From NCBI RefSeq assembly GCF_002845985.1, contig NZ_PDFK01000010.1:1-64000 (forward strand): a stretch of DNA of 64,000 nucleotides, read 5' to 3'. The stretch comes from Lysinibacillus fusiformis (lineage in GTDB: Bacteria; Bacillota; Bacilli; Bacillales_A; Planococcaceae). The position numbers were made by a program, and so were the translations under genes. The notes under the pieces were generated by a model. The model was not told the origin of the DNA. It did no database searches and was given only the letters and a program-made list of their open reading frames with translations. Below, one piece after another: positions 1 through 64,000 of the stretch (the first letter of the stretch is position 1; every line of letters starts with the position of its first letter).

Positions 1-210
1 CTAAATCCCCTAGGAGTGACGCTGGCGCCACTCCAATCAACCATGTGCAAAAGTGTCTTTTCCTTAGCCCATTATTTGTCTTATTAGAGAAAGGATAGGT
101 TCCTATTTTCAATGTGGAGAAGTGATGTGTGACAACACCCCTCCATAAAGAGTAGTGAATACCTTCTCTTTAATTGAAAGCCTTTACTAATAAAGAAATA
201 TTTTTATAGA

Positions 211-338
211 TTGGAGTGGAGGGCTACTTGACTCCCGTGGGATAGCGAGACAGGCGAGCCTCTAAACGGAGCGGTAGCGAAGGAAGCGGCCTGGTACTCG
301 CTCACAGGAAAGCAAGCAGCCTGCAACGGAAATCCACT
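211..338. repeat. Bacillaceae-type intergenic repeat with hairpin potential
   Basis: A GC-richer block in an AT-rich spacer. Its ends can pair (GGCTACTTG near the left end with CAAGCAGCC near the right end), and GCGAG and CTCGC lie inside. It matches my memory of an interspersed intergenic repeat common in Lysinibacillus and relatives (a TGGAG...CTCCCGTGGGA...CGGAAAGCAAG...GGAAATC layout). Function is unknown. The rest of positions 1-405 shows no gene or clear signal. Confidence 0.5.
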
Positions 339-405
339 TTCATCTTTCACAAAAGTTCTGTGGTAGTTTTATTTTCCAAAACTATGAAAAATTCTCAGAC
401 TTTCC

Positions 406-1359
406 TTAGGCATTGACAATAGCCTCTTTTTCTTTTTCTATAGCTTGTAGGTAGTTATTTGCTTTATTTTGTTTATCCTGTAAGCGCCAAATGGTATTAT
501 GTACATCGTCCTGAACCCGTGAAACTTGTTCTCTTGCTGTTGAAATTTTAGAATGGACAGACCATGCAGAAAAAATATCATCAAAGAAGTAGTCAGCAAA
601 CTTCACAAACCCATCTGTTTCTACATGCAGCGATTTCGTTGACATCTCATGAACATCCAATAATTCATTATGAAAACGTTGCAACGCGATTTGAGCCCGA
701 TGTAAATAGTTTTCTGACTGATCGAGTGCATCATGCTTTAAGTGAGTGGCAATCAGCCCGCCACCAAAGAAAGTATCCCAGGAGGAATAGCCACTAGCCG
801 AATGAAGAGAGGCTGCTGCTTGCCCTAGCTTTGTTAGAGCTACTTCCCCCGCTTCCTCAGCCTCTTGAATTTCTGTTATGAGTTGCTTTGTTACCATTTC
901 CTCATGTGCTAAATGCTCTAGCTTCTTTGCCTGAGCAACATCATGAAGCTGTAAGTACTTTTTCTTTTTCGCATAGATTTGTTGAAGTTCTTGTTGTAAC
1001 GCCATTTCATCAAATTGAGCTAGCTTATTGGTTACTTGAACACTATCTTCTGTTAAATCCGCTTGCATTTTCTTCGCTTCACTAATCTTTAATTCAAGAA
1101 CTGCTGCTTTATCAATTTTTTCAGCGCGTAGTTCATCTTGTTGTCCAGTCCACGTACGAATCATATTCATAAATGAGAAGCCATCCAATTTATCAAGTTT
1201 TGATCGAATTTGGTTGAGGGCTGTCGTATGTTTGTCTATTTCCTGTTGTGTATAGTGAATCTGCTTATGCAATAATTCGCTTTGCTCGTTTAATCTTGAT
1301 GCCTTTCTTAGTTGTGCATGAATCTTTACTTGCTCTGTTTGCAATTGCTTCCATTCCAT
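406..1359 (-). CDS. Coiled-coil protein of unknown function
   Basis: A 317-residue soluble protein that I do not recognise. Residues 1-60 and about 70-170 are rich in Glu, Lys and Gln with heptad-like spacing, so long coiled coils are likely. A Gly-rich turn (FFGGGLIATHLKHDALDQS) near residue 200 separates them from a second helical part. There is no signal peptide or membrane segment. A good Shine-Dalgarno (GGAGTTGAG) precedes the ATG. It follows pccB on the same strand, but a terminator hairpin separates them, so it is probably transcribed alone. Confidence 0.7.
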   Translation of the reverse strand: MEWKQLQTEQVKIHAQLRKASRLNEQSELLHKQIHYTQQEIDKHTTALNQIRSKLDKLDGFSFMNMIRTWTGQQDELRAEKIDKAAVLELKISEAKKMQADLTEDSVQVTNKLAQFDEMALQQELQQIYAKKKKYLQLHDVAQAKKLEHLAHEEMVTKQLITEIQEAEEAGEVALTKLGQAAASLHSASGYSSWDTFFGGGLIATHLKHDALDQSENYLHRAQIALQRFHNELLDVHEMSTKSLHVETDGFVKFADYFFDDIFSAWSVHSKISTAREQVSRVQDDVHNTIWRLQDKQNKANNYLQAIEKEKEAIVNA

Positions 1360-1425
1360 TCATCTCAACTCCTCTTACTATATCAGTACGGATGGCAAGA
1401 AAAAATGTTTCACTTTTTAGCAATG

Positions 1426-1454
1426 AAAAACCTAGCAACTCATTAGCTACTAGG
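1426..1454 (-). terminator. Intrinsic terminator after the carboxylase gene
   Basis: On the minus strand CCTAGTAGC and GTTGCTAGG form a 9-bp stem (two G-U pairs) with a 6-nt loop, followed by TTTTT. It sits just past the pccB stop codon. Confidence 0.7.
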
Positions 1455-1466
1455 CTTGTACTCATT

Positions 1467-3014
1467 TTATAGAGGAATATTCCCGTGCTTTTTCTCAGGA
1501 CGTGTTTCGTGTTTATTTGAAAGCATATCCAGTCCTTGAATCAGCTTCATACGTGTATCTCGTGGATCGATTACATCGTCTACCATGCCGCGAGATGCTG
1601 CCACATACGGGTTGGCGAATTTTTCTTTATATTCTTCAATTTTTGCTGCACGTGTTGCTTCTGGGTCATCTGATTTCGCAATTTCACGGGCAAAGATGAT
1701 GTTCGCTGCGCCAGCAGCACCCATAACAGCAATTTCAGCATTTGGCCATGCAAATACAAGGTCAGCACCGATTGATTTAGAGTTTAAAGCAACGTAAGCG
1801 CCTCCATAAGCTTTACGTAAAATCACTGTAATTTTTGGTACTGTTGCTTCTGAATACGCATAAAGAATCTTTGCACCATGTCGAATAATACCGCCATGCT
1901 CTTGTTTAACGCCTGGGAAGAAGCCAGATACGTCTTCAAATGTGATAATTGGGATATTGTACGCATCACAAGTACGGATGAAACGAGCTGCTTTATCAGA
2001 AGAATCAATATCTAATCCACCAGCAAGTACTTTTGGTTGGTTACAAACAAGCCCTACTGATTCACCAGCAATGCGTGCAAAACCAACTACTACGTTCTTC
2101 GCAAACTCTGCATGTACTTCCATGAATGAACCTTCATCCACTACCTGCTCAACTACTTTGCGAACATCATATGGACGTGTTGTTTCGATTGGCACTGTAT
2201 CCACGATTTCTGGACGGTAGTCATCTCCTTCAGGTCGAGCTTGTCGAGGTGCCTTTTCTTTATTGTTTTGTGGTAAATAGCTTAATAGTTTTTTAATTTC
2301 TTCAATTGCCTCTTCTTCAGATGGCGCACGGAAATGAGCATTCCCACTTACCGCATTATTTACTTTCGAACCACCTAAATCTTCAGCAGAGATTTTCTCA
2401 CCTGTTACAGTTTCGATGACTTTAGGTCCTGTTATGAACATTTGAGATGTTTTATCCACCATTAAGATAAAGTCTGTGATAGCCGGCGAATAAACCGCTC
2501 CTCCAGCACAAGGTCCCATAATAACAGAAATTTGCGGAATCACGCCTGAATAAATCGCATTGCGGTAGAAAATATGACCGTAGCCATCTAGAGACAGAAC
2601 ACCTTCTTGGATACGTGCACCACCTGAATCATTAATACCGATAAATGGTGTACCGTTTTTAGCAGCTAGATCCATCACTGTCGCCATTTTTTTGGCATGC
2701 ATTTCACCAAGCGCCCCACCAAACACTGTGAAATCTTGAGAGAATAAGTATACTGGACGTCCGTTAATTTTACCGAAACCAGTAACTACACCATCACCAG
2801 GGCCTTCCATTTTGTCCATCCCGAAGTCTACTGTACGGTGAGTAATAAATGGGTTGATTTCGAAAAATGTCCCTTCATCTAGTAGCAAATCAATACGCTC
2901 ACGAGCTGTTAATTTCCCTTTTTCATGCTGTTTTTCGATGCGCTCATAGCCACCACCAAGTTCAATTACAGTCTTACGGTCATACAAGTCATTGATTTTG
3001 TCGAACATATCCAT
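1467..3014 (-). CDS. pccB: Acyl-CoA (propionyl-CoA) carboxylase beta subunit
   Basis: Carboxyltransferase subunit of a biotin-dependent acyl-CoA carboxylase, about 515 residues as usual for the family. It carries carboxyl from biotin to the acyl-CoA, here most likely propionyl-CoA to methylmalonyl-CoA. The N-terminal half has the acyl-CoA-site GGARIQEG motif. The C-terminal half has the GGAYVALNSKSIGAD and MGAAGAANI segments typical of PccB and B. subtilis YqjD. It follows the epimerase gene directly. A GTG at 3023 overlaps the epimerase stop. I favour the ATG at 3014, because relatives start MDMFDKI, but the GTG is possible. No dedicated alpha subunit lies alongside, so AccC/AccB or a distant gene must supply biotin carboxylase and carrier. 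Confidence 0.92.
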   Translation of the reverse strand: MDMFDKINDLYDRKTVIELGGGYERIEKQHEKGKLTARERIDLLLDEGTFFEINPFITHRTVDFGMDKMEGPGDGVVTGFGKINGRPVYLFSQDFTVFGGALGEMHAKKMATVMDLAAKNGTPFIGINDSGGARIQEGVLSLDGYGHIFYRNAIYSGVIPQISVIMGPCAGGAVYSPAITDFILMVDKTSQMFITGPKVIETVTGEKISAEDLGGSKVNNAVSGNAHFRAPSEEEAIEEIKKLLSYLPQNNKEKAPRQARPEGDDYRPEIVDTVPIETTRPYDVRKVVEQVVDEGSFMEVHAEFAKNVVVGFARIAGESVGLVCNQPKVLAGGLDIDSSDKAARFIRTCDAYNIPIITFEDVSGFFPGVKQEHGGIIRHGAKILYAYSEATVPKITVILRKAYGGAYVALNSKSIGADLVFAWPNAEIAVMGAAGAANIIFAREIAKSDDPEATRAAKIEEYKEKFANPYVAASRGMVDDVIDPRDTRMKLIQGLDMLSNKHETRPEKKHGNIPL

Positions 3015-3019
3015 AATGA

Positions 3020-3433
3020 TCACTTATCCCCTTTTCCACTTTTATCACATAATTCATATAACACCCCGAATGAGGATTTAGGATGCATAAATGCAACCTC
3101 TGCACCTCCAGCACCAGGTCCTGGCTCTTCCGATAATAGACGTACACCCTTTTCACGAAGCTCTGTCATACGCTCACGAATTCCTGTTACACCGAAGGCA
3201 ACATGGTGAATTCCCTCTCCACGTTTTTCAATAAATCCATAAATGGCACTTTTATCACTCATTGGTTCTAATAGCTCTAATTTCACGTTACCTGCGTCGA
3301 TAAATGCCACACGAACCTGTTGAGATTCTACTTCTTCTACTTTCATCAACTTTAAGCCTAAAGTTTCTGTATAATATGTAATGCGTTCATCAAGATCGCG
3401 CACTGCAATCCCAATATGGTCTACTTTCTCCAT
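3020..3433 (-). CDS. mce: Methylmalonyl-CoA epimerase
   Basis: A 137-residue vicinal-oxygen-chelate protein that interconverts the (S) and (R) forms of methylmalonyl-CoA between the carboxylase and the mutase. It begins KVDHIGIAVRDLDE, and the second half has GIHHVAFGV; these contain the metal-ligand histidines. The closing glutamate motif FGVLYEL is also present. The length is normal for a single-domain epimerase. It is the first gene of a two-gene unit with pccB (stop and downstream start overlap). Its ATG has an AAGGAGATGTCACC Shine-Dalgarno region. Confidence 0.9.
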   Translation of the reverse strand: MEKVDHIGIAVRDLDERITYYTETLGLKLMKVEEVESQQVRVAFIDAGNVKLELLEPMSDKSAIYGFIEKRGEGIHHVAFGVTGIRERMTELREKGVRLLSEEPGPGAGGAEVAFMHPKSSFGVLYELCDKSGKGDK

Positions 3434-3558
3434 GGTGACATCTCCTTCTGTTATGGTACATACTCTATTTTACAGATTTTTTTGTCAAAACTCTACTACT
3501 TGAGAAATTTTTCAGATTTGCTAAACTATTTATAAGAAAAGAAGGAGCGAACGAGCAT

Positions 3559-3654
3559 ATGAGTAATAAAAAATTTCAAAAAATCGTTGTTTATAGCATG
3601 ATCGCGATTATGCTAATCTCATCTCTAGCATTCGGATTATCCATGTTAGTTTAA
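3559..3654 (+). CDS. prli42: Stressosome-associated miniprotein Prli42
   Basis: A 31-residue protein starting MSNKKFQKIVVYSM, with one membrane segment filling residues 9-31. Length, the basic N-terminal tail and the single helix fit Prli42, the Firmicutes membrane miniprotein shown in Listeria to anchor the stressosome. An AAGGAG Shine-Dalgarno lies 11-12 nt upstream, and a strong terminator follows 14 nt after the stop, so it is a free-standing gene. It runs against the surrounding strand. Identification rests on size and pattern only. Confidence 0.7.
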   Translation: MSNKKFQKIVVYSMIAIMLISSLAFGLSMLV

Positions 3655-3667
3655 GGCAAAGCCCGAG

Positions 3668-3697
3668 GCGTCCACGTTACTGTGGGCGCTCTTTTTT
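3668..3697 (+). terminator. Terminator of the Prli42 gene
   Basis: GCGTCCAC and GTGGGCGC form an 8-bp stem (one G-U) with a 6-nt loop, followed by TCTTTTTT. The hairpin also overlaps the last codons of the convergent yqjA-like gene. Confidence 0.85.
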
Positions 3698-4654
3698 AGC
3701 CTTTAAGCCCTTAAATGACTGCTTTATTTCTAAATACCTGTCCATCTCCTCGATAAACTGATAGAGAGCGGCTTGAGCGATAAATTGTTCATGGTTTTGC
3801 GGTAAAGGCAGCTGAGAAAAATCACGTTTTACATGTTCTAATTTTTCTCGATAATGACTTGCCGTATTCCCCGAATGAACATGCTCACCGAGGTCTTGTA
3901 AAAAATCTGCCACAATTTCAGCCTCTTGTACTATAACAGGTAGTGTCGTCACTTTTGGCAATACTCGTTCGATAATTTCTAGCTGCTGCTCACGCATATC
4001 AAAATACACATAGTAATCATTTTTAAGTCTCATAAAATGGTTTTCAACATCTTTAAACGCCAATGATTTTGCCTCTTCTAGCGTTCGGATTGCTTCAATG
4101 ATTTCATGTCCATTCCATAGCGTGTCTCCTTGACGTAAATAGGTGGCAATTTCTAAAAAAATCTTGCTGTATAGCTCCTCAATTTTAACTCTGTAGTAAT
4201 TTAATTCCTTTTGTATGTCTGGCATATACATATTAATGGCAATCCCTGTGCCATAACCGATTGCCATCAACGCTAATTCATTATAAACAAGTGCTAATGA
4301 AAAACCTTCAGCAGCATAAATATGCATTATAATTACAACACTAGAAATAAATCCATCTGCTACCTTTAATGATACAATGGTTGGAATGAATAACAGGAGC
4401 ATGCCTGCTAATGTAAGCGGATGATAAGTAAAAAATTCAAAGCTTACAAAGGCAAAAAGCATTGCCACAATACTCGCGACCAATCGTGTATAAGCTGCAT
4501 GAATAGATTTTTTTTTCGTTGGCTGCACACATAATATGGTTAGAATACCAGCAGATGCATACGAGGCTAAATCAAAATACTGAGCAATGGCAATAGCGAT
4601 GGCCGCACCAATTGCTGTTTTTAAAGTTCGATAGCCGATTGAAAATTTCTTCAG
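3677..4654 (-). CDS. FUSC/aromatic acid exporter family membrane protein (YqjA-like)
   Basis: A 325-residue protein, close to the ~322 I recall for B. subtilis YqjA. Residues 1-140 hold several hydrophobic helices (TAIGAAIAIAIAQYF, ASIVAMLFAFVSFEFF, MLLLFIPTIVSLKV). The C-terminal ~180 residues form a soluble, mostly helical domain, as in the ArAE_1/DUF939 group. The frame continues 42 codons upstream of the first GTG. An in-frame TAG lies just before an AGGAGG Shine-Dalgarno, and the only start-like codon at proper distance (8 nt) is CTG at 4654, giving LKKFSIGYRTLKTAIG. That matches relatives, so a CTG start is the best reading. The substrate is unknown. Confidence 0.8.
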   Translation of the reverse strand: MKKFSIGYRTLKTAIGAAIAIAIAQYFDLASYASAGILTILCVQPTKKKSIHAAYTRLVASIVAMLFAFVSFEFFTYHPLTLAGMLLLFIPTIVSLKVADGFISSVVIIMHIYAAEGFSLALVYNELALMAIGYGTGIAINMYMPDIQKELNYYRVKIEELYSKIFLEIATYLRQGDTLWNGHEIIEAIRTLEEAKSLAFKDVENHFMRLKNDYYVYFDMREQQLEIIERVLPKVTTLPVIVQEAEIVADFLQDLGEHVHSGNTASHYREKLEHVKRDFSQLPLPQNHEQFIAQAALYQFIEEMDRYLEIKQSFKGLKAKKERPQ

Positions 4655-4763
4655 GCCGACTGCCTCCTATCGTTTAGTACTCTTCACTCTTTTAGCTAAT
4701 TATTTAGCCAATATTACAAAAATTTTAGTAATAATGAAACTATCTATACATGATGACAGTAGG

Positions 4764-4796
4764 AAGCCTACATAGATTCTGTGATCTATGAGGCTT
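4764..4796. terminator. Intergenic hairpin
   Basis: AAGCCT-CATAGAT pairs with ATCTATG-AGGCTT across a 6-nt loop with one bulge. TTTTCT follows on the plus strand. On the minus strand, downstream of the bacilliredoxin gene, the U-run is poor, so it may only protect the 3' end. Confidence 0.5.
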
Positions 4797-4838
4797 TTCT
4801 ACTTCATTTGAATTCATTTTTGTTATGCAAGAATAGAA

Positions 4839-5279
4839 TTAAAGCTCATCACAATATTCTTCAAAGTTTGCTTGCAAGTTTGTCACAACGGACATTGGAT
4901 CATGCCCTTCAATTTCATAGCGACCAACTTCTGCAACTACTTGTCCATCTTTTAATAGAACGAAAGATGGTGAAGAAGGTAGGTGATCTTCTCCAAAATG
5001 ATAACGTGCCGCTGCAGTCGCTTCTTTATCTTGCCCTGCAAACACTGTAACTAAATGATCGGGACGTTTATCGTAATGAACACATTGTGCCGCTGCTGGA
5101 CGAGCGATACCGCCCGCACAACCACATACTGAGTTCACCATTACTAATGTTGTACCTGGGCGAGTAAACGCCTCTTCAACAGCTTCTGGTGTTTGTAGTT
5201 GTTCGTAACCCGCTGCCTCAATTTCAGCACGTGCTGTTTTTAAAATTTCCTGCATAAATAAATCGTAATCCATATTCAT
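4839..5279 (-). CDS. brxB: Bacilliredoxin BrxA/BrxB family (YphP/YqiW)
   Basis: A 146-residue thioredoxin-fold protein that removes bacillithiol from mixed disulfides on cytosolic proteins. The diagnostic CGC motif is in NSVCGCAGGIARPA near residue 53, with the family signature FGEDHLPSSPSFVLL later. The start is placed at MNMDYDLFM because AAAGGAG lies 10 nt upstream; the longer open frame has no ribosome site. BrxA and BrxB cannot be separated with certainty here. A position near the bkd genes, as I recall for yqiW in B. subtilis, favours BrxB. Monocistronic. Confidence 0.88.
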   Translation of the reverse strand: MNMDYDLFMQEILKTARAEIEAAGYEQLQTPEAVEEAFTRPGTTLVMVNSVCGCAGGIARPAAAQCVHYDKRPDHLVTVFAGQDKEATAAARYHFGEDHLPSSPSFVLLKDGQVVAEVGRYEIEGHDPMSVVTNLQANFEEYCDEL

Positions 5280-5427
5280 ATAGCGATAGCTCCTTTCAAG
5301 TTCGCGTCCATTCAGCATGATTGCCTATAAAATTTTTTTGACGCTCATCCATCTCTTATCATAGCAGTTTGCAACGAATTTGTGCACCTACTTGCTCATC
5401 ACAATTCAGTTGAATACTAAGATTCGT

Positions 5428-6525
5428 TTACTTGTCTTCCTGCTCTTCGTTAAATAAACGATCGACACCTTGTGTGACAGTCAGTTGTCCACTTAAAATT
5501 TGACGTTCAAGTAGCAGTACCTGTGCTTTACGCTGTGGATTCCCATAAAATTGATCAATTAAATGGTCGGTAATCATCGATTGAAACCACTCTTTTGTTT
5601 GTTGTTGTCGACGAGTAGCCCAATAGTGATTGGCTTCAACAATTTGCTTGAAATCTCCAATTGTCTCCCAAACCTTATCAAGTCCCCGTTTTTCTAATGA
5701 ACTAACAGGCATTGCTGTAGACATCCAACCGAGTGTAGCGGGCTGTAAAAAATGCAAAATTTGCTTATACTCTGCAACCGTTTTTTTAGCTAAACGAACA
5801 TTATCGCCATCTGCTTTATGCACGACAATGGCATCCGCTAATTCCATGATGCCTTTTTTCATGCCCTGCAATTCATCTCCTGCCCCTGTTAACACAAGGA
5901 GTAGAAAGAAATCAACCATCCCACGGACGTAGGTTTCGCTTTGCCCTACACCAACCGTTTCAATTAAAATCACATCATAGCCTGCCGCCTCACAAACTAA
6001 CATTGTTTCACGGGTCTTTTTGTGAACACCCCCAAGGGTACCTGCCGATGGAGATGGGCGAACAAATGCAGTAGGCTTCTTAACGAGCTCTTCCATGCGT
6101 GTTTTATCGCCAAGAATACTCCCACCTGATAAGGAAGAACTTGGATCAATCGCAAGAACAGCTACTCGTTTTCCCATATCACAAAGCATTGTTCCGAAAG
6201 CCTCAATGAATGAACTTTTTCCCGCTCCTGGAACTCCGGTAATGCCAATTCGAATACTATTTCCTGTATGCGGAAGAAGCTCCTGTAATAATTCTTGTGC
6301 TTGCACTTTATGAGTAGCGTTGGCACTTTCAATGAGGGTAATGGCTTTTGATAAATGTGTGCGAGAGCCCACACGTACTTGTTGAGCAAGCTCTCCTACA
6401 TTCATATTGTCTGCCTTTTTCTTTCGGAATTTTTTAGGTGTGCCATACTGCATACCGTCGTGAGTTGCCTCGACTCCGTCCATGACAAATAGCGCACTGT
6501 CTTCCATTCCTTTGTTTTTGTCCAT
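5428..6525 (-). CDS. meaB: Methylmalonyl-CoA mutase chaperone GTPase MeaB (ArgK family)
   Basis: A 365-residue G3E GTPase that protects and reloads adenosylcobalamin-dependent methylmalonyl-CoA mutase. The P-loop is GVPGAGKSS (about residue 100). The switch region DPSSSLSGGSILGDKTRM, the ETVGVGQSE motif and an HKAD base-recognition motif follow in order. The C-terminal part is the helical dimerisation arm. An N-terminal extension of about 40 residues precedes the conserved core. Its start overlaps the stop of mutB by one base, so mutA-mutB-meaB form one translationally coupled operon. Confidence 0.95.
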   Translation of the reverse strand: MDKNKGMEDSALFVMDGVEATHDGMQYGTPKKFRKKKADNMNVGELAQQVRVGSRTHLSKAITLIESANATHKVQAQELLQELLPHTGNSIRIGITGVPGAGKSSFIEAFGTMLCDMGKRVAVLAIDPSSSLSGGSILGDKTRMEELVKKPTAFVRPSPSAGTLGGVHKKTRETMLVCEAAGYDVILIETVGVGQSETYVRGMVDFFLLLVLTGAGDELQGMKKGIMELADAIVVHKADGDNVRLAKKTVAEYKQILHFLQPATLGWMSTAMPVSSLEKRGLDKVWETIGDFKQIVEANHYWATRRQQQTKEWFQSMITDHLIDQFYGNPQRKAQVLLLERQILSGQLTVTQGVDRLFNEEQEDK

Positions 6526-8678
6526 TATTCAGACACTTCCTCATAGCCTAAACGTTTGTAGATTTCTTCAATAATTTTTTGTGCAGATACAGGAATCACT
6601 GTACCTGGTCCAAAAATGGCTACTGCACCAGCATCGTAAAGGAAGTCATAATCTTGCGCTGGAATAACACCACCAACAATAATGATAATATCTTCACGAC
6701 CTAGCTTTTCAAGCTCCGCAATTAATTCAGGCACTAATGTTTTATGACCTGCTGCTAGTGAAGATACACCAATGACATGGACATCATTTTCAACAGCCAT
6801 TTGAGCAGCCTCAGCAGGTGTCATAAATAATGGTGAAATATCTACGTCAAAGCCTAAATCAGCATAGCCCGTTGCGACCACCTTGGCACCGCGGTCATGT
6901 CCATCCTGTCCCATTTTTGCTACTAAAATACGTGGACGACGTCCTTCATTTTCAAGGAATTCTTCTGTCATTTGCTTCACTTCCGCAATTTGCTCCTCAT
7001 CTGAGAAATTGGCAGAGTAAACACCTGAAATAGAACGAATCACGGCCTTATGACGACCAGAAATCGCCTCGATAGCATCAGAAATTTCACCTAAAGAGGC
7101 ACGCGCACGCGCTGCATCCACCGCCACAGCTAGTAAGTTCTCCTCACCATCTTGAGCAGCTTTTGTTAAGCGAGCTAAATGTTTTTGAACTTCTGCTTCA
7201 TCACGTGCTGCCTTCATCGCTTCTAAACGTTCAATTTGTTTTTGACGAACAATTGTATTATCAATATCCAAAATGTCAATTGGCTCTTCTTTTGCTAAGC
7301 GATATTTATTCACTCCTACAATGGTTTCTGTTTTAGAGTCAATTTTTGCTTGGCGTTTGGCTGCGGCTTCTTCAACCTTCATTTTCGGAAGTCCTGTTTC
7401 AATCGCTTTGGCCATCCCTCCAAGTGCTTCAATTTCTTCGATCAATGCCCAAGCGGATTGCGTAATTTCTTCTGTTAGTTTCTCCACATAGTACGAACCG
7501 CCCCATGGATCAATCACTTTCGTCATCGCTGTTTCCTCTTGTAAAAATAACTGTGTATTACGCGCGATACGTGCCGAGAAATCTGTTGGAAGTGCAATCG
7601 CTTCATCCAGTGCGTTGGTATGGAGGGATTGTGTGTGTCCCATTGAAGATGCATTCGCTTCGAATAATGTACGAGCCACATTGTTAAATGGATCTTGCTC
7701 CGTTAAAGACCAGCCCGATGTTTGAGAATGGGTACGTAATGCTAATGTTTTCGGATTTTTCGGATTAAATGTTGACATCATTTGTGCCCAAATACGACGT
7801 GCTGCACGCATTTTAGCTACTTCCATGTAATAATTCATACCGATTGCCCAGAAGAACGATAGACGAGGTGCAAAGGCATCGATATCAATTCCTGCTTTCA
7901 ATCCTGTACGTACATATTCCAAGCCATCTGCTAACGTATAGGCAAGCTCAATGTCATTTGTTGCGCCAGCTTCTTGAATATGGTAACCAGAAATTGAAAT
8001 AGAGTTAAATTTTGGCATATATTTCGCTGTATATTCAAAAATATCTGCGATGATTTGCATTGACATAGCTGGTGGGTAAATATATGTATTACGCACCATA
8101 TATTCTTTTAAAATATCATTTTGAATTGTACCTGCTAATTTGTCTGGTGTTACCCCTTGCTCTTCAGCTGCCACAATATAGAAGGCAAGAACTGGTAAAA
8201 CTGCTCCATTCATTGTCATAGAAACGGACATTTGATCTAACGGTATTTGATCGAAAAGGATTTTCATATCCTCAACAGAGTCAATAGCAACACCAGCTTT
8301 CCCTACATCCCCTGTTACACGTGGATGATCTGAGTCATAGCCTCGATGCGTCGCTAAGTCAAACGCTACAGAAAGACCTTTTTGCCCCATTGCCAAATTT
8401 CGTTTATAGAAGGCATTGGATTCCTCAGCCGTTGAGAAACCTGCGTATTGGCGAACGGTCCAAGGACGTGCTACATACATAGTAGGGTATGGTCCACGTG
8501 TATTAGGTGCAATACCTGCTACATCGTTTAAATGTTTCGCATCTTTAATATCTTCCTTCGTGTAAATATCTTTAATTTCAATCCCTTCATTTGTCATAAA
8601 CTTGTCGTCAGACGCTTGTGGGGCTTCAGCTGTTAACACTTTTTCTATTTCTACTACATTAAAATTAGGCTTGCTCAT
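6525..8678 (-). CDS. mutB: Methylmalonyl-CoA mutase large (catalytic) subunit
   Basis: A 717-residue adenosylcobalamin enzyme that converts (R)-methylmalonyl-CoA to succinyl-CoA. The substrate barrel begins with [18 protein letters not shown] and has the [25 protein letters not shown] helix region. The C-terminal B12-binding domain has the DxHxxG motif as [20 protein letters not shown] (about residues 600-620). It overlaps mutA by 4 nt at its start and meaB by 1 nt at its end. The partner is the smaller MutA subunit encoded just upstream. Confidence 0.97.
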
Positions 8679-10378
8679 CGTTGGACCTCCTTCATGCTCG
8701 CAAACACGGACTGTAATTTTTCAATGATGTTCTGTCCTGCGAAAATAAAGCCGTTTAAACCATTTGCTAACCATGCTTCTTCTTCATCTTTAAATTTACC
8801 TGCAACATCTATAAGCACATTTGCTGGTTGTGCAGCTAAAATAGCCGGTACAAGTGCCTTTGTATCATCGTCACTGCCTGCAATTACAACATACTTAGCC
8901 TCTGTAGCCTGCAACCAAGCAATCGCCTCTTCAGCAGTTGCCACTGGCTCACTTTTTTCTGGAACAAGACCAACTGTATTTAAGAAACCAGCTACAAAAT
9001 CTGCACGTGGCTTAGAGCTTTTTAATGACCCTAATGCTAAAATACCTGTTCTCACATTAGCTGCTGTCATTTCTGCACGCAACTTCTCAAATGGAACAGC
9101 AATACGTTTGATATCAGCAAATAATGGGTTTGTATCCTGCTCAAGTACATCTGCTGGATTTGCATAAATATTCGTTCCAATTAATGATTGCTTACGTGTT
9201 GATGCAGCTTTGATTCGAGTATGATAAGTGGTTGCCACTTCTTCCGCAAGCTTGCCAGACGCTATATATTCATCCATCCCGCCAGCAGCCTCGATATCTA
9301 AAAATAATGACCATGCTTCTTTTACAAAGTCTGCTGTTAACGACTCAATAAAATAAGAGCCTCCTGCTGGATCTGTCACTTTCAAGACATTTGTTTCTTC
9401 TTTTAATATTAATGATACATTCCGAGCGATACGAATCGATTGTTCCGTAGGCTTCGTTAACACATCATGCGGATGAACAGTAAAGAGATCAGCTCCACCA
9501 ATTAAACCAGAAAGCGCTTCATTGGAAGAACGTAATAAATTGACATACACATCTAATTTAGAAAAGCTTCTTAGTGATGTTTCAGCAACCGTTGGGATTT
9601 TTACACTGTCTGTCACACCATAAGCGGATGAGAACGCTTTCCAAAGTACTTTAAAAGCACGAAGTTTGGCAATTTCCGTAAAGAATTGTGTATCAATGGC
9701 AAAGATTACAAAAAACTTCTTCGAGAATGCTTCAAAGCTTTCTTCCTGTTCTGCAAACTTGGCTGCTAATGCAAGTGCATAGGCTAGCTCTTGTACTGCG
9801 TTGGCACCTTCATTGTGATAAACGGTCGTGTCAGCACTGACTGAGCGCACGTTCGGAAATGCGTTGAAAGAGATTGGGTCCTTAGAAACAATGAAACCTT
9901 TAACTGCTTCACGTTGATCCTCTGCAATATTGTCAAATAATGCTAATAATGGGTCTTTTGTATTTTTAATAGTAATTTTAAATGAATATTCTGAGAAATA
10001 TGATGCTAATTTGACCAATACTTCTTCTGTCCAATCAAACTTCACACGACTATCCACTGTAATCACTTCATTGCCTCGCGCTAAACTATCTTCAAGCTGT
10101 GCAAAAAATGCTTCACTTGTATCAGCGTGAATTTGCTGTGCCACCTGAAACGCTTGACTATTTTGTAGGGAACGGATTGTGGCAACTTGTAAATCAAGCT
10201 CTTCTCCAAGCTTAGCTACTAAACTTTCTTGCGTGTAAATCGGCTGTAATGTAACACCTTCATTTGTTTTGGAAAATAGTGACTCAAATGGTTTCCCTTT
10301 TAAAGCTTTGATTGCTGCATCTTGCCAGTCTGAATAGGCTGGTTTTTCAAATTCAATATTTTTCATGTTGTTTGACAT
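8675..10378 (-). CDS. mutA: Methylmalonyl-CoA mutase small subunit
   Basis: A 567-residue MutA-type subunit with the mutase barrel ([30 protein letters not shown]) but a degenerate C-terminal cobalamin domain without a DxHxxG motif. That is the expected difference from MutB: it supports the heterodimer but does not bind B12. It is first of the mutA-mutB-meaB operon. The spacer upstream is only ~120 nt, contains the bkdB terminator, and shows no room for a cobalamin riboswitch. Confidence 0.93.
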
Positions 10379-10454
10379 GCGGACGCTTAATCAGCTTCCC
10401 CCCTTAGTAGTTTCTATTTGTTATTCTACATGACAAATTGCGACTCGAAAAGCA

Positions 10455-10490
10455 TAAAAAAAATCGGAAACCCTTATACAGCAGGTTTCC
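10455..10490 (-). terminator. Terminator between bkdB and mutA
   Basis: Minus-strand GGAAACC and GGTTTCC form a 7-bp stem, followed by GATTTTTTTT. It lies in the short bkdB-mutA spacer, so the bkd and mut operons are probably separate transcripts, with mutA promoted from the same ~120-nt spacer. Confidence 0.8.
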
Positions 10491-10499
10491 GACGAGTCA

Positions 10500-11837
10500 T
10501 CAGTAGACTGACGTTGAAGATTTATTTGTATTTTCGAGTATTTCTTTCACTCTATTTAGGAATTTACCACATACAAGTCCATCCAACACACGATGATCTA
10601 ATGATAAACATAAATTCACAATATCACGTGCAGCAAACATTCCACCTGGTAAAACGACTGGTTTTTTTACAATGCTTTCCACTTGAAGAATCGCTGCTTG
10701 TGGGTAATTAATGATCCCCATCGATTGAACAGAGCCAAATGCTCCCGTATTATTAACAGTAAATGTACCACCAGTAATGTCACCCATTGCCAATTTACCT
10801 GTACGAACTTTATTGGCAAGTTCATGGATTTCTTTAGCAATTCCTTTAATGGATTTTTCATCTGCGTGTTTTATAACAGGCACAAATAGGGCATCATCTG
10901 TTGCTACTGCAATCGAAATATTGATGTCATGCTTTTGGATAATTTTATCTTCCGCCCACATTGAATTCAGCATTGGGAATTCCTTTAATGCTTGAGCAAC
11001 TGCTTTTACAAAGAAGGCGAAATATGTAAGATTAAAGCCCTCTTTTTGCTTAAATTCATTCTTTAAGCTATCACGATAAGACACTAAATCTGTTACATCC
11101 ACTTCCATCATCATCCAAGCATGTGGTGCTTCATGGACACTTTTTACCATATTATTTGCAATCGCACGACGCACTTTTGTCACTGGAATTTCAATATCTC
11201 CAGGATGAACAGGTACAGGTGCAACTGCTTTTTCCACTTGTTGCTGTGGTGCTGTCGGTGCTGGCTCAACTGTAGGTTGCACCGTTGATGAAGTTGGTGC
11301 GACATCATTTGCTGTAGGGATATTGCCAGTTTCAATTAGCTTTATCAGGTCTTTTCTTGTGATACGACCACCTTCACCTGTGCCCGTCACTTGATCGAGT
11401 GCAATATCGTGCTCCTGTGCAAGTCGAAGAACGGCTGGTGAGTAGCGTACTTTATCTTTACGCGCCTCTTTTGGTGCAGCTGCTGGAGCTGCCACCTGCT
11501 GTGGTGCCTCCTGTTTCTTTTGAACACCAGCATTTAAAATAGCTGTGCTTACTGCTGATTTTTTTTCAGCTGGTGGAGGTGGTAATTCGCCCTCTCCAGC
11601 TATTTCAATCGAGCATACGACTGCCCCAACTGGCAAGGTTTGACCTTCTTGCGCAAGAAGCTCCGTAATAACCCCTTCAAATGATGATGGGATTTCAGCA
11701 TTTACTTTATCTGTAACAACCTCTGCTAATGAATCATATTTTTTAACTGTATCTCCAGGCTTAACAAGCCATTTTTCAATTGTACCTTCTGTTACACTTT
11801 CGCCGAGCTGTGGCATTGTAATATTTTGAACTGACAT
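10500..11837 (-). CDS. bkdB: Branched-chain 2-oxo acid dehydrogenase E2 (dihydrolipoyl acyltransferase)
   Basis: A 445-residue E2 core of the branched-chain complex. It has one N-terminal lipoyl domain (lipoylated Lys in EVVTDKVNAEIPS, about residue 44) and an Ala/Pro-rich linker. A peripheral E1/E3-binding domain follows (RYSPAVLRLAQEHDIALDQVTGTGEGGRITRKD begins near residue 130, quoted in part only), then the catalytic domain with HRVLDG near the C-terminus. It moves the acyl group from E1-bound thiamine diphosphate to CoA. Last gene of the bkd operon, with a terminator directly downstream. Confidence 0.95.
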   Translation of the reverse strand: MSVQNITMPQLGESVTEGTIEKWLVKPGDTVKKYDSLAEVVTDKVNAEIPSSFEGVITELLAQEGQTLPVGAVVCSIEIAGEGELPPPPAEKKSAVSTAILNAGVQKKQEAPQQVAAPAAAPKEARKDKVRYSPAVLRLAQEHDIALDQVTGTGEGGRITRKDLIKLIETGNIPTANDVAPTSSTVQPTVEPAPTAPQQQVEKAVAPVPVHPGDIEIPVTKVRRAIANNMVKSVHEAPHAWMMMEVDVTDLVSYRDSLKNEFKQKEGFNLTYFAFFVKAVAQALKEFPMLNSMWAEDKIIQKHDINISIAVATDDALFVPVIKHADEKSIKGIAKEIHELANKVRTGKLAMGDITGGTFTVNNTGAFGSVQSMGIINYPQAAILQVESIVKKPVVLPGGMFAARDIVNLCLSLDHRVLDGLVCGKFLNRVKEILENTNKSSTSVY

Positions 11838-11925
11838 CCTTTATTCCTCCCATCAATTAAGCCTAGGCGTCCTTGTACCTGATGCAGCGCTAAAATCATT
11901 AAACGTAGATAGGCAATTAGACAAA

Positions 11926-11953
11926 TTTTGACTTACCTACACGTAAGTCAAAA
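11926..11953 (-). terminator. Hairpin inside the bkd operon
   Basis: A perfect 11-bp stem (TTTTGACTTAC with GTAAGTCAAAA, 6-nt loop) lies in the 170-nt gap between bkdAB and bkdB, with only TTTG after it. It is more likely a partial attenuator or mRNA-processing hairpin that lowers E2 relative to E1 than a full terminator. Confidence 0.5.
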
Positions 11954-12007
11954 TCTGTTCATCCGTCTGAGGCTTTTCGTTTTTTCATTCAGCCTTATTG
12001 TGATCTG

Positions 12008-12991
12008 TTAGAACGCAGCAAGTTCTCGCATTGCACGTTCAACTTTATCAGGATTAATCATAAAATATTTCTCCATTGTTGGTGCATATGGCATGGCTGG
12101 CACATCAGGTCCTGCTAGACGTTGAATTGGAGCATCAAGCTCAAATAAACAATGTTCTGCAATAATCGCGGCAACTTCACTCATGATACTGCCTTCTTTA
12201 TTATCCTCTGTGACAAGTAATACTTTGCCTGTTTTACTTGCAGCCTCAATAATCGCTTCTTTATCAAGAGGATAAACCGTACGCAAATCAAGGATATGAG
12301 CGGAAATACCATCTGCAGCTAGACGTTCAGCCGCTTGGAGGGCAAAGTGAACTGCTAAACCATACGTAATTACTGTTACATCGTCCCCTTCACGTTTCAC
12401 ATCTGCTTTACCAATTGGTAATGTGTAATCATCTAGCGGTACTTCACCTTTTATTAAGCGATACGCGCGTTTATGTTCGAAAAATAATACCGGATCTTCA
12501 TCACGAATCGCCGCTTTCAGTAAACCTTTTGCATCATATGGTGTTGATGGTATGACAATTTTCAAACCTGGTGTCCCAGCAAAAAGTGCTTCAACGGATT
12601 GTGAATGATAAAGTGCACCGTGGATGCCTCCACCAAAAGGAGCACGGATGACCATTGGACAAGTCCAATCGTTATTGGAACGGTAACGAATTTTCGCTGC
12701 CTCCGAAACGATTTGATTGACAGCTGGCATAATGAAATCAGCAAATTGCATTTCTGCAATTGGACGCATACCATACATTGCAGCACCAATTCCAACGCCT
12801 GCGATGGCACTTTCTGCAAGTGGTGTATCTAGCACGCGATATTCGCCGAATTGATCGTATAGTCCATTTGTGGCTTTAAATACCCCACCTTTACGACCAA
12901 CGTCCTCTCCTAAAATGAAAACACGCTCATCACGTTCCATCTCTTCTTTCATTGCTAATGTAATCGCATCAATATAAGACATAACTGCCAT
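12008..12991 (-). CDS. bkdAB: Branched-chain 2-oxo acid dehydrogenase E1 beta
   Basis: A 327-residue transketolase-like subunit with VMSYIDAITLAMKEEMERD at the start, the EDVGRKGGVFKAT segment, and DTPLAESAIAGVGIGAAMYGMRP region typical of BkdAB/PdhB. The C-terminal transketolase domain (VTEDNKEGSIMSEVAAII) completes it. With BkdAA it forms the alpha2-beta2 thiamine-dependent decarboxylase. The start overlaps the bkdAA stop (ATGTAATG), so translation is coupled one-to-one with the alpha subunit. Confidence 0.95.
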   Translation of the reverse strand: MAVMSYIDAITLAMKEEMERDERVFILGEDVGRKGGVFKATNGLYDQFGEYRVLDTPLAESAIAGVGIGAAMYGMRPIAEMQFADFIMPAVNQIVSEAAKIRYRSNNDWTCPMVIRAPFGGGIHGALYHSQSVEALFAGTPGLKIVIPSTPYDAKGLLKAAIRDEDPVLFFEHKRAYRLIKGEVPLDDYTLPIGKADVKREGDDVTVITYGLAVHFALQAAERLAADGISAHILDLRTVYPLDKEAIIEAASKTGKVLLVTEDNKEGSIMSEVAAIIAEHCLFELDAPIQRLAGPDVPAMPYAPTMEKYFMINPDKVERAMRELAAF

Positions 12992-14007
12992 TACATGTCA
13001 CCTCCGTCCACTGGTGCATAAACATATTTAAGTGCATGCTCTGGTTGTGCATATGGAGCCGCTTCTGCATAATCTGTTGCTTCATTTACTTCAGCCATCA
13101 CACGTTGTTCCATTTCAGTGCGAATTGTTTCTGTCATAACGCCAGCATCCATCAGATACTTTTCAAATAATAGAATCGGATCTTTTGCTTTACCTTCTGC
13201 AATATCTTCAGCCGTACGATATTGACGATCGTCATCATCTGAAGAATGGGCTGTTAAACGATATGTCACCGTTTCAATTAAGCTTGGACCTTCTCCATTA
13301 CGTGCACGGTCTGCTGCTTCTTTTACCACTTTATACACTTGTAATGGACATTTACCATCTACCGTCACACCCGGCATACCGTAACCAATACCACGATCAG
13401 ATACTTTGGCACAGCCTAATTGACGTTCAACTGGCACAGAGATAGCATATTGATTGTTTTCTACCATAATAATAACGGGTAGCTTATGAACACCCGCAAA
13501 GTTTGCTCCTTCATGGAAATCTCCTTGGTTAGATGAACCTTCCCCAAGCGTAACGAAAGAAACAAAATCTTCTTTTTGTAGACGTCCAGCAAGCGCAACA
13601 CCAACTGCGTGCGGAACTTGCGTTGTGACAGGAGATGATCCTGTTAGAATACGATTTTTCTTTTGACCAAAGTGACCTGGCATTTGACGACCACCGGAGT
13701 TTGGATCTTCTGCTTTTGCAAATGCAGACAACATCAGTTCTCTTGGTGTCATACCAAAATGTAAAACCACACCCATATCACGATAATATGGTGCAATATA
13801 ATCCTTATTATTATCAAGTGCAAAGGCTGCTCCAACTTGTGCTGCCTCCTGGCCTTGACAAGAAATAACAAACGGAATTTTACCAGAGCGATTTAATAAC
13901 CACATACGCTCATCTAATCTTCTGGCCATTAACATTGTTTCGAACATAGCAAGTACATCTTCATTTGACAAACCTAAATCTTCATGTTTGATTTGTACAT
14001 CTTGCAT
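12991..14007 (-). CDS. bkdAA: Branched-chain 2-oxo acid dehydrogenase E1 alpha
   Basis: A 338-residue E1 alpha subunit. It has the MLMARRLDERMWLLNRSGKI opening of the branched-chain subfamily. The thiamine-diphosphate motif runs from GEGSSNQGDFHEGANFAG to the ENNQYAISVP segment, and the regulatory-loop region contains RLTAHSSDDDDRQYR. It decarboxylates 2-oxoisovalerate, 2-oxoisocaproate and 2-oxo-3-methylvalerate. It lies between lpdV and bkdAB on one transcript. Confidence 0.95.
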   Translation of the reverse strand: MQDVQIKHEDLGLSNEDVLAMFETMLMARRLDERMWLLNRSGKIPFVISCQGQEAAQVGAAFALDNNKDYIAPYYRDMGVVLHFGMTPRELMLSAFAKAEDPNSGGRQMPGHFGQKKNRILTGSSPVTTQVPHAVGVALAGRLQKEDFVSFVTLGEGSSNQGDFHEGANFAGVHKLPVIIMVENNQYAISVPVERQLGCAKVSDRGIGYGMPGVTVDGKCPLQVYKVVKEAADRARNGEGPSLIETVTYRLTAHSSDDDDRQYRTAEDIAEGKAKDPILLFEKYLMDAGVMTETIRTEMEQRVMAEVNEATDYAEAAPYAQPEHALKYVYAPVDGGDM

Positions 14008-14093
14008 ACGAACACCCCTTTCGTATTATAGAGAAATAACTATCTTATCCTATATCCCCACATTTGGATACGTTAGTTATGAAATTCAGAAAA

Positions 14094-15521
14094 TTAAAAA
14101 TGGATAGCACGATCATCAACCGCTAAAGCAGATTCCACTAAAACCTCATTTAACGATGGATGTGGATGAATAGCCTGACTAATTTCCCATGGCGTTGCAT
14201 CTAATACTTTCGCTAATGATGCTTCCCCAATTAAATCGGTCACATGAGGCCCTACCATATGAATACCCAAAATATCATCTGTTTCTTCATCCGCAATAAT
14301 TTTGACAAAGCCCTCTGCCTCACCATTAACTAATGCTTTCCCAATAGCCTTGAATGGGAATTTACCAATCTTTAATGAAAATCCACGTTCTTTTGCAGCA
14401 CGCTCTGTCAAGCCAATGCTGGCAACCTCTGGATATGAGTAAACACATTTTGGTACTTTCAAATCATCCAATTTCTCTGTTTTACCTGTTGCAATATGTT
14501 CAATAGCTGCCATTCCTTCATGAGAAGCAACATGTGCTAATTGTAAGCCACCAATCACATCACCTATAGCATACATATGGGATTCCTTCGTTTGATAGGA
14601 ATCATTCACCTTAATAAAGCCATTTTCAACTTCGATTTCTGTATTTTCTAAGCCAATACCTTGCGTATTCGCCTCACGTCCTACACAAAGTAATAGTTTA
14701 TCTGCTTCAAAAATTTCTTCTTTATCATCCACCGTCGCTGAAATGAAAACGTTATCATTTTCAATTTTGAATGTACTCGCATCTAGTCGAGCATTCGTCA
14801 CAATGCGAACACCTCGTTTTTCAAGCTGTTTCGTCACTTCTTTGACGATATCTGCATCTTCTGCTGGTAAAATCGATGGACCGTATTCGACGATCGTTAC
14901 ATACACACCAAAATCGCATAGCATAGATGCCCACTCAATTCCAATGACACCGCCACCAACGATTAATAATGATTTTGGTAATTTTTCTAACGCTAAGGCA
15001 TGATCTGAATTCAGCACATATTGCCCATCAACCGTTAAGCCTGCCATTCCACGAGGCTTTGAACCCGTTGCAATGACAACGTTTGTAGGAACAAGCATTT
15101 CATTTTCATCACCATTGGACATCTCTACAGAAATCGTGCCTGGCATAGGAGAGAAAATAGATGGCCCTAAAATTCGCCCTGTACCATGATAAACATCTAT
15201 TTTGCCTTTTTTCATCAGTGTATTCACACCTTGACTTAATTGCTCAACGATGGCTTGTTTTCTAGCCTGAACTTTGTCAAATTGCAATGTCACACCTTCA
15301 ATATCGACACCATAGTCACTAGCTGTTTTATTAGCCATGCGGTATACTTCCGCACTTCGAAGTAAGGCTTTACTTGGGATACAACCTTTATGCAAGCAAG
15401 TTCCGCCTAAGCGTTCACGTTCTACAATAGCTGTTTTCAAGCCCAACTGCGCAGCTCGAATGGCAGCAACATATCCGCCTGTACCTCCACCTAAGATGAC
15501 AACATCATAATTTTGAGCCAT
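14094..15521 (-). CDS. lpdV: Dihydrolipoyl dehydrogenase (E3) of the bkd complex
   Basis: A 475-residue FAD-disulfide oxidoreductase. The N-terminal FAD site is VVILGGGTGGYVAAIRAAQ. The redox disulfide is GGTCLHKGCIPSKA. The NAD site is SLLIVGGGVIGIEWAS, a second FAD motif is MYAIGDVIGG, and the catalytic dyad region is AIHPHPSLNEVL. It reoxidises the E2 dihydrolipoyl group with NAD+. It follows the leucine dehydrogenase gene after ~185 nt that contain a hairpin, with bkdAA next. Confidence 0.95.
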   Translation of the reverse strand: MAQNYDVVILGGGTGGYVAAIRAAQLGLKTAIVERERLGGTCLHKGCIPSKALLRSAEVYRMANKTASDYGVDIEGVTLQFDKVQARKQAIVEQLSQGVNTLMKKGKIDVYHGTGRILGPSIFSPMPGTISVEMSNGDENEMLVPTNVVIATGSKPRGMAGLTVDGQYVLNSDHALALEKLPKSLLIVGGGVIGIEWASMLCDFGVYVTIVEYGPSILPAEDADIVKEVTKQLEKRGVRIVTNARLDASTFKIENDNVFISATVDDKEEIFEADKLLLCVGREANTQGIGLENTEIEVENGFIKVNDSYQTKESHMYAIGDVIGGLQLAHVASHEGMAAIEHIATGKTEKLDDLKVPKCVYSYPEVASIGLTERAAKERGFSLKIGKFPFKAIGKALVNGEAEGFVKIIADEETDDILGIHMVGPHVTDLIGEASLAKVLDATPWEISQAIHPHPSLNEVLVESALAVDDRAIHF

Positions 15522-15662
15522 GTTTATTCCCCCTTTTGAGAAAAATGCTAAAGTAATCTATCTATTAAACAACCAACTTACCAATTTTCCAACGGTTAGT
15601 TCTTGCTTTAGAAGAGCTTTAGCTTCACTTCATCGAGATCCTTATTTCTGGTTGAAAATAGA

Positions 15663-15684
15663 AGAAGTCGACAATGCGACTTCT
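15663..15684 (-). terminator. Hairpin between bcd and lpdV
   Basis: AGAAGTCG and CGACTTCT form a perfect 8-bp stem with a 6-nt loop. On the minus strand TCTATTTTC follows, a weak U-tract. It could end part of the bcd transcripts before the bkd genes. Confidence 0.5.
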
Positions 15685-15706
15685 CATAATGTATCAACCA
15701 TGTCGA

Positions 15707-16801
15707 TTAGCGACCGTGTAAAATATTTTTTTCATTTTTTAAGAATTGGCTGCGAGATTTCGCTACACGAGCGATACGTTCCTCAGCTAAGCGATTCGCT
15801 GCCACATATGTTGGAATGCCATCCCGTTTAGAAATAGCAAAGATTTTTTCAATACTATCATAAATACCATCAACGCGTTTCATTGCACGTTCACGATTAT
15901 AACCATATAATTCATCTGCAACGTTTATCACGCCACCAGCATTAATCACATAGTCTGGTGCATAGACGATACCTAATTCATGCAAATAGTCACCATGGCG
16001 AGAATCTTTTAATTGATTGTTAGCAGATCCAGCAATCACTTTCGCTTTTAGTTGTGGAATTGTTTCATCGTTTAAAATAGCGCCTAATGCACATGGTGAG
16101 AAAATATCGACTTCCTGCGCATAAATTTCATCGGGTGCCACTGCAATAGCGTCGAAGTCATTAACAACTCGATCAATGGCCGCCTGATTGATATCTGTTA
16201 CAACAAGTTTTGCCCCTTCATTATGTAAATACTCGCAAAGCTTGTAGGCTACATTTCCTAGACCCTGTACAGAAACTTTTAATCCTTCTAATGAATCGGA
16301 ACCAAATGCTTCTTTTGCCGCCGCTTTCATACCACGGTAAACGCCATACGCTGTTACTGGAGATGGGTTACCTGAAGAACCAAATGCAGGAGAAATTCCT
16401 GTTACATAGTTTGTTTCTTCATGGATTAAATCCATATCCGATACCGTTGTACCTACATCTTCGGCTGTAATATAACGGCCATTCAATCCTTGGATGAAAC
16501 GACCTAATGCACGAAACATTTCTTCATTTTTATCTTTAAATGGATCACCTATAATGACCGTTTTTCCACCGCCAAGGTTTAAACCAGCTGCAGCATTTTT
16601 GTAAGTCATACCCCTTGCTAAACGTAACGCATCTTCAATAGCATTTTCTTCTGATGCATATGTCCACATACGTGCTCCACCTAGTGCTGGTCCAAGTGTT
16701 GTATCATGGATAGCGATAACCGCTTTTAACCCTGATGCTTCATCTTGGCAAAATACCAATTGTTCATAATCATACTTTTCCATATACTTGAAGATTTCCA
16801 T
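15707..16801 (-). CDS. bcd: Leucine dehydrogenase
   Basis: A 364-residue Glu/Leu/Phe/Val dehydrogenase that deaminates leucine, valine and isoleucine to 2-oxo acids with NAD+. The start [17 protein letters not shown] is chosen because AGGGGCGAG lies 9 nt upstream; the longer open frame is not ribosome-bound. The substrate-site loop is [10 protein letters not shown], the catalytic lysine lies in [11 protein letters not shown], and the NAD fold begins VQGLGNVAY. From memory it is very like the crystallised L. sphaericus enzyme but diverges in the middle of the NAD domain. It feeds the bkd complex directly. Confidence 0.95.
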
Positions 16802-17187
16802 GAAACTCGCCCCTTTGCTTTGGAAAGTGCATCCCCAAATGCCCATCCAATCAAGTTTTATCTAACAATCCTGTCTCCATCGCGTTGCCATCTCAGTAAG
16901 ACTGAGCCCCTCTTATTCAGTAGGTGTTTAGACCCCAATGTATGAAGAAAAAATTGTTTAGTAATGGATAATATTGCTCCACTTATTTTTACAATACTGA
17001 CAAATTCACAATTTCGCAACTATTATTACATATTCTTATTTAAGTAAGAATTTTCTAAACATTCTGTTACAGCGGCTACTTTATGTCCTTCCTCGTTTTT
17101 ATTTAAAAATATTATATTGATTTCTCCCTTCCTTGACATTCCATCATCCACAGGTACAATTAATCATAGGAATAAGGAGGGGTATGC
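16802..17187. other. Intergenic region between bcd and yqzF
   Basis: AT-rich spacer between divergent genes. It must hold both promoters. I looked on the minus strand for a sigma-54 type -24/-12 site, as used for bkd in B. subtilis, and found no good match. No BkdR-like regulator gene is nearby. Nothing else stands out. Confidence 0.4.
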
Positions 17188-17424
17188 ATGGCCCGTTTAG
17201 CTGCATTTATTGTAATGCTTATTCCAGGTCTTATGGCTGCAGGTGGCATTAAATTTATGCGTGATACATTATTTGGTAAACTCATTTCACCATTCCCATT
17301 TTTATGGCTACAATTTGTAGTAGGTGTTATTTTCTTTGTAATAGGCTTTGGGTTTTTCGCAGGATTTTTACTACATCGCGACCGAAAAAATGGAAAAGTA
17401 GCACCACGCTTTCAGAAAAAATAA
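17188..17424 (+). CDS. yqzF: DUF2627 membrane protein (YqzF)
   Basis: A 78-residue protein with two membrane helices (residues 3-24 and about 40-64, FLWLQFVVGVIFFVIGFGFF) and a short basic C-terminal tail. This is the DUF2627/YqzF pattern. Its place next to the glycerophosphodiesterase and bkd genes agrees with the B. subtilis yqiK-yqzF order. AAGGAGG lies 8 nt before the ATG. The function is not known. It converges on ugpQ and shares a bidirectional terminator. Confidence 0.85.
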   Translation: MARLAAFIVMLIPGLMAAGGIKFMRDTLFGKLISPFPFLWLQFVVGVIFFVIGFGFFAGFLLHRDRKNGKVAPRFQKK

Positions 17425-17472
17425 AAATAGCTATCCACATAAGTCTCACCGACTTACTGGATAGCTATTTTT
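17423..17472. terminator. Bidirectional terminator between yqzF and the GDPD gene
   Basis: AAAAATAGCTATCC and GGATAGCTATTTTT form a perfect 14-bp stem, with an inner AAGTC/GACTT helix. A and T runs on both sides let it act in both directions. Confidence 0.9.
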
Positions 17473-18199
17473 ATAGACGCTGCTGTGCTGCGATGACTCT
17501 ATCAGGATAATCTGTAATCCAACCAATCACAGCATGGTGTGGATTTGTTAAGAAAGGCTCCGAGCCATCTATTGCATAAAAACGGCATGCTTTCTCACTT
17601 GTGACACAAGCCTCTAAGTATCTTGGTTTATAATATCTTTTATGCATATGGACACAGTCAGCCGCTTGATAATCAGCTAGCAAATCCCATTTTATTTTTT
17701 TCGTAGCAATAAAAGCTGTTTCATATTCAGGTCTATGCGCTTTCACAATCTCTAGAAGCTCGTAGTGAAAGGACGAAAAATGACTTCCCGTTGGCAGAAC
17801 TAAGCCTCGAAGGAAGTTAATCAGACCACTTCTATTGTCCAGGATCGTTGATTTTAATTCAATATTCAATGGTAGCTGCTGTTGATTTGCCCATGCTAAA
17901 ACCGCATCAAATGCTGGTATTTTATACGATGAAAATAGACGTCTCCAAGGCTTTCCTAGTTTAAAGCGCAGAAGCTCCTCTATCGTACAATCACTCACCA
18001 GTTTATTGGTGCCGACGAGTCTTGATAACTGTGGATCATGATAGATTACAGGTAATCCCTCTTTTGAAAATTGAATATCTAATTCAATCCCGTCCGCCCC
18101 TAGCTCTAATGCTTTTTCAAAAGCCTGAAAGGTATTCTCCAATGCATAAGCAGATGCACCTCGATGTGCAAAGACAGGGATACATGATGAATTAGACAT
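17471..18199 (-). CDS. Glycerophosphodiester phosphodiesterase (YqiK-like)
   Basis: A 242-residue GDPD-domain enzyme that hydrolyses glycerophosphodiesters to glycerol-3-phosphate and an alcohol. The catalytic set is visible: AHRGASAYALENT (HRG and EN), ADGIELDIQFS (ELD) and VIYHDPQLSR (HD), then LNIELKST. There is no signal peptide, so it acts in the cytoplasm. Its ATG lies inside the last codons of the upstream DUF342 gene (8-nt overlap), so the two are co-translated. Confidence 0.9.
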   Translation of the reverse strand: MSNSSCIPVFAHRGASAYALENTFQAFEKALELGADGIELDIQFSKEGLPVIYHDPQLSRLVGTNKLVSDCTIEELLRFKLGKPWRRLFSSYKIPAFDAVLAWANQQQLPLNIELKSTILDNRSGLINFLRGLVLPTGSHFSSFHYELLEIVKAHRPEYETAFIATKKIKWDLLADYQAADCVHMHKRYYKPRYLEACVTSEKACRFYAIDGSEPFLTNPHHAVIGWITDYPDRVIAAQQRL

Positions 18200-19763
18200 T
18201 TAACTCACCAAATTCGAGCAGGAATTTACCATTCGTCATTTTGCTTAATAACGATGATTTTCTACCAATTTGAATATACGTACCAGGATGTGCCTCTTTT
18301 GTTACAATAATTTCTTCTTTTCCGACATGACGCATTTCATCCATTAATATTTTAACTTCACGATCTAATGTTAAGGCTTCAGCCTTTAATTTTGTTAAAG
18401 CTTGCTTTGTCTCTTCAAATGAAGCCGTTTGTTCTTTGGACATTTGATTGAGAAATGGCAATAAGCTTTTCATTTTCATCTCATGGGCAGAAATTTCCGC
18501 TTGAATTTCTTTTAGCTGTGCTGCTTTTTCTTGCATGACAGAATTATTTTCTTGCTTATTGATGCTTTCAATTATCAAATCAGTTCGGCGCTCTAAGCGA
18601 TTGCCTGAAATGGCCGTGACAATAGTATTTTTAGCTACCGCACGTCCCCCAATAATTTTACCTTTTCGTTCGTCCACATAAATGGAATGGGCAGAAAGCT
18701 GTGAGCCTAGCGCATAAAAACCAATATGAATACTATCACCTGCAAATAAATTCGCTTCATTCACATGCTTTACAAATATATTGCCCCCTGCTTCCACTAT
18801 TGTTGAACCGAGTCCAAAAATGCCCCCACGAATATAAACGTCACCCTCAATGGATTTAATAAGCTTGGCACCGCTTACACCCTCTGCACCATCGATGGAA
18901 ATATCACCAGTCGCAATCACTGTATAGCCACTTGTCACCGTTCCTTTAATACTAAGTGAACCATTAAATTCGAGATTGCCTGTTTCCACTCCAACATCGC
19001 CGTTTATAGGAAGGTGTCGGTTTACACCAATCATCCCCTTAACATCATCTAAAACACCGGCAATTTTCGAGCGGATTACAACTTTTCCGTCCTCTTCCAC
19101 TTCATAGGCAGATTTTGTATCGTATTTTATAGGAAAATCTCGCCCCGGTACAGCAGCAACTACTTCACCTAGCACATTTTTCCCTGCTTTACCTAATGTA
19201 GCAGGAATCTTTTCACCTAGCCATGAGCCTTCTGAAATTTCTGAAATGAAATTCATATCATAGTAATCTGCTTTACCGTCGTCACGAATGACCGGCTTTC
19301 TCTCTGGCTTAGGTAAGTATGTAATTTGTGCATCCATTCCTGCTACAGGTGGTTCTCCTTGAGCAATTAAAAATGCTTTTCCTGGCTCAGCCTTCGAAAT
19401 ATCAAAATCTAATATTCCATGTACAATGCCTTTTTCTTCAAGTGTTTCATGTACTTGTTGTGTCAATTTTTCGTGATTATTTTGAATATATTCGAGCGTT
19501 TCATATATAAAAATAGAGGCTGACATTTTATCACGTGCTATTTCAGCTTCCACATTCGGAAGCCAGCGACCAATTTCAACCAGGCTTGTATTTTGGGTTG
19601 ACAACACGGTTTTTAAAATTGAAAAATTAGATAATTTAAGTCGTGGATGACTACGTAGAATGCTATCAAATTCTTTTAATGGGAAACCGGCATTAAAAGT
19701 AAGCATAAATACCTTGCCATTTTCTTCAGAAATTTCGAAGTTTTCATTTCGAACTAGAATCAA
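18192..19763 (-). CDS. FapA/DUF342 family protein
   Basis: A 523-residue protein with the DUF342 architecture. An N-terminal beta-rich domain (residues 1-170) is followed by a right-handed beta-helix-like core with repeated short Gly/Val strands (GDVGVETGNLEFNGSLSIKGTVTSGYTV is the clearest stretch, positions about 18930-19010). A C-terminal coiled coil of about 90 residues (EKAAQLKEIQAEISAHEMK) and a small closing beta domain complete it. Relatives are called flagellar-assembly FapA, but the biochemical role is unclear. It would be the native downstream neighbour of spo0A if the mobile element were absent. Confidence 0.85.
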   Translation of the reverse strand: MILVRNENFEISEENGKVFMLTFNAGFPLKEFDSILRSHPRLKLSNFSILKTVLSTQNTSLVEIGRWLPNVEAEIARDKMSASIFIYETLEYIQNNHEKLTQQVHETLEEKGIVHGILDFDISKAEPGKAFLIAQGEPPVAGMDAQITYLPKPERKPVIRDDGKADYYDMNFISEISEGSWLGEKIPATLGKAGKNVLGEVVAAVPGRDFPIKYDTKSAYEVEEDGKVVIRSKIAGVLDDVKGMIGVNRHLPINGDVGVETGNLEFNGSLSIKGTVTSGYTVIATGDISIDGAEGVSGAKLIKSIEGDVYIRGGIFGLGSTIVEAGGNIFVKHVNEANLFAGDSIHIGFYALGSQLSAHSIYVDERKGKIIGGRAVAKNTIVTAISGNRLERRTDLIIESINKQENNSVMQEKAAQLKEIQAEISAHEMKMKSLLPFLNQMSKEQTASFEETKQALTKLKAEALTLDREVKILMDEMRHVGKEEIIVTKEAHPGTYIQIGRKSSLLSKMTNGKFLLEFGELNV

Positions 19764-20077
19764 GCTACCTCCTCCTTCCCTCTACATGTAAGTATATACA
19801 ATCACCTTCCATTTGTTTAGAGACCATTGTCACTACCTAGAAAGAAAATAGTACTACTAAACCATTAATATATCCGACAATATTTTATTTTTAAAAAAAT
19901 AAATTAGTTATTTAACACTATTTTTCTGCTTGTTTTTGTGTTTTTTTATTATAATTGATGATATTTTCTAAGTTATTCCATTAGATTAGATTGAACAATC
20001 GTATTCCTAGAACAGGTAGTAAGGGGTTGCATCGCACTTAATCATAGTTCTTTTTAGTTCTTTTATACTACATTTTT
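19764..20077. other. AT-rich spacer upstream of the DUF342 gene
   Basis: No gene seen. The stretch is very AT-rich and probably contains the DUF342 promoter. No strong hairpin or repeat was noticed. Confidence 0.4.
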
Positions 20078-20278
20078 TTAATTTTTCAATAGGTCATCAA
20101 TACATATTTGGCTATTTTCAATATAGTAAGTGGAACCAATTTGTTTCAATTGCTCACGATTCATATAATTCATACTTATTTTACCATCTAATGCGACACG
20201 CACCTCAAATAAATTTTCCTCTATTTGTGTGATTTCTAGCGAATTCATTCCATCCAGTTGGAAATTTACAGTTTTCAT
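20078..20278 (-). CDS. Small protein of unknown function
   Basis: A 66-residue protein starting MKTVNFQLDGMNSLEITQ. It alternates hydrophobic and polar residues, suggesting a small beta sheet, and ends in a helix (ICIDDLLKN). An AGTAGGTG ribosome site precedes the ATG; a GTG three codons earlier is possible. It lies outside the mobile element, on the chromosomal side. I do not recognise it. Confidence 0.6.
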   Translation of the reverse strand: MKTVNFQLDGMNSLEITQIEENLFEVRVALDGKISMNYMNREQLKQIGSTYYIENSQICIDDLLKN

Positions 20279-20322
20279 TTTGAACACCTACTTTATAATT
20301 ACTTCTCAATCAATGAATGCAA

Positions 20323-20350
20323 TAAAAAAATACCCCAAACAGACGGGGTA
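20323..20350 (-). terminator. Terminator hairpin
   Basis: TACCCC pairs with GGGGTA around an 8-nt loop and is followed on the minus strand by TTTTTTTAT. It lies ~45 nt before the small gene at 20078-20278 and would block transcripts arriving from the spo0A side. Confidence 0.75.
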
Positions 20351-20595
20351 GAAAAAATAAACTATTACCAAGCAGTATAACCAAAGTCATAAGTAAAATC
20401 TACTGTTGCCTTATTTGCCTATATTTTTATTTGATGTTTATGAAAAGGCGTAGCATTATCTTTTGCTTTTTTGCTGAAATTAAGGCTTAAGGTAACAAAG
20501 TTTAAGTACATGAGGGTACATTTTATAGAAAATAAACCAAGGCTTTTTTGCGGAACAATCCAACATATAACGGTCCATTTCGATTATAAGAAACA

Positions 20596-20643
20596 TAAAA
20601 ATACGCCTTTCTAAACAGTGGTTAAACTGTCTAAAAAAGGCGT
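20596..20643 (-). terminator. Original spo0A terminator, now displaced
   Basis: AACGCCTT and AAGGCGT close a long stem with inner ACAGT/ACTGT pairing, followed on the minus strand by ATTTTTATG. It is ~65 nt beyond the left copy of the spo0A 3' end, where the spo0A terminator belongs. The mobile element now puts it 16 kb from spo0A. A look-alike stands beside the intact gene (36664-36714). Confidence 0.75.
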
Positions 20644-20709
20644 TATAAAAATATGCAGTATAATTGCTATAATCAGTTTTTCTGTCAATGTCCGCTAAGA
20701 CTAGGCGTT

Positions 20710-20773
20710 TAGCTAGCCATCATATCAATGCGGATTTTGTCTGCGATCATGGCAATGAATTCACTATTTGTTG
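20710..20773. repeat. attL: Left attachment site (copy of spo0A 3' end)
   Basis: A 64-bp perfect direct repeat of 36806-36869, beginning TAGCTAGCCATC and ending TATTTGTTG. It encodes the last 20 residues of Spo0A on the minus strand and here would end in TAA. The sequences diverge immediately on both sides. Confidence 0.92.
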
Positions 20774-20817
20774 AGAGTAAAAACGGTAATTTAATGTCTA
20801 AAACAGTTATACCACGT

Positions 20818-20846
20818 AAGTTTACCGTATATTCTATCGGTAGCCT
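20818..20846. repeat. Left arm-type repeat of the attachment region
   Basis: AAGTTTACCG, ATATTCT and TAGCCT occur in this order here and at 36748-36775, in the same orientation, 44 nt inside the left core and 30 nt inside the right core. In the circular form they would flank the core, as integrase arm sites do. Confidence 0.6.
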
Positions 20847-20915
20847 TCGCAGTTTTTCTCGACTTGTATTTACCGATAATATTACAATAGGAAATTGAGG
20901 AAGTAAACATATATT

Positions 20916-21182
20916 TCATTTTTTTAATAAACGATTAATGTCATCTAAGATTCTACGTCTTTCTAAGAATTCTATTAATGCACGTATACCTTGGTTTTTG
21001 CTATTTTTCTTTCTCGTAACTTTCACCATTATAAAATAGGCTTCCGCATCTAATTCCGAAAAATAGTTTTTCCCTTCACTATCGGTTGCATAATCCTCTA
21101 TAAATTCCCTTATATCTACTAAATGTTCCTGCGTCGTTCTAACATTATGCTGAACTAAAGACGATATAATTTTGACATTCAT
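20916..21182 (-). CDS. Small element protein of unknown function
   Basis: An 88-residue, mainly helical protein with a charged C-terminal half (RRRILDDINRLLKK). AAAAGGAG lies 8 nt before the ATG. It is the last gene of the element before the left end, downstream of the short recombinase. Such a place is often taken by accessory genes, but the sequence gives no function. I do not recognise it. Confidence 0.65.
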   Translation of the reverse strand: MNVKIISSLVQHNVRTTQEHLVDIREFIEDYATDSEGKNYFSELDAEAYFIMVKVTRKKNSKNQGIRALIEFLERRRILDDINRLLKK

Positions 21183-21475
21183 AAAATCTCCTTTTCCGAC
21201 ACCAGTGCTTTAATATTATCGCGATGTAAAAAACTATACATGACCGGTAAATATTAAGCAACCCTAAATATCGTTCAAACCCTTGATACGACTGCGTTAG
21301 AAGTGCGTCACCTTATTTAAAACATCACATTATTCTATTTGCGTTGATTTTGCGTTAAAAGCATCTTTATATAGGAAGAAACTCGAATTCAAATTTTACC
21401 TTGAGGATTTATAAATACTATGTAGAAGTAGCAATCGGCAGAAAGGCGGATTATAGTGAATGAGCTTTGGGGGCA

Positions 21476-21517
21476 AAAAAAGAACGACCAACAAACGAAT
21501 TGAATCGCTGTTGATCG
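21476..21517 (-). terminator. Terminator after the short recombinase
   Basis: Minus-strand CGATCAACA and TGTTGGTCG form a 9-bp stem with one G-U pair, followed by TTCTTTTTTTG, just past the recombinase stop. The rest of 21183-21522 shows no gene; it would hold the promoter of the 88-residue gene. Confidence 0.8.
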
Positions 21518-21522
21518 TGTTA

Positions 21523-22104
21523 TTAAAAGAATGAAACGTTTTTAATACTTTGTTTAATTCGTTCGTCAGTCATTCCGATGTAACGAAGCGTTGTCTTTTG
21601 CGAACTATGATTAAAGATTTCCATTAGCGTTGCTATGTCGTTAGTAGCGTTGTAATAAGTGTAACCGAACGTCTTGCGCATTGTGTGAGAACCAACGGAA
21701 TGATTGCCGATTTGATCGCCAGCAGCAATAATAATGCGATAAGCTTGTGTCGTGCTAATATGTGCGTCGCCTTTACGTGACGGGAATAAGTACGTCGTTC
21801 CTGGCGGCAATGTATCGACATAGTCTGCGATAGCTACCATTAGCTGATCGAGGTGGACAGTGCGTTCCTTCTTCGTCTTACCTTCCCGAATCTTAAACGA
21901 CGACTTCCCCTTTACTTGTTCGACTCTAAGCGCAACTAAATCCCCGCATCGTAAGCCGGTAGAAATGCCGAGCTTGAAAAGTAGCTGATTGCGTAGACCA
22001 AATTCCGTCCTACCTAACGCATCTAACATCTCACGTATTTCTTCTTTCGATTTTAACGGCTGCACATCGATTAACATGCCTTTTTTCTCGTTATGATTAG
22101 CCAT
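21523..22104 (-). CDS. Short tyrosine recombinase without arm-binding domain
   Basis: A 193-residue catalytic-domain-only phage integrase family protein. The active-site set is visible: Arg in STGLRCGDLVALR, Lys in EGKTKKER, HxxR in SHTMRKTFG, His in IFNHSSQKTT and the Tyr nucleophile in TLRYIGMTD. The start is ATG at 22104 with AAAGGAG 8 nt upstream; the longer frame crosses a repeat-rich leader. The N-terminal core-binding domain of normal integrases is largely missing. Similar short recombinases occur near terminase genes in Bacillus prophages. It may resolve multimers or process DNA rather than integrate the element. Confidence 0.85.
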   Translation of the reverse strand: MANHNEKKGMLIDVQPLKSKEEIREMLDALGRTEFGLRNQLLFKLGISTGLRCGDLVALRVEQVKGKSSFKIREGKTKKERTVHLDQLMVAIADYVDTLPPGTTYLFPSRKGDAHISTTQAYRIIIAAGDQIGNHSVGSHTMRKTFGYTYYNATNDIATLMEIFNHSSQKTTLRYIGMTDERIKQSIKNVSFF

Positions 22105-22121
22105 AATTACGCTCCTTTTTA

Positions 22122-22240
22122 ATGTATCCTTTTTATCGTTATATCTAAAATAGCATACATTCGATAGATGCGCAATTATCAAACGTCTATATATCAACGT
22201 TTTATATGTATCCTTTTCATAAAAAGCATACATTCGAGAG
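22122..22240. repeat. Duplicated leader with ATGTATCC / GCATACAT arms
   Basis: Two direct copies (22122-22168 and 22206-22240), each opening with ATGTATCCTTTT and closing with GCATACATTCGA. The ATGTAT and ATACAT ends are inverted within each copy. They lie just upstream of the short recombinase and could be its own binding sites or operators. Confidence 0.55.
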
Positions 22241-22423
22241 GTTGCCGATTGCCTACCTTTTGCATTAACGATATAGTGCGTTGAAACTGCGTCATATCGA
22301 ACCGTGGAGATTTGAGACACCCTCGCGCGCCAGCCCTGTGTGCCCGATGATTTCGGTATAAAACGGCATTATTACGTTTTAAGAACTGCGTCAACTTTAC
22401 GTCGTCTATCCGATAGTAGACAT

Positions 22424-22455
22424 AAAAAAAGGCGGACACACCCAAAGGTATGCCC
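22424..22455 (-). terminator. Terminator after the small-terminase-like gene
   Basis: Minus-strand GGGCATACC and GGTGTGTCC form a 9-bp stem with G-U pairs and a 4-nt loop, followed by GCCTTTTTTT. It separates the structural block from the short recombinase. Confidence 0.8.
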
Positions 22456-22479
22456 GTTAATTGTTACGTTAGTTCTGCG

Positions 22480-22920
22480 TTATAACGTTGATTGGCGTAG
22501 ACGTTCAATTTCCGCCTTGACCTTGTCGACATCCAATGTATCAGCAAGCGACTGTTCATGCGTTACTACTTCTCGCTTATCAACTAATTTACCATTGATC
22601 TTATAAAATAGTTCTAGCGCTTTAATCGCTGCCATTCCGTTGTTACTCGTTCCTTGAATAAGGCGGACTAACTGTGCGTCAGCCAGTGAACGGTAGCTAT
22701 CCAATTTTGTATCGCTAATAGCAGCCATATACTGAACAAACGCCGGCTCTTTACGCCACTCGTACAAAGTACGAATCCCGATTCCTAGTTCGCCAGCGAT
22801 TGATTCATACGTTGCCTTCTCACCTTTTGGCGCATATTCTCGTTCTAATAATAATTCCGCCGCTGTCATTTTAGCGGGCGTTAGCTTCGCCTTTAATCCG
22901 CCTAGTGTAAGTTTTGCCAT
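22480..22920 (-). CDS. Small-terminase-like helix-turn-helix protein (phBC6A51 homeodomain type)
   Basis: A 146-residue protein whose first half holds a homeodomain-like helix-turn-helix (ESIAGELGIGIRTLYEWRK, about residues 40-60). A helical segment follows, then a coiled-coil C-terminus (DVDKVKAEIERLRQ). This is the layout of the phBC6A51-type putative small terminase or DNA-binding proteins of Bacillus phages. No large terminase is found in the element, so if it recognises pac DNA it must work with a helper enzyme. Its start overlaps the upstream gene by 19 nt. Confidence 0.65.
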   Translation of the reverse strand: MAKLTLGGLKAKLTPAKMTAAELLLEREYAPKGEKATYESIAGELGIGIRTLYEWRKEPAFVQYMAAISDTKLDSYRSLADAQLVRLIQGTSNNGMAAIKALELFYKINGKLVDKREVVTHEQSLADTLDVDKVKAEIERLRQSTL

Positions 22921-23417
22921 TGTTTAATCTCCTTCATTTTCTGCGTTAAATATGCGTTATAATCTCCTGTGTAATCTAAGCGCTCCATCTCATTCCAATA
23001 AGGTTCATACTTATCAGCTACGACACTTGTAATATGGTTTGCGGCAAATAGCGGTGATCCTTTTTGTCCTGTAGCTTGACCTGTTATTTGACGTAAATAG
23101 TATTCCATCATCAAGCAATCGACACTAAGACTAATATCAACACAATGTTTAGCCACATCTAACGCCTCAATCCATCCGTTTAACTTTTCAGTTGCCTCTA
23201 ACACAAGCCATTCGTTTGTCTGTAATAAAATTTCCGCATACGACAACAAGAACGCCTTCACATCTTTTTCATATCGCTGATACACCTCGTATGCGAAGTA
23301 ATCACTAACCTTTTTCAAATCTAATACACAATACCCACGCTCAATATCTGCAGCACTCTTTTCTTCTTTTAAGCGTTTTAAGTCTGCGCGGATACGTTCA
23401 ATATCAAGAGTCGTCAT
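22902..23417 (-). CDS. Element protein of unknown function
   Basis: A 171-residue, acidic, helical protein. The start MTTLDIERIRADLKRLKEE is chosen because GAGGAG lies 8 nt upstream; an ATG five codons earlier is less well placed. The N-terminus is coiled-coil-like, and the centre has hydrophobic helices without a clear membrane span. It sits between the tape measure and the small-terminase-like gene and overlaps the latter, so a structural or packaging role is possible, but I recognise no family. Confidence 0.65.
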   Translation of the reverse strand: MTTLDIERIRADLKRLKEEKSAADIERGYCVLDLKKVSDYFAYEVYQRYEKDVKAFLLSYAEILLQTNEWLVLEATEKLNGWIEALDVAKHCVDISLSVDCLMMEYYLRQITGQATGQKGSPLFAANHITSVVADKYEPYWNEMERLDYTGDYNAYLTQKMKEIKQWQNLH

Positions 23418-23445
23418 TTCGTCACTCCTCATTTCGTTTTATTAG

Positions 23446-23480
23446 AAAAAGCAGGCACGCTATGAAAGCCGATGCCCGCC
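23446..23480 (-). terminator. Hairpin after the tape-measure gene
   Basis: GGCA and TGCC close an interrupted stem with inner CG pairs, followed on the minus strand by TGCTTTTTCT. It resembles the terminator at 22424-22455 in layout but the pairing is weaker. Confidence 0.5.
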
Positions 23481-23488
23481 CGTTTATC

Positions 23489-25765
23489 CTAACTTACTTG
23501 TACCATTTCTCTCTCTATTGCCTTCGCTAATTTGTACGCAATCACGTCGATATCAGCATCTTCGCGTATTACAATGCTATCAGCTAACTTCGCGATAGTG
23601 ATTCCGCCTCTAGTTTGTCCATTACGGTAAGCATCAGCCTCTTGGCGATTAAGCACGGCCTCACCCTTGTGTAAAACGGCTCTGTATCCGTCATACCTAA
23701 CGTTGTCTAAACCGTGATAGTGCGAGCCGTCCGGTTTACTGTTGCCTCCGCCTGGTATTAATTTCTTCGCCCAACTAACGGCTCCTGAACCGATTTTACC
23801 GATCCAGTCCGGCACTTTAATCTTGCCTAAAATCGATGCAAACTCTTTAAGATAGCCTGCTGCTGTACTAATCCAGCCACCTACCGTTTTGAATGCTGGA
23901 GTCAGTGCTTTTACGATTTCTGTCGCTGCTCCGAACGCTTGTGTAAATGCGCCCGCCAGAAATGCGACGAATGGTCCGATGATTGTGTCCCAAGCTAGAC
24001 GTAATACTGCGAAAGTTGCCCCGATAACAGCGCCAAATAGCTCTAACACAGGACCTACGACTGTCCAAAGCATCTGAAACGACTTCATAACGAAGTTAAT
24101 CGCAGGCGCTAATACGTTATTCCAAGCCAGCATCGCAATGTCGGCTACGATTTTTAGTGCGTTGCCCAAAGCGCCAAGTATCGGCTGCGCTGCGGTCCAA
24201 AGGGATTGAATAATAGGCACTACGTAGCCAACGATATTAGAAAAGACGCTCGTAATCTGCTCTTTCACAGTAGCAAAACGCGTTACAATAGCGTCAATTG
24301 CTTCAGGCGATATTAACGTTTCAAGTACGCCTCTGAATCCGCCTGTCTTGAACGCAGTCATTAATCCGGAAATCTTCGCCTTGATTCCGTCAACCGCCGA
24401 ATTAACTTTCGCTGCAATATCTGGCGGGAATATTGCGTTGATTAAGCCGCCTGTTCCGCCTGTCTTGAATGCGGACATTAGCGTTTTAACCTTGCCGACT
24501 ATGCCGTCGATAGCACCTCGGAATATCTCGCTATTATCGTATAGAGTTTTAAAACCAAATATAAGTCCGGTTATACCGGCTGCAATCAATCCGATTGGAC
24601 TTGCGACAAATGCTAAGGCCATTCCAACCAATTTGACGATTCCAACGACTGCTAGTATGGATCCAGCAACTAACGCAAATGTTCCTATTACCTTCGCTAC
24701 TTTGATGACTGATGGTCCAATCGTTTGCCATACTTGATACAACGACTTTACTACGCTAAATACCTTCGACAAACCATTGGCTGCTATCTTCACGAAGCTA
24801 TGCGCCTTGTTTTCGAGCTTTTCAAATGTCTTTGAGTTAACGAAGCCAATAAACTGGTCAAACAGCGGTTCAAACACCCGTTTGGCACTACTCTTAAATA
24901 CCGTTACAGCTTGCGAGAAAGTCATAGGCATATTACCGAATTTCTCCTCTATCTCGTCTGCAGCATTAAATAAGGATCGCTTAATTAAATCCGCCGTAAT
25001 AGTACCTTCTGAACTCATTTCCTTTAACGCTCCCATACTCACGCCTGCAGTATTTGAGATTGCTTGTGCTAATAAAGGTGCGTTCTCCATGATTGACCTA
25101 AATTCATCGCCTTGAAGCTTCCCTGACGCCATGGCTTGAGTTAATTGATACATACCCGATTCCATTTCCTGTTGTCCAGCACCACTGACCGAAAAGGATT
25201 TCGTCATCAATTCTGTAAACCTAATAGCTTCATCGTTACTTGAAAAAGCGTCCTTTGCAAGTAGGTTCAATTTAGCTACACTGGATGCCATTTCATCATA
25301 GGATGACCGGCTCCGTCGGGACGCCTTGAATATCTTATCTTGTAACTGTGATTGTGTTTGCAGTCCATCATTAATGTTAGCTAGGCGAGCGTTGATATTC
25401 GAATATGAGTCTGCAGCTTGAGTAAAATTGCTAAATCCACTCGCTAATCCTGATGCAGTCAAGAACGCACTTGCAATGCCGAGTATAGCAGTCTGAGTTC
25501 CTCCCAATGACGCGCTTAAGCCGTTAGTTCCAACGCGTAGACTATTAACGCGTGTAGCTAACGAGCCAGTAGCGTTTGTCGCTCGGCTGGTCTCCGATAC
25601 AAATCGCCCCATCGAATCGTGTAGCCGACCGTTAGCATCTCGATATAAGTTCGAACTTTGCGTAGCTGAACGAGTTGTTCGATTCATTCGGTCCATCATC
25701 TGTGTGATTCTTCTAAGACGTGAGCTACCTTGGTCTCTTATACGAAATACAGCAGTTAAATTCAT
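23489..25765 (-). CDS. Phage tail tape measure protein
   Basis: A 758-residue protein with the tape-measure N-terminal domain (KLQGDEFRSIMENAPLLAQA, about residue 220). Two or three hydrophobic helices follow near residues 350-410 (GSILAVVGIVKLVGMALAFV), then long Ala/Val-rich helices. The C-terminal signature is GLDNVRYDGYRAVLHKGEAVL (one residue over the quoted limit is omitted at the end in databases; the key part is HKGEAV). The repeated short motif LMSAFKTGG / LMTAFKTGG is visible. By the usual length rule this would set a tail of roughly 100 nm. The gene follows the gp10-like gene after 3 nt. It is the longest gene of the element. Confidence 0.92.
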   Translation of the reverse strand: MNLTAVFRIRDQGSSRLRRITQMMDRMNRTTRSATQSSNLYRDANGRLHDSMGRFVSETSRATNATGSLATRVNSLRVGTNGLSASLGGTQTAILGIASAFLTASGLASGFSNFTQAADSYSNINARLANINDGLQTQSQLQDKIFKASRRSRSSYDEMASSVAKLNLLAKDAFSSNDEAIRFTELMTKSFSVSGAGQQEMESGMYQLTQAMASGKLQGDEFRSIMENAPLLAQAISNTAGVSMGALKEMSSEGTITADLIKRSLFNAADEIEEKFGNMPMTFSQAVTVFKSSAKRVFEPLFDQFIGFVNSKTFEKLENKAHSFVKIAANGLSKVFSVVKSLYQVWQTIGPSVIKVAKVIGTFALVAGSILAVVGIVKLVGMALAFVASPIGLIAAGITGLIFGFKTLYDNSEIFRGAIDGIVGKVKTLMSAFKTGGTGGLINAIFPPDIAAKVNSAVDGIKAKISGLMTAFKTGGFRGVLETLISPEAIDAIVTRFATVKEQITSVFSNIVGYVVPIIQSLWTAAQPILGALGNALKIVADIAMLAWNNVLAPAINFVMKSFQMLWTVVGPVLELFGAVIGATFAVLRLAWDTIIGPFVAFLAGAFTQAFGAATEIVKALTPAFKTVGGWISTAAGYLKEFASILGKIKVPDWIGKIGSGAVSWAKKLIPGGGNSKPDGSHYHGLDNVRYDGYRAVLHKGEAVLNRQEADAYRNGQTRGGITIAKLADSIVIREDADIDVIAYKLAKAIEREMVQVS

Positions 25766-25768
25766 AAA

Positions 25769-26206
25769 CTACCACCCCGCTCTTCTAAATTCGGCACTTA
25801 GTTCTCTTTCAAGCCACTGCCGCCATTTTTCTTGATTATCTCTTGCTGGTTTTTCGAGAAATTTCTTTTCGCCAGTTACGGCTTTACCGTTCGATTCATG
25901 AATGTAATAAGCATAATTAAATCGTTTATCGTTATATTTTTTGCGTCCTGTCTTTTGAGATGTTAGTACGCTAGGACCTCTCGTTGAATTTGCGCCTGCT
26001 TCTACTCCAACTTCGTTTCCGCCCGAGAATATTTCAGTGTAAATCTGACGACGAAGATTACCCGTATCAATAGGTGCAACATCTACTGCCTCAGCACGCC
26101 AGTCATTTTTAATGTCTGTAAGGCCTATTTCTAACGCTCGGCCAATTGCTTCGGGCGATCTCGCTAATGCCTGGTTTAATTGAGATAAATCCAAATTAAA
26201 TTCCAT
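25769..26206 (-). CDS. HK97 gp10-like tail/head-tail joining protein
   Basis: A 145-residue protein of the gp10/tail-completion type: an N-terminal helix (SPEAIGRALEIGLTDIKNDW), the AVDVAPIDTGNLRRQI motif that marks the family, then strands and YAYYIHESNGKAV. The start MEFNLDLSQ is placed behind GGTGG; a GTG four codons earlier also exists. It overlaps the upstream gene and lies 3 nt from the tape-measure start. In complete phages it joins head and tail tube. Confidence 0.8.
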   Translation of the reverse strand: MEFNLDLSQLNQALARSPEAIGRALEIGLTDIKNDWRAEAVDVAPIDTGNLRRQIYTEIFSGGNEVGVEAGANSTRGPSVLTSQKTGRKKYNDKRFNYAYYIHESNGKAVTGEKKFLEKPARDNQEKWRQWLERELSAEFRRAGW

Positions 26207-26492
26207 ACGATTTTCCACCGTTCATATCACTGAGAATAAAATCAAACTCTTTGCAAACGCGTTTAAATTCCTCTTGGACCTCTTGTCCTTCTACTTGGAT
26301 AATTGCTAGATTGAGCGCCTCTAGTATCTTTCCTGCTGCTAATGACCACTGCGCATCACTTACTACAACCCGTAACAATAAAGGCTTAATATCGTTCGCA
26401 TAGCGAATGTAATCAGCACTAACTTTAAATTTGTGCTTATCGATATAGTTAACGGCACCGCCAGCTTTTGCTACTATTTGCTTACTGTTCAT
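26196..26492 (-). CDS. Element protein upstream of the tail genes
   Basis: A 98-residue protein beginning MNSKQIVAKAGGAVNYID, with mixed helix and strand content and no recognised family. GGGGGATATAAGG precedes the ATG. Its position and size fit a tail assembly chaperone or minor tail component, but I see no slippery site or motif that proves it. It overlaps the gp10-like gene. Confidence 0.6.
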   Translation of the reverse strand: MNSKQIVAKAGGAVNYIDKHKFKVSADYIRYANDIKPLLLRVVVSDAQWSLAAGKILEALNLAIIQVEGQEVQEEFKRVCKEFDFILSDMNGGKSYGI

Positions 26493-26541
26493 CCCTTATA
26501 TCCCCCTTCGTTTCTATGAATAGAAAAATGCACAACGTCGG

Positions 26542-26775
26542 TTAAACGTCATGCCTTTCGTTAATATTGCGATATTCCGCATTTGTGTCTGTCGTTACAT
26601 CTTCATCAACTAATAACCTTTTCGCTTTTGCGAACAATACACGGTCTGCGAGTCGTCCTGAACTTTGAGCTACAGTCGCAAATTGCACGAGTTCGTCAAT
26701 TGTTACTGGTTCACTTTTTAATACTTTTTTATCTAATGTTGAACGTAATACTTGATGATTTTTAGCTATTGTCAT
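26542..26775 (-). CDS. Small element protein
   Basis: A 77-residue, charged protein (LDKKVLKSEPVTIDELVQF near the N-terminus), with AGGTAGG before the ATG. Its start lies 2 nt from the stop of the upstream 229-residue gene, so it is co-translated. Unknown function. Confidence 0.6.
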   Translation of the reverse strand: MTIAKNHQVLRSTLDKKVLKSEPVTIDELVQFATVAQSSGRLADRVLFAKAKRLLVDEDVTTDTNAEYRNINERHDV

Positions 26776-26777
26776 AT

Positions 26778-27467
26778 TTATTTACCTACCTTTTTTGTTG
26801 TTTTTGGTGCTACCGCGATATAAAAATCCGCATCAGCATCTTGTTTAATCTGATCAATCTTGCCGGAATAATCTCTAAGCTCTCCAAAAAGTCTACTTAT
26901 TCCCGACGGAACACCCTGTCCACCAAAGAATTCAAAATACTTTGTTGGATGAATAACCCCTTCAATATAGCGAGTTCTGCCAGTAGTTTTATTTGCCTGA
27001 GACATTTCCTTCATTTCTGCATATAAAGGATCGTACTCATCTGAAATCCTATGATGATCGATTAATGCAGATTTCAGTAAATCTCTCGCTAAATCTAATT
27101 TTGCTTGCACAGTAGGCACGTACTCTGACTGAACTTTCGGACAAAACTCGCTACGATAGGTATTAACGACCTGTACCGGCGAAATTTCGACTACCGGCAA
27201 AGCCTGCATTGCAAGTTTATAATCTCGTTCTCTCCGGGCAATGACTTCTTTTTGCAATGTAATATCGTCGTCAATCTTTGCTAGCTCCGCTGTTTTATCC
27301 TCGCCCTTGCCTACCGATTCTGTAAAAGTATGTTCATACTGCTTCTCGAGTTCTCGCAATCGAGATTTAGCGTCATCCCATGCTTTCAAATACTCACTAA
27401 GCTTAGTTGATCGCTCTCTATGTTCCTCTTTATATTGGTCTAGTAGTTCAAAATTAAATATTTGCAT
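26778..27467 (-). CDS. Coiled-coil element protein
   Basis: A 229-residue protein with a charged coiled coil over residues 8-90 (YKEEHRERSTKLSEYLKAW and following). A less regular C-terminal part contains FEFFGGQGVPSGISRLFGEL. AAAAGGAG precedes the ATG, and it overlaps the preceding gene by 14 nt. It could be a scaffolding or structural protein because it comes just before the tail genes, but nothing in it is diagnostic. Confidence 0.6.
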   Translation of the reverse strand: MQIFNFELLDQYKEEHRERSTKLSEYLKAWDDAKSRLRELEKQYEHTFTESVGKGEDKTAELAKIDDDITLQKEVIARRERDYKLAMQALPVVEISPVQVVNTYRSEFCPKVQSEYVPTVQAKLDLARDLLKSALIDHHRISDEYDPLYAEMKEMSQANKTTGRTRYIEGVIHPTKYFEFFGGQGVPSGISRLFGELRDYSGKIDQIKQDADADFYIAVAPKTTKKVGK

Positions 27468-27870
27468 ATTCTGTCTCCTTTTTTAACCACGCTATCAAGC
27501 GCTCTAATTTTTTGATAATAAAAAGACGCCACTTTGCTAAGTGTTGCGCCTCTGCTTCCGTATTTAGTTCATAAATCTCGACTAATTCGTCGTATGCACG
27601 GTCAATATACGTTTTTGTTTCATCAAGCTCGCGTCGATAAATTATCGGCATATCACATACGATTAAATCACGATAAAGCTGTTGGCTGTCCGTTTCAAGG
27701 CTATCAAGCTGTAAATCTATAACCAAGTCGATTACGTCAATTACAGTATCAAAAGGCCGCGAAATCGAAGCAATTTCGTGTGATATTCCTCTATTATTGT
27801 CCTGATAAACAAGTAACGTAATAAAACGCGTCGATTCAACGTCATGTAGCGATAGAAAACCGAATCTCAT
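27454..27870 (-). CDS. Element protein of unknown function
   Basis: A 138-residue acidic protein, beta-like at the start (FITLLVYQDNNRG) and strongly helical at the end (EAQHLAKWRLFIIKKLERL). Its ATG directly follows the TAA of the 50-residue gene, and no good ribosome site is visible. Translation probably depends on coupling to that small gene. I do not recognise it. Confidence 0.6.
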   Translation of the reverse strand: MRFGFLSLHDVESTRFITLLVYQDNNRGISHEIASISRPFDTVIDVIDLVIDLQLDSLETDSQQLYRDLIVCDMPIIYRRELDETKTYIDRAYDELVEIYELNTEAEAQHLAKWRLFIIKKLERLIAWLKKETEYANI

Positions 27871-28023
27871 TTAATAAAACACCATGCCATTAATTACTCG
27901 CGGCCTTGGCGGTCGCTGTCCGTGGATTTCGATTCCATTTTTGTTAAACTGTTTCTTTCGTCGTTTCGGCTTTGCTCGGTTACCTTCTCCATGATAATTA
28001 GATGAATACGTTTTACGCTCCAT
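27871..28023 (-). CDS. 50-residue basic protein
   Basis: Starts MERKTYSSNYHGEGNRAKP and is rich in Arg, Lys and Pro (RRKKQ, RPPRPR). AAGGGGTG lies 11 nt upstream. Its stop codon abuts the next start (TAAATG), typical of coupled genes, which supports that it is real despite its size. The basic composition suggests nucleic-acid binding. Unknown family. Confidence 0.6.
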   Translation of the reverse strand: MERKTYSSNYHGEGNRAKPKRRKKQFNKNGIEIHGQRPPRPRVINGMVFY

Positions 28024-28124
28024 ATCGTTGCTGACACCCCTTAAAATTTGATACGTATATTGACATAAACTCGTTATAACGCCTTTAATTTAGACGTTAA
28101 ATTTAAAAGTTAATAGTATTTATC

Positions 28125-28397
28125 CTAGCCACTTTCCTCGAGCCAATATGAAGGCACTATCGCAGAATCATGTACACTCTCGTTAATGCGTTTTTCAATA
28201 CGTTTCGCTGCTCGATAGTTCGACTCAGGCACACGCCACTGTAAACCGATGAGTTTTCCGTTCTTTTGATATGTCGCTGTAATATCCCAATCGCGTGATC
28301 GTTTAATGTTGCGGATTTCACGTTCATGCACCGTGTCTATATAGAGTGCAAATGTTGCTTCTGTCTGCCTCCAAAGTTCAGCGGTAATCTTAGTCAT
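28125..28397 (-). CDS. Small element protein
   Basis: A 90-residue protein with alternating charged helices and one possible small sheet (WDITATYQKNGKLIGLQWRV). A Shine-Dalgarno (AAAAGGGGATG) overlaps the start. It lies between the helix-turn-helix regulator and the structural block. I do not recognise it. Confidence 0.55.
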   Translation of the reverse strand: MTKITAELWRQTEATFALYIDTVHEREIRNIKRSRDWDITATYQKNGKLIGLQWRVPESNYRAAKRIEKRINESVHDSAIVPSYWLEESG

Positions 28398-28444
28398 CCC
28401 CTTTTACAATTATTTAGCCAAGCTCAACACTTTACGTTTGATAA

Positions 28445-28687
28445 TTAATGTGTTATTGTGTAATCATGGATAATTCCATTTATTTTTTCGAAGTCGCGCA
28501 AAAAAGCAACGAATTCATCTGTAATTTCAAACTGTCGAGTGATAGCAGCTAATAACGCAGCTGACGGATATTTACGCATGTTCTCTACTTCACTAATTGT
28601 TGTTCGAGCGAAGCCGATTTTTGTAGCGAACTTTTCTTGAGTCAAACCATGATACGAACGTAGCGCTTTAATCGTGTGCGGTTTCAT
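28445..28687 (-). CDS. XRE-family helix-turn-helix regulator
   Basis: An 80-residue single-domain regulator. The XRE helix-turn-helix is LTQEKFATKIGFARTTISEV (residues 15-35). AGGAGG lies 9 nt before the ATG; a GTG one codon upstream is also possible. It is embedded in the early-to-late part of the minus-strand operon, where a control protein for the tail block would fit. Its operator was not found. Confidence 0.8.
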   Translation of the reverse strand: MKPHTIKALRSYHGLTQEKFATKIGFARTTISEVENMRKYPSAALLAAITRQFEITDEFVAFLRDFEKINGIIHDYTITH

Positions 28688-28749
28688 CACTTGTCCTCCT
28701 TTGTATTTAATTGTTCAATTTTGACACTAAGTGCATAAAATAAAATGGG

Positions 28750-29712
28750 CTACTGCCCTTCACTAATATAGGGGTTCGTCCGACGGATAATCTGACGATA
28801 AACGGCTATTTTATCAACTTTTTCAGCAATTATTTGGGCCTGTTTAGCTTCGGCCAACGTTTTATATTTGACCATTTTTCCATGTTCATAACTTTCATTT
28901 TTCAGTTTTACTTTGAACATAGGCTTCTTCTTCATTATCTCCGTTTCAACCTTATAGGATGGCTGCGTTTCCTCATGAAGTCTATATCGATCATCCACCG
29001 ACTCACCGTAAATAGGTGAATAATATTCAATCGGCAAATACGAGCCTGTACGTTTAAAGCGTTTATTCGCATCATGCGAAGCCTTGCGGCATGTATCACA
29101 ACAGAATCGGCTATCTACTCGCTTTGATTTACTATCGCGTAAGTTCTCGTTTTCAATAGTGAACATGTTCAGACAAAACATATACTTACATCTCCGAAAC
29201 TTCTTACGCTGTTGGACGTAATAGGAGTAATCCAGCACAGTAGAATAATACGGCAGCGCATCGAGTCCAAACGTGTGAAGCAACGCAATATATCGGAACA
29301 ATGACCATTCAATCCTCGACATCAAATCGTTATATAAATCGGTAATAGTAAAATCCGAACGCTCAACGTAAGCCCTATCGTTAACAGGCGGATTCGCCTT
29401 GATACTCTGACGATCCAGATACTCCGATAATTTAGCGAACTCCCTTGCCATCCCTTCTAGCGTTGTAACCTTTGCTGTTTTTAGTGGTACCTCATCTACA
29501 TTTGCAAACCGCTCAAGTATAGACGGATTTTTAGATTTCGGCATATCTTCGCCAGTCTTGACGTAGTGGTACGCCTTGAGAATTTTATGCGTGTATATAG
29601 AGTCTGGATAGACGTTTTCATAAGTTATAGTGATTCCGTCAGCTTTTGCATATTCAATTAGTGCGAACGTTGTTTTACTGGCTCTCATTTTAGCTGCGAC
29701 TGCTTTCGTCAT
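28750..29712 (-). CDS. Cysteine-rich element protein, possible zinc finger
   Basis: A 320-residue protein that I cannot assign. The centre has RRCKYMFCLNMF and, some 20 residues on, RFCCDTCRKASHDANKRF. This is a Cys4-type zinc-ribbon layout like CGNR-type fingers, with a basic helix behind it. The N-terminal half is helical, and the C-terminal 70 residues are Lys-rich. AGGAGG precedes the ATG by 10 nt. Next to a replication-type winged-helix gene, it may bind DNA for replication or regulation. Confidence 0.65.
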   Translation of the reverse strand: MTKAVAAKMRASKTTFALIEYAKADGITITYENVYPDSIYTHKILKAYHYVKTGEDMPKSKNPSILERFANVDEVPLKTAKVTTLEGMAREFAKLSEYLDRQSIKANPPVNDRAYVERSDFTITDLYNDLMSRIEWSLFRYIALLHTFGLDALPYYSTVLDYSYYVQQRKKFRRCKYMFCLNMFTIENENLRDSKSKRVDSRFCCDTCRKASHDANKRFKRTGSYLPIEYYSPIYGESVDDRYRLHEETQPSYKVETEIMKKKPMFKVKLKNESYEHGKMVKYKTLAEAKQAQIIAEKVDKIAVYRQIIRRTNPYISEGQ

Positions 29713-29859
29713 TGGCTGATTCCTCCTTGATTATTCTCAAAGTCTAAAATTTAGACTACGTGCCTTCTTTTGCTCTATCTCTCTTATATCTACAATCAAT
29801 AATATATTTAGCGATATTACTAGCCCGTCTATTTGCGTCTTTTTGCAAATAGCGGAATA

Positions 29860-29902
29860 TCTTTAAATCTTTATACACTAGGTCTTTATCGTTAAGTCTT
29901 TA
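29860..29902. repeat. Short TCTTTA iterons, possible origin
   Basis: Four direct TCTTTA copies at 29860, 29868, 29883 and 29897 in a very AT-rich gap just downstream of the winged-helix replication-type gene. This resembles a small iteron origin or a promoter region. Weak evidence. Confidence 0.35.
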
Positions 29903-29943
29903 TATATACTAATAAACGAGATAGCCGAGTTCTAAAAATCAGA

Positions 29944-30417
29944 CTACGACAGTTCAATATCCTGACCACGTACCGGAATCAACTTATCAAAAGCAGCTTT
30001 TTTCTCATCGATACGCTTGACCTTAGCCAACTTCTTCTCGTAATTTGGAATCGCATCCGGGAATCGTGTGATAAACTCGACTTCATCATCAATCAACACA
30101 TTGAATGTATAAGCATGGCTACCACGCGAACCACGCTTAAAAATATTAATCATACCCAAATCACACAACGTTTGAGTGGCGGCAGATATAGTACCCCGAC
30201 TTATATTTAAATCTATTTCCATCGCGTCAAACGAAGGCCAACTGTATTGCCGCCCGATGTTATAGTTCTTTAACAAATACGCGTAAACTAACAAAGTTGT
30301 TGCTTTAAAATCCGGGTGTAACGTGTAAACGGTTAAAACAGCATTTTGAACAGCTACCCAACCGCCATCATAGTCGTAAGGCAATGCCTTTTGTACATCT
30401 TTTATAGTTTCCGTCAC
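29944..30417 (-). CDS. Winged-helix replication-initiation-like protein
   Basis: A 157-residue protein. Residues 40-110 (STLLVYAYLLKNYN-like stretch, then YSWPSFDAMEIDLNISRGTI and LCDLGMINIFKRG) match the winged-helix domain of phage replisome-organiser and RepA-N type initiators. The start is GTG with AGGAG 8 nt upstream. A possible iteron cluster follows directly. It could equally be a transcription regulator of the same fold. Confidence 0.65.
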   Translation of the reverse strand: MTETIKDVQKALPYDYDGGWVAVQNAVLTVYTLHPDFKATTLLVYAYLLKNYNIGRQYSWPSFDAMEIDLNISRGTISAATQTLCDLGMINIFKRGSRGSHAYTFNVLIDDEVEFITRFPDAIPNYEKKLAKVKRIDEKKAAFDKLIPVRGQDIELS

Positions 30418-30463
30418 ATTATCGTCTCCTTTAGCAGTTTAATAGATTGGCTGCGGATCATCA

Positions 30464-30631
30464 TCATCGTCTACGTGCGCGTGTCAATAACGCTTGTACT
30501 GCGGGCGAATCTTCGAAAATGAATACGCTAAGATGTGGTTTATCTCGGCAAGGTTCTGTCCATAATATGCGATGACCACTTGCGGCAAGCTCGTTGGCAA
30601 GCCGTAGTGATCGGATAGCTTTCGTTTTCAT
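30464..30631 (-). CDS. 55-residue protein, DUF5659-like
   Basis: Starts MKTKAIRSLRLANELAASGH and contains LSVFIFEDSPAVQALL. This is the SLRLA...L...G.....FIFEDS pattern of small phage/element proteins classed as DUF5659. CGGAGG lies 8 nt before the ATG. The role is unknown. Confidence 0.6.
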   Translation of the reverse strand: MKTKAIRSLRLANELAASGHRILWTEPCRDKPHLSVFIFEDSPAVQALLTRARRR

Positions 30632-30649
30632 GCGTGAACCTCCGTTTCT

Positions 30650-30811
30650 CTATAACTTCTCTCGCAATTCTTTTCTGCGTTCCTCTAATTCGAAATGACG
30701 CTCTATATGCTCTACTTTCTCGTCGGCATCTAACGTTTCTGAACGAATCGCTTTATAAGTCTGTATCGCTTCCTCAATTGTTTCGTTAAAATTTCCCGGT
30801 TTATTAGACAT
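30650..30811 (-). CDS. Small helical element protein
   Basis: A 53-residue, highly charged helical protein starting MSNKPGNFNETIEEAIQ. CGGAGGG lies 7 nt before this ATG, so the longer frame is rejected. It is second in the main operon. Unknown function. Confidence 0.6.
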   Translation of the reverse strand: MSNKPGNFNETIEEAIQTYKAIRSETLDADEKVEHIERHFELEERRKELREKL

Positions 30812-30865
30812 TAAAATCCCTCCGATTATTAGATGATAGCCCGCCAATCAGACGGGCATATTACA

Positions 30866-31387
30866 TTATTTTAATTGGCGTAAAAGTCTTACATTATTAA
30901 TGATGTTTAAACGGCGCTGAATTTCCGCTAATCGTTCCACATACATTACAACGGCAATGCGCGCTACGGGAGATTGTACGCTTAATAATATTTGAGTAAT
31001 CTCTTCATATTCGTATTCTAGACTTGATAATTCACGATCGACTGTGCTACGGTCATTAAATTCAAGCATCGCTAACTCTGCGTATGCTACTGCGTCCTGT
31101 AACGAATATTGTTTACCGTGAATCATCGCGTAGCCTTCGCCTTCTTCGAGTAATTCAACGACAGTACAGCTAAATATTTGATTACCGCCTAATGATTCGC
31201 TAATTTCTACTAATGAAGTATCGCACTCTAAAAATGAGCCACCCGTTTGCTGCGCGTTATACGTGTAAAGGTTAAAAATTGTTGACGTCGGAATATCTTC
31301 TGCCGCTAAAGTTTGGAATACCTGTAACCCTGATACTGCCTCCGTGAATAAGTCTACTACTGAAATTTCGATGTTTACGTTTGTCAT
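30866..31387 (-). CDS. First gene of the main element operon, unknown function
   Basis: A 173-residue acidic protein starting MTNVNIEISVVDLFTEAVSG. The C-terminal third is coiled-coil-like (ELSSLEYEYEEITQILLSV). AAAGGGAG precedes the ATG. The open frame continues upstream into the repeat array, but that extension is a product of the repeats. Only ~75 nt separate it from the array, so the array is its leader or control region. Confidence 0.65.
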   Translation of the reverse strand: MTNVNIEISVVDLFTEAVSGLQVFQTLAAEDIPTSTIFNLYTYNAQQTGGSFLECDTSLVEISESLGGNQIFSCTVVELLEEGEGYAMIHGKQYSLQDAVAYAELAMLEFNDRSTVDRELSSLEYEYEEITQILLSVQSPVARIAVVMYVERLAEIQRRLNIINNVRLLRQLK

Positions 31388-31459
31388 AATAAAATCTCTC
31401 CCTTTTGTTTGTTTTGGTTTAGTTTTGTTATATGTGAACGCCGATTGATCGACGGAATT

Positions 31460-32560
31460 GCCTCCTACTATATACACCCCGTAAAATGATTCTTTTTGGG
31501 ACAAAATTTTAAAAATAATTCCTACTATATACTGGGCTGCAAAAATTAATTTTGTTAACACTTTTCATAAAAATTCTTCCCTACTTTATATAGCAGAGTA
31601 AAAATAAAATTTGATATCACGTTTAAAAAATTTCTCCCTACTTTATTTAGCCTACTAAAATCAAATTCTATTAACACTTTTGGAGAAAAGTTGAAAATTA
31701 AATCTCATACTATATATTCCCGAGTGAAAATTAATTTTGTTAACACTTTTCAAGAAAAAACTTGCTACTATATACTGCACGGTAAAATTTAATTTTGTTA
31801 ACACTTCCGATGAAAAATTTGCATCCTACTTTATATACCCGAATGAAAAACCATTTTCGGACATGTTTCCGATAATTTTCTTCCTATTACTTAATGCTCG
31901 GTAAAATTAAAAATCGATATCACTTTCCATAAAATTTTCGTTCTACTATATACTGCACACTAAAACGTCGTGTTTTGGGACGAATTGAATGAAAAACTTC
32001 TCCCTCACTTTGTATATACCGATTTTTCAATGACGTTTGGGACGAATTGAATGAAAAACTTGTTCTACTACTTAAGCGGACTAGAATATGTCATTTTGCA
32101 ACAAGAAGCATGAAAAACTTTTCTTACTATATACACCCAGTAAACTATTTCATTTTGGGACAACTTTTCGGAGAAATTTATTCCTACTGACTTATATCCA
32201 TAAAATTTCCGTTTGTCGCACTTTTATTAAAATTAATTTTCTTCCTCAATAAACTTTTAGCCACAAAAAATGAGTTTCGCACACTTTTACAAAATAATTT
32301 CCGTGACCTCCTTACTGAACTTATATACAGAAAAATTCCGTTTCGCACACTTTCTGAAAGCCTCTTTATGTCCATTTTGTGACAACTTGATAACTACCCT
32401 TTCTACTTATCTAATATAGAAAGATTTCATCATCCGTACACTTTTACGTAAATTAATTTCAACATCCGGTATCATTACGAGTTTGGTTTCGGACACCTTA
32501 AGCACCTCCTTACTTGATAATGCGGAGTAATACTGGATTCTCTTAACACTTTTAAATAAA
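31460..32560. repeat. Array of about 18 degenerate ~58-62-bp repeats
   Basis: Units open with CCTACTATATAC (variants CCTACTTTATAT, CTACTATATAC). A variable 5-7-nt stretch follows, then an AT dyad (TAAAAT...ATTTTG), a TTAACACTTTT or TTTGGGAC box and an A-rich tail. The best-conserved units are at 31463-31980; those past 32200 are more decayed. Neighbours differ at most positions, unlike a CRISPR. No convincing gene overlaps. It lies between a terminator (32734-32765) and the main operon. Origin, partition-like site, repressor array or RNA array are all possible. Confidence 0.8.
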
Positions 32561-32733
32561 ATAAGTCTAAATACCTACGAACTATATCGTAAAATATAGA
32601 TTACTATCGCCAGCGAATCGCTGATTTTCCGTTGTCATAGTGTGTTTTAAGGCGTTCTAACCTTCGGATGATAAATAATACTACTGCGATACTAGCACGC
32701 CTAAATCAACAGGTTTAGCAAAGGAAAACAAAA

Positions 32734-32765
32734 GGCTAGACACGTCATTCACCTCGCATCTAGCC
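32734..32765 (-). terminator. Terminator upstream of the repeat array
   Basis: GGCTAGA and TCTAGCC form a perfect 7-bp stem, followed on the minus strand by TTTTGTTTTCC. It ends the 119-residue gene and insulates the repeat array from it. Confidence 0.8.
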
Positions 32766-32776
32766 GCCATCGCAAC

Positions 32777-33136
32777 TTAACCCTCCGATAATACTTCCTC
32801 CAATGTTAACGTCATCTTAAAATCTCTTCTCCAGCGTTTGCTGACTTTCTTACGAATGTTTACCGACGTTTCAATATCCCCTTTTACATTACGTAGTGGA
32901 TTTAAAACAGCGTCCAATCTGGCCATTTCATCCTTCACTACTCGACGTTTTTTAAGTGTGTCTTGTAGTTGCGTAACGTAGCTTAAAGCGTATTCTTCCG
33001 ACGGATCGATTCCTTCTAAATCGTGATACATACTACTAATATACTTATCTAAACGAGACAACTCTTTTGTCAGCACGACCCGTTGAGCGTTTAATTCCGA
33101 CATGAACTCGTTAAATTTTGAATGATACTCACACAT
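32777..33136 (-). CDS. Coiled-coil element protein
   Basis: A 119-residue protein with a coiled coil over residues 5-80 (LNAQRVVLTKELSRLDKYI, LKKRRVVKDEMARLDAVL) and a basic C-terminal third (KKVSKRWRRDFK). GGGGGAG precedes the ATG. It lies between the repressor-controlled small gene and the repeat array. I do not recognise it. Confidence 0.6.
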   Translation of the reverse strand: MCEYHSKFNEFMSELNAQRVVLTKELSRLDKYISSMYHDLEGIDPSEEYALSYVTQLQDTLKKRRVVKDEMARLDAVLNPLRNVKGDIETSVNIRKKVSKRWRRDFKMTLTLEEVLSEG

Positions 33137-33169
33137 AAATTCTCCCCCAATCGTTTATTCAGGTACAAA

Positions 33170-33241
33170 TGACGTCATAGATAACGTCATCACACTTATT
33201 TAGAATGGAATAACGTCATTTTAAGCATGATTTAACGTCAT
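33170..33241. promoter_or_regulatory. Cluster of four AACGTCAT-type sites
   Basis: TGACGTCAT at 33170, and TAACGTCAT at 33182, 33211 and 33233, lie in the gap upstream of the 119-residue gene. Same orientation and spacings of 12, 29 and 22 nt. They look like binding sites for one regulator. The ACGT core is palindromic. Confidence 0.55.
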
Positions 33242-33323
33242 CCTGAGCAAATTCCGTATGATTCACCGTATCAAATTCCTGTATCGGCGGATGATACCGT
33301 AGTTTTCGGCTTGAAATTACGTA

Positions 33324-33572
33324 TTACGAAGCTAATCGATCAACTTGCGCTAATGCCAGGAGTAGTTGCTCCGCTGTATAGTTGCTGAGGTTTCCTATGA
33401 TATTCGCTAATTCCGCTGTGTAAACTAGATTGATATCCTGGTCATTAATCATTAACGTAGCTTCACATTCATCTGCGCAGGTAATTAGCTGCACACCTTC
33501 CAATAATTCCGTTGTCACCATCGTTACTGAGTAATCGTCATCTAAAGTTACGTGTTCAATAGTTTGATTCAT
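33324..33572 (-). CDS. Small acidic element protein
   Basis: An 82-residue acidic protein starting MNQTIEHVTLDDDYSVTM, apparently mixed alpha/beta. GGGAGG lies 8 nt before the ATG. It is the first minus-strand gene of the divergent switch and has an excellent promoter. A Cro-like or early control role would fit its position, but no helix-turn-helix is visible. Confidence 0.6.
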   Translation of the reverse strand: MNQTIEHVTLDDDYSVTMVTTELLEGVQLITCADECEATLMINDQDINLVYTAELANIIGNLSNYTAEQLLLALAQVDRLAS

Positions 33573-33609
33573 TTGTTAAACCTCCCAGTAATATTTATTT
33601 ATTAATATC

Positions 33610-33638
33610 ATAATATCGCATATACGATATATCGTCAA
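33610..33638 (-). promoter_or_regulatory. Minus-strand promoter with operator in the spacer
   Basis: TTGACG, a 17-bp spacer, then TATTAT read on the minus strand toward the 82-residue gene. The spacer holds ATATCG...CGATAT and overlaps ACGATATATCGT (33624-33635), so a repressor bound there would block RNA polymerase. Confidence 0.75.
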
Positions 33639-33644
33639 TATATA

Positions 33645-33673
33645 TTTACGGGAAAGTCTTAAAACGATATCAT
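33645..33673 (+). promoter_or_regulatory. Plus-strand promoter of the repressor gene
   Basis: TTTACG, a 17-bp spacer, then TATCAT, with a further ACGATAT half-site across the -10. It faces the XRE gene at 33707. Confidence 0.6.
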
Positions 33674-33706
33674 TATGAGTAAAATACTCTTGGAGGCGGA
33701 TTAATT

Positions 33707-33934
33707 ATGAAAAAAGTAAAAATTAAATTAGCAGGTATTTTATACGAACGTAGCATGACACAAGCAGAATTAGCTCATCTTTCTGGCGTCAGACCTAACG
33801 CAATAAGTAATTTATGCCGAGGTTACGTGGACCGTTTGTCAATCGATCATATTGAAAAAATAAGTAACGCTTTAGATTTAGAAAGTATAAGTGAGTTAAT
33901 CGATTTTGTAGATGTAGACGAGGAAAAAGCATAA
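33707..33934 (+). CDS. Cro/CI-type repressor of the element
   Basis: A 75-residue XRE protein of the small YozG-like class. The helix-turn-helix is MTQAELAHLSGVRPNAISNL (residues 18-38), followed by ISNALDLESISELIDF. GGAGG lies 9 nt before the ATG. It is divergent from the main operon, across an intergenic region with CGATAT-containing palindromes, so it is the likely element repressor. It has no protease-cleavage domain, so induction must come by another route. Confidence 0.85.
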   Translation: MKKVKIKLAGILYERSMTQAELAHLSGVRPNAISNLCRGYVDRLSIDHIEKISNALDLESISELIDFVDVDEEKA

Positions 33935-34034
33935 GATAAGAAATTGTCTCTTTTCACTCAATTAACTCACTTTGACCAAATATGTAAATTCATATAAAAT
34001 GAACTAATATATGGTTAAATAATGAGGTGTGATC

Positions 34035-34613
34035 ATGGAAAATTGGCGTAAGTTAAAAAAATGGCAAAAATGGACTGTTGGAATCATTGCATTTATATTA
34101 ATAGGAAATTTACTAGGTTTAATAATGCCAAAATCAAACAATGAAGAATTAAAACAAGATGAGACAGTAAAAACAGAGAGAATACGACCTGTTCAAGCAC
34201 AAGATACAGTAGAGAAAGCACAAAAAGAAATAGAATCTATAAAATATGAAAATCTATCACCAATTACCGAGGCTAAAGCGTTGGAGCTATTTGATCTTGA
34301 TAGCGAGACGAAACAATACCCCAAAGGTTTATTCGAATTTAAGGATGGAACACAAGAAACTGCTTCTTTTTACTCGTTTTTGGGAGGCGAGAATTTCTCG
34401 GAAGCAATCGCAATATTTTTAGACGGAAAATTAGCACGAGTTAAAGTGTGGGTAGAAAACGAATCGAAAGTATATGATGCACTTGCTGAATGGGGAGTTT
34501 CATCTAACGTAGAATATTCGCGGTTAAATAATTTCGTACAAGTTTATGAGTATGCTGTTGATGATCGTTTCTCTACGAATAATATAGCAAGATTGCCGAA
34601 TGAGTGGGACTAG
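34035..34613 (+). CDS. Single-span membrane protein of unknown function
   Basis: A 192-residue protein. Residues 12-32 (WTVGIIAFILIGNLLGLIM) form one membrane helix after a basic N-terminus, so the ~155-residue remainder should be extracytoplasmic. That part begins with a charged coiled-coil-like linker (DTVEKAQKEIESIKYE). It follows the repressor on the same strand, the place where lysogens often carry immunity or exclusion genes. That role is only a guess from position. A GTG two codons upstream is an alternative start. Confidence 0.65.
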   Translation: MENWRKLKKWQKWTVGIIAFILIGNLLGLIMPKSNNEELKQDETVKTERIRPVQAQDTVEKAQKEIESIKYENLSPITEAKALELFDLDSETKQYPKGLFEFKDGTQETASFYSFLGGENFSEAIAIFLDGKLARVKVWVENESKVYDALAEWGVSSNVEYSRLNNFVQVYEYAVDDRFSTNNIARLPNEWD

Positions 34614-34626
34614 TTACATAAGATAC

Positions 34627-34659
34627 AAAAAGCGCTCTAGTATATAGCTAGGCGCTTTC
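34627..34659. terminator. Bidirectional terminator
   Basis: AAAGCGC-CTAG and CTAG-GCGCTTT form the stem, with A-rich and T-rich flanks. It serves the plus-strand membrane gene and the convergent zinc-ribbon gene. Confidence 0.8.
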
Positions 34660-34663
34660 TTTA

Positions 34664-35023
34664 TTATAGTGATTTCTCTATTAATTGAATTACTTCATCA
34701 TGGTGCTTACCAAGTTTCTCATTAAATTCTTCCATGAATATATCGAATGGTTTATTAAATTCAGAGGTGAAATATTCAACTACACATTCTTTTGTGCAAA
34801 ATTCCATTGCATGATACTCCATAAATTCCATTGCATCTGGATGAGGATCAACAATATAGAACCAAGCTTTATTACCTTCTGAATCATATTTTACTAACGT
34901 ACTGCAATTTTTACAACGTCTTGCTCTTTTGTTAACTTGCTTTAGCTCAACTATTTCATCAATTGTAACTTTTTCTACATGATCTCTTTTATATTCTTCT
35001 ACTGATTTATACCCCAAAAACAT
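34664..35023 (-). CDS. Small zinc-ribbon protein
   Basis: A 119-residue protein starting MFLGYKSVEEYKRDHVE. Two Cys pairs, RRCKNCSTLV (near residue 40) and MEFCTKECVVEYF (near residue 78), form a likely treble-clef or ribbon zinc site. The rest is acidic and helical. AAAGGAG lies 8 nt upstream of the chosen ATG. It is transcribed alone from a good promoter. Function unknown. Confidence 0.7.
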   Translation of the reverse strand: MFLGYKSVEEYKRDHVEKVTIDEIVELKQVNKRARRCKNCSTLVKYDSEGNKAWFYIVDPHPDAMEFMEYHAMEFCTKECVVEYFTSEFNKPFDIFMEEFNEKLGKHHDEVIQLIEKSL

Positions 35024-35044
35024 ATTAATCACTCCTTTACATTT

Positions 35045-35072
35045 ATTATACAAATTTATATATTATTTCAAA
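35045..35072 (-). promoter_or_regulatory. Promoter of the zinc-ribbon gene
   Basis: TTTGAA, a 16-bp spacer and TATAAT on the minus strand, just upstream of the AAAGGAG ribosome site. Confidence 0.65.
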
Positions 35073-35114
35073 TAAGTATTTTGCAAATTTTACTTGATAT
35101 ATTTTTGTTATTCC

Positions 35115-35692
35115 ACCATCATGAAGCCAAGATAAGGAAAACGGCTTGGCGCAGATTTCGGTTGCCTACGTTAGAGACTCAAAGAGAATCAACTAACATA
35201 GACAGCCGATTTCATGAATCCTCAATTAAGGTATCCGTATTGTATGCCCCTGTTTAATCGTGATCCTTTCGAATCGATACACCTACTAATCTACTTCTGC
35301 CCCTGATAGTTAAGCTCGATTATGATTTGTCATAAAATGCGTTATGTGATGTACCCTGCGTGACCGTAGCCACTCAGACCTTCCACTCCGTACTGTCATA
35401 GCCGTACTCGCTATTCACACTCAAAGCGAAACAAGGAACGCTCTATGTTGAGTGCTAGACTTATTTATTGCAACGGCTAAGTCATAACCTTCCAGGGTTA
35501 TTTTTACGACGAATTGGCTGGCGAATCCTCGTCGCTACTGCTAAAAAAGGGTGCATTTAACAGGAGTTGCATCATCGAATTTTTTTCGATATAATGAACC
35601 CTAAGTAAACGCTATTGCTGGCAGGCAATTATTAGCGTAGATATTAAGTTGTAAAGTCGGTCGACGCTCCAACGTCAGCCGGCTTTTTTCTG
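35115..35692 (+). ncRNA. Candidate large structured non-coding RNA
   Basis: About 580 nt without a gene but full of helices. GCCAAG/CTTGGC closes near 35126-35150. A 16-bp stem joins 35159-35174 and 35193-35208 (14 pairs). CACTCAA-AGCG with CGCT-TTGAGTG lies at 35418-35454. ATAACC/GGTTAT (35484-35501) and CGACGA/TCGTCG (about 35507-35534) follow. AGGGT/ACCCT encloses TGCA/TGCA and TCGAA/TTCGA hairpins, then ACGCTA-TTGC/GCAA-TAGCGT near 35609-35637. The segment ends in an intrinsic terminator pointing right (35656-35689). Large ornate phage RNAs (ROOL, GOLLD) have this size and setting. A structured DNA origin is the main alternative. Promoter and 5' end are not defined. Confidence 0.55.
35656..35689 (+). 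terminator. Terminator of the structured segment / integrase
   Basis: GTCGGTCGACG pairs with CGTCAGCCGGC at 10 of 11 positions around a 6-nt loop, followed by TTTTTT on the plus strand. The minus-strand tail is poor (CTTTAC), so it mainly serves a rightward transcript, though it also lies just past the integrase stop. Confidence 0.8.
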
Positions 35693-35693
35693 T

Positions 35694-36665
35694 TTAAATA
35701 TCCAAATTTTCAAGTGGACTATGCTGTCGATACTTCTTCATCACTTCCTTATCAGCGAAATCAAGATAGATTTGCGATGTGACCTCAACGCTGGCATGTC
35801 CCAGTAATCGGGATAACGTTGCTAAATCACCACCGTTTATTAAATACCTCTTAGCGAAATTATTTCGAAGTAAGTGCGGCGTTATTTGAAGGCCAACGTC
35901 TCGACTCCGAAGTCTAAACGAACGCTCCACGCCTTCTATGCGATGTTTTGTACCTCGATTTGTCGGGAATAAGTAATTACTATCTGTATATCTATCTTTA
36001 AATGCAATCCATGATTTTAAGTGATTACGAGTTTTCTGCGAGAAATAAACAAATCGCTGTTTTCCCGATTTAGTCTTCCTTAATAAAATTGCGTTACTGC
36101 GTAAATCAATATCTGATGGCACCACTTCTAAAATTTCGCCAATCCTAGCACCGCTATCAAAGATTAATCGAGCTATTACCCAATCACGGTATTGATCGAA
36201 TTTAGTAACGTCGAAAGAACGGAAAAACTGTTTTAATTCATTATCTTCGAGCATAACTTTGATTTTTCGCTCGGGTTTAACATTCTTTAAATCCTTTAAC
36301 GGATTGCTACGAATAAGTTGCTCTGAATATAAATGCGAATAAAATGCTTTTATGTTACGTACATAATTCGCTATTGTCGTTTTACTTACCGGCTTACCAA
36401 AATCGACCCGTCGTTCTGGGTAGTTTACAGGCGATTCTACGGCACTTACAGTAAACTTACCTCTTTCTTCGATTGAACGAATATAAGCTTGAATATGCTC
36501 TGCCTTGACGCTTTTAACGTCATCTATTTCGAAGTTATCCAACAGGTACCTTGCGAATAATCTAAGCGTCTGTTCATACGATTTTAATGTTTTAGGCGAC
36601 AGACCTTTCGCTGAACAATCGAGCATGTAGCGATCAATTTCTACTAAAAACGAATTTAAAGCCAT
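35694..36665 (-). CDS. int: Tyrosine integrase of the spo0A element
   Basis: A 323-residue full-length integrase. The N-terminal SAM-like core-binding domain is CSAKGLSPKTLKSYEQTLRL. The catalytic domain has Arg in DSGARIGEILEV, Lys in TKSGKQRFVY, HxxR in HLLRNNFAKR, His in LLGHASVEVTSQ and Tyr in IYLDFADKE. It starts 140 nt from the right attachment core and reads inward. Its ribosome site (AAGGGGG) lies in the right arm of the hairpin at 36673-36714, and the hairpin U-run runs up to the ATG. It presumably drives integration at the spo0A 3' end. Confidence 0.93.
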   Translation of the reverse strand: MALNSFLVEIDRYMLDCSAKGLSPKTLKSYEQTLRLFARYLLDNFEIDDVKSVKAEHIQAYIRSIEERGKFTVSAVESPVNYPERRVDFGKPVSKTTIANYVRNIKAFYSHLYSEQLIRSNPLKDLKNVKPERKIKVMLEDNELKQFFRSFDVTKFDQYRDWVIARLIFDSGARIGEILEVVPSDIDLRSNAILLRKTKSGKQRFVYFSQKTRNHLKSWIAFKDRYTDSNYLFPTNRGTKHRIEGVERSFRLRSRDVGLQITPHLLRNNFAKRYLINGGDLATLSRLLGHASVEVTSQIYLDFADKEVMKKYRQHSPLENLDI

Positions 36666-36714
36666 AAAAAATACGCCCCCTTAATCAGTCGTAAAAAACT
36701 GTTTAAGAAGACGT
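36664..36714 (-). terminator. Terminator hairpin that also covers the integrase ribosome site
   Basis: A 17-bp stem (ACGTCTTCTTAAACAGT with ACTGATTAAGGGGGCGT on the minus strand, 16 of 17 paired with several G-U) and an 8-nt loop, followed by ATTTTTTATG. It can end spo0A transcripts, and in read-through RNA it hides the AAGGGGG ribosome site of int. Confidence 0.8.
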
Positions 36715-36747
36715 TATAATTAACGTAATATAACTGTTTTATATAAT

Positions 36748-36775
36748 AAGTTTACCGCATATTCTCCGCTAGCCT
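36748..36775. repeat. Right arm-type repeat of the attachment region
   Basis: Counterpart of 20818-20846, sharing AAGTTTACCG, ATATTCT and TAGCCT in the same order and orientation. Confidence 0.6.
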
Positions 36776-36804
36776 GTCGCCCACAAACGCAGTCATACCA
36801 ACGC

Positions 36805-37596
36805 CTAGCTAGCCATCATATCAATGCGGATTTTGTCTGCGATCATGGCAATGAATTCACTATTTGTTGGTTTGGATTTTAAGTGATGCACAGTGTAGCC
36901 AAACATCGACGAAATGGATTCATAATTGCCACGATTCCACGCAACCTCAATGGCATGTCGGATGGCACGTTCCACGCGAGATGGTGTCGTATTGAATTTT
37001 TTCGCGATTTCCGGATATAAAATTTTTGTCACAGATCCTAGTAGCTCAATATCCTCAAAGACCATTTGAATGGCTTCACGTAAATAAGAATACCCTTTAA
37101 TATGTGCAGGTACACCGATTTCTTTAATGATGGCCGTAATCGTGCTGTCTAATTGATGCTGATTTAATTTTTGAGGTACTGTCGGTTGTAACACGCTTGT
37201 CTTTTTCGGAAGTGTCGCCTTCTGTCCAGCACAATGTAGAATTTTTTGTACCAATTGATCGAATTCAAATGGTTTTAGCATGAAATAGGAAGCCCCTAAA
37301 TCGACCGCTTGTTTCATGACATCTTCCTGGCCAAAAGCTGTTAGCATAATGACTTGGATGGATGCCATTTTCTCATTTTGATACATCGACTCTAATACAG
37401 CTAAACCGTCAAGATGAGGCATTATTATATCTAGAAGTAAAATATCTGGTGTGAATTCCTCAAGCATTTGTAGACAAACTTTCCCATTTGAAGCAGTTGC
37501 AATAATTTCTATTTCGGCATGTCCTTGAAAATACTGCTCCATTGTTTTTAATAACTCACGATTATCATCTGCAATCGCTACTTTTACCTTTGTCAT
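36805..37596 (-). CDS. spo0A: Sporulation master regulator Spo0A
   Basis: A 263-residue response regulator. The receiver has IADDNRELL (acidic pocket), the phospho-acceptor Asp in [13 protein letters not shown] and Lys in YFMLKPFEF. The effector domain has the Spo0A-specific helix-turn-helix [25 protein letters not shown], and the C-terminus [18 protein letters not shown]. The start [12 protein letters not shown] follows AGAAGGAGG. The gene is complete even though a mobile element abuts its stop codon, because the attachment site recreates the last codons. It controls sporulation entry and probably itself through 0A boxes upstream. Confidence 0.97.
36806..36869. repeat. attR: Right attachment site inside spo0A
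   Basis: A 64-bp perfect repeat of 20710-20773, forming the last 20 codons of the intact spo0A gene. The base before it makes the stop TAG here and TAA in the other copy. Confidence 0.92.
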
Positions 37597-37675
37597 TTCA
37601 ATTCCTCCTTCTGGACTTGCTTTGAACACCTCAAAGCGTTAACCTAACCCCTAAATGCCGTTTTTGGCACACTGT

Positions 37676-37789
37676 GGAATTTTCGACATTTTTGTTTTAA
37701 AAACCTTTTCTATTTCCAAAAATGAGTATGTAGTCCGATACTTTCTTTTTATATCGACAAGTTACGCTAAATAGCTGCAACCTGTCGAA
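37676..37789 (-). promoter_or_regulatory. spo0A control region with 0A boxes and a sigma-H-like promoter
   Basis: TGTCGAA boxes lie at 37783-37789 (plus strand) and 37682-37688 (minus strand), with a one-mismatch box (TGTCGAT) at 37753-37759. On the minus strand AAAGGTTTTT and, 12 nt on, TCGAAAAT resemble a sigma-H promoter. This matches the known autoregulation of spo0A. The rest of 37597-37966 holds only the spoIVB terminator. Confidence 0.65.
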
Positions 37790-37889
37790 TGCTCTTATTA
37801 CTTATTTTAGATAAAAAATGTAGATAAAACTACAGTTTTTTTAAATATCATGACTCCTTCAGGAAGTTATCAGAAATACTTGTTGAAAA

Positions 37890-37953
37890 GGTAAAAATCC
37901 GCGTAGCTTCCTGCGGCTCTTGCTATGCTCACGGAAAAAAGCGGATTTTTACC
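37890..37953 (-). terminator. spoIVB terminator with a long hairpin
   Basis: GGTAAAAATCCGC and GCGGATTTTTACC form a perfect 13-bp stem around a 38-nt loop, with TTTTC after it on the minus strand. The loop (GTAGCTTCCTGCGG, CTCACGG) resembles a cut-down version of the repeat at 211-338. Confidence 0.7.
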
Positions 37954-37966
37954 ATTCATCATTTTT

Positions 37967-38914
37967 TTAGGAAGATCTTCTTAACATTTCTGCTACAGTT
38001 AGTGCTGCTCCTTTTTTCGGCTCCTCAACAAACATATGTGTCACAGCACCGACAAAACGTCCGTCTTGAATGATAGGACTGCCACTCATTCCCTGCAAAA
38101 TACCACCGGTTTTTTCGATGAGCTTTTTGTCAGATACTAAAAATTCAAGGCGTTCATTTTCAACTTTTGTAATTTCAATTGTAAAGGATTCCACCTTACT
38201 GCCTTCAATGGCTGTATAGATTTCAGCTTTCCCAGCTTTTATATCTTTTTCATGCATAATTTCTATGGCTTTGGGCAATCTTTGTTGATAACCCTCTTCC
38301 CAACGGCCAAAAATACCATAAATAGTATTTTTATCTATACTGCCTAGTCGTTCTTGGTGCTTTTCAATGGAGGAAATTTTATAGCCTGGTTGACCCGGTG
38401 TGCTTTTACGAATTTGTTGGATGGAAGCTAAAAATATGGAGCCTGCTTTAAAAACAGGGGCTTCTTGTAGGGTTGAATCGACAATTTGATGACCTAGTGC
38501 ACCGTAATTTTTTGTCTCTGGATCAATATAAGTCAGTGTTCCTACTCCATCTGTTTCATCTTTTAAAAAGGAAATGACATGCTCTGCTTCTTGGTCTTGT
38601 AACTCCAGTGTAATTTGTTGGCCACCACTATTGATCGTCCATTTCTGTTGGCCATCCTTTGCCACAGCTTGTTTGGCATCAGCAAGAGATTTTACTGGGA
38701 CATCATTTATTTTTTCAATCACAGCACCTCCCTTCATCCACTGATTGGAAGCTAACAGTACATCATGTGCTACAAATACATGTGATAATTGAAGTTGAAT
38801 TCCAATCGCTTCGCCCATTGGTATAAGCTTTTTGGCGGCAAAAGCTTGTATAGGCAACACTAACAAAAAGATGAGCATAGGCAAAATGACTAATTGACGC
38901 CAATGACGATTCAT
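37967..38914 (-). CDS. spoIVB: SpoIVB serine peptidase
   Basis: A 315-residue secreted peptidase that triggers pro-sigma-K processing across the forespore septum. It has an N-terminal signal/anchor (residues 5-27, LVILPMLIFLLVLPIQAFA) and a PDZ domain (GGAVIEKINDVPVKSLADA). The S55 peptidase domain has the catalytic His in NYGALGHQIVD and Ser in GMSGSPIIQDGRF. The start follows AAAGGAGG. It is clearly shorter than the ~426 residues of B. subtilis SpoIVB, mainly before the PDZ domain. It lies between recN and spo0A as usual. Confidence 0.93.
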   Translation of the reverse strand: MNRHWRQLVILPMLIFLLVLPIQAFAAKKLIPMGEAIGIQLQLSHVFVAHDVLLASNQWMKGGAVIEKINDVPVKSLADAKQAVAKDGQQKWTINSGGQQITLELQDQEAEHVISFLKDETDGVGTLTYIDPETKNYGALGHQIVDSTLQEAPVFKAGSIFLASIQQIRKSTPGQPGYKISSIEKHQERLGSIDKNTIYGIFGRWEEGYQQRLPKAIEIMHEKDIKAGKAEIYTAIEGSKVESFTIEITKVENERLEFLVSDKKLIEKTGGILQGMSGSPIIQDGRFVGAVTHMFVEEPKKGAALTVAEMLRRSS

Positions 38915-38994
38915 ACGACACCTCCTTTTCATTTTTGTCTTTTTACTATGTGTTGTTGTGCCATTCTTATAAGCGGTAAATATTTGTGCAAAAT

Positions 38995-39029
38995 GAAAAA
39001 AGCCAGAAACAGCAGACACTGTTCCTGGC
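38995..39029 (-). terminator. recN terminator
   Basis: GCCAG-AACAG and CTGTT-CTGGC pair with one mismatch. The minus-strand tail is TTTTTTC. Confidence 0.8.
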
Positions 39030-39037
39030 ATAAAAAT

Positions 39038-40729
39038 TTAACGCATCTGTTTTTTTCGTTCATCCGCCATTTTTAAAAGTTCCGTTGCATGCTGTAATGT
39101 TAAGGCAGTAATTTCTGTTCCGGACATCATGCGACTTACTTCTTCAATTCGAGCATCTTGATCAATCTCTGATAAAGATGTAAATGTTCGATCATGCTCC
39201 ACTTCTTTTTTTATAAAGTAATGATGATCAGCCATAGCAGCAACTTGCGGTAAATGTGAAATACATAAAACTTGAGAATTAACGGAAATCGCGGCTATTT
39301 TTTCTGCAATGGCTTGCGCCACACGGCCACTGACACCCGTATCAACCTCATCAAAAATAATGGATGTAATGCCATTAGAAGAGGAAAAAATGGTTTTTAA
39401 TGCAAGCATCATGCGCGATAATTCTCCGCCTGATGCAATTTTTGGTAAAGACTTCGGCGGTTCTCCAACGTTTGTAGAGATATAGAAAATGATCTGATCT
39501 TTCCCGTTAGCATCAAAATATGGTAATTCATCGAAATTGACAATAAATTTTGCTTTTTCCATATGTAATTCACGTAACTCTGCCATAATTGCTTCACTTA
39601 ATTGCTGGGCGGCAGCTTTACGTACAGTTGAAAGTTCACTCGCCAGATCACTGAGCACAGCTTCCATTTCTAACACACGTCGTTCTTTCACTTGCAAAAT
39701 TTCATCACGATTCAACAGCTCATTTAACTCTGTTTTAATTTTTTCGTAATACGCTAAAATTTCTTCCACTGTTGAACCATATTTGCGCTTTAAATTTTGC
39801 AATAACGCTAAACGTTGCTCAACTTCATTTAAACGAGCTGGATCAAATTCTAATTCATCTAATACATTTTTGACCTGATAGGCTGCATCCTGCAAGGCAT
39901 AAAACGCAGTTGTCACCGCTTCAGAAGCTTCTTTAAATTGTTCGTCAACTGTTGCAGCATCTTCTAGCGCGCCCATAGCAGCACCAATCCAATCGAGTCC
40001 TTTCGATTCGCCTTGAATGGCCTCATAAGCTGCACTAGAGCGTTCAAAAATTTTATTGAAGTTCATAAGACGGCGACGTTCATCTAGGAGCTCGTCTTCC
40101 TCACCTAGCTTTAAATTAGCTTCCTCTAGCTCTTTTATTTGGAATTGATACAAATCAATCCGTTGTGCCATCAATTGTTCATCGATGGATATGGAGGCTA
40201 AGTCTTTTTTGAGTAAACGGTATTCCTCATAGTGAGTACTATACGTTTTTTGAATAGGTGACAGCTCTTCCTCTGCAAACTGGTCAAGCAAATTAATATG
40301 CTGTTTTTCATCCATCAACTCTTGATTTTCATGTTGACCATGAATATCAATGAGACTTGCCCCAATATCTCTTAAAACGGATAAGGGCACAAGCTTTCCA
40401 TTTACACGGCAAATACTTTTACCAGAATCATTTAAATCACGGCGTAAAATAACGGTATCTTCTTCTATTTCAATGCCTGCTTCTTCTAATTTTTTCAGAA
40501 CGGGATGAATGGAACTCGAAATTTGAAATAAGCCACCCAATTCTGCCTTTCTTGCGCCATGACGAATAAATTCAGTATTGCCTCGTCCCCCCGCAAGTAA
40601 ATGCACAGCATCAATGATAATGGATTTTCCAGCACCCGTTTCCCCTGTGAGTACAGTTAAGCCTTCTGAAAAACTCACTGTCAAATCCTCAATGATAGCA
40701 AAGTTTCGAATACTAAGCTCTCTTAACAC
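39038..40729 (-). CDS. recN: DNA repair protein RecN
   Basis: A 563-residue SMC-like ATPase for double-strand break repair. The N-terminal Walker A is LTGETGAGKSIIIDAV. Long central coiled coils run from about residue 150 to 370. The ABC signature is LPKIASGGELSRMMLALK and Walker B is SIIFDEVDTGVSG. It sits downstream of the arginine repressor gene and upstream of spoIVB, the standard Bacillus order. Confidence 0.97.
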   Translation of the reverse strand: MLRELSIRNFAIIEDLTVSFSEGLTVLTGETGAGKSIIIDAVHLLAGGRGNTEFIRHGARKAELGGLFQISSSIHPVLKKLEEAGIEIEEDTVILRRDLNDSGKSICRVNGKLVPLSVLRDIGASLIDIHGQHENQELMDEKQHINLLDQFAEEELSPIQKTYSTHYEEYRLLKKDLASISIDEQLMAQRIDLYQFQIKELEEANLKLGEEDELLDERRRLMNFNKIFERSSAAYEAIQGESKGLDWIGAAMGALEDAATVDEQFKEASEAVTTAFYALQDAAYQVKNVLDELEFDPARLNEVEQRLALLQNLKRKYGSTVEEILAYYEKIKTELNELLNRDEILQVKERRVLEMEAVLSDLASELSTVRKAAAQQLSEAIMAELRELHMEKAKFIVNFDELPYFDANGKDQIIFYISTNVGEPPKSLPKIASGGELSRMMLALKTIFSSSNGITSIIFDEVDTGVSGRVAQAIAEKIAAISVNSQVLCISHLPQVAAMADHHYFIKKEVEHDRTFTSLSEIDQDARIEEVSRMMSGTEITALTLQHATELLKMADERKKQMR

Positions 40730-40762
40730 AAATTGTCACCTCTGAATCAAATTCCCCATTTT

Positions 40763-41221
40763 TTAAAGCATGTCTAATAAGCGATTTTTTGTATTTTCAC
40801 GCTCATTTTCATTTCGACAAATAATTAAAATGGTATCATCTCCAGAAATTGTACCTAAAATTTCTGGCCAATCTAAATGATCAAGTAAGGATGCAATCGC
40901 ATTCGCATTCCCTGGGAGAGCTTTCATCACTAAAAAGTGAGATGCGCCATCAATACTTACAAATGCATCTGCTAATGCACGATGTAATTTTTGGACTGGG
41001 TTGAAACGCTGATCTGCGGGCAGACTATATTTATAGCGACCATCCTGTAATGGTACTTTTACTAAATGTAGCTCTTTTATATCGCGTGATACCGTAGCTT
41101 GTGTCACATTATAGCCTGCTTCTTTTAAAAAATCGACTAAATCATCTTGTGTTTCAATTTCATGATTGGCAATAATATCCCGAATCCGTATATGTCGTTG
41201 TCCTTTATTCAACGAAATCAC
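40763..41221 (-). CDS. argR: Arginine repressor ArgR/AhrC
   Basis: A 152-residue hexameric regulator of arginine metabolism. The N-terminal winged helix is [20 protein letters not shown] to [15 protein letters not shown]. The C-terminal oligomerisation and arginine-binding domain has [20 protein letters not shown] and [14 protein letters not shown], with the Asp pair that holds arginine. It lies between tlyA and recN as in other Bacillales. Confidence 0.95.
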
Positions 41222-41285
41222 CTCTTATAAATAATAGTATATGTGTATAATCACCCTACCATTTTCAACAAAAAAGCACAAGAAA

Positions 41286-41320
41286 AAACACGGCTCAATA
41301 AGCGAGCACGTGTTATTTTA
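41286..41320 (-). terminator. Terminator after the tlyA-like gene
   Basis: AACACG-GCTC and GAGC-CGTGTT form the stem with one bulged base. On the minus strand TTTTTTC follows. It overlaps the last codons of the gene. Confidence 0.75.
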
Positions 41321-42131
41321 AAGAATTATGCGCTTCTTCAACGAGTGCATTAAAAGCTGTATATGCAGGGATGACTTCTTCTCCAATAGGATTCACTAAA
41401 TGGAATAAAAATTCAATATTTCCTTCTCCACCTGTGATTGGAGAGAAAGAGGCATCCTTCACGACAAAGCCAAGCGTTGTCGCCATAGTGGCCGTCTTTT
41501 CTAATACTTCTAAATGTACTTTTTTATCACGAACAATCCCTTTTTTACCAACCTTATCTTTCCCCGCTTCAAACTGAGGTTTCACCAATGCCATAACATC
41601 ACCACCTGGCAGCAATAATGTTTTTAAGACTGGTAAAATCAGTGACAACGAGATAAAGCTAACATCAATTGTGGCAAAAGCAGGTAAGCCTTCTGATAAA
41701 TCAGCTGCCGTGGTATAGCGAAAATTCGTTTTTTCCATGACCGTGACACGTTCATCCGAGCGAATTTTCCAAGCCAATTGGTTCGAGCCAACATCCAGTG
41801 CATAGCAATGTCTTGCGCCATGTTGTAAGGCACAATCTGTAAAGCCGCCTGTAGAGGAGCCAATGTCAAGCATTAGCTTCCCTTCTACAGACATATCAAA
41901 AATTTGCAGGGCCTTTTCTAGCTTCAGACCACCACGACTTACATATTTTAAATCAGAGCCCTTTACTTGTAGCGGTGCATCGACGGCAATTTTCTCGCCT
42001 GCCTTATCAATACGTATTTCATTCGAAAAAACAAGTCCTGCCATAATGGAACGTTTTGCTTTTTCTCGTGTTTCACATAATCCACGCTCTACAAGTAAAA
42101 TATCTACTCGTTCTTTTGGTTGTTTTGTCAT
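41313..42131 (-). CDS. yqxC: TlyA family rRNA methyltransferase (YqxC)
   Basis: A 272-residue protein with an N-terminal S4 RNA-binding domain (RVDILLVERGLCETREKAKR) and a FtsJ-like methyltransferase domain (LMLDIGSSTGGFTDCAL for SAM binding, DVGSNQLAWKIRSDERV next). Family members 2'-O-methylate rRNA; the older name hemolysin A is misleading. Its start overlaps the stop of dxs, so the two are co-translated. Confidence 0.93.
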   Translation of the reverse strand: MTKQPKERVDILLVERGLCETREKAKRSIMAGLVFSNEIRIDKAGEKIAVDAPLQVKGSDLKYVSRGGLKLEKALQIFDMSVEGKLMLDIGSSTGGFTDCALQHGARHCYALDVGSNQLAWKIRSDERVTVMEKTNFRYTTAADLSEGLPAFATIDVSFISLSLILPVLKTLLLPGGDVMALVKPQFEAGKDKVGKKGIVRDKKVHLEVLEKTATMATTLGFVVKDASFSPITGGEGNIEFLFHLVNPIGEEVIPAYTAFNALVEEAHNSLK

Positions 42132-44032
42132 TATTTATTCAAACCTACTTGCTGTTTTTGTTGAAGTAATACATGCATACGTGCAACCGTATCCTCTGCA
42201 GTCATATGAATTTCTGCAAGAAGCTGATCGACGTTACCATGCTCGATATATTGATCTGGAATTCCCATACGATCAATGAGCGCATTTAAATAACCATGGT
42301 CGTGAGCAAATTCTAATACACCACTACCGAACCCACCTTGTAGAACTGCTTCTTCAATCGTTAAAATCGGTTTATGATCGGCTAATATACGGTGCAGCAT
42401 ATTTTCATCCATCGGTTTGATAAAGCGAGCATTGACTACTTCAATATCGATCCCTTGCTGTGCTAACATGTCAGCCGCTGCCATTGCCATTGGAATCGTT
42501 GTTCCAAATGTCAAAATCGATGCATCTTTCCCCTCACGCAATACTTCCCAACTACCAATCGGTAATGCGACAAGCTCATCATCTAGTGGCACACCTATAC
42601 CGTTTCCTCGTGGGTAACGAAGAGCAATAGGACCACCATCATAATCAATCGCTGTTTTCACCATATGCTGCCCTTCATTTTCATCCTTTGGCATCATAAT
42701 CGTCATGTTTGGAATATGACGAAGGAACGCAATATCAAATACACCTTGATGTGTTTCTCCATCTGCTCCCACTAAGCCAGCACGATCAATACCGATAAAG
42801 ACATTTAAATTTGGGCGAGCAATATCATGCAATACTTGGTCATAGGCACGTTGCAGGAATGTAGAATAAATTGCTAGAAATGGCTTCATCTTCTGTGTGG
42901 CTAGACCTGCTGCCATTGTTGCTGCATGTTGTTCAGCAATTCCTACATCAAAAAAACGATTTGGGAAGTCTTTTTGTATGCCTTGTAGCTTGGAGCCAAC
43001 AGGCATAGCGGGTGTAATGGTCACCACACGCTTATCCTCATGAGCAATTTTACGTACCGTCTCAGCAACTAAACTACTCCAAGCTGGCCCCTTGGCCTCA
43101 GACTTGACAAAGGCACCGTTTTCAATTTTATAAGGACCTGTCCCATGCCAATTGCCAATAGTATCGTCCTCAGCAGGTTTATAGCCTTTCCCTTTTTTCG
43201 TAATCACATGAAGAAGGACTGGGCCTTTCACTTTTTTCGCATAAGATAAAGTCGTTTCAAGAGCCTCGAAATCATGTCCATCAATCGGACCAAGATATTT
43301 AAAACCTAGCTCCTCAAAAAACACTCCAGATACCACTAAATATTTTAAGCTGTCCTTCAAACGTTCAGCTGTAGAAGCAAGCTTACCACCTAATACAGGA
43401 ATTTTATTAATGAGTGATTCTAGCTCTTCTTTCGCTTTGGAGTACTCCTTGGCTGTACGCAAACGACCTAAAACACTGTGTAAAGCACCAACATTTGGTG
43501 CAATCGACATTTCATTATCATTTAGTATGACAATCATATTCGTTTTCGCATGCCCAATATGATTTAAAGCCTCCAGTGCCATACCACCAGTTAAAGCGCC
43601 ATCACCAATGATCGGGATAACATAGCTTTGTTCTTTTTTAATATCACGTGCTGCTGCCATACCCATGGCTGCTGATAAGGAAGTCGAGCTATGACCTGTT
43701 TCCCATTCATCATGTTCACTCTCCACGCGCTTTGGAAATCCACAAAGCCCTTTGAACTGACGCAGGGTGTCAAATTGACTCGCACGACCTGTTAAAATTT
43801 TATGCACGTAAGCTTGGTGGCCAACATCCCACAAAAACTTATCTTTTGGACTGTCAAACATTTTATGCAGCATTATCGTTAGTTCAACTACGCCTAAATT
43901 CGGCCCGATATGCCCGCCTGTGACAGAACATTTTTCGATTAAGAAGGTACGAATTTCTTGAGCAAGTTGCTCAAGCTCCTTCCTATTTAAGTTTTTTAAA
44001 AAGGATGGACTAGTTATTTTATTTAAATCCAC
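42131..44032 (-). CDS. dxs: 1-deoxy-D-xylulose-5-phosphate synthase
   Basis: A 633-residue thiamine-dependent enzyme that condenses pyruvate and glyceraldehyde-3-phosphate, opening the non-mevalonate isoprenoid pathway. Visible are the [14 protein letters not shown] His motif and the thiamine motif [18 protein letters not shown] to [26 protein letters not shown] follows in the pyrimidine domain. The likely start is GTG at 44032 ([15 protein letters not shown]), matching the usual length. A GTG 11 codons earlier is less likely. Confidence 0.95.
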
Positions 44033-44195
44033 CTTTCTCACACACCTTTTCAATAAAATATTCACCGCAATTGTGTTTCCACCATTATAACAGTGTTATC
44101 AATATGCTAAAAGTACGAACACTCCATTGTTTGCATATTGCAAACGTTCCCACCTATTCTAGCATATTCTTTTCCTTCAACGCCTTAATTTTCTC

Positions 44196-45077
44196 TTAGT
44201 TTTTACGATGAACAATATACGCAGCAAAGTCACGTAACAAGCTGACATCTATTGGTAATTGATCAAGTGCATTAATGGCATGTTGATAATGCTCAGCAAG
44301 CTTTTCTTTTGCTCCCTCTAACGTTAATAGTGCTGGGTAGGTGCTTTTATCACTAGCTACATCTTTCCCAGCTGTTTTTCCTAGTTCTTCTGTCGTTCCT
44401 TCAATATCTAAAATATCGTCTTGAATTTGGAAAGCAAGACCGATATGATGCGCATATTCCTTCAAAGTAGCACGGTCCTGCGCTGATACATCTGCTAATA
44501 CGGCTCCCGCTTCAATACTAAAGCGCAATAAAGCACCTGTTTTATTGACATGGACCTGTTCCAGTTCAGCTAAATTCAGTTGACGTTGCTCCCCTTCCAT
44601 ATCAAGTACTTGACCACCAACCATGCCTTCAGCGCCTGCTGCCACGCTAAGCAATTGGACAAGTTCAATGCGTTTTTCAGCAGACACTTCCATACGTGCT
44701 AAAATGCCAAATGCCAATGTATTTAGAGCATCTCCAGCTAACGTAGCCAGTGCTTCTCCAAACACCTTATGATTTGTTGGCTTGCCTCTTCTGAAATCAT
44801 CATTATCCATGCTCGGTAAATCATCATGGATTAATGAATATGTGTGAATGATTTCAATCACAGAACCGATAATCAAACCGTCCTGTAGATTTTTACGGTA
44901 AAGCTCAAGCACAGCTAAGACAAAAAGTGGACGAATACGTTTACCGCCTGCCTTTAATGAATAAAGCATGGATTCCTTTAAATCCGCTGGTGCATCAATT
45001 TTTTCAACAAGTGCATACATGGTTTCTTCAATTTGTGGTATATTGCTTTCGATAAAGTACTTTAATGGCTCATTCAT
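44196..45077 (-). CDS. ispA: Farnesyl diphosphate synthase
   Basis: A 293-residue short-chain polyprenyl synthase. The first Asp-rich motif is SLIHDDLPSMDNDDFRRG and the second is AFQIQDDILDIEGT, with GGKRIRPLFVLAV near residue 50. It supplies farnesyl diphosphate for undecaprenyl and quinone synthesis. It follows xseB with 3 nt between and precedes dxs, the usual operon. Confidence 0.95.
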   Translation of the reverse strand: MNEPLKYFIESNIPQIEETMYALVEKIDAPADLKESMLYSLKAGGKRIRPLFVLAVLELYRKNLQDGLIIGSVIEIIHTYSLIHDDLPSMDNDDFRRGKPTNHKVFGEALATLAGDALNTLAFGILARMEVSAEKRIELVQLLSVAAGAEGMVGGQVLDMEGEQRQLNLAELEQVHVNKTGALLRFSIEAGAVLADVSAQDRATLKEYAHHIGLAFQIQDDILDIEGTTEELGKTAGKDVASDKSTYPALLTLEGAKEKLAEHYQHAINALDQLPIDVSLLRDFAAYIVHRKN

Positions 45078-45080
45078 TTC

Positions 45081-45314
45081 CTAATTCTCTCCCTTTAGTG
45101 GATCAAATGCTGTTGTTTCACCAGTTTCTTGGACAATCGATACAAGCTGCTCTTCTGCATGTTGCAGCTTACTATGGCAAAACTTTGATAGCTCCATTCC
45201 TTGCTTGTATAAATCAATCGCATTTTCCAATGGCACATCGCCTTGCTCTAGCTGGCGAACGATTTCTTCTAATGCCGTCATGGCTTCTGCAAATGTTTGT
45301 TGTTTTTCTGTCAC
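45081..45314 (-). CDS. xseB: Exodeoxyribonuclease VII small subunit
   Basis: A 77-residue helical protein (FAEAMTALEEIVRQLEQGDV, PLENAIDLYKQGMELSKFC), the classic XseB pattern. It overlaps xseA by 4 nt. Several copies bind one large subunit to form the single-strand exonuclease. Confidence 0.95.
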   Translation of the reverse strand: MTEKQQTFAEAMTALEEIVRQLEQGDVPLENAIDLYKQGMELSKFCHSKLQHAEEQLVSIVQETGETTAFDPLKGEN

Positions 45315-46669
45315 AACGATTCCCCCTCATTCTTTGGCAAGATATTCGTCACTTCAGCCACTACCTTTCCATCATGGAAAGTGAGCGTAAGCTGATCCTG
45401 CTTTTGCACCTCAGTGGATGATTTAATCATTTGCTGATCTTTATATGCTACTGTAAAGCCTCTAGTTAGAATGGATAGTGGATTTAAAGCTTCTAATGTT
45501 CTAACAGTTGCCTCGAATTGTTGTTGCTGCTTCGCCACATAATACGTCGTAGCACGAGATAATTGTTGGATGCGTGCTTCAAGCTCCCGTTGATGGAAGG
45601 CTAGTGCTTTTTTTGGTGAATGTTGCTCCACCGTACTATGTAATTGTTGAAGCTGGGCGCCTTTCTTCATCAAATCCACTTGCATCGCTGTCTGCAATCC
45701 GGACTCAAGCTGTGCTAATCTTTCCGTAAAAGGTCGATAAAGTCTTTCGGGCATGGACAATGGATAAGACTGTTGGAGTTTATTTAGACGTTGACGTTCA
45801 GCCATAAGTTGCGACCTAACCATCTGATGAAGTTGTGATTTTTGCGAAAGCACACGTTGAAATAATTCCGCCTGATCTGGTACAGCCATTTCGGCGGCTG
45901 CTGTTGGTGTAGGTGCTCGTAAATCAGCAACATAATCAGCAATTGTCGTATCTGTTTCGTGACCAACTGCGCTAATAATAGGGATTCGACTGTCGAAAAT
46001 AGCCCGTGCGACTATTTCTTCGTTAAATGCCCAAAGATCCTCGATTGAGCCTCCCCCTCGTCCGACTATCAACACGTCACAGCTTGCCTCCTGATTAGCA
46101 CGTTGAATATTTTGCACAATATTCGGGGCTGCTTGTGCTCCTTGAACGAGTGTTGGATAAATTAAAATCTCAGCCAGTGGGTATCGTCTCTTTAACGTCG
46201 TACAAATATCTCGAATGGCAGCACCGGTTGTCGATGTTAACACACCAATTTTTTCAGGAAACTTTGGAATCGGCTGCTTCCACTCCGGTTTAAAAAGCCC
46301 TTCTTTTTGCAATTGCTCTTTTAATTGATTAAAGGCTACAAATAAGCTTCCAATGCCATCAGGTTGCATTTCCTGCACATAGAGCTGATAGGTTCCATAG
46401 CCTTCGTAAACGTTTACATCACCGCGAATAAATACTTGCATACCTTCCTTTGGCTCAAATGCTAACTTCGCGGCCGCTGTTTTAAACATGGTAGCCGCTA
46501 TTCGGGCACCATCGTCCTTTAATGTAAAGTAAATATGACCTGATTGATGAATTTTAACATTCGATAATTCACCCTTTACATATACTTCGCGTAAATGTGG
46601 ATCGGCATCAAATTTTCGTTTAATATATTTTGTTAACGCTTTTACAGTTAAATAAGAAGCAGAGGACAT
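45311..46669 (-). CDS. xseA: Exodeoxyribonuclease VII large subunit
   Basis: A 452-residue subunit. It has an N-terminal OB fold (YLTVKALTKYIKRKFDADP), the nuclease domain with GVLTSTTGAAIRDI, DVLIVGRGGGSIEDLWAFNE and SAVGHETDTTIADYVADLRA, then a long coiled coil (residues 270-400) and a C-terminal beta segment. First of xseA-xseB-ispA-dxs-yqxC. Confidence 0.96.
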   Translation of the reverse strand: MSSASYLTVKALTKYIKRKFDADPHLREVYVKGELSNVKIHQSGHIYFTLKDDGARIAATMFKTAAAKLAFEPKEGMQVFIRGDVNVYEGYGTYQLYVQEMQPDGIGSLFVAFNQLKEQLQKEGLFKPEWKQPIPKFPEKIGVLTSTTGAAIRDICTTLKRRYPLAEILIYPTLVQGAQAAPNIVQNIQRANQEASCDVLIVGRGGGSIEDLWAFNEEIVARAIFDSRIPIISAVGHETDTTIADYVADLRAPTPTAAAEMAVPDQAELFQRVLSQKSQLHQMVRSQLMAERQRLNKLQQSYPLSMPERLYRPFTERLAQLESGLQTAMQVDLMKKGAQLQQLHSTVEQHSPKKALAFHQRELEARIQQLSRATTYYVAKQQQQFEATVRTLEALNPLSILTRGFTVAYKDQQMIKSSTEVQKQDQLTLTFHDGKVVAEVTNILPKNEGESL

Positions 46670-46863
46670 GTTTTCGGCTCCTTTACTAAAATCAAGTTTT
46701 TCACAAAACTACACCTATCATAACATTTTTTACGGTCGTTGACGTGACTAAAATGCAGTTTCGCTAGAAAAAACGACGATGTTTCCTCTATCGAAAAATA
46801 ACTATAACACATTCCTACACGTTCTCACTATTAGAAACCGTATATTGTAATACATTACAAAAC

Positions 46864-46896
46864 AAAGTCCCATAACATGAGTCGTTATGAGACTTT
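46864..46896. terminator. Terminator after uppP
   Basis: AAAGTC-CATAAC and GTTATG-GACTTT pair around a 7-nt loop, just past the uppP stop. The U-run is modest. Confidence 0.6.
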
Positions 46897-46901
46897 ATAT
46901 T

Positions 46902-47717
46902 TTAATAGAATAGTAATAAAAGGGTCCCTACAATAAAGCAATAGTACGTAAAATAGCTAAGTTTACCACTTTTCATAATGCCCATAAACCAACGCATCGC
47001 AAAATAAGTCATAATGAGTGTTGCTAGGAAAGTAGCTGCATAGGGCAACGCTAATGTACCTTTATTCGGTTCGTCTAAAAAATCTGTAATCCCTAGGACA
47101 ACCCCACCCAAACTTACAGGAATATAAAGCATAAAGGAGAAACGTAAGGCAGTATCCTGCTTCATCCCTACGGCTATTGCTGAAATAATTGTTGCTCCTG
47201 AACGGCTAATACCTGGCGTTAAAGCAACCGCTTGCCCCAATCCTACAATAATGGCATCTTTTGCACGTAAATCTGCATCTTTTTTCTTGCCACGCATATT
47301 ACGTATTAACCATAATGCGGCCCCTGTGACAAATAACATGAGCGCAATCGTTGTCATACTGACGTTATCAGCTATGACATCACTTAATAACACCCCTAAA
47401 ACGCCAGCAGGGATCGAACCAATCACGATATACAAAGCAAAGCGAAAATCTGCATGATACCGTTTTTCACGTGTCTTCAGATAAAGAAAAAAATGGGTAA
47501 TAAGCCGAACAATATCCTCACGATAAATATACATAATAGCAAGTAGCGAAGCTGTATTTGTTAAAATGGCAAACGTAAATCCTTGCTCCCCAAGTCCAAG
47601 TATTTCACTGGCGATCATCACATGTCCACTCGACGATACAGGAATGGGTTCTGTGAAACCTTGGACAAGACCAATGATGATATGTTTGACAATTAACACA
47701 ATATCGATATTTTCCAT
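46902..47717 (-). CDS. uppP: Undecaprenyl-diphosphate phosphatase
   Basis: A 271-residue membrane enzyme of the BacA/UppP family that recycles the lipid carrier of wall synthesis. The two active-site motifs are GFTEPIPVSSSGHVMIASEI near the N-terminus and GISRSGATIISAIAVGM in the second half. About eight hydrophobic helices are present. Note Pro in TEPIPVSSSGH where many relatives have LPVSSSGH. Transcribed alone. Confidence 0.95.
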   Translation of the reverse strand: MENIDIVLIVKHIIIGLVQGFTEPIPVSSSGHVMIASEILGLGEQGFTFAILTNTASLLAIMYIYREDIVRLITHFFLYLKTREKRYHADFRFALYIVIGSIPAGVLGVLLSDVIADNVSMTTIALMLFVTGAALWLIRNMRGKKKDADLRAKDAIIVGLGQAVALTPGISRSGATIISAIAVGMKQDTALRFSFMLYIPVSLGGVVLGITDFLDEPNKGTLALPYAATFLATLIMTYFAMRWFMGIMKSGKLSYFTYYCFIVGTLLLLFY

Positions 47718-47800
47718 AAAAACCTCCTTCTAAGTATGTATGTCCCAAACGTTACATTAGACGTCAAAAACAGCATAAAAGTTCTGAATTTACGTCACAT

Positions 47801-47839
47801 AAAAAAGGCATCTCAAAACAATGTTGAGATGCCTTTTTT
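47801..47839. terminator. folD terminator
   Basis: AAAAAAGGCATCTCAA and TTGAGATGCCTTTTTT form a perfect 16-bp stem with a 7-nt loop, active in both directions. Confidence 0.95.
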
Positions 47840-47850
47840 CGTAAGGTTAT

Positions 47851-48705
47851 TTATTGTGCAAGCTTATTTTCAGCTGCTTGCACAGTGTTGAATAGTAACA
47901 TAGTGATGGTCATTGGGCCTACGCCGCCTGGTACAGGCGTAATATGAGACGCAATTCCATCCACTTCTACAAAGTTTACGTCACCGCATAATTTATTGTT
48001 GTCATCGCGATTAATCCCTACATCAATGACAACAGCCCCTTCTTTCACATGCTCTTTCGTAATAAAGTTCGCACGTCCAACAGCGGCAATTAAAATATCT
48101 GCTTGTTTTGTAAATGAAGGCAAATCTGGCGTTTTAGAATGCGTATAGGTCACCGTTGCATCCTTTTGCAATAATAGTTGTCCCATTGGTTTACCAACGA
48201 TATGACTACGTCCTACGATGACTGCATGTTTTCCAGCGATTTCAATTCCTGAATACTCAAGAAGCTTCATCACGCCAAACGGTGTACAAGGTAAAAATGT
48301 TTCTTGGCCAAGCATCATTTTCCCAACACTGACAGGTGAGAAACCGTCGACATCTTTCTCGACAGCTATCGTTGCAATGACTGTATCCTCATCAATATGT
48401 TTTGGGAGTGGTAATTGTACTAAAATACCGTGAATATCCTCACGTTGATTTAAACGTTGAATTTGTGCTAATAATTCCTCTTGCGTTGTTTCTTCTGGTA
48501 ATTTAATGAGTTCTGAGAACATACCAATTGCTTCACAAGATTTTTGTTTATTTCTCACATATGTAGCTGAAGCTTGGTTGTCTCCAACTAATACAACCGC
48601 TAAACCAGGTGTTAACCCTCGTTCTTTTAAACGAATGACACGCTCCGCCACAGCATTACGAATTTCTTGACCAATCTCTTTACCATTAATAATTGCACTT
48701 GACAT
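47851..48705 (-). CDS. folD: Methylenetetrahydrofolate dehydrogenase/cyclohydrolase
   Basis: A 284-residue bifunctional folate enzyme. The catalytic Lys and Tyr lie in SATYVRNKQKSCEAIGM, with HGILVQLPLPKHID next. The NADP site is HAVIVGRSHIVGKPMGQLL, and the C-terminus has HITPVPGGVGPMTITMLL. It lies between nusB and uppP with its own strong terminator. Confidence 0.97.
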   Translation of the reverse strand: MSSAIINGKEIGQEIRNAVAERVIRLKERGLTPGLAVVLVGDNQASATYVRNKQKSCEAIGMFSELIKLPEETTQEELLAQIQRLNQREDIHGILVQLPLPKHIDEDTVIATIAVEKDVDGFSPVSVGKMMLGQETFLPCTPFGVMKLLEYSGIEIAGKHAVIVGRSHIVGKPMGQLLLQKDATVTYTHSKTPDLPSFTKQADILIAAVGRANFITKEHVKEGAVVIDVGINRDDNNKLCGDVNFVEVDGIASHITPVPGGVGPMTITMLLFNTVQAAENKLAQ

Positions 48706-48736
48706 AAACCTTCGTTACTCCTTCCAATTCAACACA

Positions 48737-49120
48737 TTATTCTTGTTCTGTAAATTTAGAAAGTACACCATTGACGAATTTAGATGAACTATCTTCGCCA
48801 AATGTTTTACATAACTCGATTGCTTCGTTTAGTACTACTCTTTTTGGTGTTTCAGGCATGTATAACAGTTCGTATACAGCTAGGCGTAATACCGTTCTTT
48901 CAATTTTGGGTAGACGGGCAAGTGACCACTTTTCAAGATGCTGTTCTAATGTAGCATCGATTTCCTCCAAATGTTCAGCTGTTCCATTCACAATCTTTTC
49001 ATAGAAGGCATTGGTAGGTTGACCTTTAATATGGCCCATTGCTTCTTCAACTGTTAGATCCGTGTTGTCTAGCTGAAACAAAACTTGCAACGCTTTTTCG
49101 CGTGCTTCATGTCGTTTCAT
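48737..49120 (-). CDS. nusB: Transcription antitermination factor NusB
   Basis: A 127-residue all-helical NusB. The RNA-binding N-terminus is KRHEAREKALQVLFQLD, and the C-terminal signature is VVLNEAIELCKTFGEDSSSK, then FVNGVLSKF. It is upstream of folD as in B. subtilis. Confidence 0.96.
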   Translation of the reverse strand: MKRHEAREKALQVLFQLDNTDLTVEEAMGHIKGQPTNAFYEKIVNGTAEHLEEIDATLEQHLEKWSLARLPKIERTVLRLAVYELLYMPETPKRVVLNEAIELCKTFGEDSSSKFVNGVLSKFTEQE

Positions 49121-49361
49121 GTAAAGCTCTCCTTCTTAAGTGGCATTAAGGTTTATAATAGCATAAAATCGCCCGAGAAACACGATTTCAAGCAAGTTTT
49201 CAATAATCTGAAACCTTTTCCAAGGAACTTTTTGCTTCATTTAGCCTTTCATTCAATTGGAGCTCTCTTCTAATCAAATATGGTTATTCAAAAATGAAGG
49301 TTTCATTTCCATAATGGTATACTAAAGAAGAAAATAAAAAGAATCTTCAGAGGTGTTGACA

Positions 49362-49529
49362 ATGCAATATGAGGCTGTATGCACGAGCTGTAAAAAACCA
49401 TTTAAATTGATGGAAGGTGAGGAGCAATATAAACAAATGAAGGAACGAAAATCTCGCCTATTTTACTGCGAGGATTGCAAGCATAAAATTCGATTTGATG
49501 CCATTCGAAACTTCTTTAGCTATTACTAG
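49362..49529 (+). CDS. Small zinc-ribbon protein (DUF2197/YlaI-like)
   Basis: A 55-residue protein, MQYEAVCTSCKKPFKLMEG at the start, with two CxxC pairs (CTSC, CEDC) spaced for one zinc ribbon. Size and layout resemble YlaI-type proteins. AGAGGTG lies 7 nt before the ATG. It ends 13 nt before the MerR-type regulator and may be co-transcribed with it. Confidence 0.65.
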   Translation: MQYEAVCTSCKKPFKLMEGEEQYKQMKERKSRLFYCEDCKHKIRFDAIRNFFSYY

Positions 49530-49542
49530 TGGAGGCCATTTT

Positions 49543-50403
49543 ATGAAGGAACATTATTATACCATTGGTGAGGTTGCCAAACTTTCAAATTTATCGATTC
49601 AGACGCTACGTTACTATGATCAAATTGATTTATTTAAGCCTGCTTATACTGATCCCTACACCCATTACCGTTATTATAAAGGCAATCAGCTTTTCTATTT
49701 AGACATTATCAAATCGCTTAAATATATCGGCGTTACGCTCGAAGATATAAAAAAAGCACTGACATTAACTTCCGAAGAATTGCTTGCTTTTTTAGCACAG
49801 CAAGAGCTACGCATAAACGAAAAGATTTCACGTTTAAACGAAGCCAAAAATACGTTACTGAAAACGAAAAAACAATTACAGGAGCAAATTGATATCCCGA
49901 TTTTTGGTGAGGTCTATATGCAGATAGAAGAAGCTATGCCCGTTCTGCAAGTGACAACAACTGAATTAACACCAACATCGAGCACGAGTACATATTATGC
50001 AACATTAACTAAAATCATCGAAAAGGAAGGCAGTGTCTTAAATAGTCGATATGGTTGTACATATCCTCTTGTGCCCTATAAAGATGTCAATGATATTATT
50101 TATGATGCTGTCTTCACTCCTCTTTTAACGGAGCGCACATTTTCGAAGCTTTCACCCAATGTACAGCAAACCATCATCCCTGCTGGTAAGTATGTATGCA
50201 TTGCCTTTATTTATGACCCCGATACTTATTTTTCGTTCTATGAAAAATTGAGAAATTATGTGTTGGCACAGCAAGAAATTTTTGAATCACAAGTGTATGA
50301 GCTATATATGCCAGCAACTCTAACGATGGAGAAAGAAAAGAAATTTATTGTAGAATTAAAGATTAGGCAAAAACAAGAAACAATGATTTCTGCGAAAAAG
50401 TAG
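49543..50403 (+). CDS. MerR-family multidrug-sensing activator (BmrR-like)
   Basis: A 286-residue regulator. The N-terminal MerR domain is YYTIGEVAKLSNLSIQTLRY and HYRYYKGNQLFYLDIIKSL. A long coiled coil covers residues 80-125, and a GyrI/BmrR-like effector domain ends with KYVCIAFIYDPDTYFSFYE. The start MKEHYYTIGE follows GGAGG; the longer frame is rejected. It lies upstream of an efflux pump whose promoter has the over-long spacer typical of MerR targets, so drug-induced activation of the pump is likely. Confidence 0.88.
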   Translation: MKEHYYTIGEVAKLSNLSIQTLRYYDQIDLFKPAYTDPYTHYRYYKGNQLFYLDIIKSLKYIGVTLEDIKKALTLTSEELLAFLAQQELRINEKISRLNEAKNTLLKTKKQLQEQIDIPIFGEVYMQIEEAMPVLQVTTTELTPTSSTSTYYATLTKIIEKEGSVLNSRYGCTYPLVPYKDVNDIIYDAVFTPLLTERTFSKLSPNVQQTIIPAGKYVCIAFIYDPDTYFSFYEKLRNYVLAQQEIFESQVYELYMPATLTMEKEKKFIVELKIRQKQETMISAKK

Positions 50404-50474
50404 CTACGGATTCGTATAACTCCTCATGAAAACTTCCAAACTAATAAAAACTTTTAAAAATGAAAACAAATCTT

Positions 50475-50505
50475 TTGACCCTATAGTTACTATAGGGTTT
50501 ATCGT
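50475..50505 (+). promoter_or_regulatory. MerR-type promoter/operator of the efflux gene
   Basis: TTGACC, a 19-bp spacer and TATCGT. The spacer is filled by the perfect dyad ACCCTATAG / CTATAGGGT (50478-50498). A 19-bp spacer needs DNA twisting by a MerR-family activator, here the gene next door. Confidence 0.9.
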
Positions 50506-50570
50506 ATTACATGGAAATAATCTAGTAGATTTAATACAAATGTATCGTGAACAAATAGAAGGAGTACTTT

Positions 50571-51740
50571 ATGAGCAAGAAACAAAATATAACTTTAGCC
50601 ATTTTACTGTCTAATCTTTTCATTGCCTTTTTAGGGATTGGTTTAGTCATCCCTGTTTTACCAACGATTATGAATGAGCTTCATATTTCGGGCTCTGTCG
50701 TTGGTTATATGGTGGCAGCCTTTGCTATCACACAATTAATCGCATCACCAATTGCTGGTAAGCTTGTCGATAATATTGGCCGCAAAATTATGATTGTTGC
50801 AGGTCTTTTTATTTTTGGACTTTCAGAGTTTTTATTCGGCTTTGGTCGTTCAGTTGAAATACTCTTTGTCTCCCGTATGCTAGGTGGCGTGAGTGCAGCT
50901 TTCATTATGCCAGCCGTAACTGCCTATATTGCCGATATTACAACATTGGCACAGCGTCCAAAAGCACTTGGTTATATGAGTGCAGCCATCAGCACAGGGT
51001 TTATAATCGGTCCTGGCATCGGTGGTTTTTTAGCTGAATATGGTACACGTGTACCATTTTATGCAGCTGGAGTACTTGGTCTGTTCGCGGCTATCCTGTC
51101 ATTTATGTTTTTAAAAGAACCGACACGTGCTACAGACAATGAAGAATCGGCACCATCTATTGTTGGTAGTGTCAAGCGAGTTTTTAGCCCGCTCTACTTC
51201 ATTCCATTCATTCTTATTTTCGTTCTGTCATTTGGCCTCGCTGCATTCGAATCGCTATTTAGCTTATTCGTCGATCACAAATTTGCGTTCACACCATCTG
51301 ATATCGCCATTATCATTACAGGAAGTGGTATTGTAGGTGCCTTGGCTCAATTAATACTATTTGATTGGCTGACAAAGAAAATGGGCGAAATTAATGTTAT
51401 TCGTTACTCACTAATCCTTTCAGCAGTTTTAACATTCGCCATGACGATAGTGAATCATTATTTTGCCATCTTATTTGTTACATTCTTTATTTTCGTAGGC
51501 TTCGATTTAATTCGTCCTGCAGTTACTTCCTATTTATCAAAAATCGCCGGAAATGAACAAGGATTTGTTGGTGGAATGAACTCTATGTTTACAAGTCTTG
51601 GTAATATTTTCGGCCCTATCTTAGGTGGTATATTGTTCGATGTGAATCTGAACTATCCATACTATTTTGCCACAATCGTCTTAGTGCTTGGCGTCATTCT
51701 TGCATTATTCTGGAGAAAGCCAAAGCATATTGAATTATAA
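50571..51740 (+). CDS. MFS multidrug efflux transporter (Bmr/NorA type)
   Basis: A 389-residue, 12-helix drug:H+ antiporter. Motif A is GKLVDNIGRKIMIVAGLF between helices 2 and 3. Motif C is GYMSAAISTGFIIGPGIGGF in helix 5, marking an antiporter. GGAGTACTTT precedes the ATG. It is controlled by the MerR-type promoter directly upstream. Confidence 0.93.
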   Translation: MSKKQNITLAILLSNLFIAFLGIGLVIPVLPTIMNELHISGSVVGYMVAAFAITQLIASPIAGKLVDNIGRKIMIVAGLFIFGLSEFLFGFGRSVEILFVSRMLGGVSAAFIMPAVTAYIADITTLAQRPKALGYMSAAISTGFIIGPGIGGFLAEYGTRVPFYAAGVLGLFAAILSFMFLKEPTRATDNEESAPSIVGSVKRVFSPLYFIPFILIFVLSFGLAAFESLFSLFVDHKFAFTPSDIAIIITGSGIVGALAQLILFDWLTKKMGEINVIRYSLILSAVLTFAMTIVNHYFAILFVTFFIFVGFDLIRPAVTSYLSKIAGNEQGFVGGMNSMFTSLGNIFGPILGGILFDVNLNYPYYFATIVLVLGVILALFWRKPKHIEL

Positions 51741-51787
51741 AAATGAACGATACACATCTATACAAATGAATCCTAGAGAATCCTCCT

Positions 51788-51840
51788 AAAAAAGGATTGC
51801 CCTTGCGATGAACAAATCATCGTTGGGCAATCCTTCTTTT
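51788..51840. terminator. Bidirectional terminator between the efflux gene and yqhY
   Basis: AAAAAGGATTGCCC and GGGCAATCCTTCTTTTT form a long stem with inner GATGA/TCATC pairing, with A and T runs on both sides. Confidence 0.92.
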
Positions 51841-52250
51841 TATTCATGTACTACAGTTTCTTCTTTTTCGAAATGAATTCCTGTAATATGCACATTCACT
51901 TCTGCTGTTTCTAGTGCTGTCATATTCAAAATAGCTTGTCGTATTTGGGTTTGAACTTCCTTCGCTACCTTAGGAATGGCATATCCATATTTCACAGAGC
52001 AAAATACATCAATAGCAATTTCACCAGTTTCCGTTACACCTGATTTAATGCCTTTATTGTGTACTTTTTTACCGAAACGTTCAGCGACACCCGTCGCAAT
52101 ATTTCCACGAGTTGCAGCAATGCCTTCAACTTCATTGACAGCAATCCCAGCTACAACTTCGATCACCTCTGCTGCTACCTCAATTTTTCCAAGCTCTTCT
52201 TTTCCAGAAGGTGTTGGTTGTACGAAAGATTGTCCTACTTTCTCTGCCAT
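51840..52250 (-). CDS. yqhY: Asp23/Gls24 family protein YqhY
   Basis: A 136-residue Asp23/DUF322 protein: EVIEVVAGIAVNEVEGIAAT is the family opening and VNVHITGIHF the closing strand. The start MAEKVGQSF is placed behind AAAGGATG. In B. subtilis yqhY follows accC and links fatty-acid synthesis to growth. Here ~5.6 kb of remnant DNA separates it from accC. Confidence 0.92.
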   Translation of the reverse strand: MAEKVGQSFVQPTPSGKEELGKIEVAAEVIEVVAGIAVNEVEGIAATRGNIATGVAERFGKKVHNKGIKSGVTETGEIAIDVFCSVKYGYAIPKVAKEVQTQIRQAILNMTALETAEVNVHITGIHFEKEETVVHE

Positions 52251-52375
52251 ACAAATATCATCCTTTCCCTTACACATCACAAACAAGTGCTGTACTTACG
52301 TTCATTATACTATAAAAAGGAAGGTTTGGCTGTCGAAAGCCGTTTTAATTTATCGATAGAATCGTTGAATTGGAA

Positions 52376-52702
52376 TTATTGATCCTCGACATCTATTAGG
52401 TAAACCCCATTTTCAAATCCACCACGTATTATTTTCTTATACTCACGAGTCGCATCTAGCTCTTCATAGCTTACACCTAACACTCTTATGGCTGCATGAA
52501 TAAGCTCAAGTATATCCGCTAGCTCCTCCATATTTGCTTGTCTATCTTTTGCGTCATGAAATTCTGATGCTTCTTCTATCATCTTAGCTTTTATTGCATT
52601 CAATAGCTCATTAGATTCTAGGGCTCGCGCATGATAAGATAAACCCTTCGCTTGAATAATGTCTAAAATCTTATCTCTCACAAGCTTATTGTATACAGGC
52701 AT
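52376..52702 (-). CDS. MazG-like house-cleaning NTP pyrophosphohydrolase
   Basis: A 108-residue all-alpha NTP pyrophosphatase-like protein. It begins YNKLVRDKILDIIQAKG, and the metal-binding helix pair is KMIEEASEFHDAKDRQANME followed by EELADILELIHA (EExxE...ExxD). The substrate is unknown. It lies just outside the decayed region. Confidence 0.85.
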   Translation of the reverse strand: MPVYNKLVRDKILDIIQAKGLSYHARALESNELLNAIKAKMIEEASEFHDAKDRQANMEELADILELIHAAIRVLGVSYEELDATREYKKIIRGGFENGVYLIDVEDQ

Positions 52703-52807
52703 CTATTGATTAACTCCCATTCATCCAAAAGTTTTGTACTATCACCAACTTCTATTATATAGTATCATTTCTATAATATAGAAATAGTTTCAGAATAGAG
52801 GTGTAGG

Positions 52808-53015
52808 ATGTTACGAAAATGGTTGTTGGGTATTGGGGCGGCTGTCATTATTTTTACAATGCTTATTTTATTATTAGGAAATAGAGCTACTGAAGATACC
52901 TTGCTCGCAAAAAATATAATGGAGCAAGCTAATGGTGGCTCAAAAATCGTTTCACTAAATCAATTGACTACTTTTGATTGGGAAAAAGCACAAGTTTATG
53001 GACCTTATTTTAAAG
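52808..53015 (+). pseudogene. Truncated chromosomal membrane-protein gene
   Basis: The first ~69 residues (MLRKWLLGIGAAVIIFTMLI, one membrane helix, then VSLNQLTTFDWEKAQVYGPY) look like a normal small exported protein of Bacillales. After GPY the frame runs into the antisense of an HNH gene and loses sense. The 3' half is missing from the window. It marks the left junction of the remnant. Confidence 0.7.
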
Positions 53016-53563
53016 TTCCCATAAAGAGAATGAAATTTAGTGTGACAACCATTACACAACGTTACCCCATTTGCTACATTTGTTCTTCCCTCATTATACC
53101 AATGATAACCGTCTAAATGATGCGCAACTGGATTTCCACCCTGATTATCAAAACAACATTGGCATGTGTAATTGTCACGACTATAAACATACTTTCTCCA
53201 AATTCCGTATCCCTCTATTAATCTTCCTTTCTCTCTTTCTTCCTCCGTTTTATATGGCTTGTAGTTCGGGTTTTCTTCTCCAAATCTTCGCCTGCCATAC
53301 ATAGGATTTTTTTTCCTCTAAAATCTCTTTCTTTATTAATGTACGATGATGGTTAATGAAACGTACATTAAATTCTTCTAAAACTTTTTCTTTATTACAT
53401 TTAGCGCAATACTTGTAACCATCTCTAGGTTTCAATGGTAAGGGTTTTTTCGTCTTGAAGTGTTTAAACAATCCTTACATATAGTAGAATAAGTTGCTTT
53501 TGTTTACTTGACCATTCTTACAAGGGCTTTTGTTTCTCCGCATTTATTGCATTTCTTTGACAT
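53016..53563 (-). pseudogene. Broken HNH endonuclease gene
   Basis: From ATG 53563 the frame gives MSKKCNKCGETKALVRMVK and then shifts. Further pieces read YKYCAKCNKEKVLEEFNVRF, then the HNH core (NYTCQCC, VAHHLDGYHWYNEGRTNVA, LCNGCHTKFHSLYG). At least three frameshifts or small deletions are needed to join them, and the C-terminus is lost where the gene meets the truncated plus-strand gene. Intact relatives are phage-type zinc-ribbon HNH nucleases. Confidence 0.75.
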
Positions 53564-53949
53564 TTCAAATCCCCTTTAACATCAAATTAATTCAAAATAT
53601 ATTTTTCTCATATAATACAAAGTTACTATTTTTACCACTCGCAATCAACAAACAAACCATTAATTAGGTTTGCTGATAAGAAATCATATATCAAATCTGT
53701 TCAATCAATGTACGCTCATTCTATGTCGTCATGACATGCTTCGAAGTGCGTGCGGAATGTTTTCCTTTGCTCCTATCCACCTCTAGTATGGCTCTCATGA
53801 AGTCCCATTGAAACTGTCAACCCCAATATGTCATTGCTTCATCAAAGTATCTTGTAGCGTGACTATGGACTTCTAACAGGAAAAATAAAAAAGATAGAGC
53901 TGTTTGCTCTACCTTCAAATCATTTTAATACTATGCTAATTCCCAAACC
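53564..53949. other. Remnant spacer
   Basis: No gene seen apart from the terminator near 53.9 kb. The stretch looks like debris of inactivated genes. Confidence 0.4.
53882..53913 (-). terminator. Terminator of the lipoprotein gene
   Basis: Minus-strand GGTAGAGC and GCTCTATC form an 8-bp stem with one G-U pair and a 5-nt loop, followed by TTTTTTATTTTT. Confidence 0.85.
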
Positions 53950-54714
53950 TCAATCTTGTATTGTCACCAATATTCCATCTTCAAAATATAAATATTTCCC
54001 GTAAGCTGAATACACCCATTGTTCCGATGTTCCATATGAAGTAATTGTTCTGTTAATATCATCGGGTTCACCCCAATTTGTAGCAAGTACCTGCTCTTTT
54101 GTCATTCCTATGTATACTCGATTTTTGCTTTCTTCAATTCTCTTAGCTTGTTCTTTTGCTTCTCGCTCAGCACGTTCAGCTTTATAGTTTGCAATTCTTT
54201 CACGAGTTTCATCTTTCCCTTTTTGTATAAATGCTTCAATTTCTTCTATATCTGTTGAGAACTTTTGATATATAAGTGATGTAACATTTTCATTTAACTT
54301 TTCCATATCTAAAGATAAAAGGATGTAATCGTAATAATCGAACGTTTCGGCTTTTTCAAAATATTTTTGAACAGCAAGATTATATAGTTCAATTGTTTTT
54401 TCTGTTGGTTTGATTTCACTATCAGCAGTTTGAATAAACGTATTTTTATAATGAGTAATTGCATCTAAGTAATTTTCTTCTTCGATAAGCTTAACAATGC
54501 TTTTTTCTACTGTTTCAGCTTTTTCTTGACGCTTTTGGTCTTCGACTGAAATTTCTTCTGTTTGCTTAGTTTCAATTAATTCTTCATTTTCTTCTAACTT
54601 TTTTTTAGTTTCTTCATTAGTACAACCAACAAGAGTTAATAGGCATAATGTTAACATTATAAGCTTTTTGTATTGATTACTTACTTTCACAACATTTACT
54701 TTGTTTTTCCGCAA
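53950..54714 (-). CDS. Lipoprotein with a SmpA/BamE-like C-terminal domain
   Basis: A 254-residue predicted lipoprotein. A basic N-terminus and hydrophobic segment end in LLTLVGCTNEE, a lipobox. Residues 35-190 are charged and helical. The last 60 residues (YIGMTKEQVLATNWGEPDDI, YGTSEQWVY, YLYFEDGILVTIQ) match the small domain seen in BamE-like and related proteins. It stands intact in an otherwise decayed region, with its own terminator. Function unknown. Confidence 0.75.
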   Translation of the reverse strand: MRKNKVNVVKVSNQYKKLIMLTLCLLTLVGCTNEETKKKLEENEELIETKQTEEISVEDQKRQEKAETVEKSIVKLIEEENYLDAITHYKNTFIQTADSEIKPTEKTIELYNLAVQKYFEKAETFDYYDYILLSLDMEKLNENVTSLIYQKFSTDIEEIEAFIQKGKDETRERIANYKAERAEREAKEQAKRIEESKNRVYIGMTKEQVLATNWGEPDDINRTITSYGTSEQWVYSAYGKYLYFEDGILVTIQD

Positions 54715-54983
54715 TTTAATTCCCCCAAAACTAATACTATGGACTACAAGACTATTTTACTACACTTATTGCCATATAAGTATTAAAATATCAAAATAGT
54801 TCCATCTTTAATATCGATAACCTAAGTTCATCAGAATATTTCGGTATAAAACTATGCGAAATCATTTAGCTACTAGAAGACGAACGACCTTAAAGCAATC
54901 TATGTAACCAAGTATCCATCTAGCTGTTTCTCGAATCGTCTAAGAGCAGTTCTGAGAAGTTGGCAACAGAAAAAGTACACCAA

Positions 54984-56258
54984 TTAATGATGTGCCAACT
55001 GTTCTTGATTAAACTCTACCTGTCCATGGTTACCAAAACCTGAAGGAATTAGCTCACTAATAAAAGCTCTTCGAACCATTGCTTCGTATTCTTCATCTGT
55101 TAGGTTAGCACTTTTAGTAGCCTCATGCTCGGCTACTAAAAGTGTGTATTCATCAGGATAATCCTTATAATATTCCTTAAGCTCTGATACCTTTGAATTA
55201 ACTTTACTCCATTCATCGTTTAAAAGTTCATCATACTCAATAGTTGGATTCATTACCTTCATAAAGACCAAATGAGCTAGATAATGAAATTTTTTATCAT
55301 AAGAAAGTCCATTTTCATAAGTCGGTTTCTTCACTTTATCGATTAACAGCCTTGAGAAACGCTCTAAACATGCTCTTGCTATCTCACTATCGCTTTGAGA
55401 CTCACATGAAATGAAATCACCAAGAATTTCAATCTCAATTGCTTTATAATACCGCTCAATTCCTAACTTTTCCTTAACAGCTTCAGAAACTTCTTCTCTA
55501 ACTGCTAAGATTTAATCAGGTACATGATATAAGACAAAATACTTTTGATAAGCTTTATACTCCATTCCATAGGATTGTACTACCTGCTCCTCTAGACTTT
55601 TTAACTCCTTTATTTCCAAGGGACTTAAAGTATAGTAAGGATAATCTTTCTCTTTACCTACGGAAACATATCTAGCTTTGTATATTGAAGTTATTGAGAT
55701 ATACTTTTGTTTTTTCAAAGAATCCAAAAGATTTTTAAGAGTGCTGACAAGATTTAATTAATACGATTCCCAAAGTTTGTTAGCAATTCCCCTTACCTTC
55801 TCCTTTGGAATAATTGTATCTTTTAGTGTGGAAAAAAGCTCATTTACGAAAACAAGTTTCTGTTGACTATTTTCTGTTAAAAAGAATTTTTGTTTTGCTA
55901 ACTCTTTATAGGTAGTCTCATACTTTCCACATGAAGCTAATTCATTCAATTGCTTAATCACGTAAGGCAATAAAATAGCTTCCTCTTCCATTTTGCGTCC
56001 ATTACGATTATCTATTTTTGGTAATGGTGTATCCCTAAGCCCAATTAATGTATATCTGCGTTTTTTCCCCCTATGCCCGTTAGATTTCACTTCTTCAAAG
56101 TAACGCTCTAACGTACTTATTAATGACTTCAGCGTGTTATCAGGCTTTAGACACCCACGATTTTTCCAAGAAGCACTATCAAACTCAGAACCACTTTCCC
56201 CTAGTTCTATTGACAGCTTAATTGCTTCTTCTTTAATATCATAATAATTCTTTTGCAA
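54984..56258 (-). pseudogene. Gene interrupted by two in-frame TAA codons
   Basis: Three open segments (56258-55758, 55757-55512, 55511-54984) lie in one frame, split by TAA at 55758-55760 and 55512-55514, with no frameshift. The joined product would be about 424 codons. It starts MQKNYYDIKEEAIKLSIELG, has FDSASWKNRGCLKPDNTLKS and KKRRYTLIGLRDTPLPKIDN, then Lys-rich helices. I remember similar uncharacterised Bacillus plasmid or element proteins only vaguely. Nonsense decay is the simplest reading. Confidence 0.65.
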
Positions 56259-56291
56259 ACTCCTGTTGCCACTATCCTTTCATTGTTTATT

Positions 56292-56383
56292 CCGATTGAC
56301 GAATTAAACAGTATTGCCTTGACTTAGTGCCTACGCTTCACTTCGTCACTGCAAATGCAACACTATTGTAATTCATCAATCGG
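56292..56383. repeat. 92-bp imperfect inverted repeat
   Basis: CCGATTGACGAATTA and TAATTCATCAATCGG (one mismatch) end a ~60-nt interior that also pairs in part (ACAGTATTG with CAACACTATTG). It could be a MITE-like element or a recombination site. Confidence 0.5.
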
Positions 56384-56466
56384 TTTCCAGAAGCATCATG
56401 AAGCAGCGAACAAGTTCGTTACTCCACTCTTGCTCTTCGAAAGCGAAAATATCTTCACTAAATCAC

Positions 56467-56528
56467 TTTGTCACATTTCAAAAATACAATTAATTTATTA
56501 ATATATTGTGTTTTAGAAATGTGACAAA
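56467..56528. repeat. 62-bp near-perfect palindrome
   Basis: TTTGTCACATTTC and GAAATGTGACAAA are perfect arms, and the AT-rich middle (AAAATACAAT with ATTGTGTTTT) also pairs, giving one long hairpin. No gene is near; the function is unknown. Confidence 0.6.
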
Positions 56529-56546
56529 ACTATCCATTAATAAAAT

Positions 56547-56574
56547 ATAAGTGCAAGTTAAAACCTGCACTTAT
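56547..56574. terminator. Hairpin ATAAGTGCA / TGCACTTAT
   Basis: A perfect 9-bp stem with a 10-nt loop. It lacks a clean U-run, so termination is uncertain. The remaining parts of 56259-56834 show no gene. Confidence 0.45.
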
Positions 56575-56834
56575 ATTAGGGTTTATTTGTCATTCTCCTC
56601 TTAGTTGATATTTTTATTTTTATTCATTTATCAAATAAGAATGTTATTAAAGTAATTATATCACACAAATTACAACACTCAAACATTTTTATAGTTCTTT
56701 AGAACTTATAACCGTCTATTTTTATACTATTAATAGTCCTTTAAACTCATACAAATAATTACTAACTATTAAATGAATTGCGAAAAGGTACTCCCCTAAA
56801 TTTGATTCGATTACATGGATAACCCGTAGTAAGT

Positions 56835-57872
56835 CTACAAGTAATCCCTCAGTCCCTTCAATACATCATCAGAGCTTATCCCTAAGTATCTCGTTGTGGT
56901 TGATAATGATTTATGAGAAAGCGCCTTACTAATTAAAACAACATCCGCCCCCTTCTTCCTTAAGTTAATTGCATACAACCTTCTAATAGCATGAGCACTG
57001 ATATTGTTTAACTTGTATTTCTTAGCATAGTAAGAAAGCCTCTTAGTAATTATTCAACATCTAGAGAATCACCAAACTTACTTAAAAACACAACTTCATT
57101 TCGTTTCTTATAATGTTTACGAATAATATTATTTTGAGTTATCAAACGTTTCAAATACAGTGCTAATTCCTCATCGAAAGGCAATTTCAATACATCACAT
57201 CCTGGTTCTTCATAATGTCACCTGTCAGTAGCGATGAGTTAGTCTTAAAGTTAATATGTTTCTCTTCTAGCTGTATTAACGTATTCATTCGAATGCCCGT
57301 CTTGTATATAGTCAGTATAGCTACCGCATCACGAAACTGAATGAAATTCGTCATATCAAGTAATGACAATAAAATTGACAATTGCTTCTCGTCAGCAGGA
57401 AGTTTAATCTTGGTATCAACACGTATACGAACGTCTTTCCAAAAGTTTCTCTCTATACATCCGTTATCGTAAAGCCGATTTAAAACAGCTTTAATGACAC
57501 GTAGACGGCTTTGTTTCGATACATCTGAAATATCCCTAAGCTCGCAAGCCAACCAAATATAGACTCCAATTTAATGTCATCTACATATTCAATTTTCATT
57601 GCATCTACTAAACGTTTAAAAGTATAAATATATTCACTGATCGTCGCTTTACGAACGCACAGACGCATCTGCTCTTTCACAATTAACAAAGCATTATTAA
57701 TTTCCACACCTTTCTTACCCTCGTGTAATTCGGCTACATCAATCATTAGCTTTGGTGGAGTAATCAGTATCGTATCTTTCTCTTTAAACGTACCCTCAAA
57801 ACTTGGTAGCTGTATAGCTTCTGTTACATCTTCTAAATCAAAAATCCCTGTACGCTGACCTTTTTTAGCCAA
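56835..57872 (-). pseudogene. Frameshifted tyrosine integrase
   Basis: The pieces join in order: MAKKGQRTGIFDLEDVTEAI (TTG start 57872), an SAM-like domain (CVRKATISEYIYTFKRLVDA), a shift near 57540, then KTGIRMNTLIQLEEKHINF (active-site Arg region). Another shift comes near 57190 and a third near 57050. The last piece carries the HxxR motif in HAIRRLYAINLR and His plus Tyr in LSHKSLSTTTRYLG, ending in TAG at 56835. Its ribosome site AGGAGG is part of the accC terminator hairpin. It is dead as an enzyme. Confidence 0.85.
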
Positions 57873-57910
57873 ATAAAAAACCTCCTAACTAATAAAAGTT
57901 AGAAGGTTTT
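57872..57910 (-). terminator. accC terminator carrying the integrase ribosome site
   Basis: Minus-strand AAACCTTCTAAC and GTTAGGAGGTTT pair with one mismatch around an 8-nt loop, followed by TTTATTTG. AGGAGG in the right arm is the ribosome site of the broken integrase. Confidence 0.85.
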
Positions 57911-57924
57911 AAAATTGCGAACGC

Positions 57925-59292
57925 TTACTTTGCTTTTTCTGCTACACCCAATACATCATTCTCTTCAAGGAACTTCGTATTGAATTGTGCTGATTTGAAA
58001 ACGTCATTGTTCATCAGTGCTTGGTGGAATGGGATGGTTGTATTGATCCCAGGACCAGATACTTCGAATTCACTTAGCGCGCGGTTCATTTTCGCAATCG
58101 CTTCTTCACGTGTATCCGCATGAACAATGAGTTTTGCTACCATTGAATCATAATATGGTGGGATTGTATAGCCTGCATAGACAGCAGAATCAATACGTAC
58201 ACCATAGCCGCCTGGCGTTACATACGTATCTACCGTTCCTGCTGATGGCATGAAGTTTTTATAGGCATTTTCTGCGTTAATACGGCATTCAATAGCCCAA
58301 CCATTTAATTGAATATCATCTTGTGTGAATGGAAGCTTCTCACCAGATGCGATTTTTAATTGTTGTTGTACAAGATCTACACCAGAAATCATTTCTGTAA
58401 CTGGGTGCTCCACTTGAATACGAGTATTCATTTCCATGAAGTAGAACTTGTCTTCTTGATAATCATAAATGAATTCGATTGTACCGGCACCTTCGTAGTT
58501 ACATGCTTGTGCCGCTTTTACTGCCGCAGCACCCATTTCAGCACGACGCTCAGAAGATAGTGCTGGAGATGGAGCTTCCTCGACTAGTTTCTGCATACGA
58601 CGTTGAACTGTACAGTCACGTTCGCCTAAATGCACTACATTGCCATAGCCATCTGCTAAAACTTGGATTTCACAGTGACGGAAATACTCGATGAATTTCT
58701 CTAAATATACGCCAGGGTTGCCGAATGCAGCAGCTGCCTCTTTTTGCGTAATATCAATACCTTTTACAAGGTCTTCTTCTGTACGAGCTACACGGATTCC
58801 TTTACCACCACCACCAGCAGTTGCTTTAATGATGACAGGATAACCAATTTGAGCAGCCCATTCTTTACCTGTTTCGATATCTGGCACAATACCAGTACCA
58901 GGAACAAGTGGAACGCCTGCTGCTTCCATTGTTGTACGTGCAACGTCCTTGATACCCATAATTTTAATTGAATCAGAGGATGGACCGATAAATTTAATGC
59001 CAGCGTTTTCACAAGCTTCAGCAAAATCAGCATTTTCCGATACGAAGCCATATCCTGGATGGATACCATCTGCACCTGTTTTTTCAGCTACACTAAGCAG
59101 CGCTGGGAAGCTAAGATAAGAATCTTTTGATAGCTTTGGTCCGATGCAATAAGCTTCATCTGCTAATTTCACATGTAATGCGTCCGCATCTGCTTCAGAG
59201 TAGACAGCAACCGATTGAATGCCTAACTCTTTACAAGCACGAATAATACGCACAGCGATTTCGCCGCGGTTTGCAATTAAAACTTTTTTCAT
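57925..59292 (-). CDS. accC: Acetyl-CoA carboxylase biotin carboxylase subunit
   Basis: A 455-residue ATP-grasp enzyme that carboxylates biotin on AccB with bicarbonate and ATP. It has [20 protein letters not shown], the ATP lid [20 protein letters not shown], the catalytic [20 protein letters not shown] and the C-terminal biotin-carboxylase cap. It follows accB by 14 nt. It may also serve the PccB carboxylase, which lacks its own alpha subunit here. Confidence 0.97.
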
Positions 59293-59306
59293 TTGTTTTG
59301 CACTCC

Positions 59307-59810
59307 TTACTCAGCTTTTACAAGGAATAGTGGTTGGCCATATTCTACTAAGTCGCCATCTTTCACAAGAACTTCAACGATTTCCCCTTGCACTTCTGCT
59401 TCGATTTCGTTGAATAATTTCATTGCTTCTACGATACATACGATTGTTTCATTTCCTACTTTATCACCTGGTTTTACGTAAACTGGTGAATCTGGGTTTG
59501 GTGCTTGATAGAAAGTACCGACCATCGGAGATACAATTTTATGTAACGAAGGGTCGTTAGTTGCTGATGTAGCTGCAGCTGGAGCTTCTTCCACTTTAGC
59601 TGGTGCAGGTGTTACTGCTGGAGCTTCTGCTGGTGCAGATTGTTGTACAACAGGGGCTACTACTTCTTTTTTAGGTGCTACAGTTTCTGTAACAATAACA
59701 TTATTCTTTTTTAGTTTTACTTTTGCGCCATCTACTTCGTACACAAACTCGTCAATTGAAGAAGAATCTACTAATTTAATAATTTCACGAATTTCTTGAA
59801 TTTTGAACAT
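59307..59810 (-). CDS. accB: Acetyl-CoA carboxylase biotin carboxyl carrier protein
   Basis: A 167-residue carrier: an N-terminal helix pair ([20 protein letters not shown]), an Ala/Pro linker (residues 55-85), and the biotinyl domain with the biotin-accepting lysine in [19 protein letters not shown]. First of accB-accC. Confidence 0.97.
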
Positions 59811-59914
59811 TTCTAACTCTCCTTATGAAATAAAATCTACTACAATAACTATTCTATATTTTTTCGTATCAATTTGAAATAGTTAAATGAAAATTAAGTA
59901 AATATGAACAAAAT

Positions 59915-59947
59915 AAAAGGCTTTCCTTTACTAAACGAAAGCCTTTT
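59915..59947 (-). terminator. spoIIIAH terminator
   Basis: AAAAGGCTTTC and GAAAGCCTTTT form a perfect 11-bp stem with an 11-nt loop and end the spoIIIA operon. Confidence 0.9.
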
Positions 59948-60010
59948 CATAACGCTGATATATAACAACTATTTTCAAATTAACTAAATATTTATTTTTT
60001 TCTATATTTT

Positions 60011-60565
60011 TTAATAATTATTTGCACTAAACTTTACTTGCACATCATTTGCGCCTTCCATCTCTGTTTTCACCAAGTAAATAATTTCGTTTGCTTGTGC
60101 TTTTGACAATTCTTCAGCCATCACTGTAACAGAAACTTTTTCCCCTTCAGCGCGAACAAACGCATCTGAATAACCTAATGATTTAACAAGCATTTCAAGC
60201 ATTGCTTCGGCTGATTCACGTTTAATCAGACCATCCATTTCATTAAATGCCTCATTTTTTTCTTCAGCAGAGGATTCCTCTGCAGCAATTTTTTGCGTTA
60301 ACTGTTCACGTAGCTGACTTCTCTCATCACTTACCTGCATACGCATTTCTTCAAATAAGTGACTCGGTGAAGATACTTCTTGTGTGATATCATTTGTCGC
60401 TTCTTTATCAGTAACGCCTGTGACAGCTGTCTGTTGTAGTGTATCATCTGTAAAAATAGTTAGACCATTGAACTGTTTTGCTGGATCAACCAAATAATAC
60501 ACTGAAATGACTGCTACTAAACTTAATAATGTCATAAACCAAACTGTTCTTCTACGTACGCGCAT
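60011..60565 (-). CDS. spoIIIAH: Stage III sporulation protein AH
   Basis: A 184-residue protein with one N-terminal membrane helix (VWFMTLLSLVAVISVYYLV). A charged linker and coiled coil (QLREQLTQKIAAEESSAEEK) lead to a ring-building domain (GYSDAFVRAEGEKVSVTVMA). It is the mother-cell partner of SpoIIQ in the engulfment channel. It is somewhat shorter than B. subtilis SpoIIIAH (about 218). Last gene of the operon, adjoining AG without a gap. Confidence 0.9.
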   Translation of the reverse strand: MRVRRRTVWFMTLLSLVAVISVYYLVDPAKQFNGLTIFTDDTLQQTAVTGVTDKEATNDITQEVSSPSHLFEEMRMQVSDERSQLREQLTQKIAAEESSAEEKNEAFNEMDGLIKRESAEAMLEMLVKSLGYSDAFVRAEGEKVSVTVMAEELSKAQANEIIYLVKTEMEGANDVQVKFSANNY

Positions 60566-60985
60566 TTACTTTTCCTCCTTATTTTCCATCGGAACGATTA
60601 TGATTCGATGAATCGGTAACTGCATCACTTGACTGACGACTGCACGAATTTCATTTTTCACAAAGATATCGGATGCACCTTCTGAAACAACTAGCATTCC
60701 TGTTACGTTTTTCGCGCTTTGCTCAGTCCCTCGAAAATATTGGCTGAATAGTTTATTGGCCTCTTGGTCATTTGTCATCTCTCCATAATAAAAATAGACT
60801 TTAACCTCCCCAACACCTTGCATTGACTTCAAAGTTTGTTCAAGTTTTTCTTCATTGGTGAGTGGTGAACCTTTGTCGCTTGTTGAATTCGTCTGATACA
60901 TAGGTAAAATGATGAATATTCCCATGGAGGCAGCTATCAAAATTAAAACCATCAATGACGTTGTTTTTTTTCGTGTCTTTTCCAC
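60566..60985 (-). CDS. spoIIIAG: Stage III sporulation protein AG (short)
   Basis: A 139-residue protein with one membrane helix (SLMVLILIAASMGIFIILPM) and a shortened ring-building domain (QTLKSMQGVGEVKVYFYYGE, then VKNEIRAVVSQVMQLPIHRI). B. subtilis SpoIIIAG has about 229 residues, so the inserted beta region that forms the upright ring wall is probably lost. The start is GTG; GGGAGG lies 15 nt away, so the true start is a little uncertain. Confidence 0.85.
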   Translation of the reverse strand: MEKTRKKTTSLMVLILIAASMGIFIILPMYQTNSTSDKGSPLTNEEKLEQTLKSMQGVGEVKVYFYYGEMTNDQEANKLFSQYFRGTEQSAKNVTGMLVVSEGASDIFVKNEIRAVVSQVMQLPIHRIIIVPMENKEEK

Positions 60986-61047
60986 ATCACTTGTACATTG
61001 CCTCCCTTCATCTTCTCTTTTTCAAGTGTATGTACGCTTGTTTCTTC

Positions 61048-61191
61048 CTATGAATTGATAAATGGAATCTTTAATAGCAATTGCAAAAATACTAACGTGA
61101 TGACCAATTTTGTTAGTGAAATTATTTCCTTATCATCCGTTAGAAACACAAATATCTGACATACAAAGAGCAATGCCAATAAAAGAATCAA
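61048..61191 (-). CDS. 47-residue membrane protein in the spoIIIAF position
   Basis: From TTG 61191 (GGGGGGAG 5-7 nt upstream, overlapping the end of spoIIIAE) the frame gives two hydrophobic helices (LILLLALLFVCQIFVFL and LVITLVFLQLLLKIPFI) split by DDKEIISLTK, then stops. This corresponds to the membrane part of SpoIIIAF, which is normally ~200 residues. The soluble ring-building domain is absent. No larger frame exists in the gap. Confidence 0.6.
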   Translation of the reverse strand: MILLLALLFVCQIFVFLTDDKEIISLTKLVITLVFLQLLLKIPFINS

Positions 61192-61192
61192 T

Positions 61193-62104
61193 CTATCTCC
61201 CCCCTGCCATCACTTGTACGAATACAATGAGGAAAAAACAAGAAAACATAAATGAAAAAGCAATGAGAAATGATACAGCACATAATGTAAATAGCGATTT
61301 ACTAATTTGTTCTAGTAGTCTACAAATATCATCAAAGGCGATTGGTTCTAAAATAGCCGCCAACAATTTTAATGAATAAGCACTGACAACGAGCTGTACA
61401 GTTGGGATAAAGGACACTGTAATGACGGCGATAAAGGCACTAATACTAGTAAGTGAAGATGTAAATTGTGTCATATGCTGAAACATTGAAAAGCTGTCTA
61501 CAATAAAAGACCCAACAACTGGAATATTTTCCTCAATTAATTTTTTGACGGGTTCCGCTACAGCAGCATTGACACTAAATGCTGCCACACCGCCTGCAGT
61601 CATCAACAGAATATAGCAAATAACGGAGGCAGAAACGATACTCATAATCGTAAAACGAATCAACTCAGCGATTCGTGTAAAAGAAATTTCCTTGACTATG
61701 ACACTGCACACATCAAAGACAATGGCTAAAAGCACACCTGGAATAAGCCACTTACTACTAATAATGGTCAGGACTTGTACAAAAAACAGTAAAAAAGGCT
61801 GCCAGGAAGCAATCGCTGTAATACTACTTGATAGAAGAAAGCTTGAAGTTAAAATGGGATAAAATGCTGTAAATAGATGGGCTAGTCCTTGTGCAATTTC
61901 ATCAATTAATGTAAAAGACTTAACTACAACTGGACCAATCGTTGCTAAAACAATCAGAAAAAAGAGTATCCTTGTCCCTTTTTCAAATTCTGGTAATACC
62001 ATGTTCACAATCAAAACAATGATGACGTAGCTGCAAAGCATGAGCGTCATCTTTAGCAAGAGAAAGAATGGGTCGATTAAAAACGATAGTATTTGCTCCT
62101 GCAA
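61193..62104 (-). CDS. spoIIIAE: Stage III sporulation protein AE (N-terminally short)
   Basis: A 303-residue polytopic membrane protein with SSSITAIASWQPFLLFF, YILLMTAGGVAAFSVNAAVA and PVVGSFIVDSF segments typical of SpoIIIAE. B. subtilis SpoIIIAE has about 399 residues including a signal peptide and an N-terminal soluble part; these are missing here. SpoIIIAD ends only 12 nt upstream, so they are not hidden in the gap. It is the proposed channel component of the SpoIIIA complex. Confidence 0.88.
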   Translation of the reverse strand: MQEQILSFLIDPFFLLLKMTLMLCSYVIIVLIVNMVLPEFEKGTRILFFLIVLATIGPVVVKSFTLIDEIAQGLAHLFTAFYPILTSSFLLSSSITAIASWQPFLLFFVQVLTIISSKWLIPGVLLAIVFDVCSVIVKEISFTRIAELIRFTIMSIVSASVICYILLMTAGGVAAFSVNAAVAEPVKKLIEENIPVVGSFIVDSFSMFQHMTQFTSSLTSISAFIAVITVSFIPTVQLVVSAYSLKLLAAILEPIAFDDICRLLEQISKSLFTLCAVSFLIAFSFMFSCFFLIVFVQVMAGGR

Positions 62105-62116
62105 TGGCTTCGCTCC

Positions 62117-62494
62117 TTAGTTTAGCCTTTTTAAAATGGCCGACACCTCCTGTAAAACAGCCAAAAATTCTTTGAACCAATACAACAAAATCACGATTTT
62201 TACTGCAGCAAAAACGATGTTCCCGAGCACCTTATAATTATGTTCTGCCAGCAGTAAAGACATCCACTGCCCGACATAGAACATACTTGCACTGATTAAA
62301 ATAGCTTTCGCATAAGGTAAAAAGGCAAGTGTTTCTAACAGCTGTTTGACGAAAGGCATTAAAAGTGTCGAGAACAACATGCCAAAAAGCAAGAACGAAA
62401 ACATCACACTTATTAGCGCATGGAGTGGCTGTATAACTTCTTTTATCAGCAATAATAAAAGCAGCATGACAACAGCAACAATCACAATTTCCAT
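62117..62494 (-). CDS. spoIIIAD: Stage III sporulation protein AD
   Basis: A 125-residue protein with four hydrophobic helices (VAVVMLLLLLLIKEVIQPLH, LLFGMLFSTLLMPFVKQLLE). Size and pattern are those of SpoIIIAD. Five nt separate it from spoIIIAC. Confidence 0.88.
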   Translation of the reverse strand: MEIVIVAVVMLLLLLLIKEVIQPLHALISVMFSFLLFGMLFSTLLMPFVKQLLETLAFLPYAKAILISASMFYVGQWMSLLLAEHNYKVLGNIVFAAVKIVILLYWFKEFLAVLQEVSAILKRLN

Positions 62495-62499
62495 TTACA

Positions 62500-62709
62500 T
62501 TACCCGGAAGATGTAAGCCATTGGAAGAATGTTAAAATCTCATTAAAAAATAGACGTAAAAATCGAAGTAATTCTGCTGTCATATATAAGTAGGCAATGA
62601 AAAAGAGGAAAAATGAAAACTCCTTCTTCCCTGTTTGATCAAAGAAAACATGAAGAAGCGCAACGACTAGTCCCACTCCAGCAACTCTTAATACGTCTTG
62701 TAATTCCAT
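62500..62709 (-). CDS. spoIIIAC: Stage III sporulation protein AC
   Basis: A 69-residue, two-helix membrane protein (VLRVAGVGLVVALLHVFFDQ, FFLFFIAYLYMTAELLRFL) matching SpoIIIAC. It is first of the local cluster. A terminator and an unrelated gene lie directly upstream where spoIIIAA and spoIIIAB would be expected. Confidence 0.88.
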   Translation of the reverse strand: MELQDVLRVAGVGLVVALLHVFFDQTGKKEFSFFLFFIAYLYMTAELLRFLRLFFNEILTFFQWLTSSG

Positions 62710-62749
62710 TCCTACGCCCCCTCGTGTACAGCAATATATGTCGCTCTAC

Positions 62750-62787
62750 CAAAAAAAAGACCTCTATACATATGTATAGAGATCTTT
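62750..62787 (-). terminator. Terminator of the nitronate monooxygenase gene
   Basis: CTCTATACAT and ATGTATAGAG form a perfect 10-bp palindromic stem with an outer AAAGA/TCTTT, followed on the minus strand by TTTTTTTT. It separates the gene from spoIIIAC. Confidence 0.85.
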
Positions 62788-62798
62788 ATTGATAAAAT

Positions 62799-63803
62799 TT
62801 ATAGAAGCTTTTCTACAATGCTTCTGACAGTGCCAGTTTGCTGTACGAGATAACTCTTTTCGCCCATCCACATCGATAAATATTCCGCATTACCTTGCTC
62901 GGCACTTTCTTTACGAATGGTAGTCGTTAAATAGTTTTGTAATGGATAAGGAGCTACTATCGCATCTTTCATACGTTTTGTAAAATCATTCATTAAGCCT
63001 CTTGCTGGTTTACCCGTAAAGGCGAGCGTAATCGTTGTTTGCTGTTCTTTCGAAGCTAACACAGCATTTTTATAAAGTGGCGAAATTTCGCATTCATCTG
63101 CCACTAGTAACGCTGTACCAATTTGAACAGCCTGTGCCCCGCCCTTTAACGCCCTTTGAATATCCTCTTTCGTCACAAGTCCACCTGCTGCGATAATAGG
63201 AATCGCAATTTGTCCAGCTACTTGTTGTAGTAAATCATATAACGGTATTAATTGCAGTGGGGCCGAAAAGGAGCCTCGATGACCGCCAGCCTCTCCTCCT
63301 TGTAGTACAACTGCATCCATTCCTGCTTGTTCTACTAGTATAGCTTCCTCTACTGTCGTAGCGGTACCAACCGTATAAATACCATTGTCTTTTAATTGCT
63401 GCAGAACCTCTGGAGAGGGCAACCCAAATGTAAATGAACAAATTGCTACCTGTTCCTCGATCACCGCCTGAATTTGACCTGCAAACACTTCCTTCGAAAC
63501 AACACTTTGTACAGGTGATAATCCTAGTTCATCGTAAAAAGGTTGTAGTGCCATACGGGCTTGTTGTAAAACCTCGATATCAATTTTTGGTTCTTCTTGA
63601 ACAAACAGATTGACCGCAAAGGGCTTTGCTGTTAACTTCTTTACTTCCTGAATAAATTGCTTTGTTTGTGCACCATCTAAGTAGCCCGCTCCTATTGAGC
63701 CTAATAGCCCAGCCTCAGCGCAAGCCGCCACAAATTTTGGGGATGTCACGCCTGCCATTGGTGCTTGAATAATGGGATATGTCATATCAAATGTTTGTAG
63801 CAT
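62799..63803 (-). CDS. Nitronate monooxygenase
   Basis: A 334-residue FMN-dependent TIM-barrel enzyme that oxidises nitronates. It has YPIIQAPMAGVTSPKFVAAC at the start, LQGGEAGGHRGSF with the catalytic His region, IIAAGGLVTKEDIQRALKGG, and AVQIGTALL for FMN phosphate. The ATG at 63803 (MLQTFDMTYP) is preferred because AAGGAG lies 8 nt away; a GTG three codons earlier is possible. Annotated relatives in Gram-positive genomes are sometimes FabK-like, but the pattern here fits nitronate monooxygenase. Confidence 0.88.
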   Translation of the reverse strand: MLQTFDMTYPIIQAPMAGVTSPKFVAACAEAGLLGSIGAGYLDGAQTKQFIQEVKKLTAKPFAVNLFVQEEPKIDIEVLQQARMALQPFYDELGLSPVQSVVSKEVFAGQIQAVIEEQVAICSFTFGLPSPEVLQQLKDNGIYTVGTATTVEEAILVEQAGMDAVVLQGGEAGGHRGSFSAPLQLIPLYDLLQQVAGQIAIPIIAAGGLVTKEDIQRALKGGAQAVQIGTALLVADECEISPLYKNAVLASKEQQTTITLAFTGKPARGLMNDFTKRMKDAIVAPYPLQNYLTTTIRKESAEQGNAEYLSMWMGEKSYLVQQTGTVRSIVEKLL

Positions 63804-63954
63804 ACCTTTCACTCCTTACGATTATTGTAAACAATTCTCCCAGCAATGACCATCTATCTGATGATAGAATCTTGATGGACTCTTAGTAAAAAAGAGTACG
63901 TGCTTCTATCTATTATCACATTAAATGAAATGTTTGGCAGGATATGTATAAGAA

Positions 63955-63991
63955 AAAAATAAAAACCTACCCTTTTTTTAAAGAGTAGGTT
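63955..63991 (-). terminator. Terminator of the gene beyond the right edge
   Basis: AACCTAC and GTAGGTT pair, and the minus strand continues TTTTATTTTTTT. It belongs to a leftward gene outside the window. Confidence 0.7.
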
Positions 63992-64000
63992 GGCTATTAT

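Follow-up and report, generated by a model that had tools for sequence, protein, structure and literature searches.

A phage-satellite-like integrative element at the 3' end of spo0A in Lysinibacillus fusiformis, with a large structured RNA behind its integrase

In Lysinibacillus fusiformis contig NZ_PDFK01000010.1 (positions 1 to 64,000, the whole stretch analysed, hereafter the window), mobile DNA adjoins the last codons of spo0A, the sporulation master regulator. The question raised by this locus is whether the element takes part in the control of sporulation or uses spo0A only as a place to integrate. The reading favoured here, at a probability of roughly 75%, is that of an integrative element, some 16.1 kb long and phage-satellite-like, moved by the full mechanism set out below. 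The features on which it rests are collected in Table 1.

The original prediction had described an exact 64-bp repeat of the spo0A 3' end, with immediate divergence, as the border of a 16.1-kb element. The two copies were 100% identical and were the sole two in genome G000 (4,578,155 bases). In ungapped alignment the perfect run was 64, with 6 of 30 bases agreeing in the block at the inward end; divergence at the inner edge of the repeat is abrupt. The element between the copies measured 16,096 bp. Besides the direct repeats listed in Table 1, inverted TAAAACAGTTATA was present at 20799 and 36728 as further putative arm-type integrase sites.

An empty site was present in genome G007 of the same species. 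Window positions 14001-20773 were colinear with G007 at 99.7%, and when the DUF342-side and spo0A-side flanks were joined at one repeat copy, 1603 of 1604 columns were identical to G007, with no gap and with the repeat at the junction. Relatives sharing the repeat with no difference in the intervening DNA, or an empty site with its junction outside the repeat, had been named beforehand as outcomes speaking against the element; neither occurred. The genes directly after spo0A in G007 were DUF342, glycerophosphodiesterase and a 69-aa ORF, and the first two are thus the normal neighbours of spo0A, as had been supposed; the names yqzF and bkd, given to neighbours beyond the left copy, are presumed. 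The stop codon of spo0A was TAG in the window and TAA in G007, and the native TAA lies displaced beside attL, so the present stop codon was supplied by the element. With direct-repeat att sites, a regenerated gene and an empty-site junction inside the repeat, the locus holds a site-specific integrative element with the 3' end of spo0A as its attB.

Table 1. Positions of the element's features and borders in the window
Feature	Position	Strand	Evidence or remark
Scar of older element, outside attL	20546..20709	-	int-type hairpin 20594-20650 (R1 49 bits) and int N-terminal codons DRYMLDCSAK (by eye)
attL, 64-bp copy of spo0A 3' end	20710..20773	-	100% repeat, run of 64; G007 empty site; adjoins displaced native stop TAA at 20709-20711
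Putative arm-type integrase site TAAGTTTACCG, near attL	20817..20827	+	
88-aa ORF adjoining attL, candidate excision factor (by inference)	20916..21182	-	cluster C4 with four other elements
Second, short tyrosine recombinase (domain from about residue 72)	21523..22320	-	phrog_216 8.5e-53
Small terminase subunit (TerS)	22480..22920	-	phrog_7344 4.9e-16
176-aa ORF	22902..23432	-	96% identical in G013
758-aa tail tape-measure protein	23489..25765	-	PF20155 1.8e-51; phrog_1068 4.3e-101
149-aa tail-completion/Neck1-like protein	25769..26218	-	phrog_5 1.7e-10; PF04883 below cut-off
229-aa protein, predicted helical	26778..27467	-	homologues in G013, G008; low-confidence model, mean pLDDT 60.7
81-aa HTH regulator	28445..28690	-	PF01381 8.8e-9
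157-aa replication-initiation/DnaD-like protein, weak	29944..30417	-	phrog_186 2.6e-5
HTH regulator, 75 aa, divergent from leftward genes	33707..33934	+	PF13443 1.1e-11; phrog_3 1.3e-10
194-aa ORF	34029..34613	+	no Pfam/PHROG family
129-aa ORF	34664..35053	-	no PHROG match
Large structured noncoding RNA, ~600 nt	35085..35700	-	same strand as int, directly behind int; no Rfam match
Tyrosine integrase (int), 323 aa, spo0A-type family	35694..36665	-	Pfam PF00589 1.6e-24; phrog_1 7.8e-51
Terminator-like hairpin between spo0A and int	36663..36721	-	3' arm with int Shine-Dalgarno (AAGGGGG); U-run reaches into int start
Putative arm-type integrase site TAAGTTTACCG	36747..36757	+	direct repeat with 20817-20827
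attR, 64-bp copy, end of intact spo0A	36806..36869	-	repeat comparison; stop codon TAG from element
spo0A, host gene and attB	36805..37629	-	intact 274-aa ORF; Spo0A protein 100% identical in G007

The complete tyrosine integrase reported beside the right copy was confirmed, its start lying 140 bp from the repeat. Related integrases were found in 10 of 32 genus genomes (threshold 1e-30) and in 20 of 261 family genomes (threshold 1e-40); the latter gave 21 loci, and in each of them the integrase gene adjoined spo0A, or the displaced 3' fragment of it, in the same orientation. Class-wide, 31 other genomes matched at 1e-40, and the integrase stood at spo0A in 7 of the 29 genomes with a locus (the matched genomes G349 and G428, as well as two additional matches in G535, gave no locus and were left out). 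BLAST identity separated the two groups: at least 43% for the seven integrases at spo0A and at most 37% for the other 22. By its neighbourhoods the family thus appears dedicated to the spo0A target. Among sequenced phages, identity to the integrase was below 60% in all 313 records and 24-34% among the 20 matches listed. No published account of spo0A as an integration site was found in the literature searched, mostly outside subscription journals and including the available parts of PMC6907783, PMC10747680 and PMC10538166.

As regards gene content, comparison of 20 ORFs with Pfam and of 26 with PHROGs gave no gene for TerL, portal, major capsid or lysis, and replication genes were represented by weak DnaD/O-like PHROG matches only. 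The HTH gene at 33707 (+) diverges from a gene at 33572 (-). None of 10 ORFs compared with PADLOC was defence cargo. The element had no DNA match among 50,697 sequenced phage records at megablast level, TerS matched one sequenced phage (35%), and the element's own genome, searched for a helper, encoded no further protein resembling the tape measure. Judged from its genes, the element resembles a phage satellite and not a skin-like switch.

Having tail but no head genes would also be expected of a decaying prophage remnant that had lost its head and lysis genes and kept its integrase by chance. Decay is plain at several loci that share this site (G021, 2.1 kb; G149, 2.4 kb; G058, 4.0 kb; G259, 4.5 kb), and related integrases do occur in full-size phages: in three IMG/VR phages with an integrase of 42-51% identity, TerL and portal were present in all three and a capsid gene in two. 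For the present element this explanation is nevertheless unlikely. Its main ORFs are open, including that of the 758-aa tape measure, which runs without a stop. Sizes of 14.8-17.4 kb were obtained for 9 of the 17 elements measured, and the six that have both ends and whose intact integrase reaches at least 71% (window, G013, G008, G059, G157, G146) measured 16.1-17.4 kb; the tape-measure cluster was present in all six and the TerS cluster in five. Random decay would not give such repeats of size and gene order. Transfer between hosts was also indicated. The integrase was 86-87% identical to those of G059 and G157, where Spo0A reached 74-78% and DUF342 63-64%, and the TerS end (window 21221-23484) was 92% identical to G013, compared with 82-83% for host DNA left of the element and 85% for the int-spo0A block.

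The hairpin between spo0A and int was supported by covariation: 7 of its 18 pairs showed two-sided change, and 92.9% of cells were paired, compared with 44-56% when the alignment was slid. Such a hairpin was found near the int start in all 26 spo0A-type loci given and at 3 of 22 other integrases. This suggests that it insulates the two genes from each other. Two observations on this hairpin weigh against. Its presence at three non-spo0A integrases means that it is not exclusive to the spo0A site; at the spo0A-type loci L092 and L139 it lies further upstream, and the Shine-Dalgarno is not clearly covered. The class II hairpin (A3) had a weaker consensus (-10.7 kcal/mol; two-sided change in 5 of 18 pairs).

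In 27 of the 32 genomes of the genus, the interval from spo0A to DUF342 held a hairpin of the int type. As only 10 of the 32 have an integrase match, many of the hairpins are read as scars of former elements. It could be argued instead that the hairpin began as the host's own terminator of spo0A and was taken up by the elements, and that the supposed scars are simply the ancestral terminator, since hairpins stand directly downstream of spo0A in genomes lacking the integrase. That explanation is quite improbable. Two copies share one interval in G017, G030, G008 and G000, the hairpin sits beyond the core, towards the element, and the scar hairpins are followed by integrase-like codons: those for MDRYMLDCSAK in G007 and the window, and for IERYML..KGLAPKTL in G017 (both by eye), with integrase profile E-values of 0.006 and 0.0016, respectively. 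The window's scar also gave a blastn match to the right end of G013, which is shared with the repeat.

The ~600-nt structured RNA behind int is a new finding. Its structure comprised 83 pairs, 35 of them with two-sided change, and 95.0% were paired, compared with 35-42% when slid. A plus-strand reading was rejected, as G-U and A-C counts were 105 and 4 on the minus strand compared with 22 and 19 on the plus strand, and folding energies favoured minus. No Rfam match to window positions 34950-35800 was obtained at E up to 5, and neither GOLLD nor ROOL was among the four Rfam matches in ten relatives (E up to 1). With the window as query (E 1e-3), the RNA was not found beside other spo0A-type integrases, many of these loci being remnants or represented by 1.5 kb only. 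It occurs with distant integrases too. R3, a model of part of the RNA, matched 4 of 398 class genomes under strict filters (window, G400, G510 and G557), with no integrase relative within 1.5 kb on either side in G510 and G557. A pattern scan returned 72 IMG/VR stretches, six of them strong RNA matches. The 50,697 sequenced phage records gave no DNA match to the RNA in distant mode. The spo0A-specific family, the satellite-like nature, the left-flank scar and this RNA had all been missed in the first reading.

That reading had allowed for a regulatory link to sporulation, and this part found no support. TGTCGAA, the seven-base core of the 0A box, was no commoner in the window than chance (8 found, 8.36 expected), and its single copy inside the element lies within the tape-measure gene, so that control of the element through Spo0A boxes was rejected. 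A skin-like switch was likewise rejected, since spo0A is not broken: as had been claimed, the gene is whole and its protein unchanged relative to the empty site. Tying int expression to spo0A transcription, such that the element stays or leaves with the sporulation decision, is very improbable. In its favour, int was the first gene after spo0A, in the same orientation, wherever a spo0A locus was checked, and the hairpin could serve as an attenuator opened by antitermination. Against it, simple 3'-end integration can also give a same-strand int, the hairpin looks made to block read-through and mask the Shine-Dalgarno of int (in 26 of 26 loci it would insulate), the 0A box is not enriched, with no exact copy between element genes, and the product of spo0A stays the same.

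In the satellite-like reading, the tyrosine integrase would recombine attP, presumably on a circle, with an attB formed by the last ~21 codons of spo0A. Because attP would carry the same spo0A 3' end, Spo0A would be rebuilt letter for letter, with a stop codon from the element. The hairpin would end the spo0A transcript and keep read-through from making integrase. A helper phage may mobilise the element, and chimeric tails may be built with its own tape measure. The RNA is probably part of the int transcript and seems to belong to the mobility module; a role in the lytic phase or during excision is a guess. Most likely, spo0A was chosen for being a DNA address conserved among spore formers and not for sporulation control.

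A wider proposal, which is speculative and less likely than not, is that of a mobility cassette common to many phages and satellites of Bacilli: a spo0A-specific integrase, a hairpin insulator doubling as target-gene terminator and, often, an ornate ~600-nt RNA of a new class with a covarying pseudoknot, found also with distant integrases and having a life-cycle role such as GOLLD and ROOL may have. No description of such an integrase-hairpin-RNA cassette was found in the literature searched. More broadly, spo0A serves as a regular place of integration for satellite-like elements, as well as for at least one full-size phage, in several Bacilli families, and Lysinibacillus holds an apparent fossil record of repeated visits there. 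The locus offers a system for asking about mobile DNA alongside sporulation, a satellite's own tape measure and a large conserved RNA behind an integrase.

Among known systems, SaPI/PICI satellites are near 15 kb, with an integrase at one end, a divergent HTH regulator and a small terminase near the other end. The element resembles them in size, int end and TerS, and TerL, portal, capsid and lysis genes were not found in it; its divergent HTH gene may belong to an stl-like regulator pair. It differs in its spo0A attB, tape measure, neck-like protein and large RNA behind int. Capsid-forming PICIs have a capsid, portal and TerL of their own; no such genes were found in the element of the window, whereas at this site G024 has a sister element (homologues in G162 and G019) with TerL, portal and a major head protein.

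Sporulation intervening elements, described in the available text of PMC10747680 (skin in sigK, SPbeta in spsM, vfbin, yin in yabG), likewise place phage-like DNA at sporulation genes of spore formers. Here, in contrast, and as the original prediction had pointed out for skin, the gene is uninterrupted; a tyrosine integrase stands at its 3' end and excision would leave the Spo0A protein unchanged. The large phage RNAs GOLLD and ROOL, as far as covered in the accessible parts of PMC7567579 and PMC12286853, share with the element's RNA a length of hundreds of nucleotides, structure, noncoding nature and phage-like surroundings; the element's RNA had no Rfam match to either at the thresholds used and lies behind an integrase gene. 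The PLE satellites of Vibrio cholerae, according to the available portion of PMC12987554, encode their own tape measure and build chimeric tails. The present element likewise carries a tape measure of its own, and the parallel is one of gene content.

The original prediction of a mobile element between exact 64-bp copies of the spo0A 3' end, with divergence setting in abruptly, was borne out. The two copies were identical and were the only ones in the whole genome, and only 6 of 30 bases agreed in the block inside the left copy where the repeat ends. The copies share the first two bases of the stop codon and differ from the third onward. When the outer flanks were joined at one copy and compared with the empty site of a genome of the same species (G007), 1603 of 1604 positions agreed, with no gap. 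The spo0A stop codon is TAG in the window and TAA in G007, and the native TAA is now displaced beyond the left copy. This swap, together with the joined-flank match, places the crossover inside the repeat and indicates that the element supplies the end of spo0A. Integration at spo0A is certain; a role as a sporulation switch is unlikely.

In the elements of two compared genomes, G013 and G008 (G numbers denote genomes or IMG/VR records, L numbers the stretches around loci), the duplicated 3' end is identical to that of the host gene for 157 bp and 156 bp, respectively. These stretches are longer than the window's, though the two hosts differ from each other there, which suggests gene conversion or long co-residence.

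Relatives of the tyrosine integrase (int, 323 aa) were found in 10 of 32 genomes of the genus (cut-off 1e-30) and in 20 of 261 genomes of the family (21 loci, 7 of 19 genera; cut-off 1e-40). All 21 family-level loci, as well as the genus loci, adjoin spo0A or a displaced 3' fragment on the same strand, the second G008 locus adjoining such a fragment. In the class, 32 of 398 sampled genomes, the window's included, reached 1e-40. Loci from 29 of the 31 others were examined, leaving out G349, G428 and two more G535 loci. The integrase lay at spo0A in seven of these 29 (G588, G293, G537, G560, G594, G553, G432), with BLAST identity to the window integrase of at least 43%, versus at most 37% in the other 22. 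The sole strong profile match away from spo0A was G359 (3e-94; BLAST 37%). IMG/VR yielded 30 integrase loci, of which 16 reached 42% identity or more across most of the protein, and a piece of the spo0A 3' end was present in 6 of the 30 stretches. Named carriers of an insertion are Lysinibacillus odysseyi MF12 and Lysinibacillus sp. ZYM-1; L. xylanilyticus DSM 23493 and Solibacillus palustris MA9 hold remnants. A spo0A-specific integrase family is well supported.

Three IMG/VR records, all full-size phages, were examined by Pfam (ten proteins each). TerL, portal and capsid were identified in G622 (39.7 kb) and G624 (33.5 kb), and TerL and portal in G633 (59.8 kb). Their integrases (behind L166, L168 and L177) are 42–51% identical to the window's. 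Among the three, only G633 showed a spo0A 3' fragment beside int; for G622 and G624, integrase kinship points to spo0A as the probable site.

In the window, the gap separating the spo0A stop codon from int contains a hairpin (about 17 pairs), then a T run and the start codon; the int Shine-Dalgarno lies in the hairpin's 3' arm. Among seven distinct sequences, pairing was observed in 92.9% of cells versus 44–56% in slid controls, with two-sided change at 7 of 18 pairs. Scanning detected the hairpin at all 26 spo0A-type loci scanned, out of 30 from genomes, versus 3 of 22 other integrases. In these three (L140, L150, L155), which are not at spo0A, the hairpin likewise resembles a terminator and lies close to the start of int; judged by eye, one locus is next to a tRNA-like sequence and another near a clpP-like gene. 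Such a hairpin may thus serve as an insulator more generally.

Two hairpin models bear on the interval between spo0A and its normal downstream neighbour, the DUF342 gene. R1 was built from seven sequences representing four genomes of the genus and four others of the family, and R2 from the other hairpin class, with G005 among its sources. On 32 whole genus genomes, the best 26 R1 matches, all above 43 bits, fell in this interval in 22 genomes, and the best match elsewhere reached 40.1. R2 contributed five more with scores of at least 34 bits (G001, G005, G023, G025, G029), giving 27 of 32. Weaker R1 matches (29–34 bits) were correctly placed in G002, G003 and G009, and G016 gave a doubtful R2 match (E 0.079). 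Neither model matched in the G011 interval, which holds a short integrase-profile match (7.5e-6). Integrase codons follow the scar hairpin left of the window element, and the intervals of four genomes contain two R1 copies. The paired int-type hairpins of G017 and G030 are interpreted as scars left side by side when one insertion followed another. The main rival reading, an ancient host terminator which the elements copied, may hold in some genomes. The hairpin distribution is read here as repeated visits, after which the final hairpin would stay behind as the spo0A terminator.

Behind int lies a structured stretch of about 600 nt whose int strand is free of ORFs of at least 60 aa. Homologues follow int, either directly or at a distance of up to about 0.7 kb, in 11 other spo0A-site genomes (G018, G013, G008, G024, G157, G059, G146, G162, G058, G019, G143), in IMG/VR stretch L167, and in G400, where the integrase is not at spo0A. 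At E 1e-3, none was found beside the remaining spo0A-type integrases (G202, G259, G235, G242, G260, G149, G021, G005, G030, G001 and seven class genomes), many of them remnants or only 1.5-kb stretches. A profile search added L169, L168 (short match), L204, L218, L231, L241, L251 and L258; in five of the last six, the nearby integrase relative is just 22–25% identical (BLAST).

Ten sequences gave a common fold of 83 pairs on the int strand. Pairing held in 95.0% of cells versus 35–42% in slid controls, a comparison that somewhat favours the structure, which was derived from the same alignment. Two-sided change was found at 35 pairs versus 19.4 in shuffles. In 10 of 10 sequences, one helix has a loop that forms pairs with a strand further downstream (columns 53–56 with 70–73, alignment A9; four pairs, 100%); because this pairing crosses nested helix 5 of the fold, a pseudoknot is suggested. 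The RNA was assigned to the int strand because of wobble counts (105 G-U versus 4 A-C, compared with 22 versus 19 on the opposite strand) and lower folding energy there in all ten sequences. No Rfam 15 model reached its gathering score in window 20000–38000, and none matched the RNA stretch at E up to 5; in ten relatives, the corresponding stretch likewise had no match up to E 1. No description was found in the literature, a weak test. The RNA is regarded as the most novel part and merits study of its own. In the G024 element, a Pistol ribozyme (66.5 bits; gathering 34.5) sits in the stretch that separates the integrase gene from the large RNA.

Sequence identities point to transfer of the element. 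Against G059 and G157, the window integrase is 86–87% identical, while Spo0A reaches 74–78% and DUF342 63–64%. Against G013, identity is 92% over window 21221–23484, 82–83% in host DNA left of the element and 85% in the int–spo0A block. The tape measures are mosaic: 150-column blocks against G008 gave 28, 88, 89, 54, 40, 38 and 50% identity.

Seventeen insertions were measured, six of which keep both ends and an intact integrase of 71–100% identity. G008 carries tandem insertions (L070/L081): an element of 16.3 kb and a remnant of 3.4 kb whose integrase belongs to another class. Both have a separate copy of the spo0A 3' end. The cobalamin riboswitch (120 bits) in the G013 element is odd cargo for a satellite-like island.

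Insertions at spo0A (size from stop to repeated stop) and coordinates of associated features
Feature	Genome	Location	Size	Remark
Element	window		16,096 bp	intact integrase, both ends
Element	G013		16,063 bp	intact integrase, both ends
Element	G008		16,313 bp	intact integrase, both ends
Element	G059		17,413 bp	intact integrase, both ends
Element	G157		16,557 bp	intact integrase, both ends
Element	G146		16,454 bp	intact integrase, both ends
Element	G024		15,682 bp	
Element	G162		15,935 bp	
Element	G235		14,757 bp	
Element	G019		13,745 bp	integrase broken
Element	G260		18,684 bp	integrase truncated
Element	G143		23,080 bp	
Insertions	G021, G149, G058, G259, G008 (second)		2.1–4.5 kb	
Structured RNA	window	35085–35700 (-)		
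Structured RNA		L056:576–1253		
Structured RNA		L064:16925–17585		
Structured RNA		L096:17160–17846		
Duplicated 3' end	G013	L057:3010–3162		
Duplicated 3' end	G008	L070:2782–2934		
Int-type hairpins	G017	L067:934–992, 1927–1985		
Int-type hairpins	G030	L075:982–1040, 3881–3938		
Pistol ribozyme	G024	L007:1174–1251 (-)		
Cobalamin riboswitch	G013	L004:35–214 (-)		

The window element encodes TerS, a tape measure, a neck-like protein and two tyrosine recombinases; TerL, portal, capsid and lysis genes were not found among 20 ORFs (Pfam) and 26 (PHROGs). Elsewhere, a major head protein occurs in G157 and G024 (homologues in G146, G162, G019), TerL in G059, TerL with portal in G024 (homologues in G162, G019), a tail protein in G146 and a protease-capsid fusion in G235. 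Such varied cargo would fit satellites each bringing different virion parts, and a satellite lifestyle of the window element is likely. A tape measure carried by a satellite is not new here, since PMC12987554 shows that the Vibrio cholerae satellite PLE is able to substitute the tape measure and also notes tmp genes in cf-PICIs.
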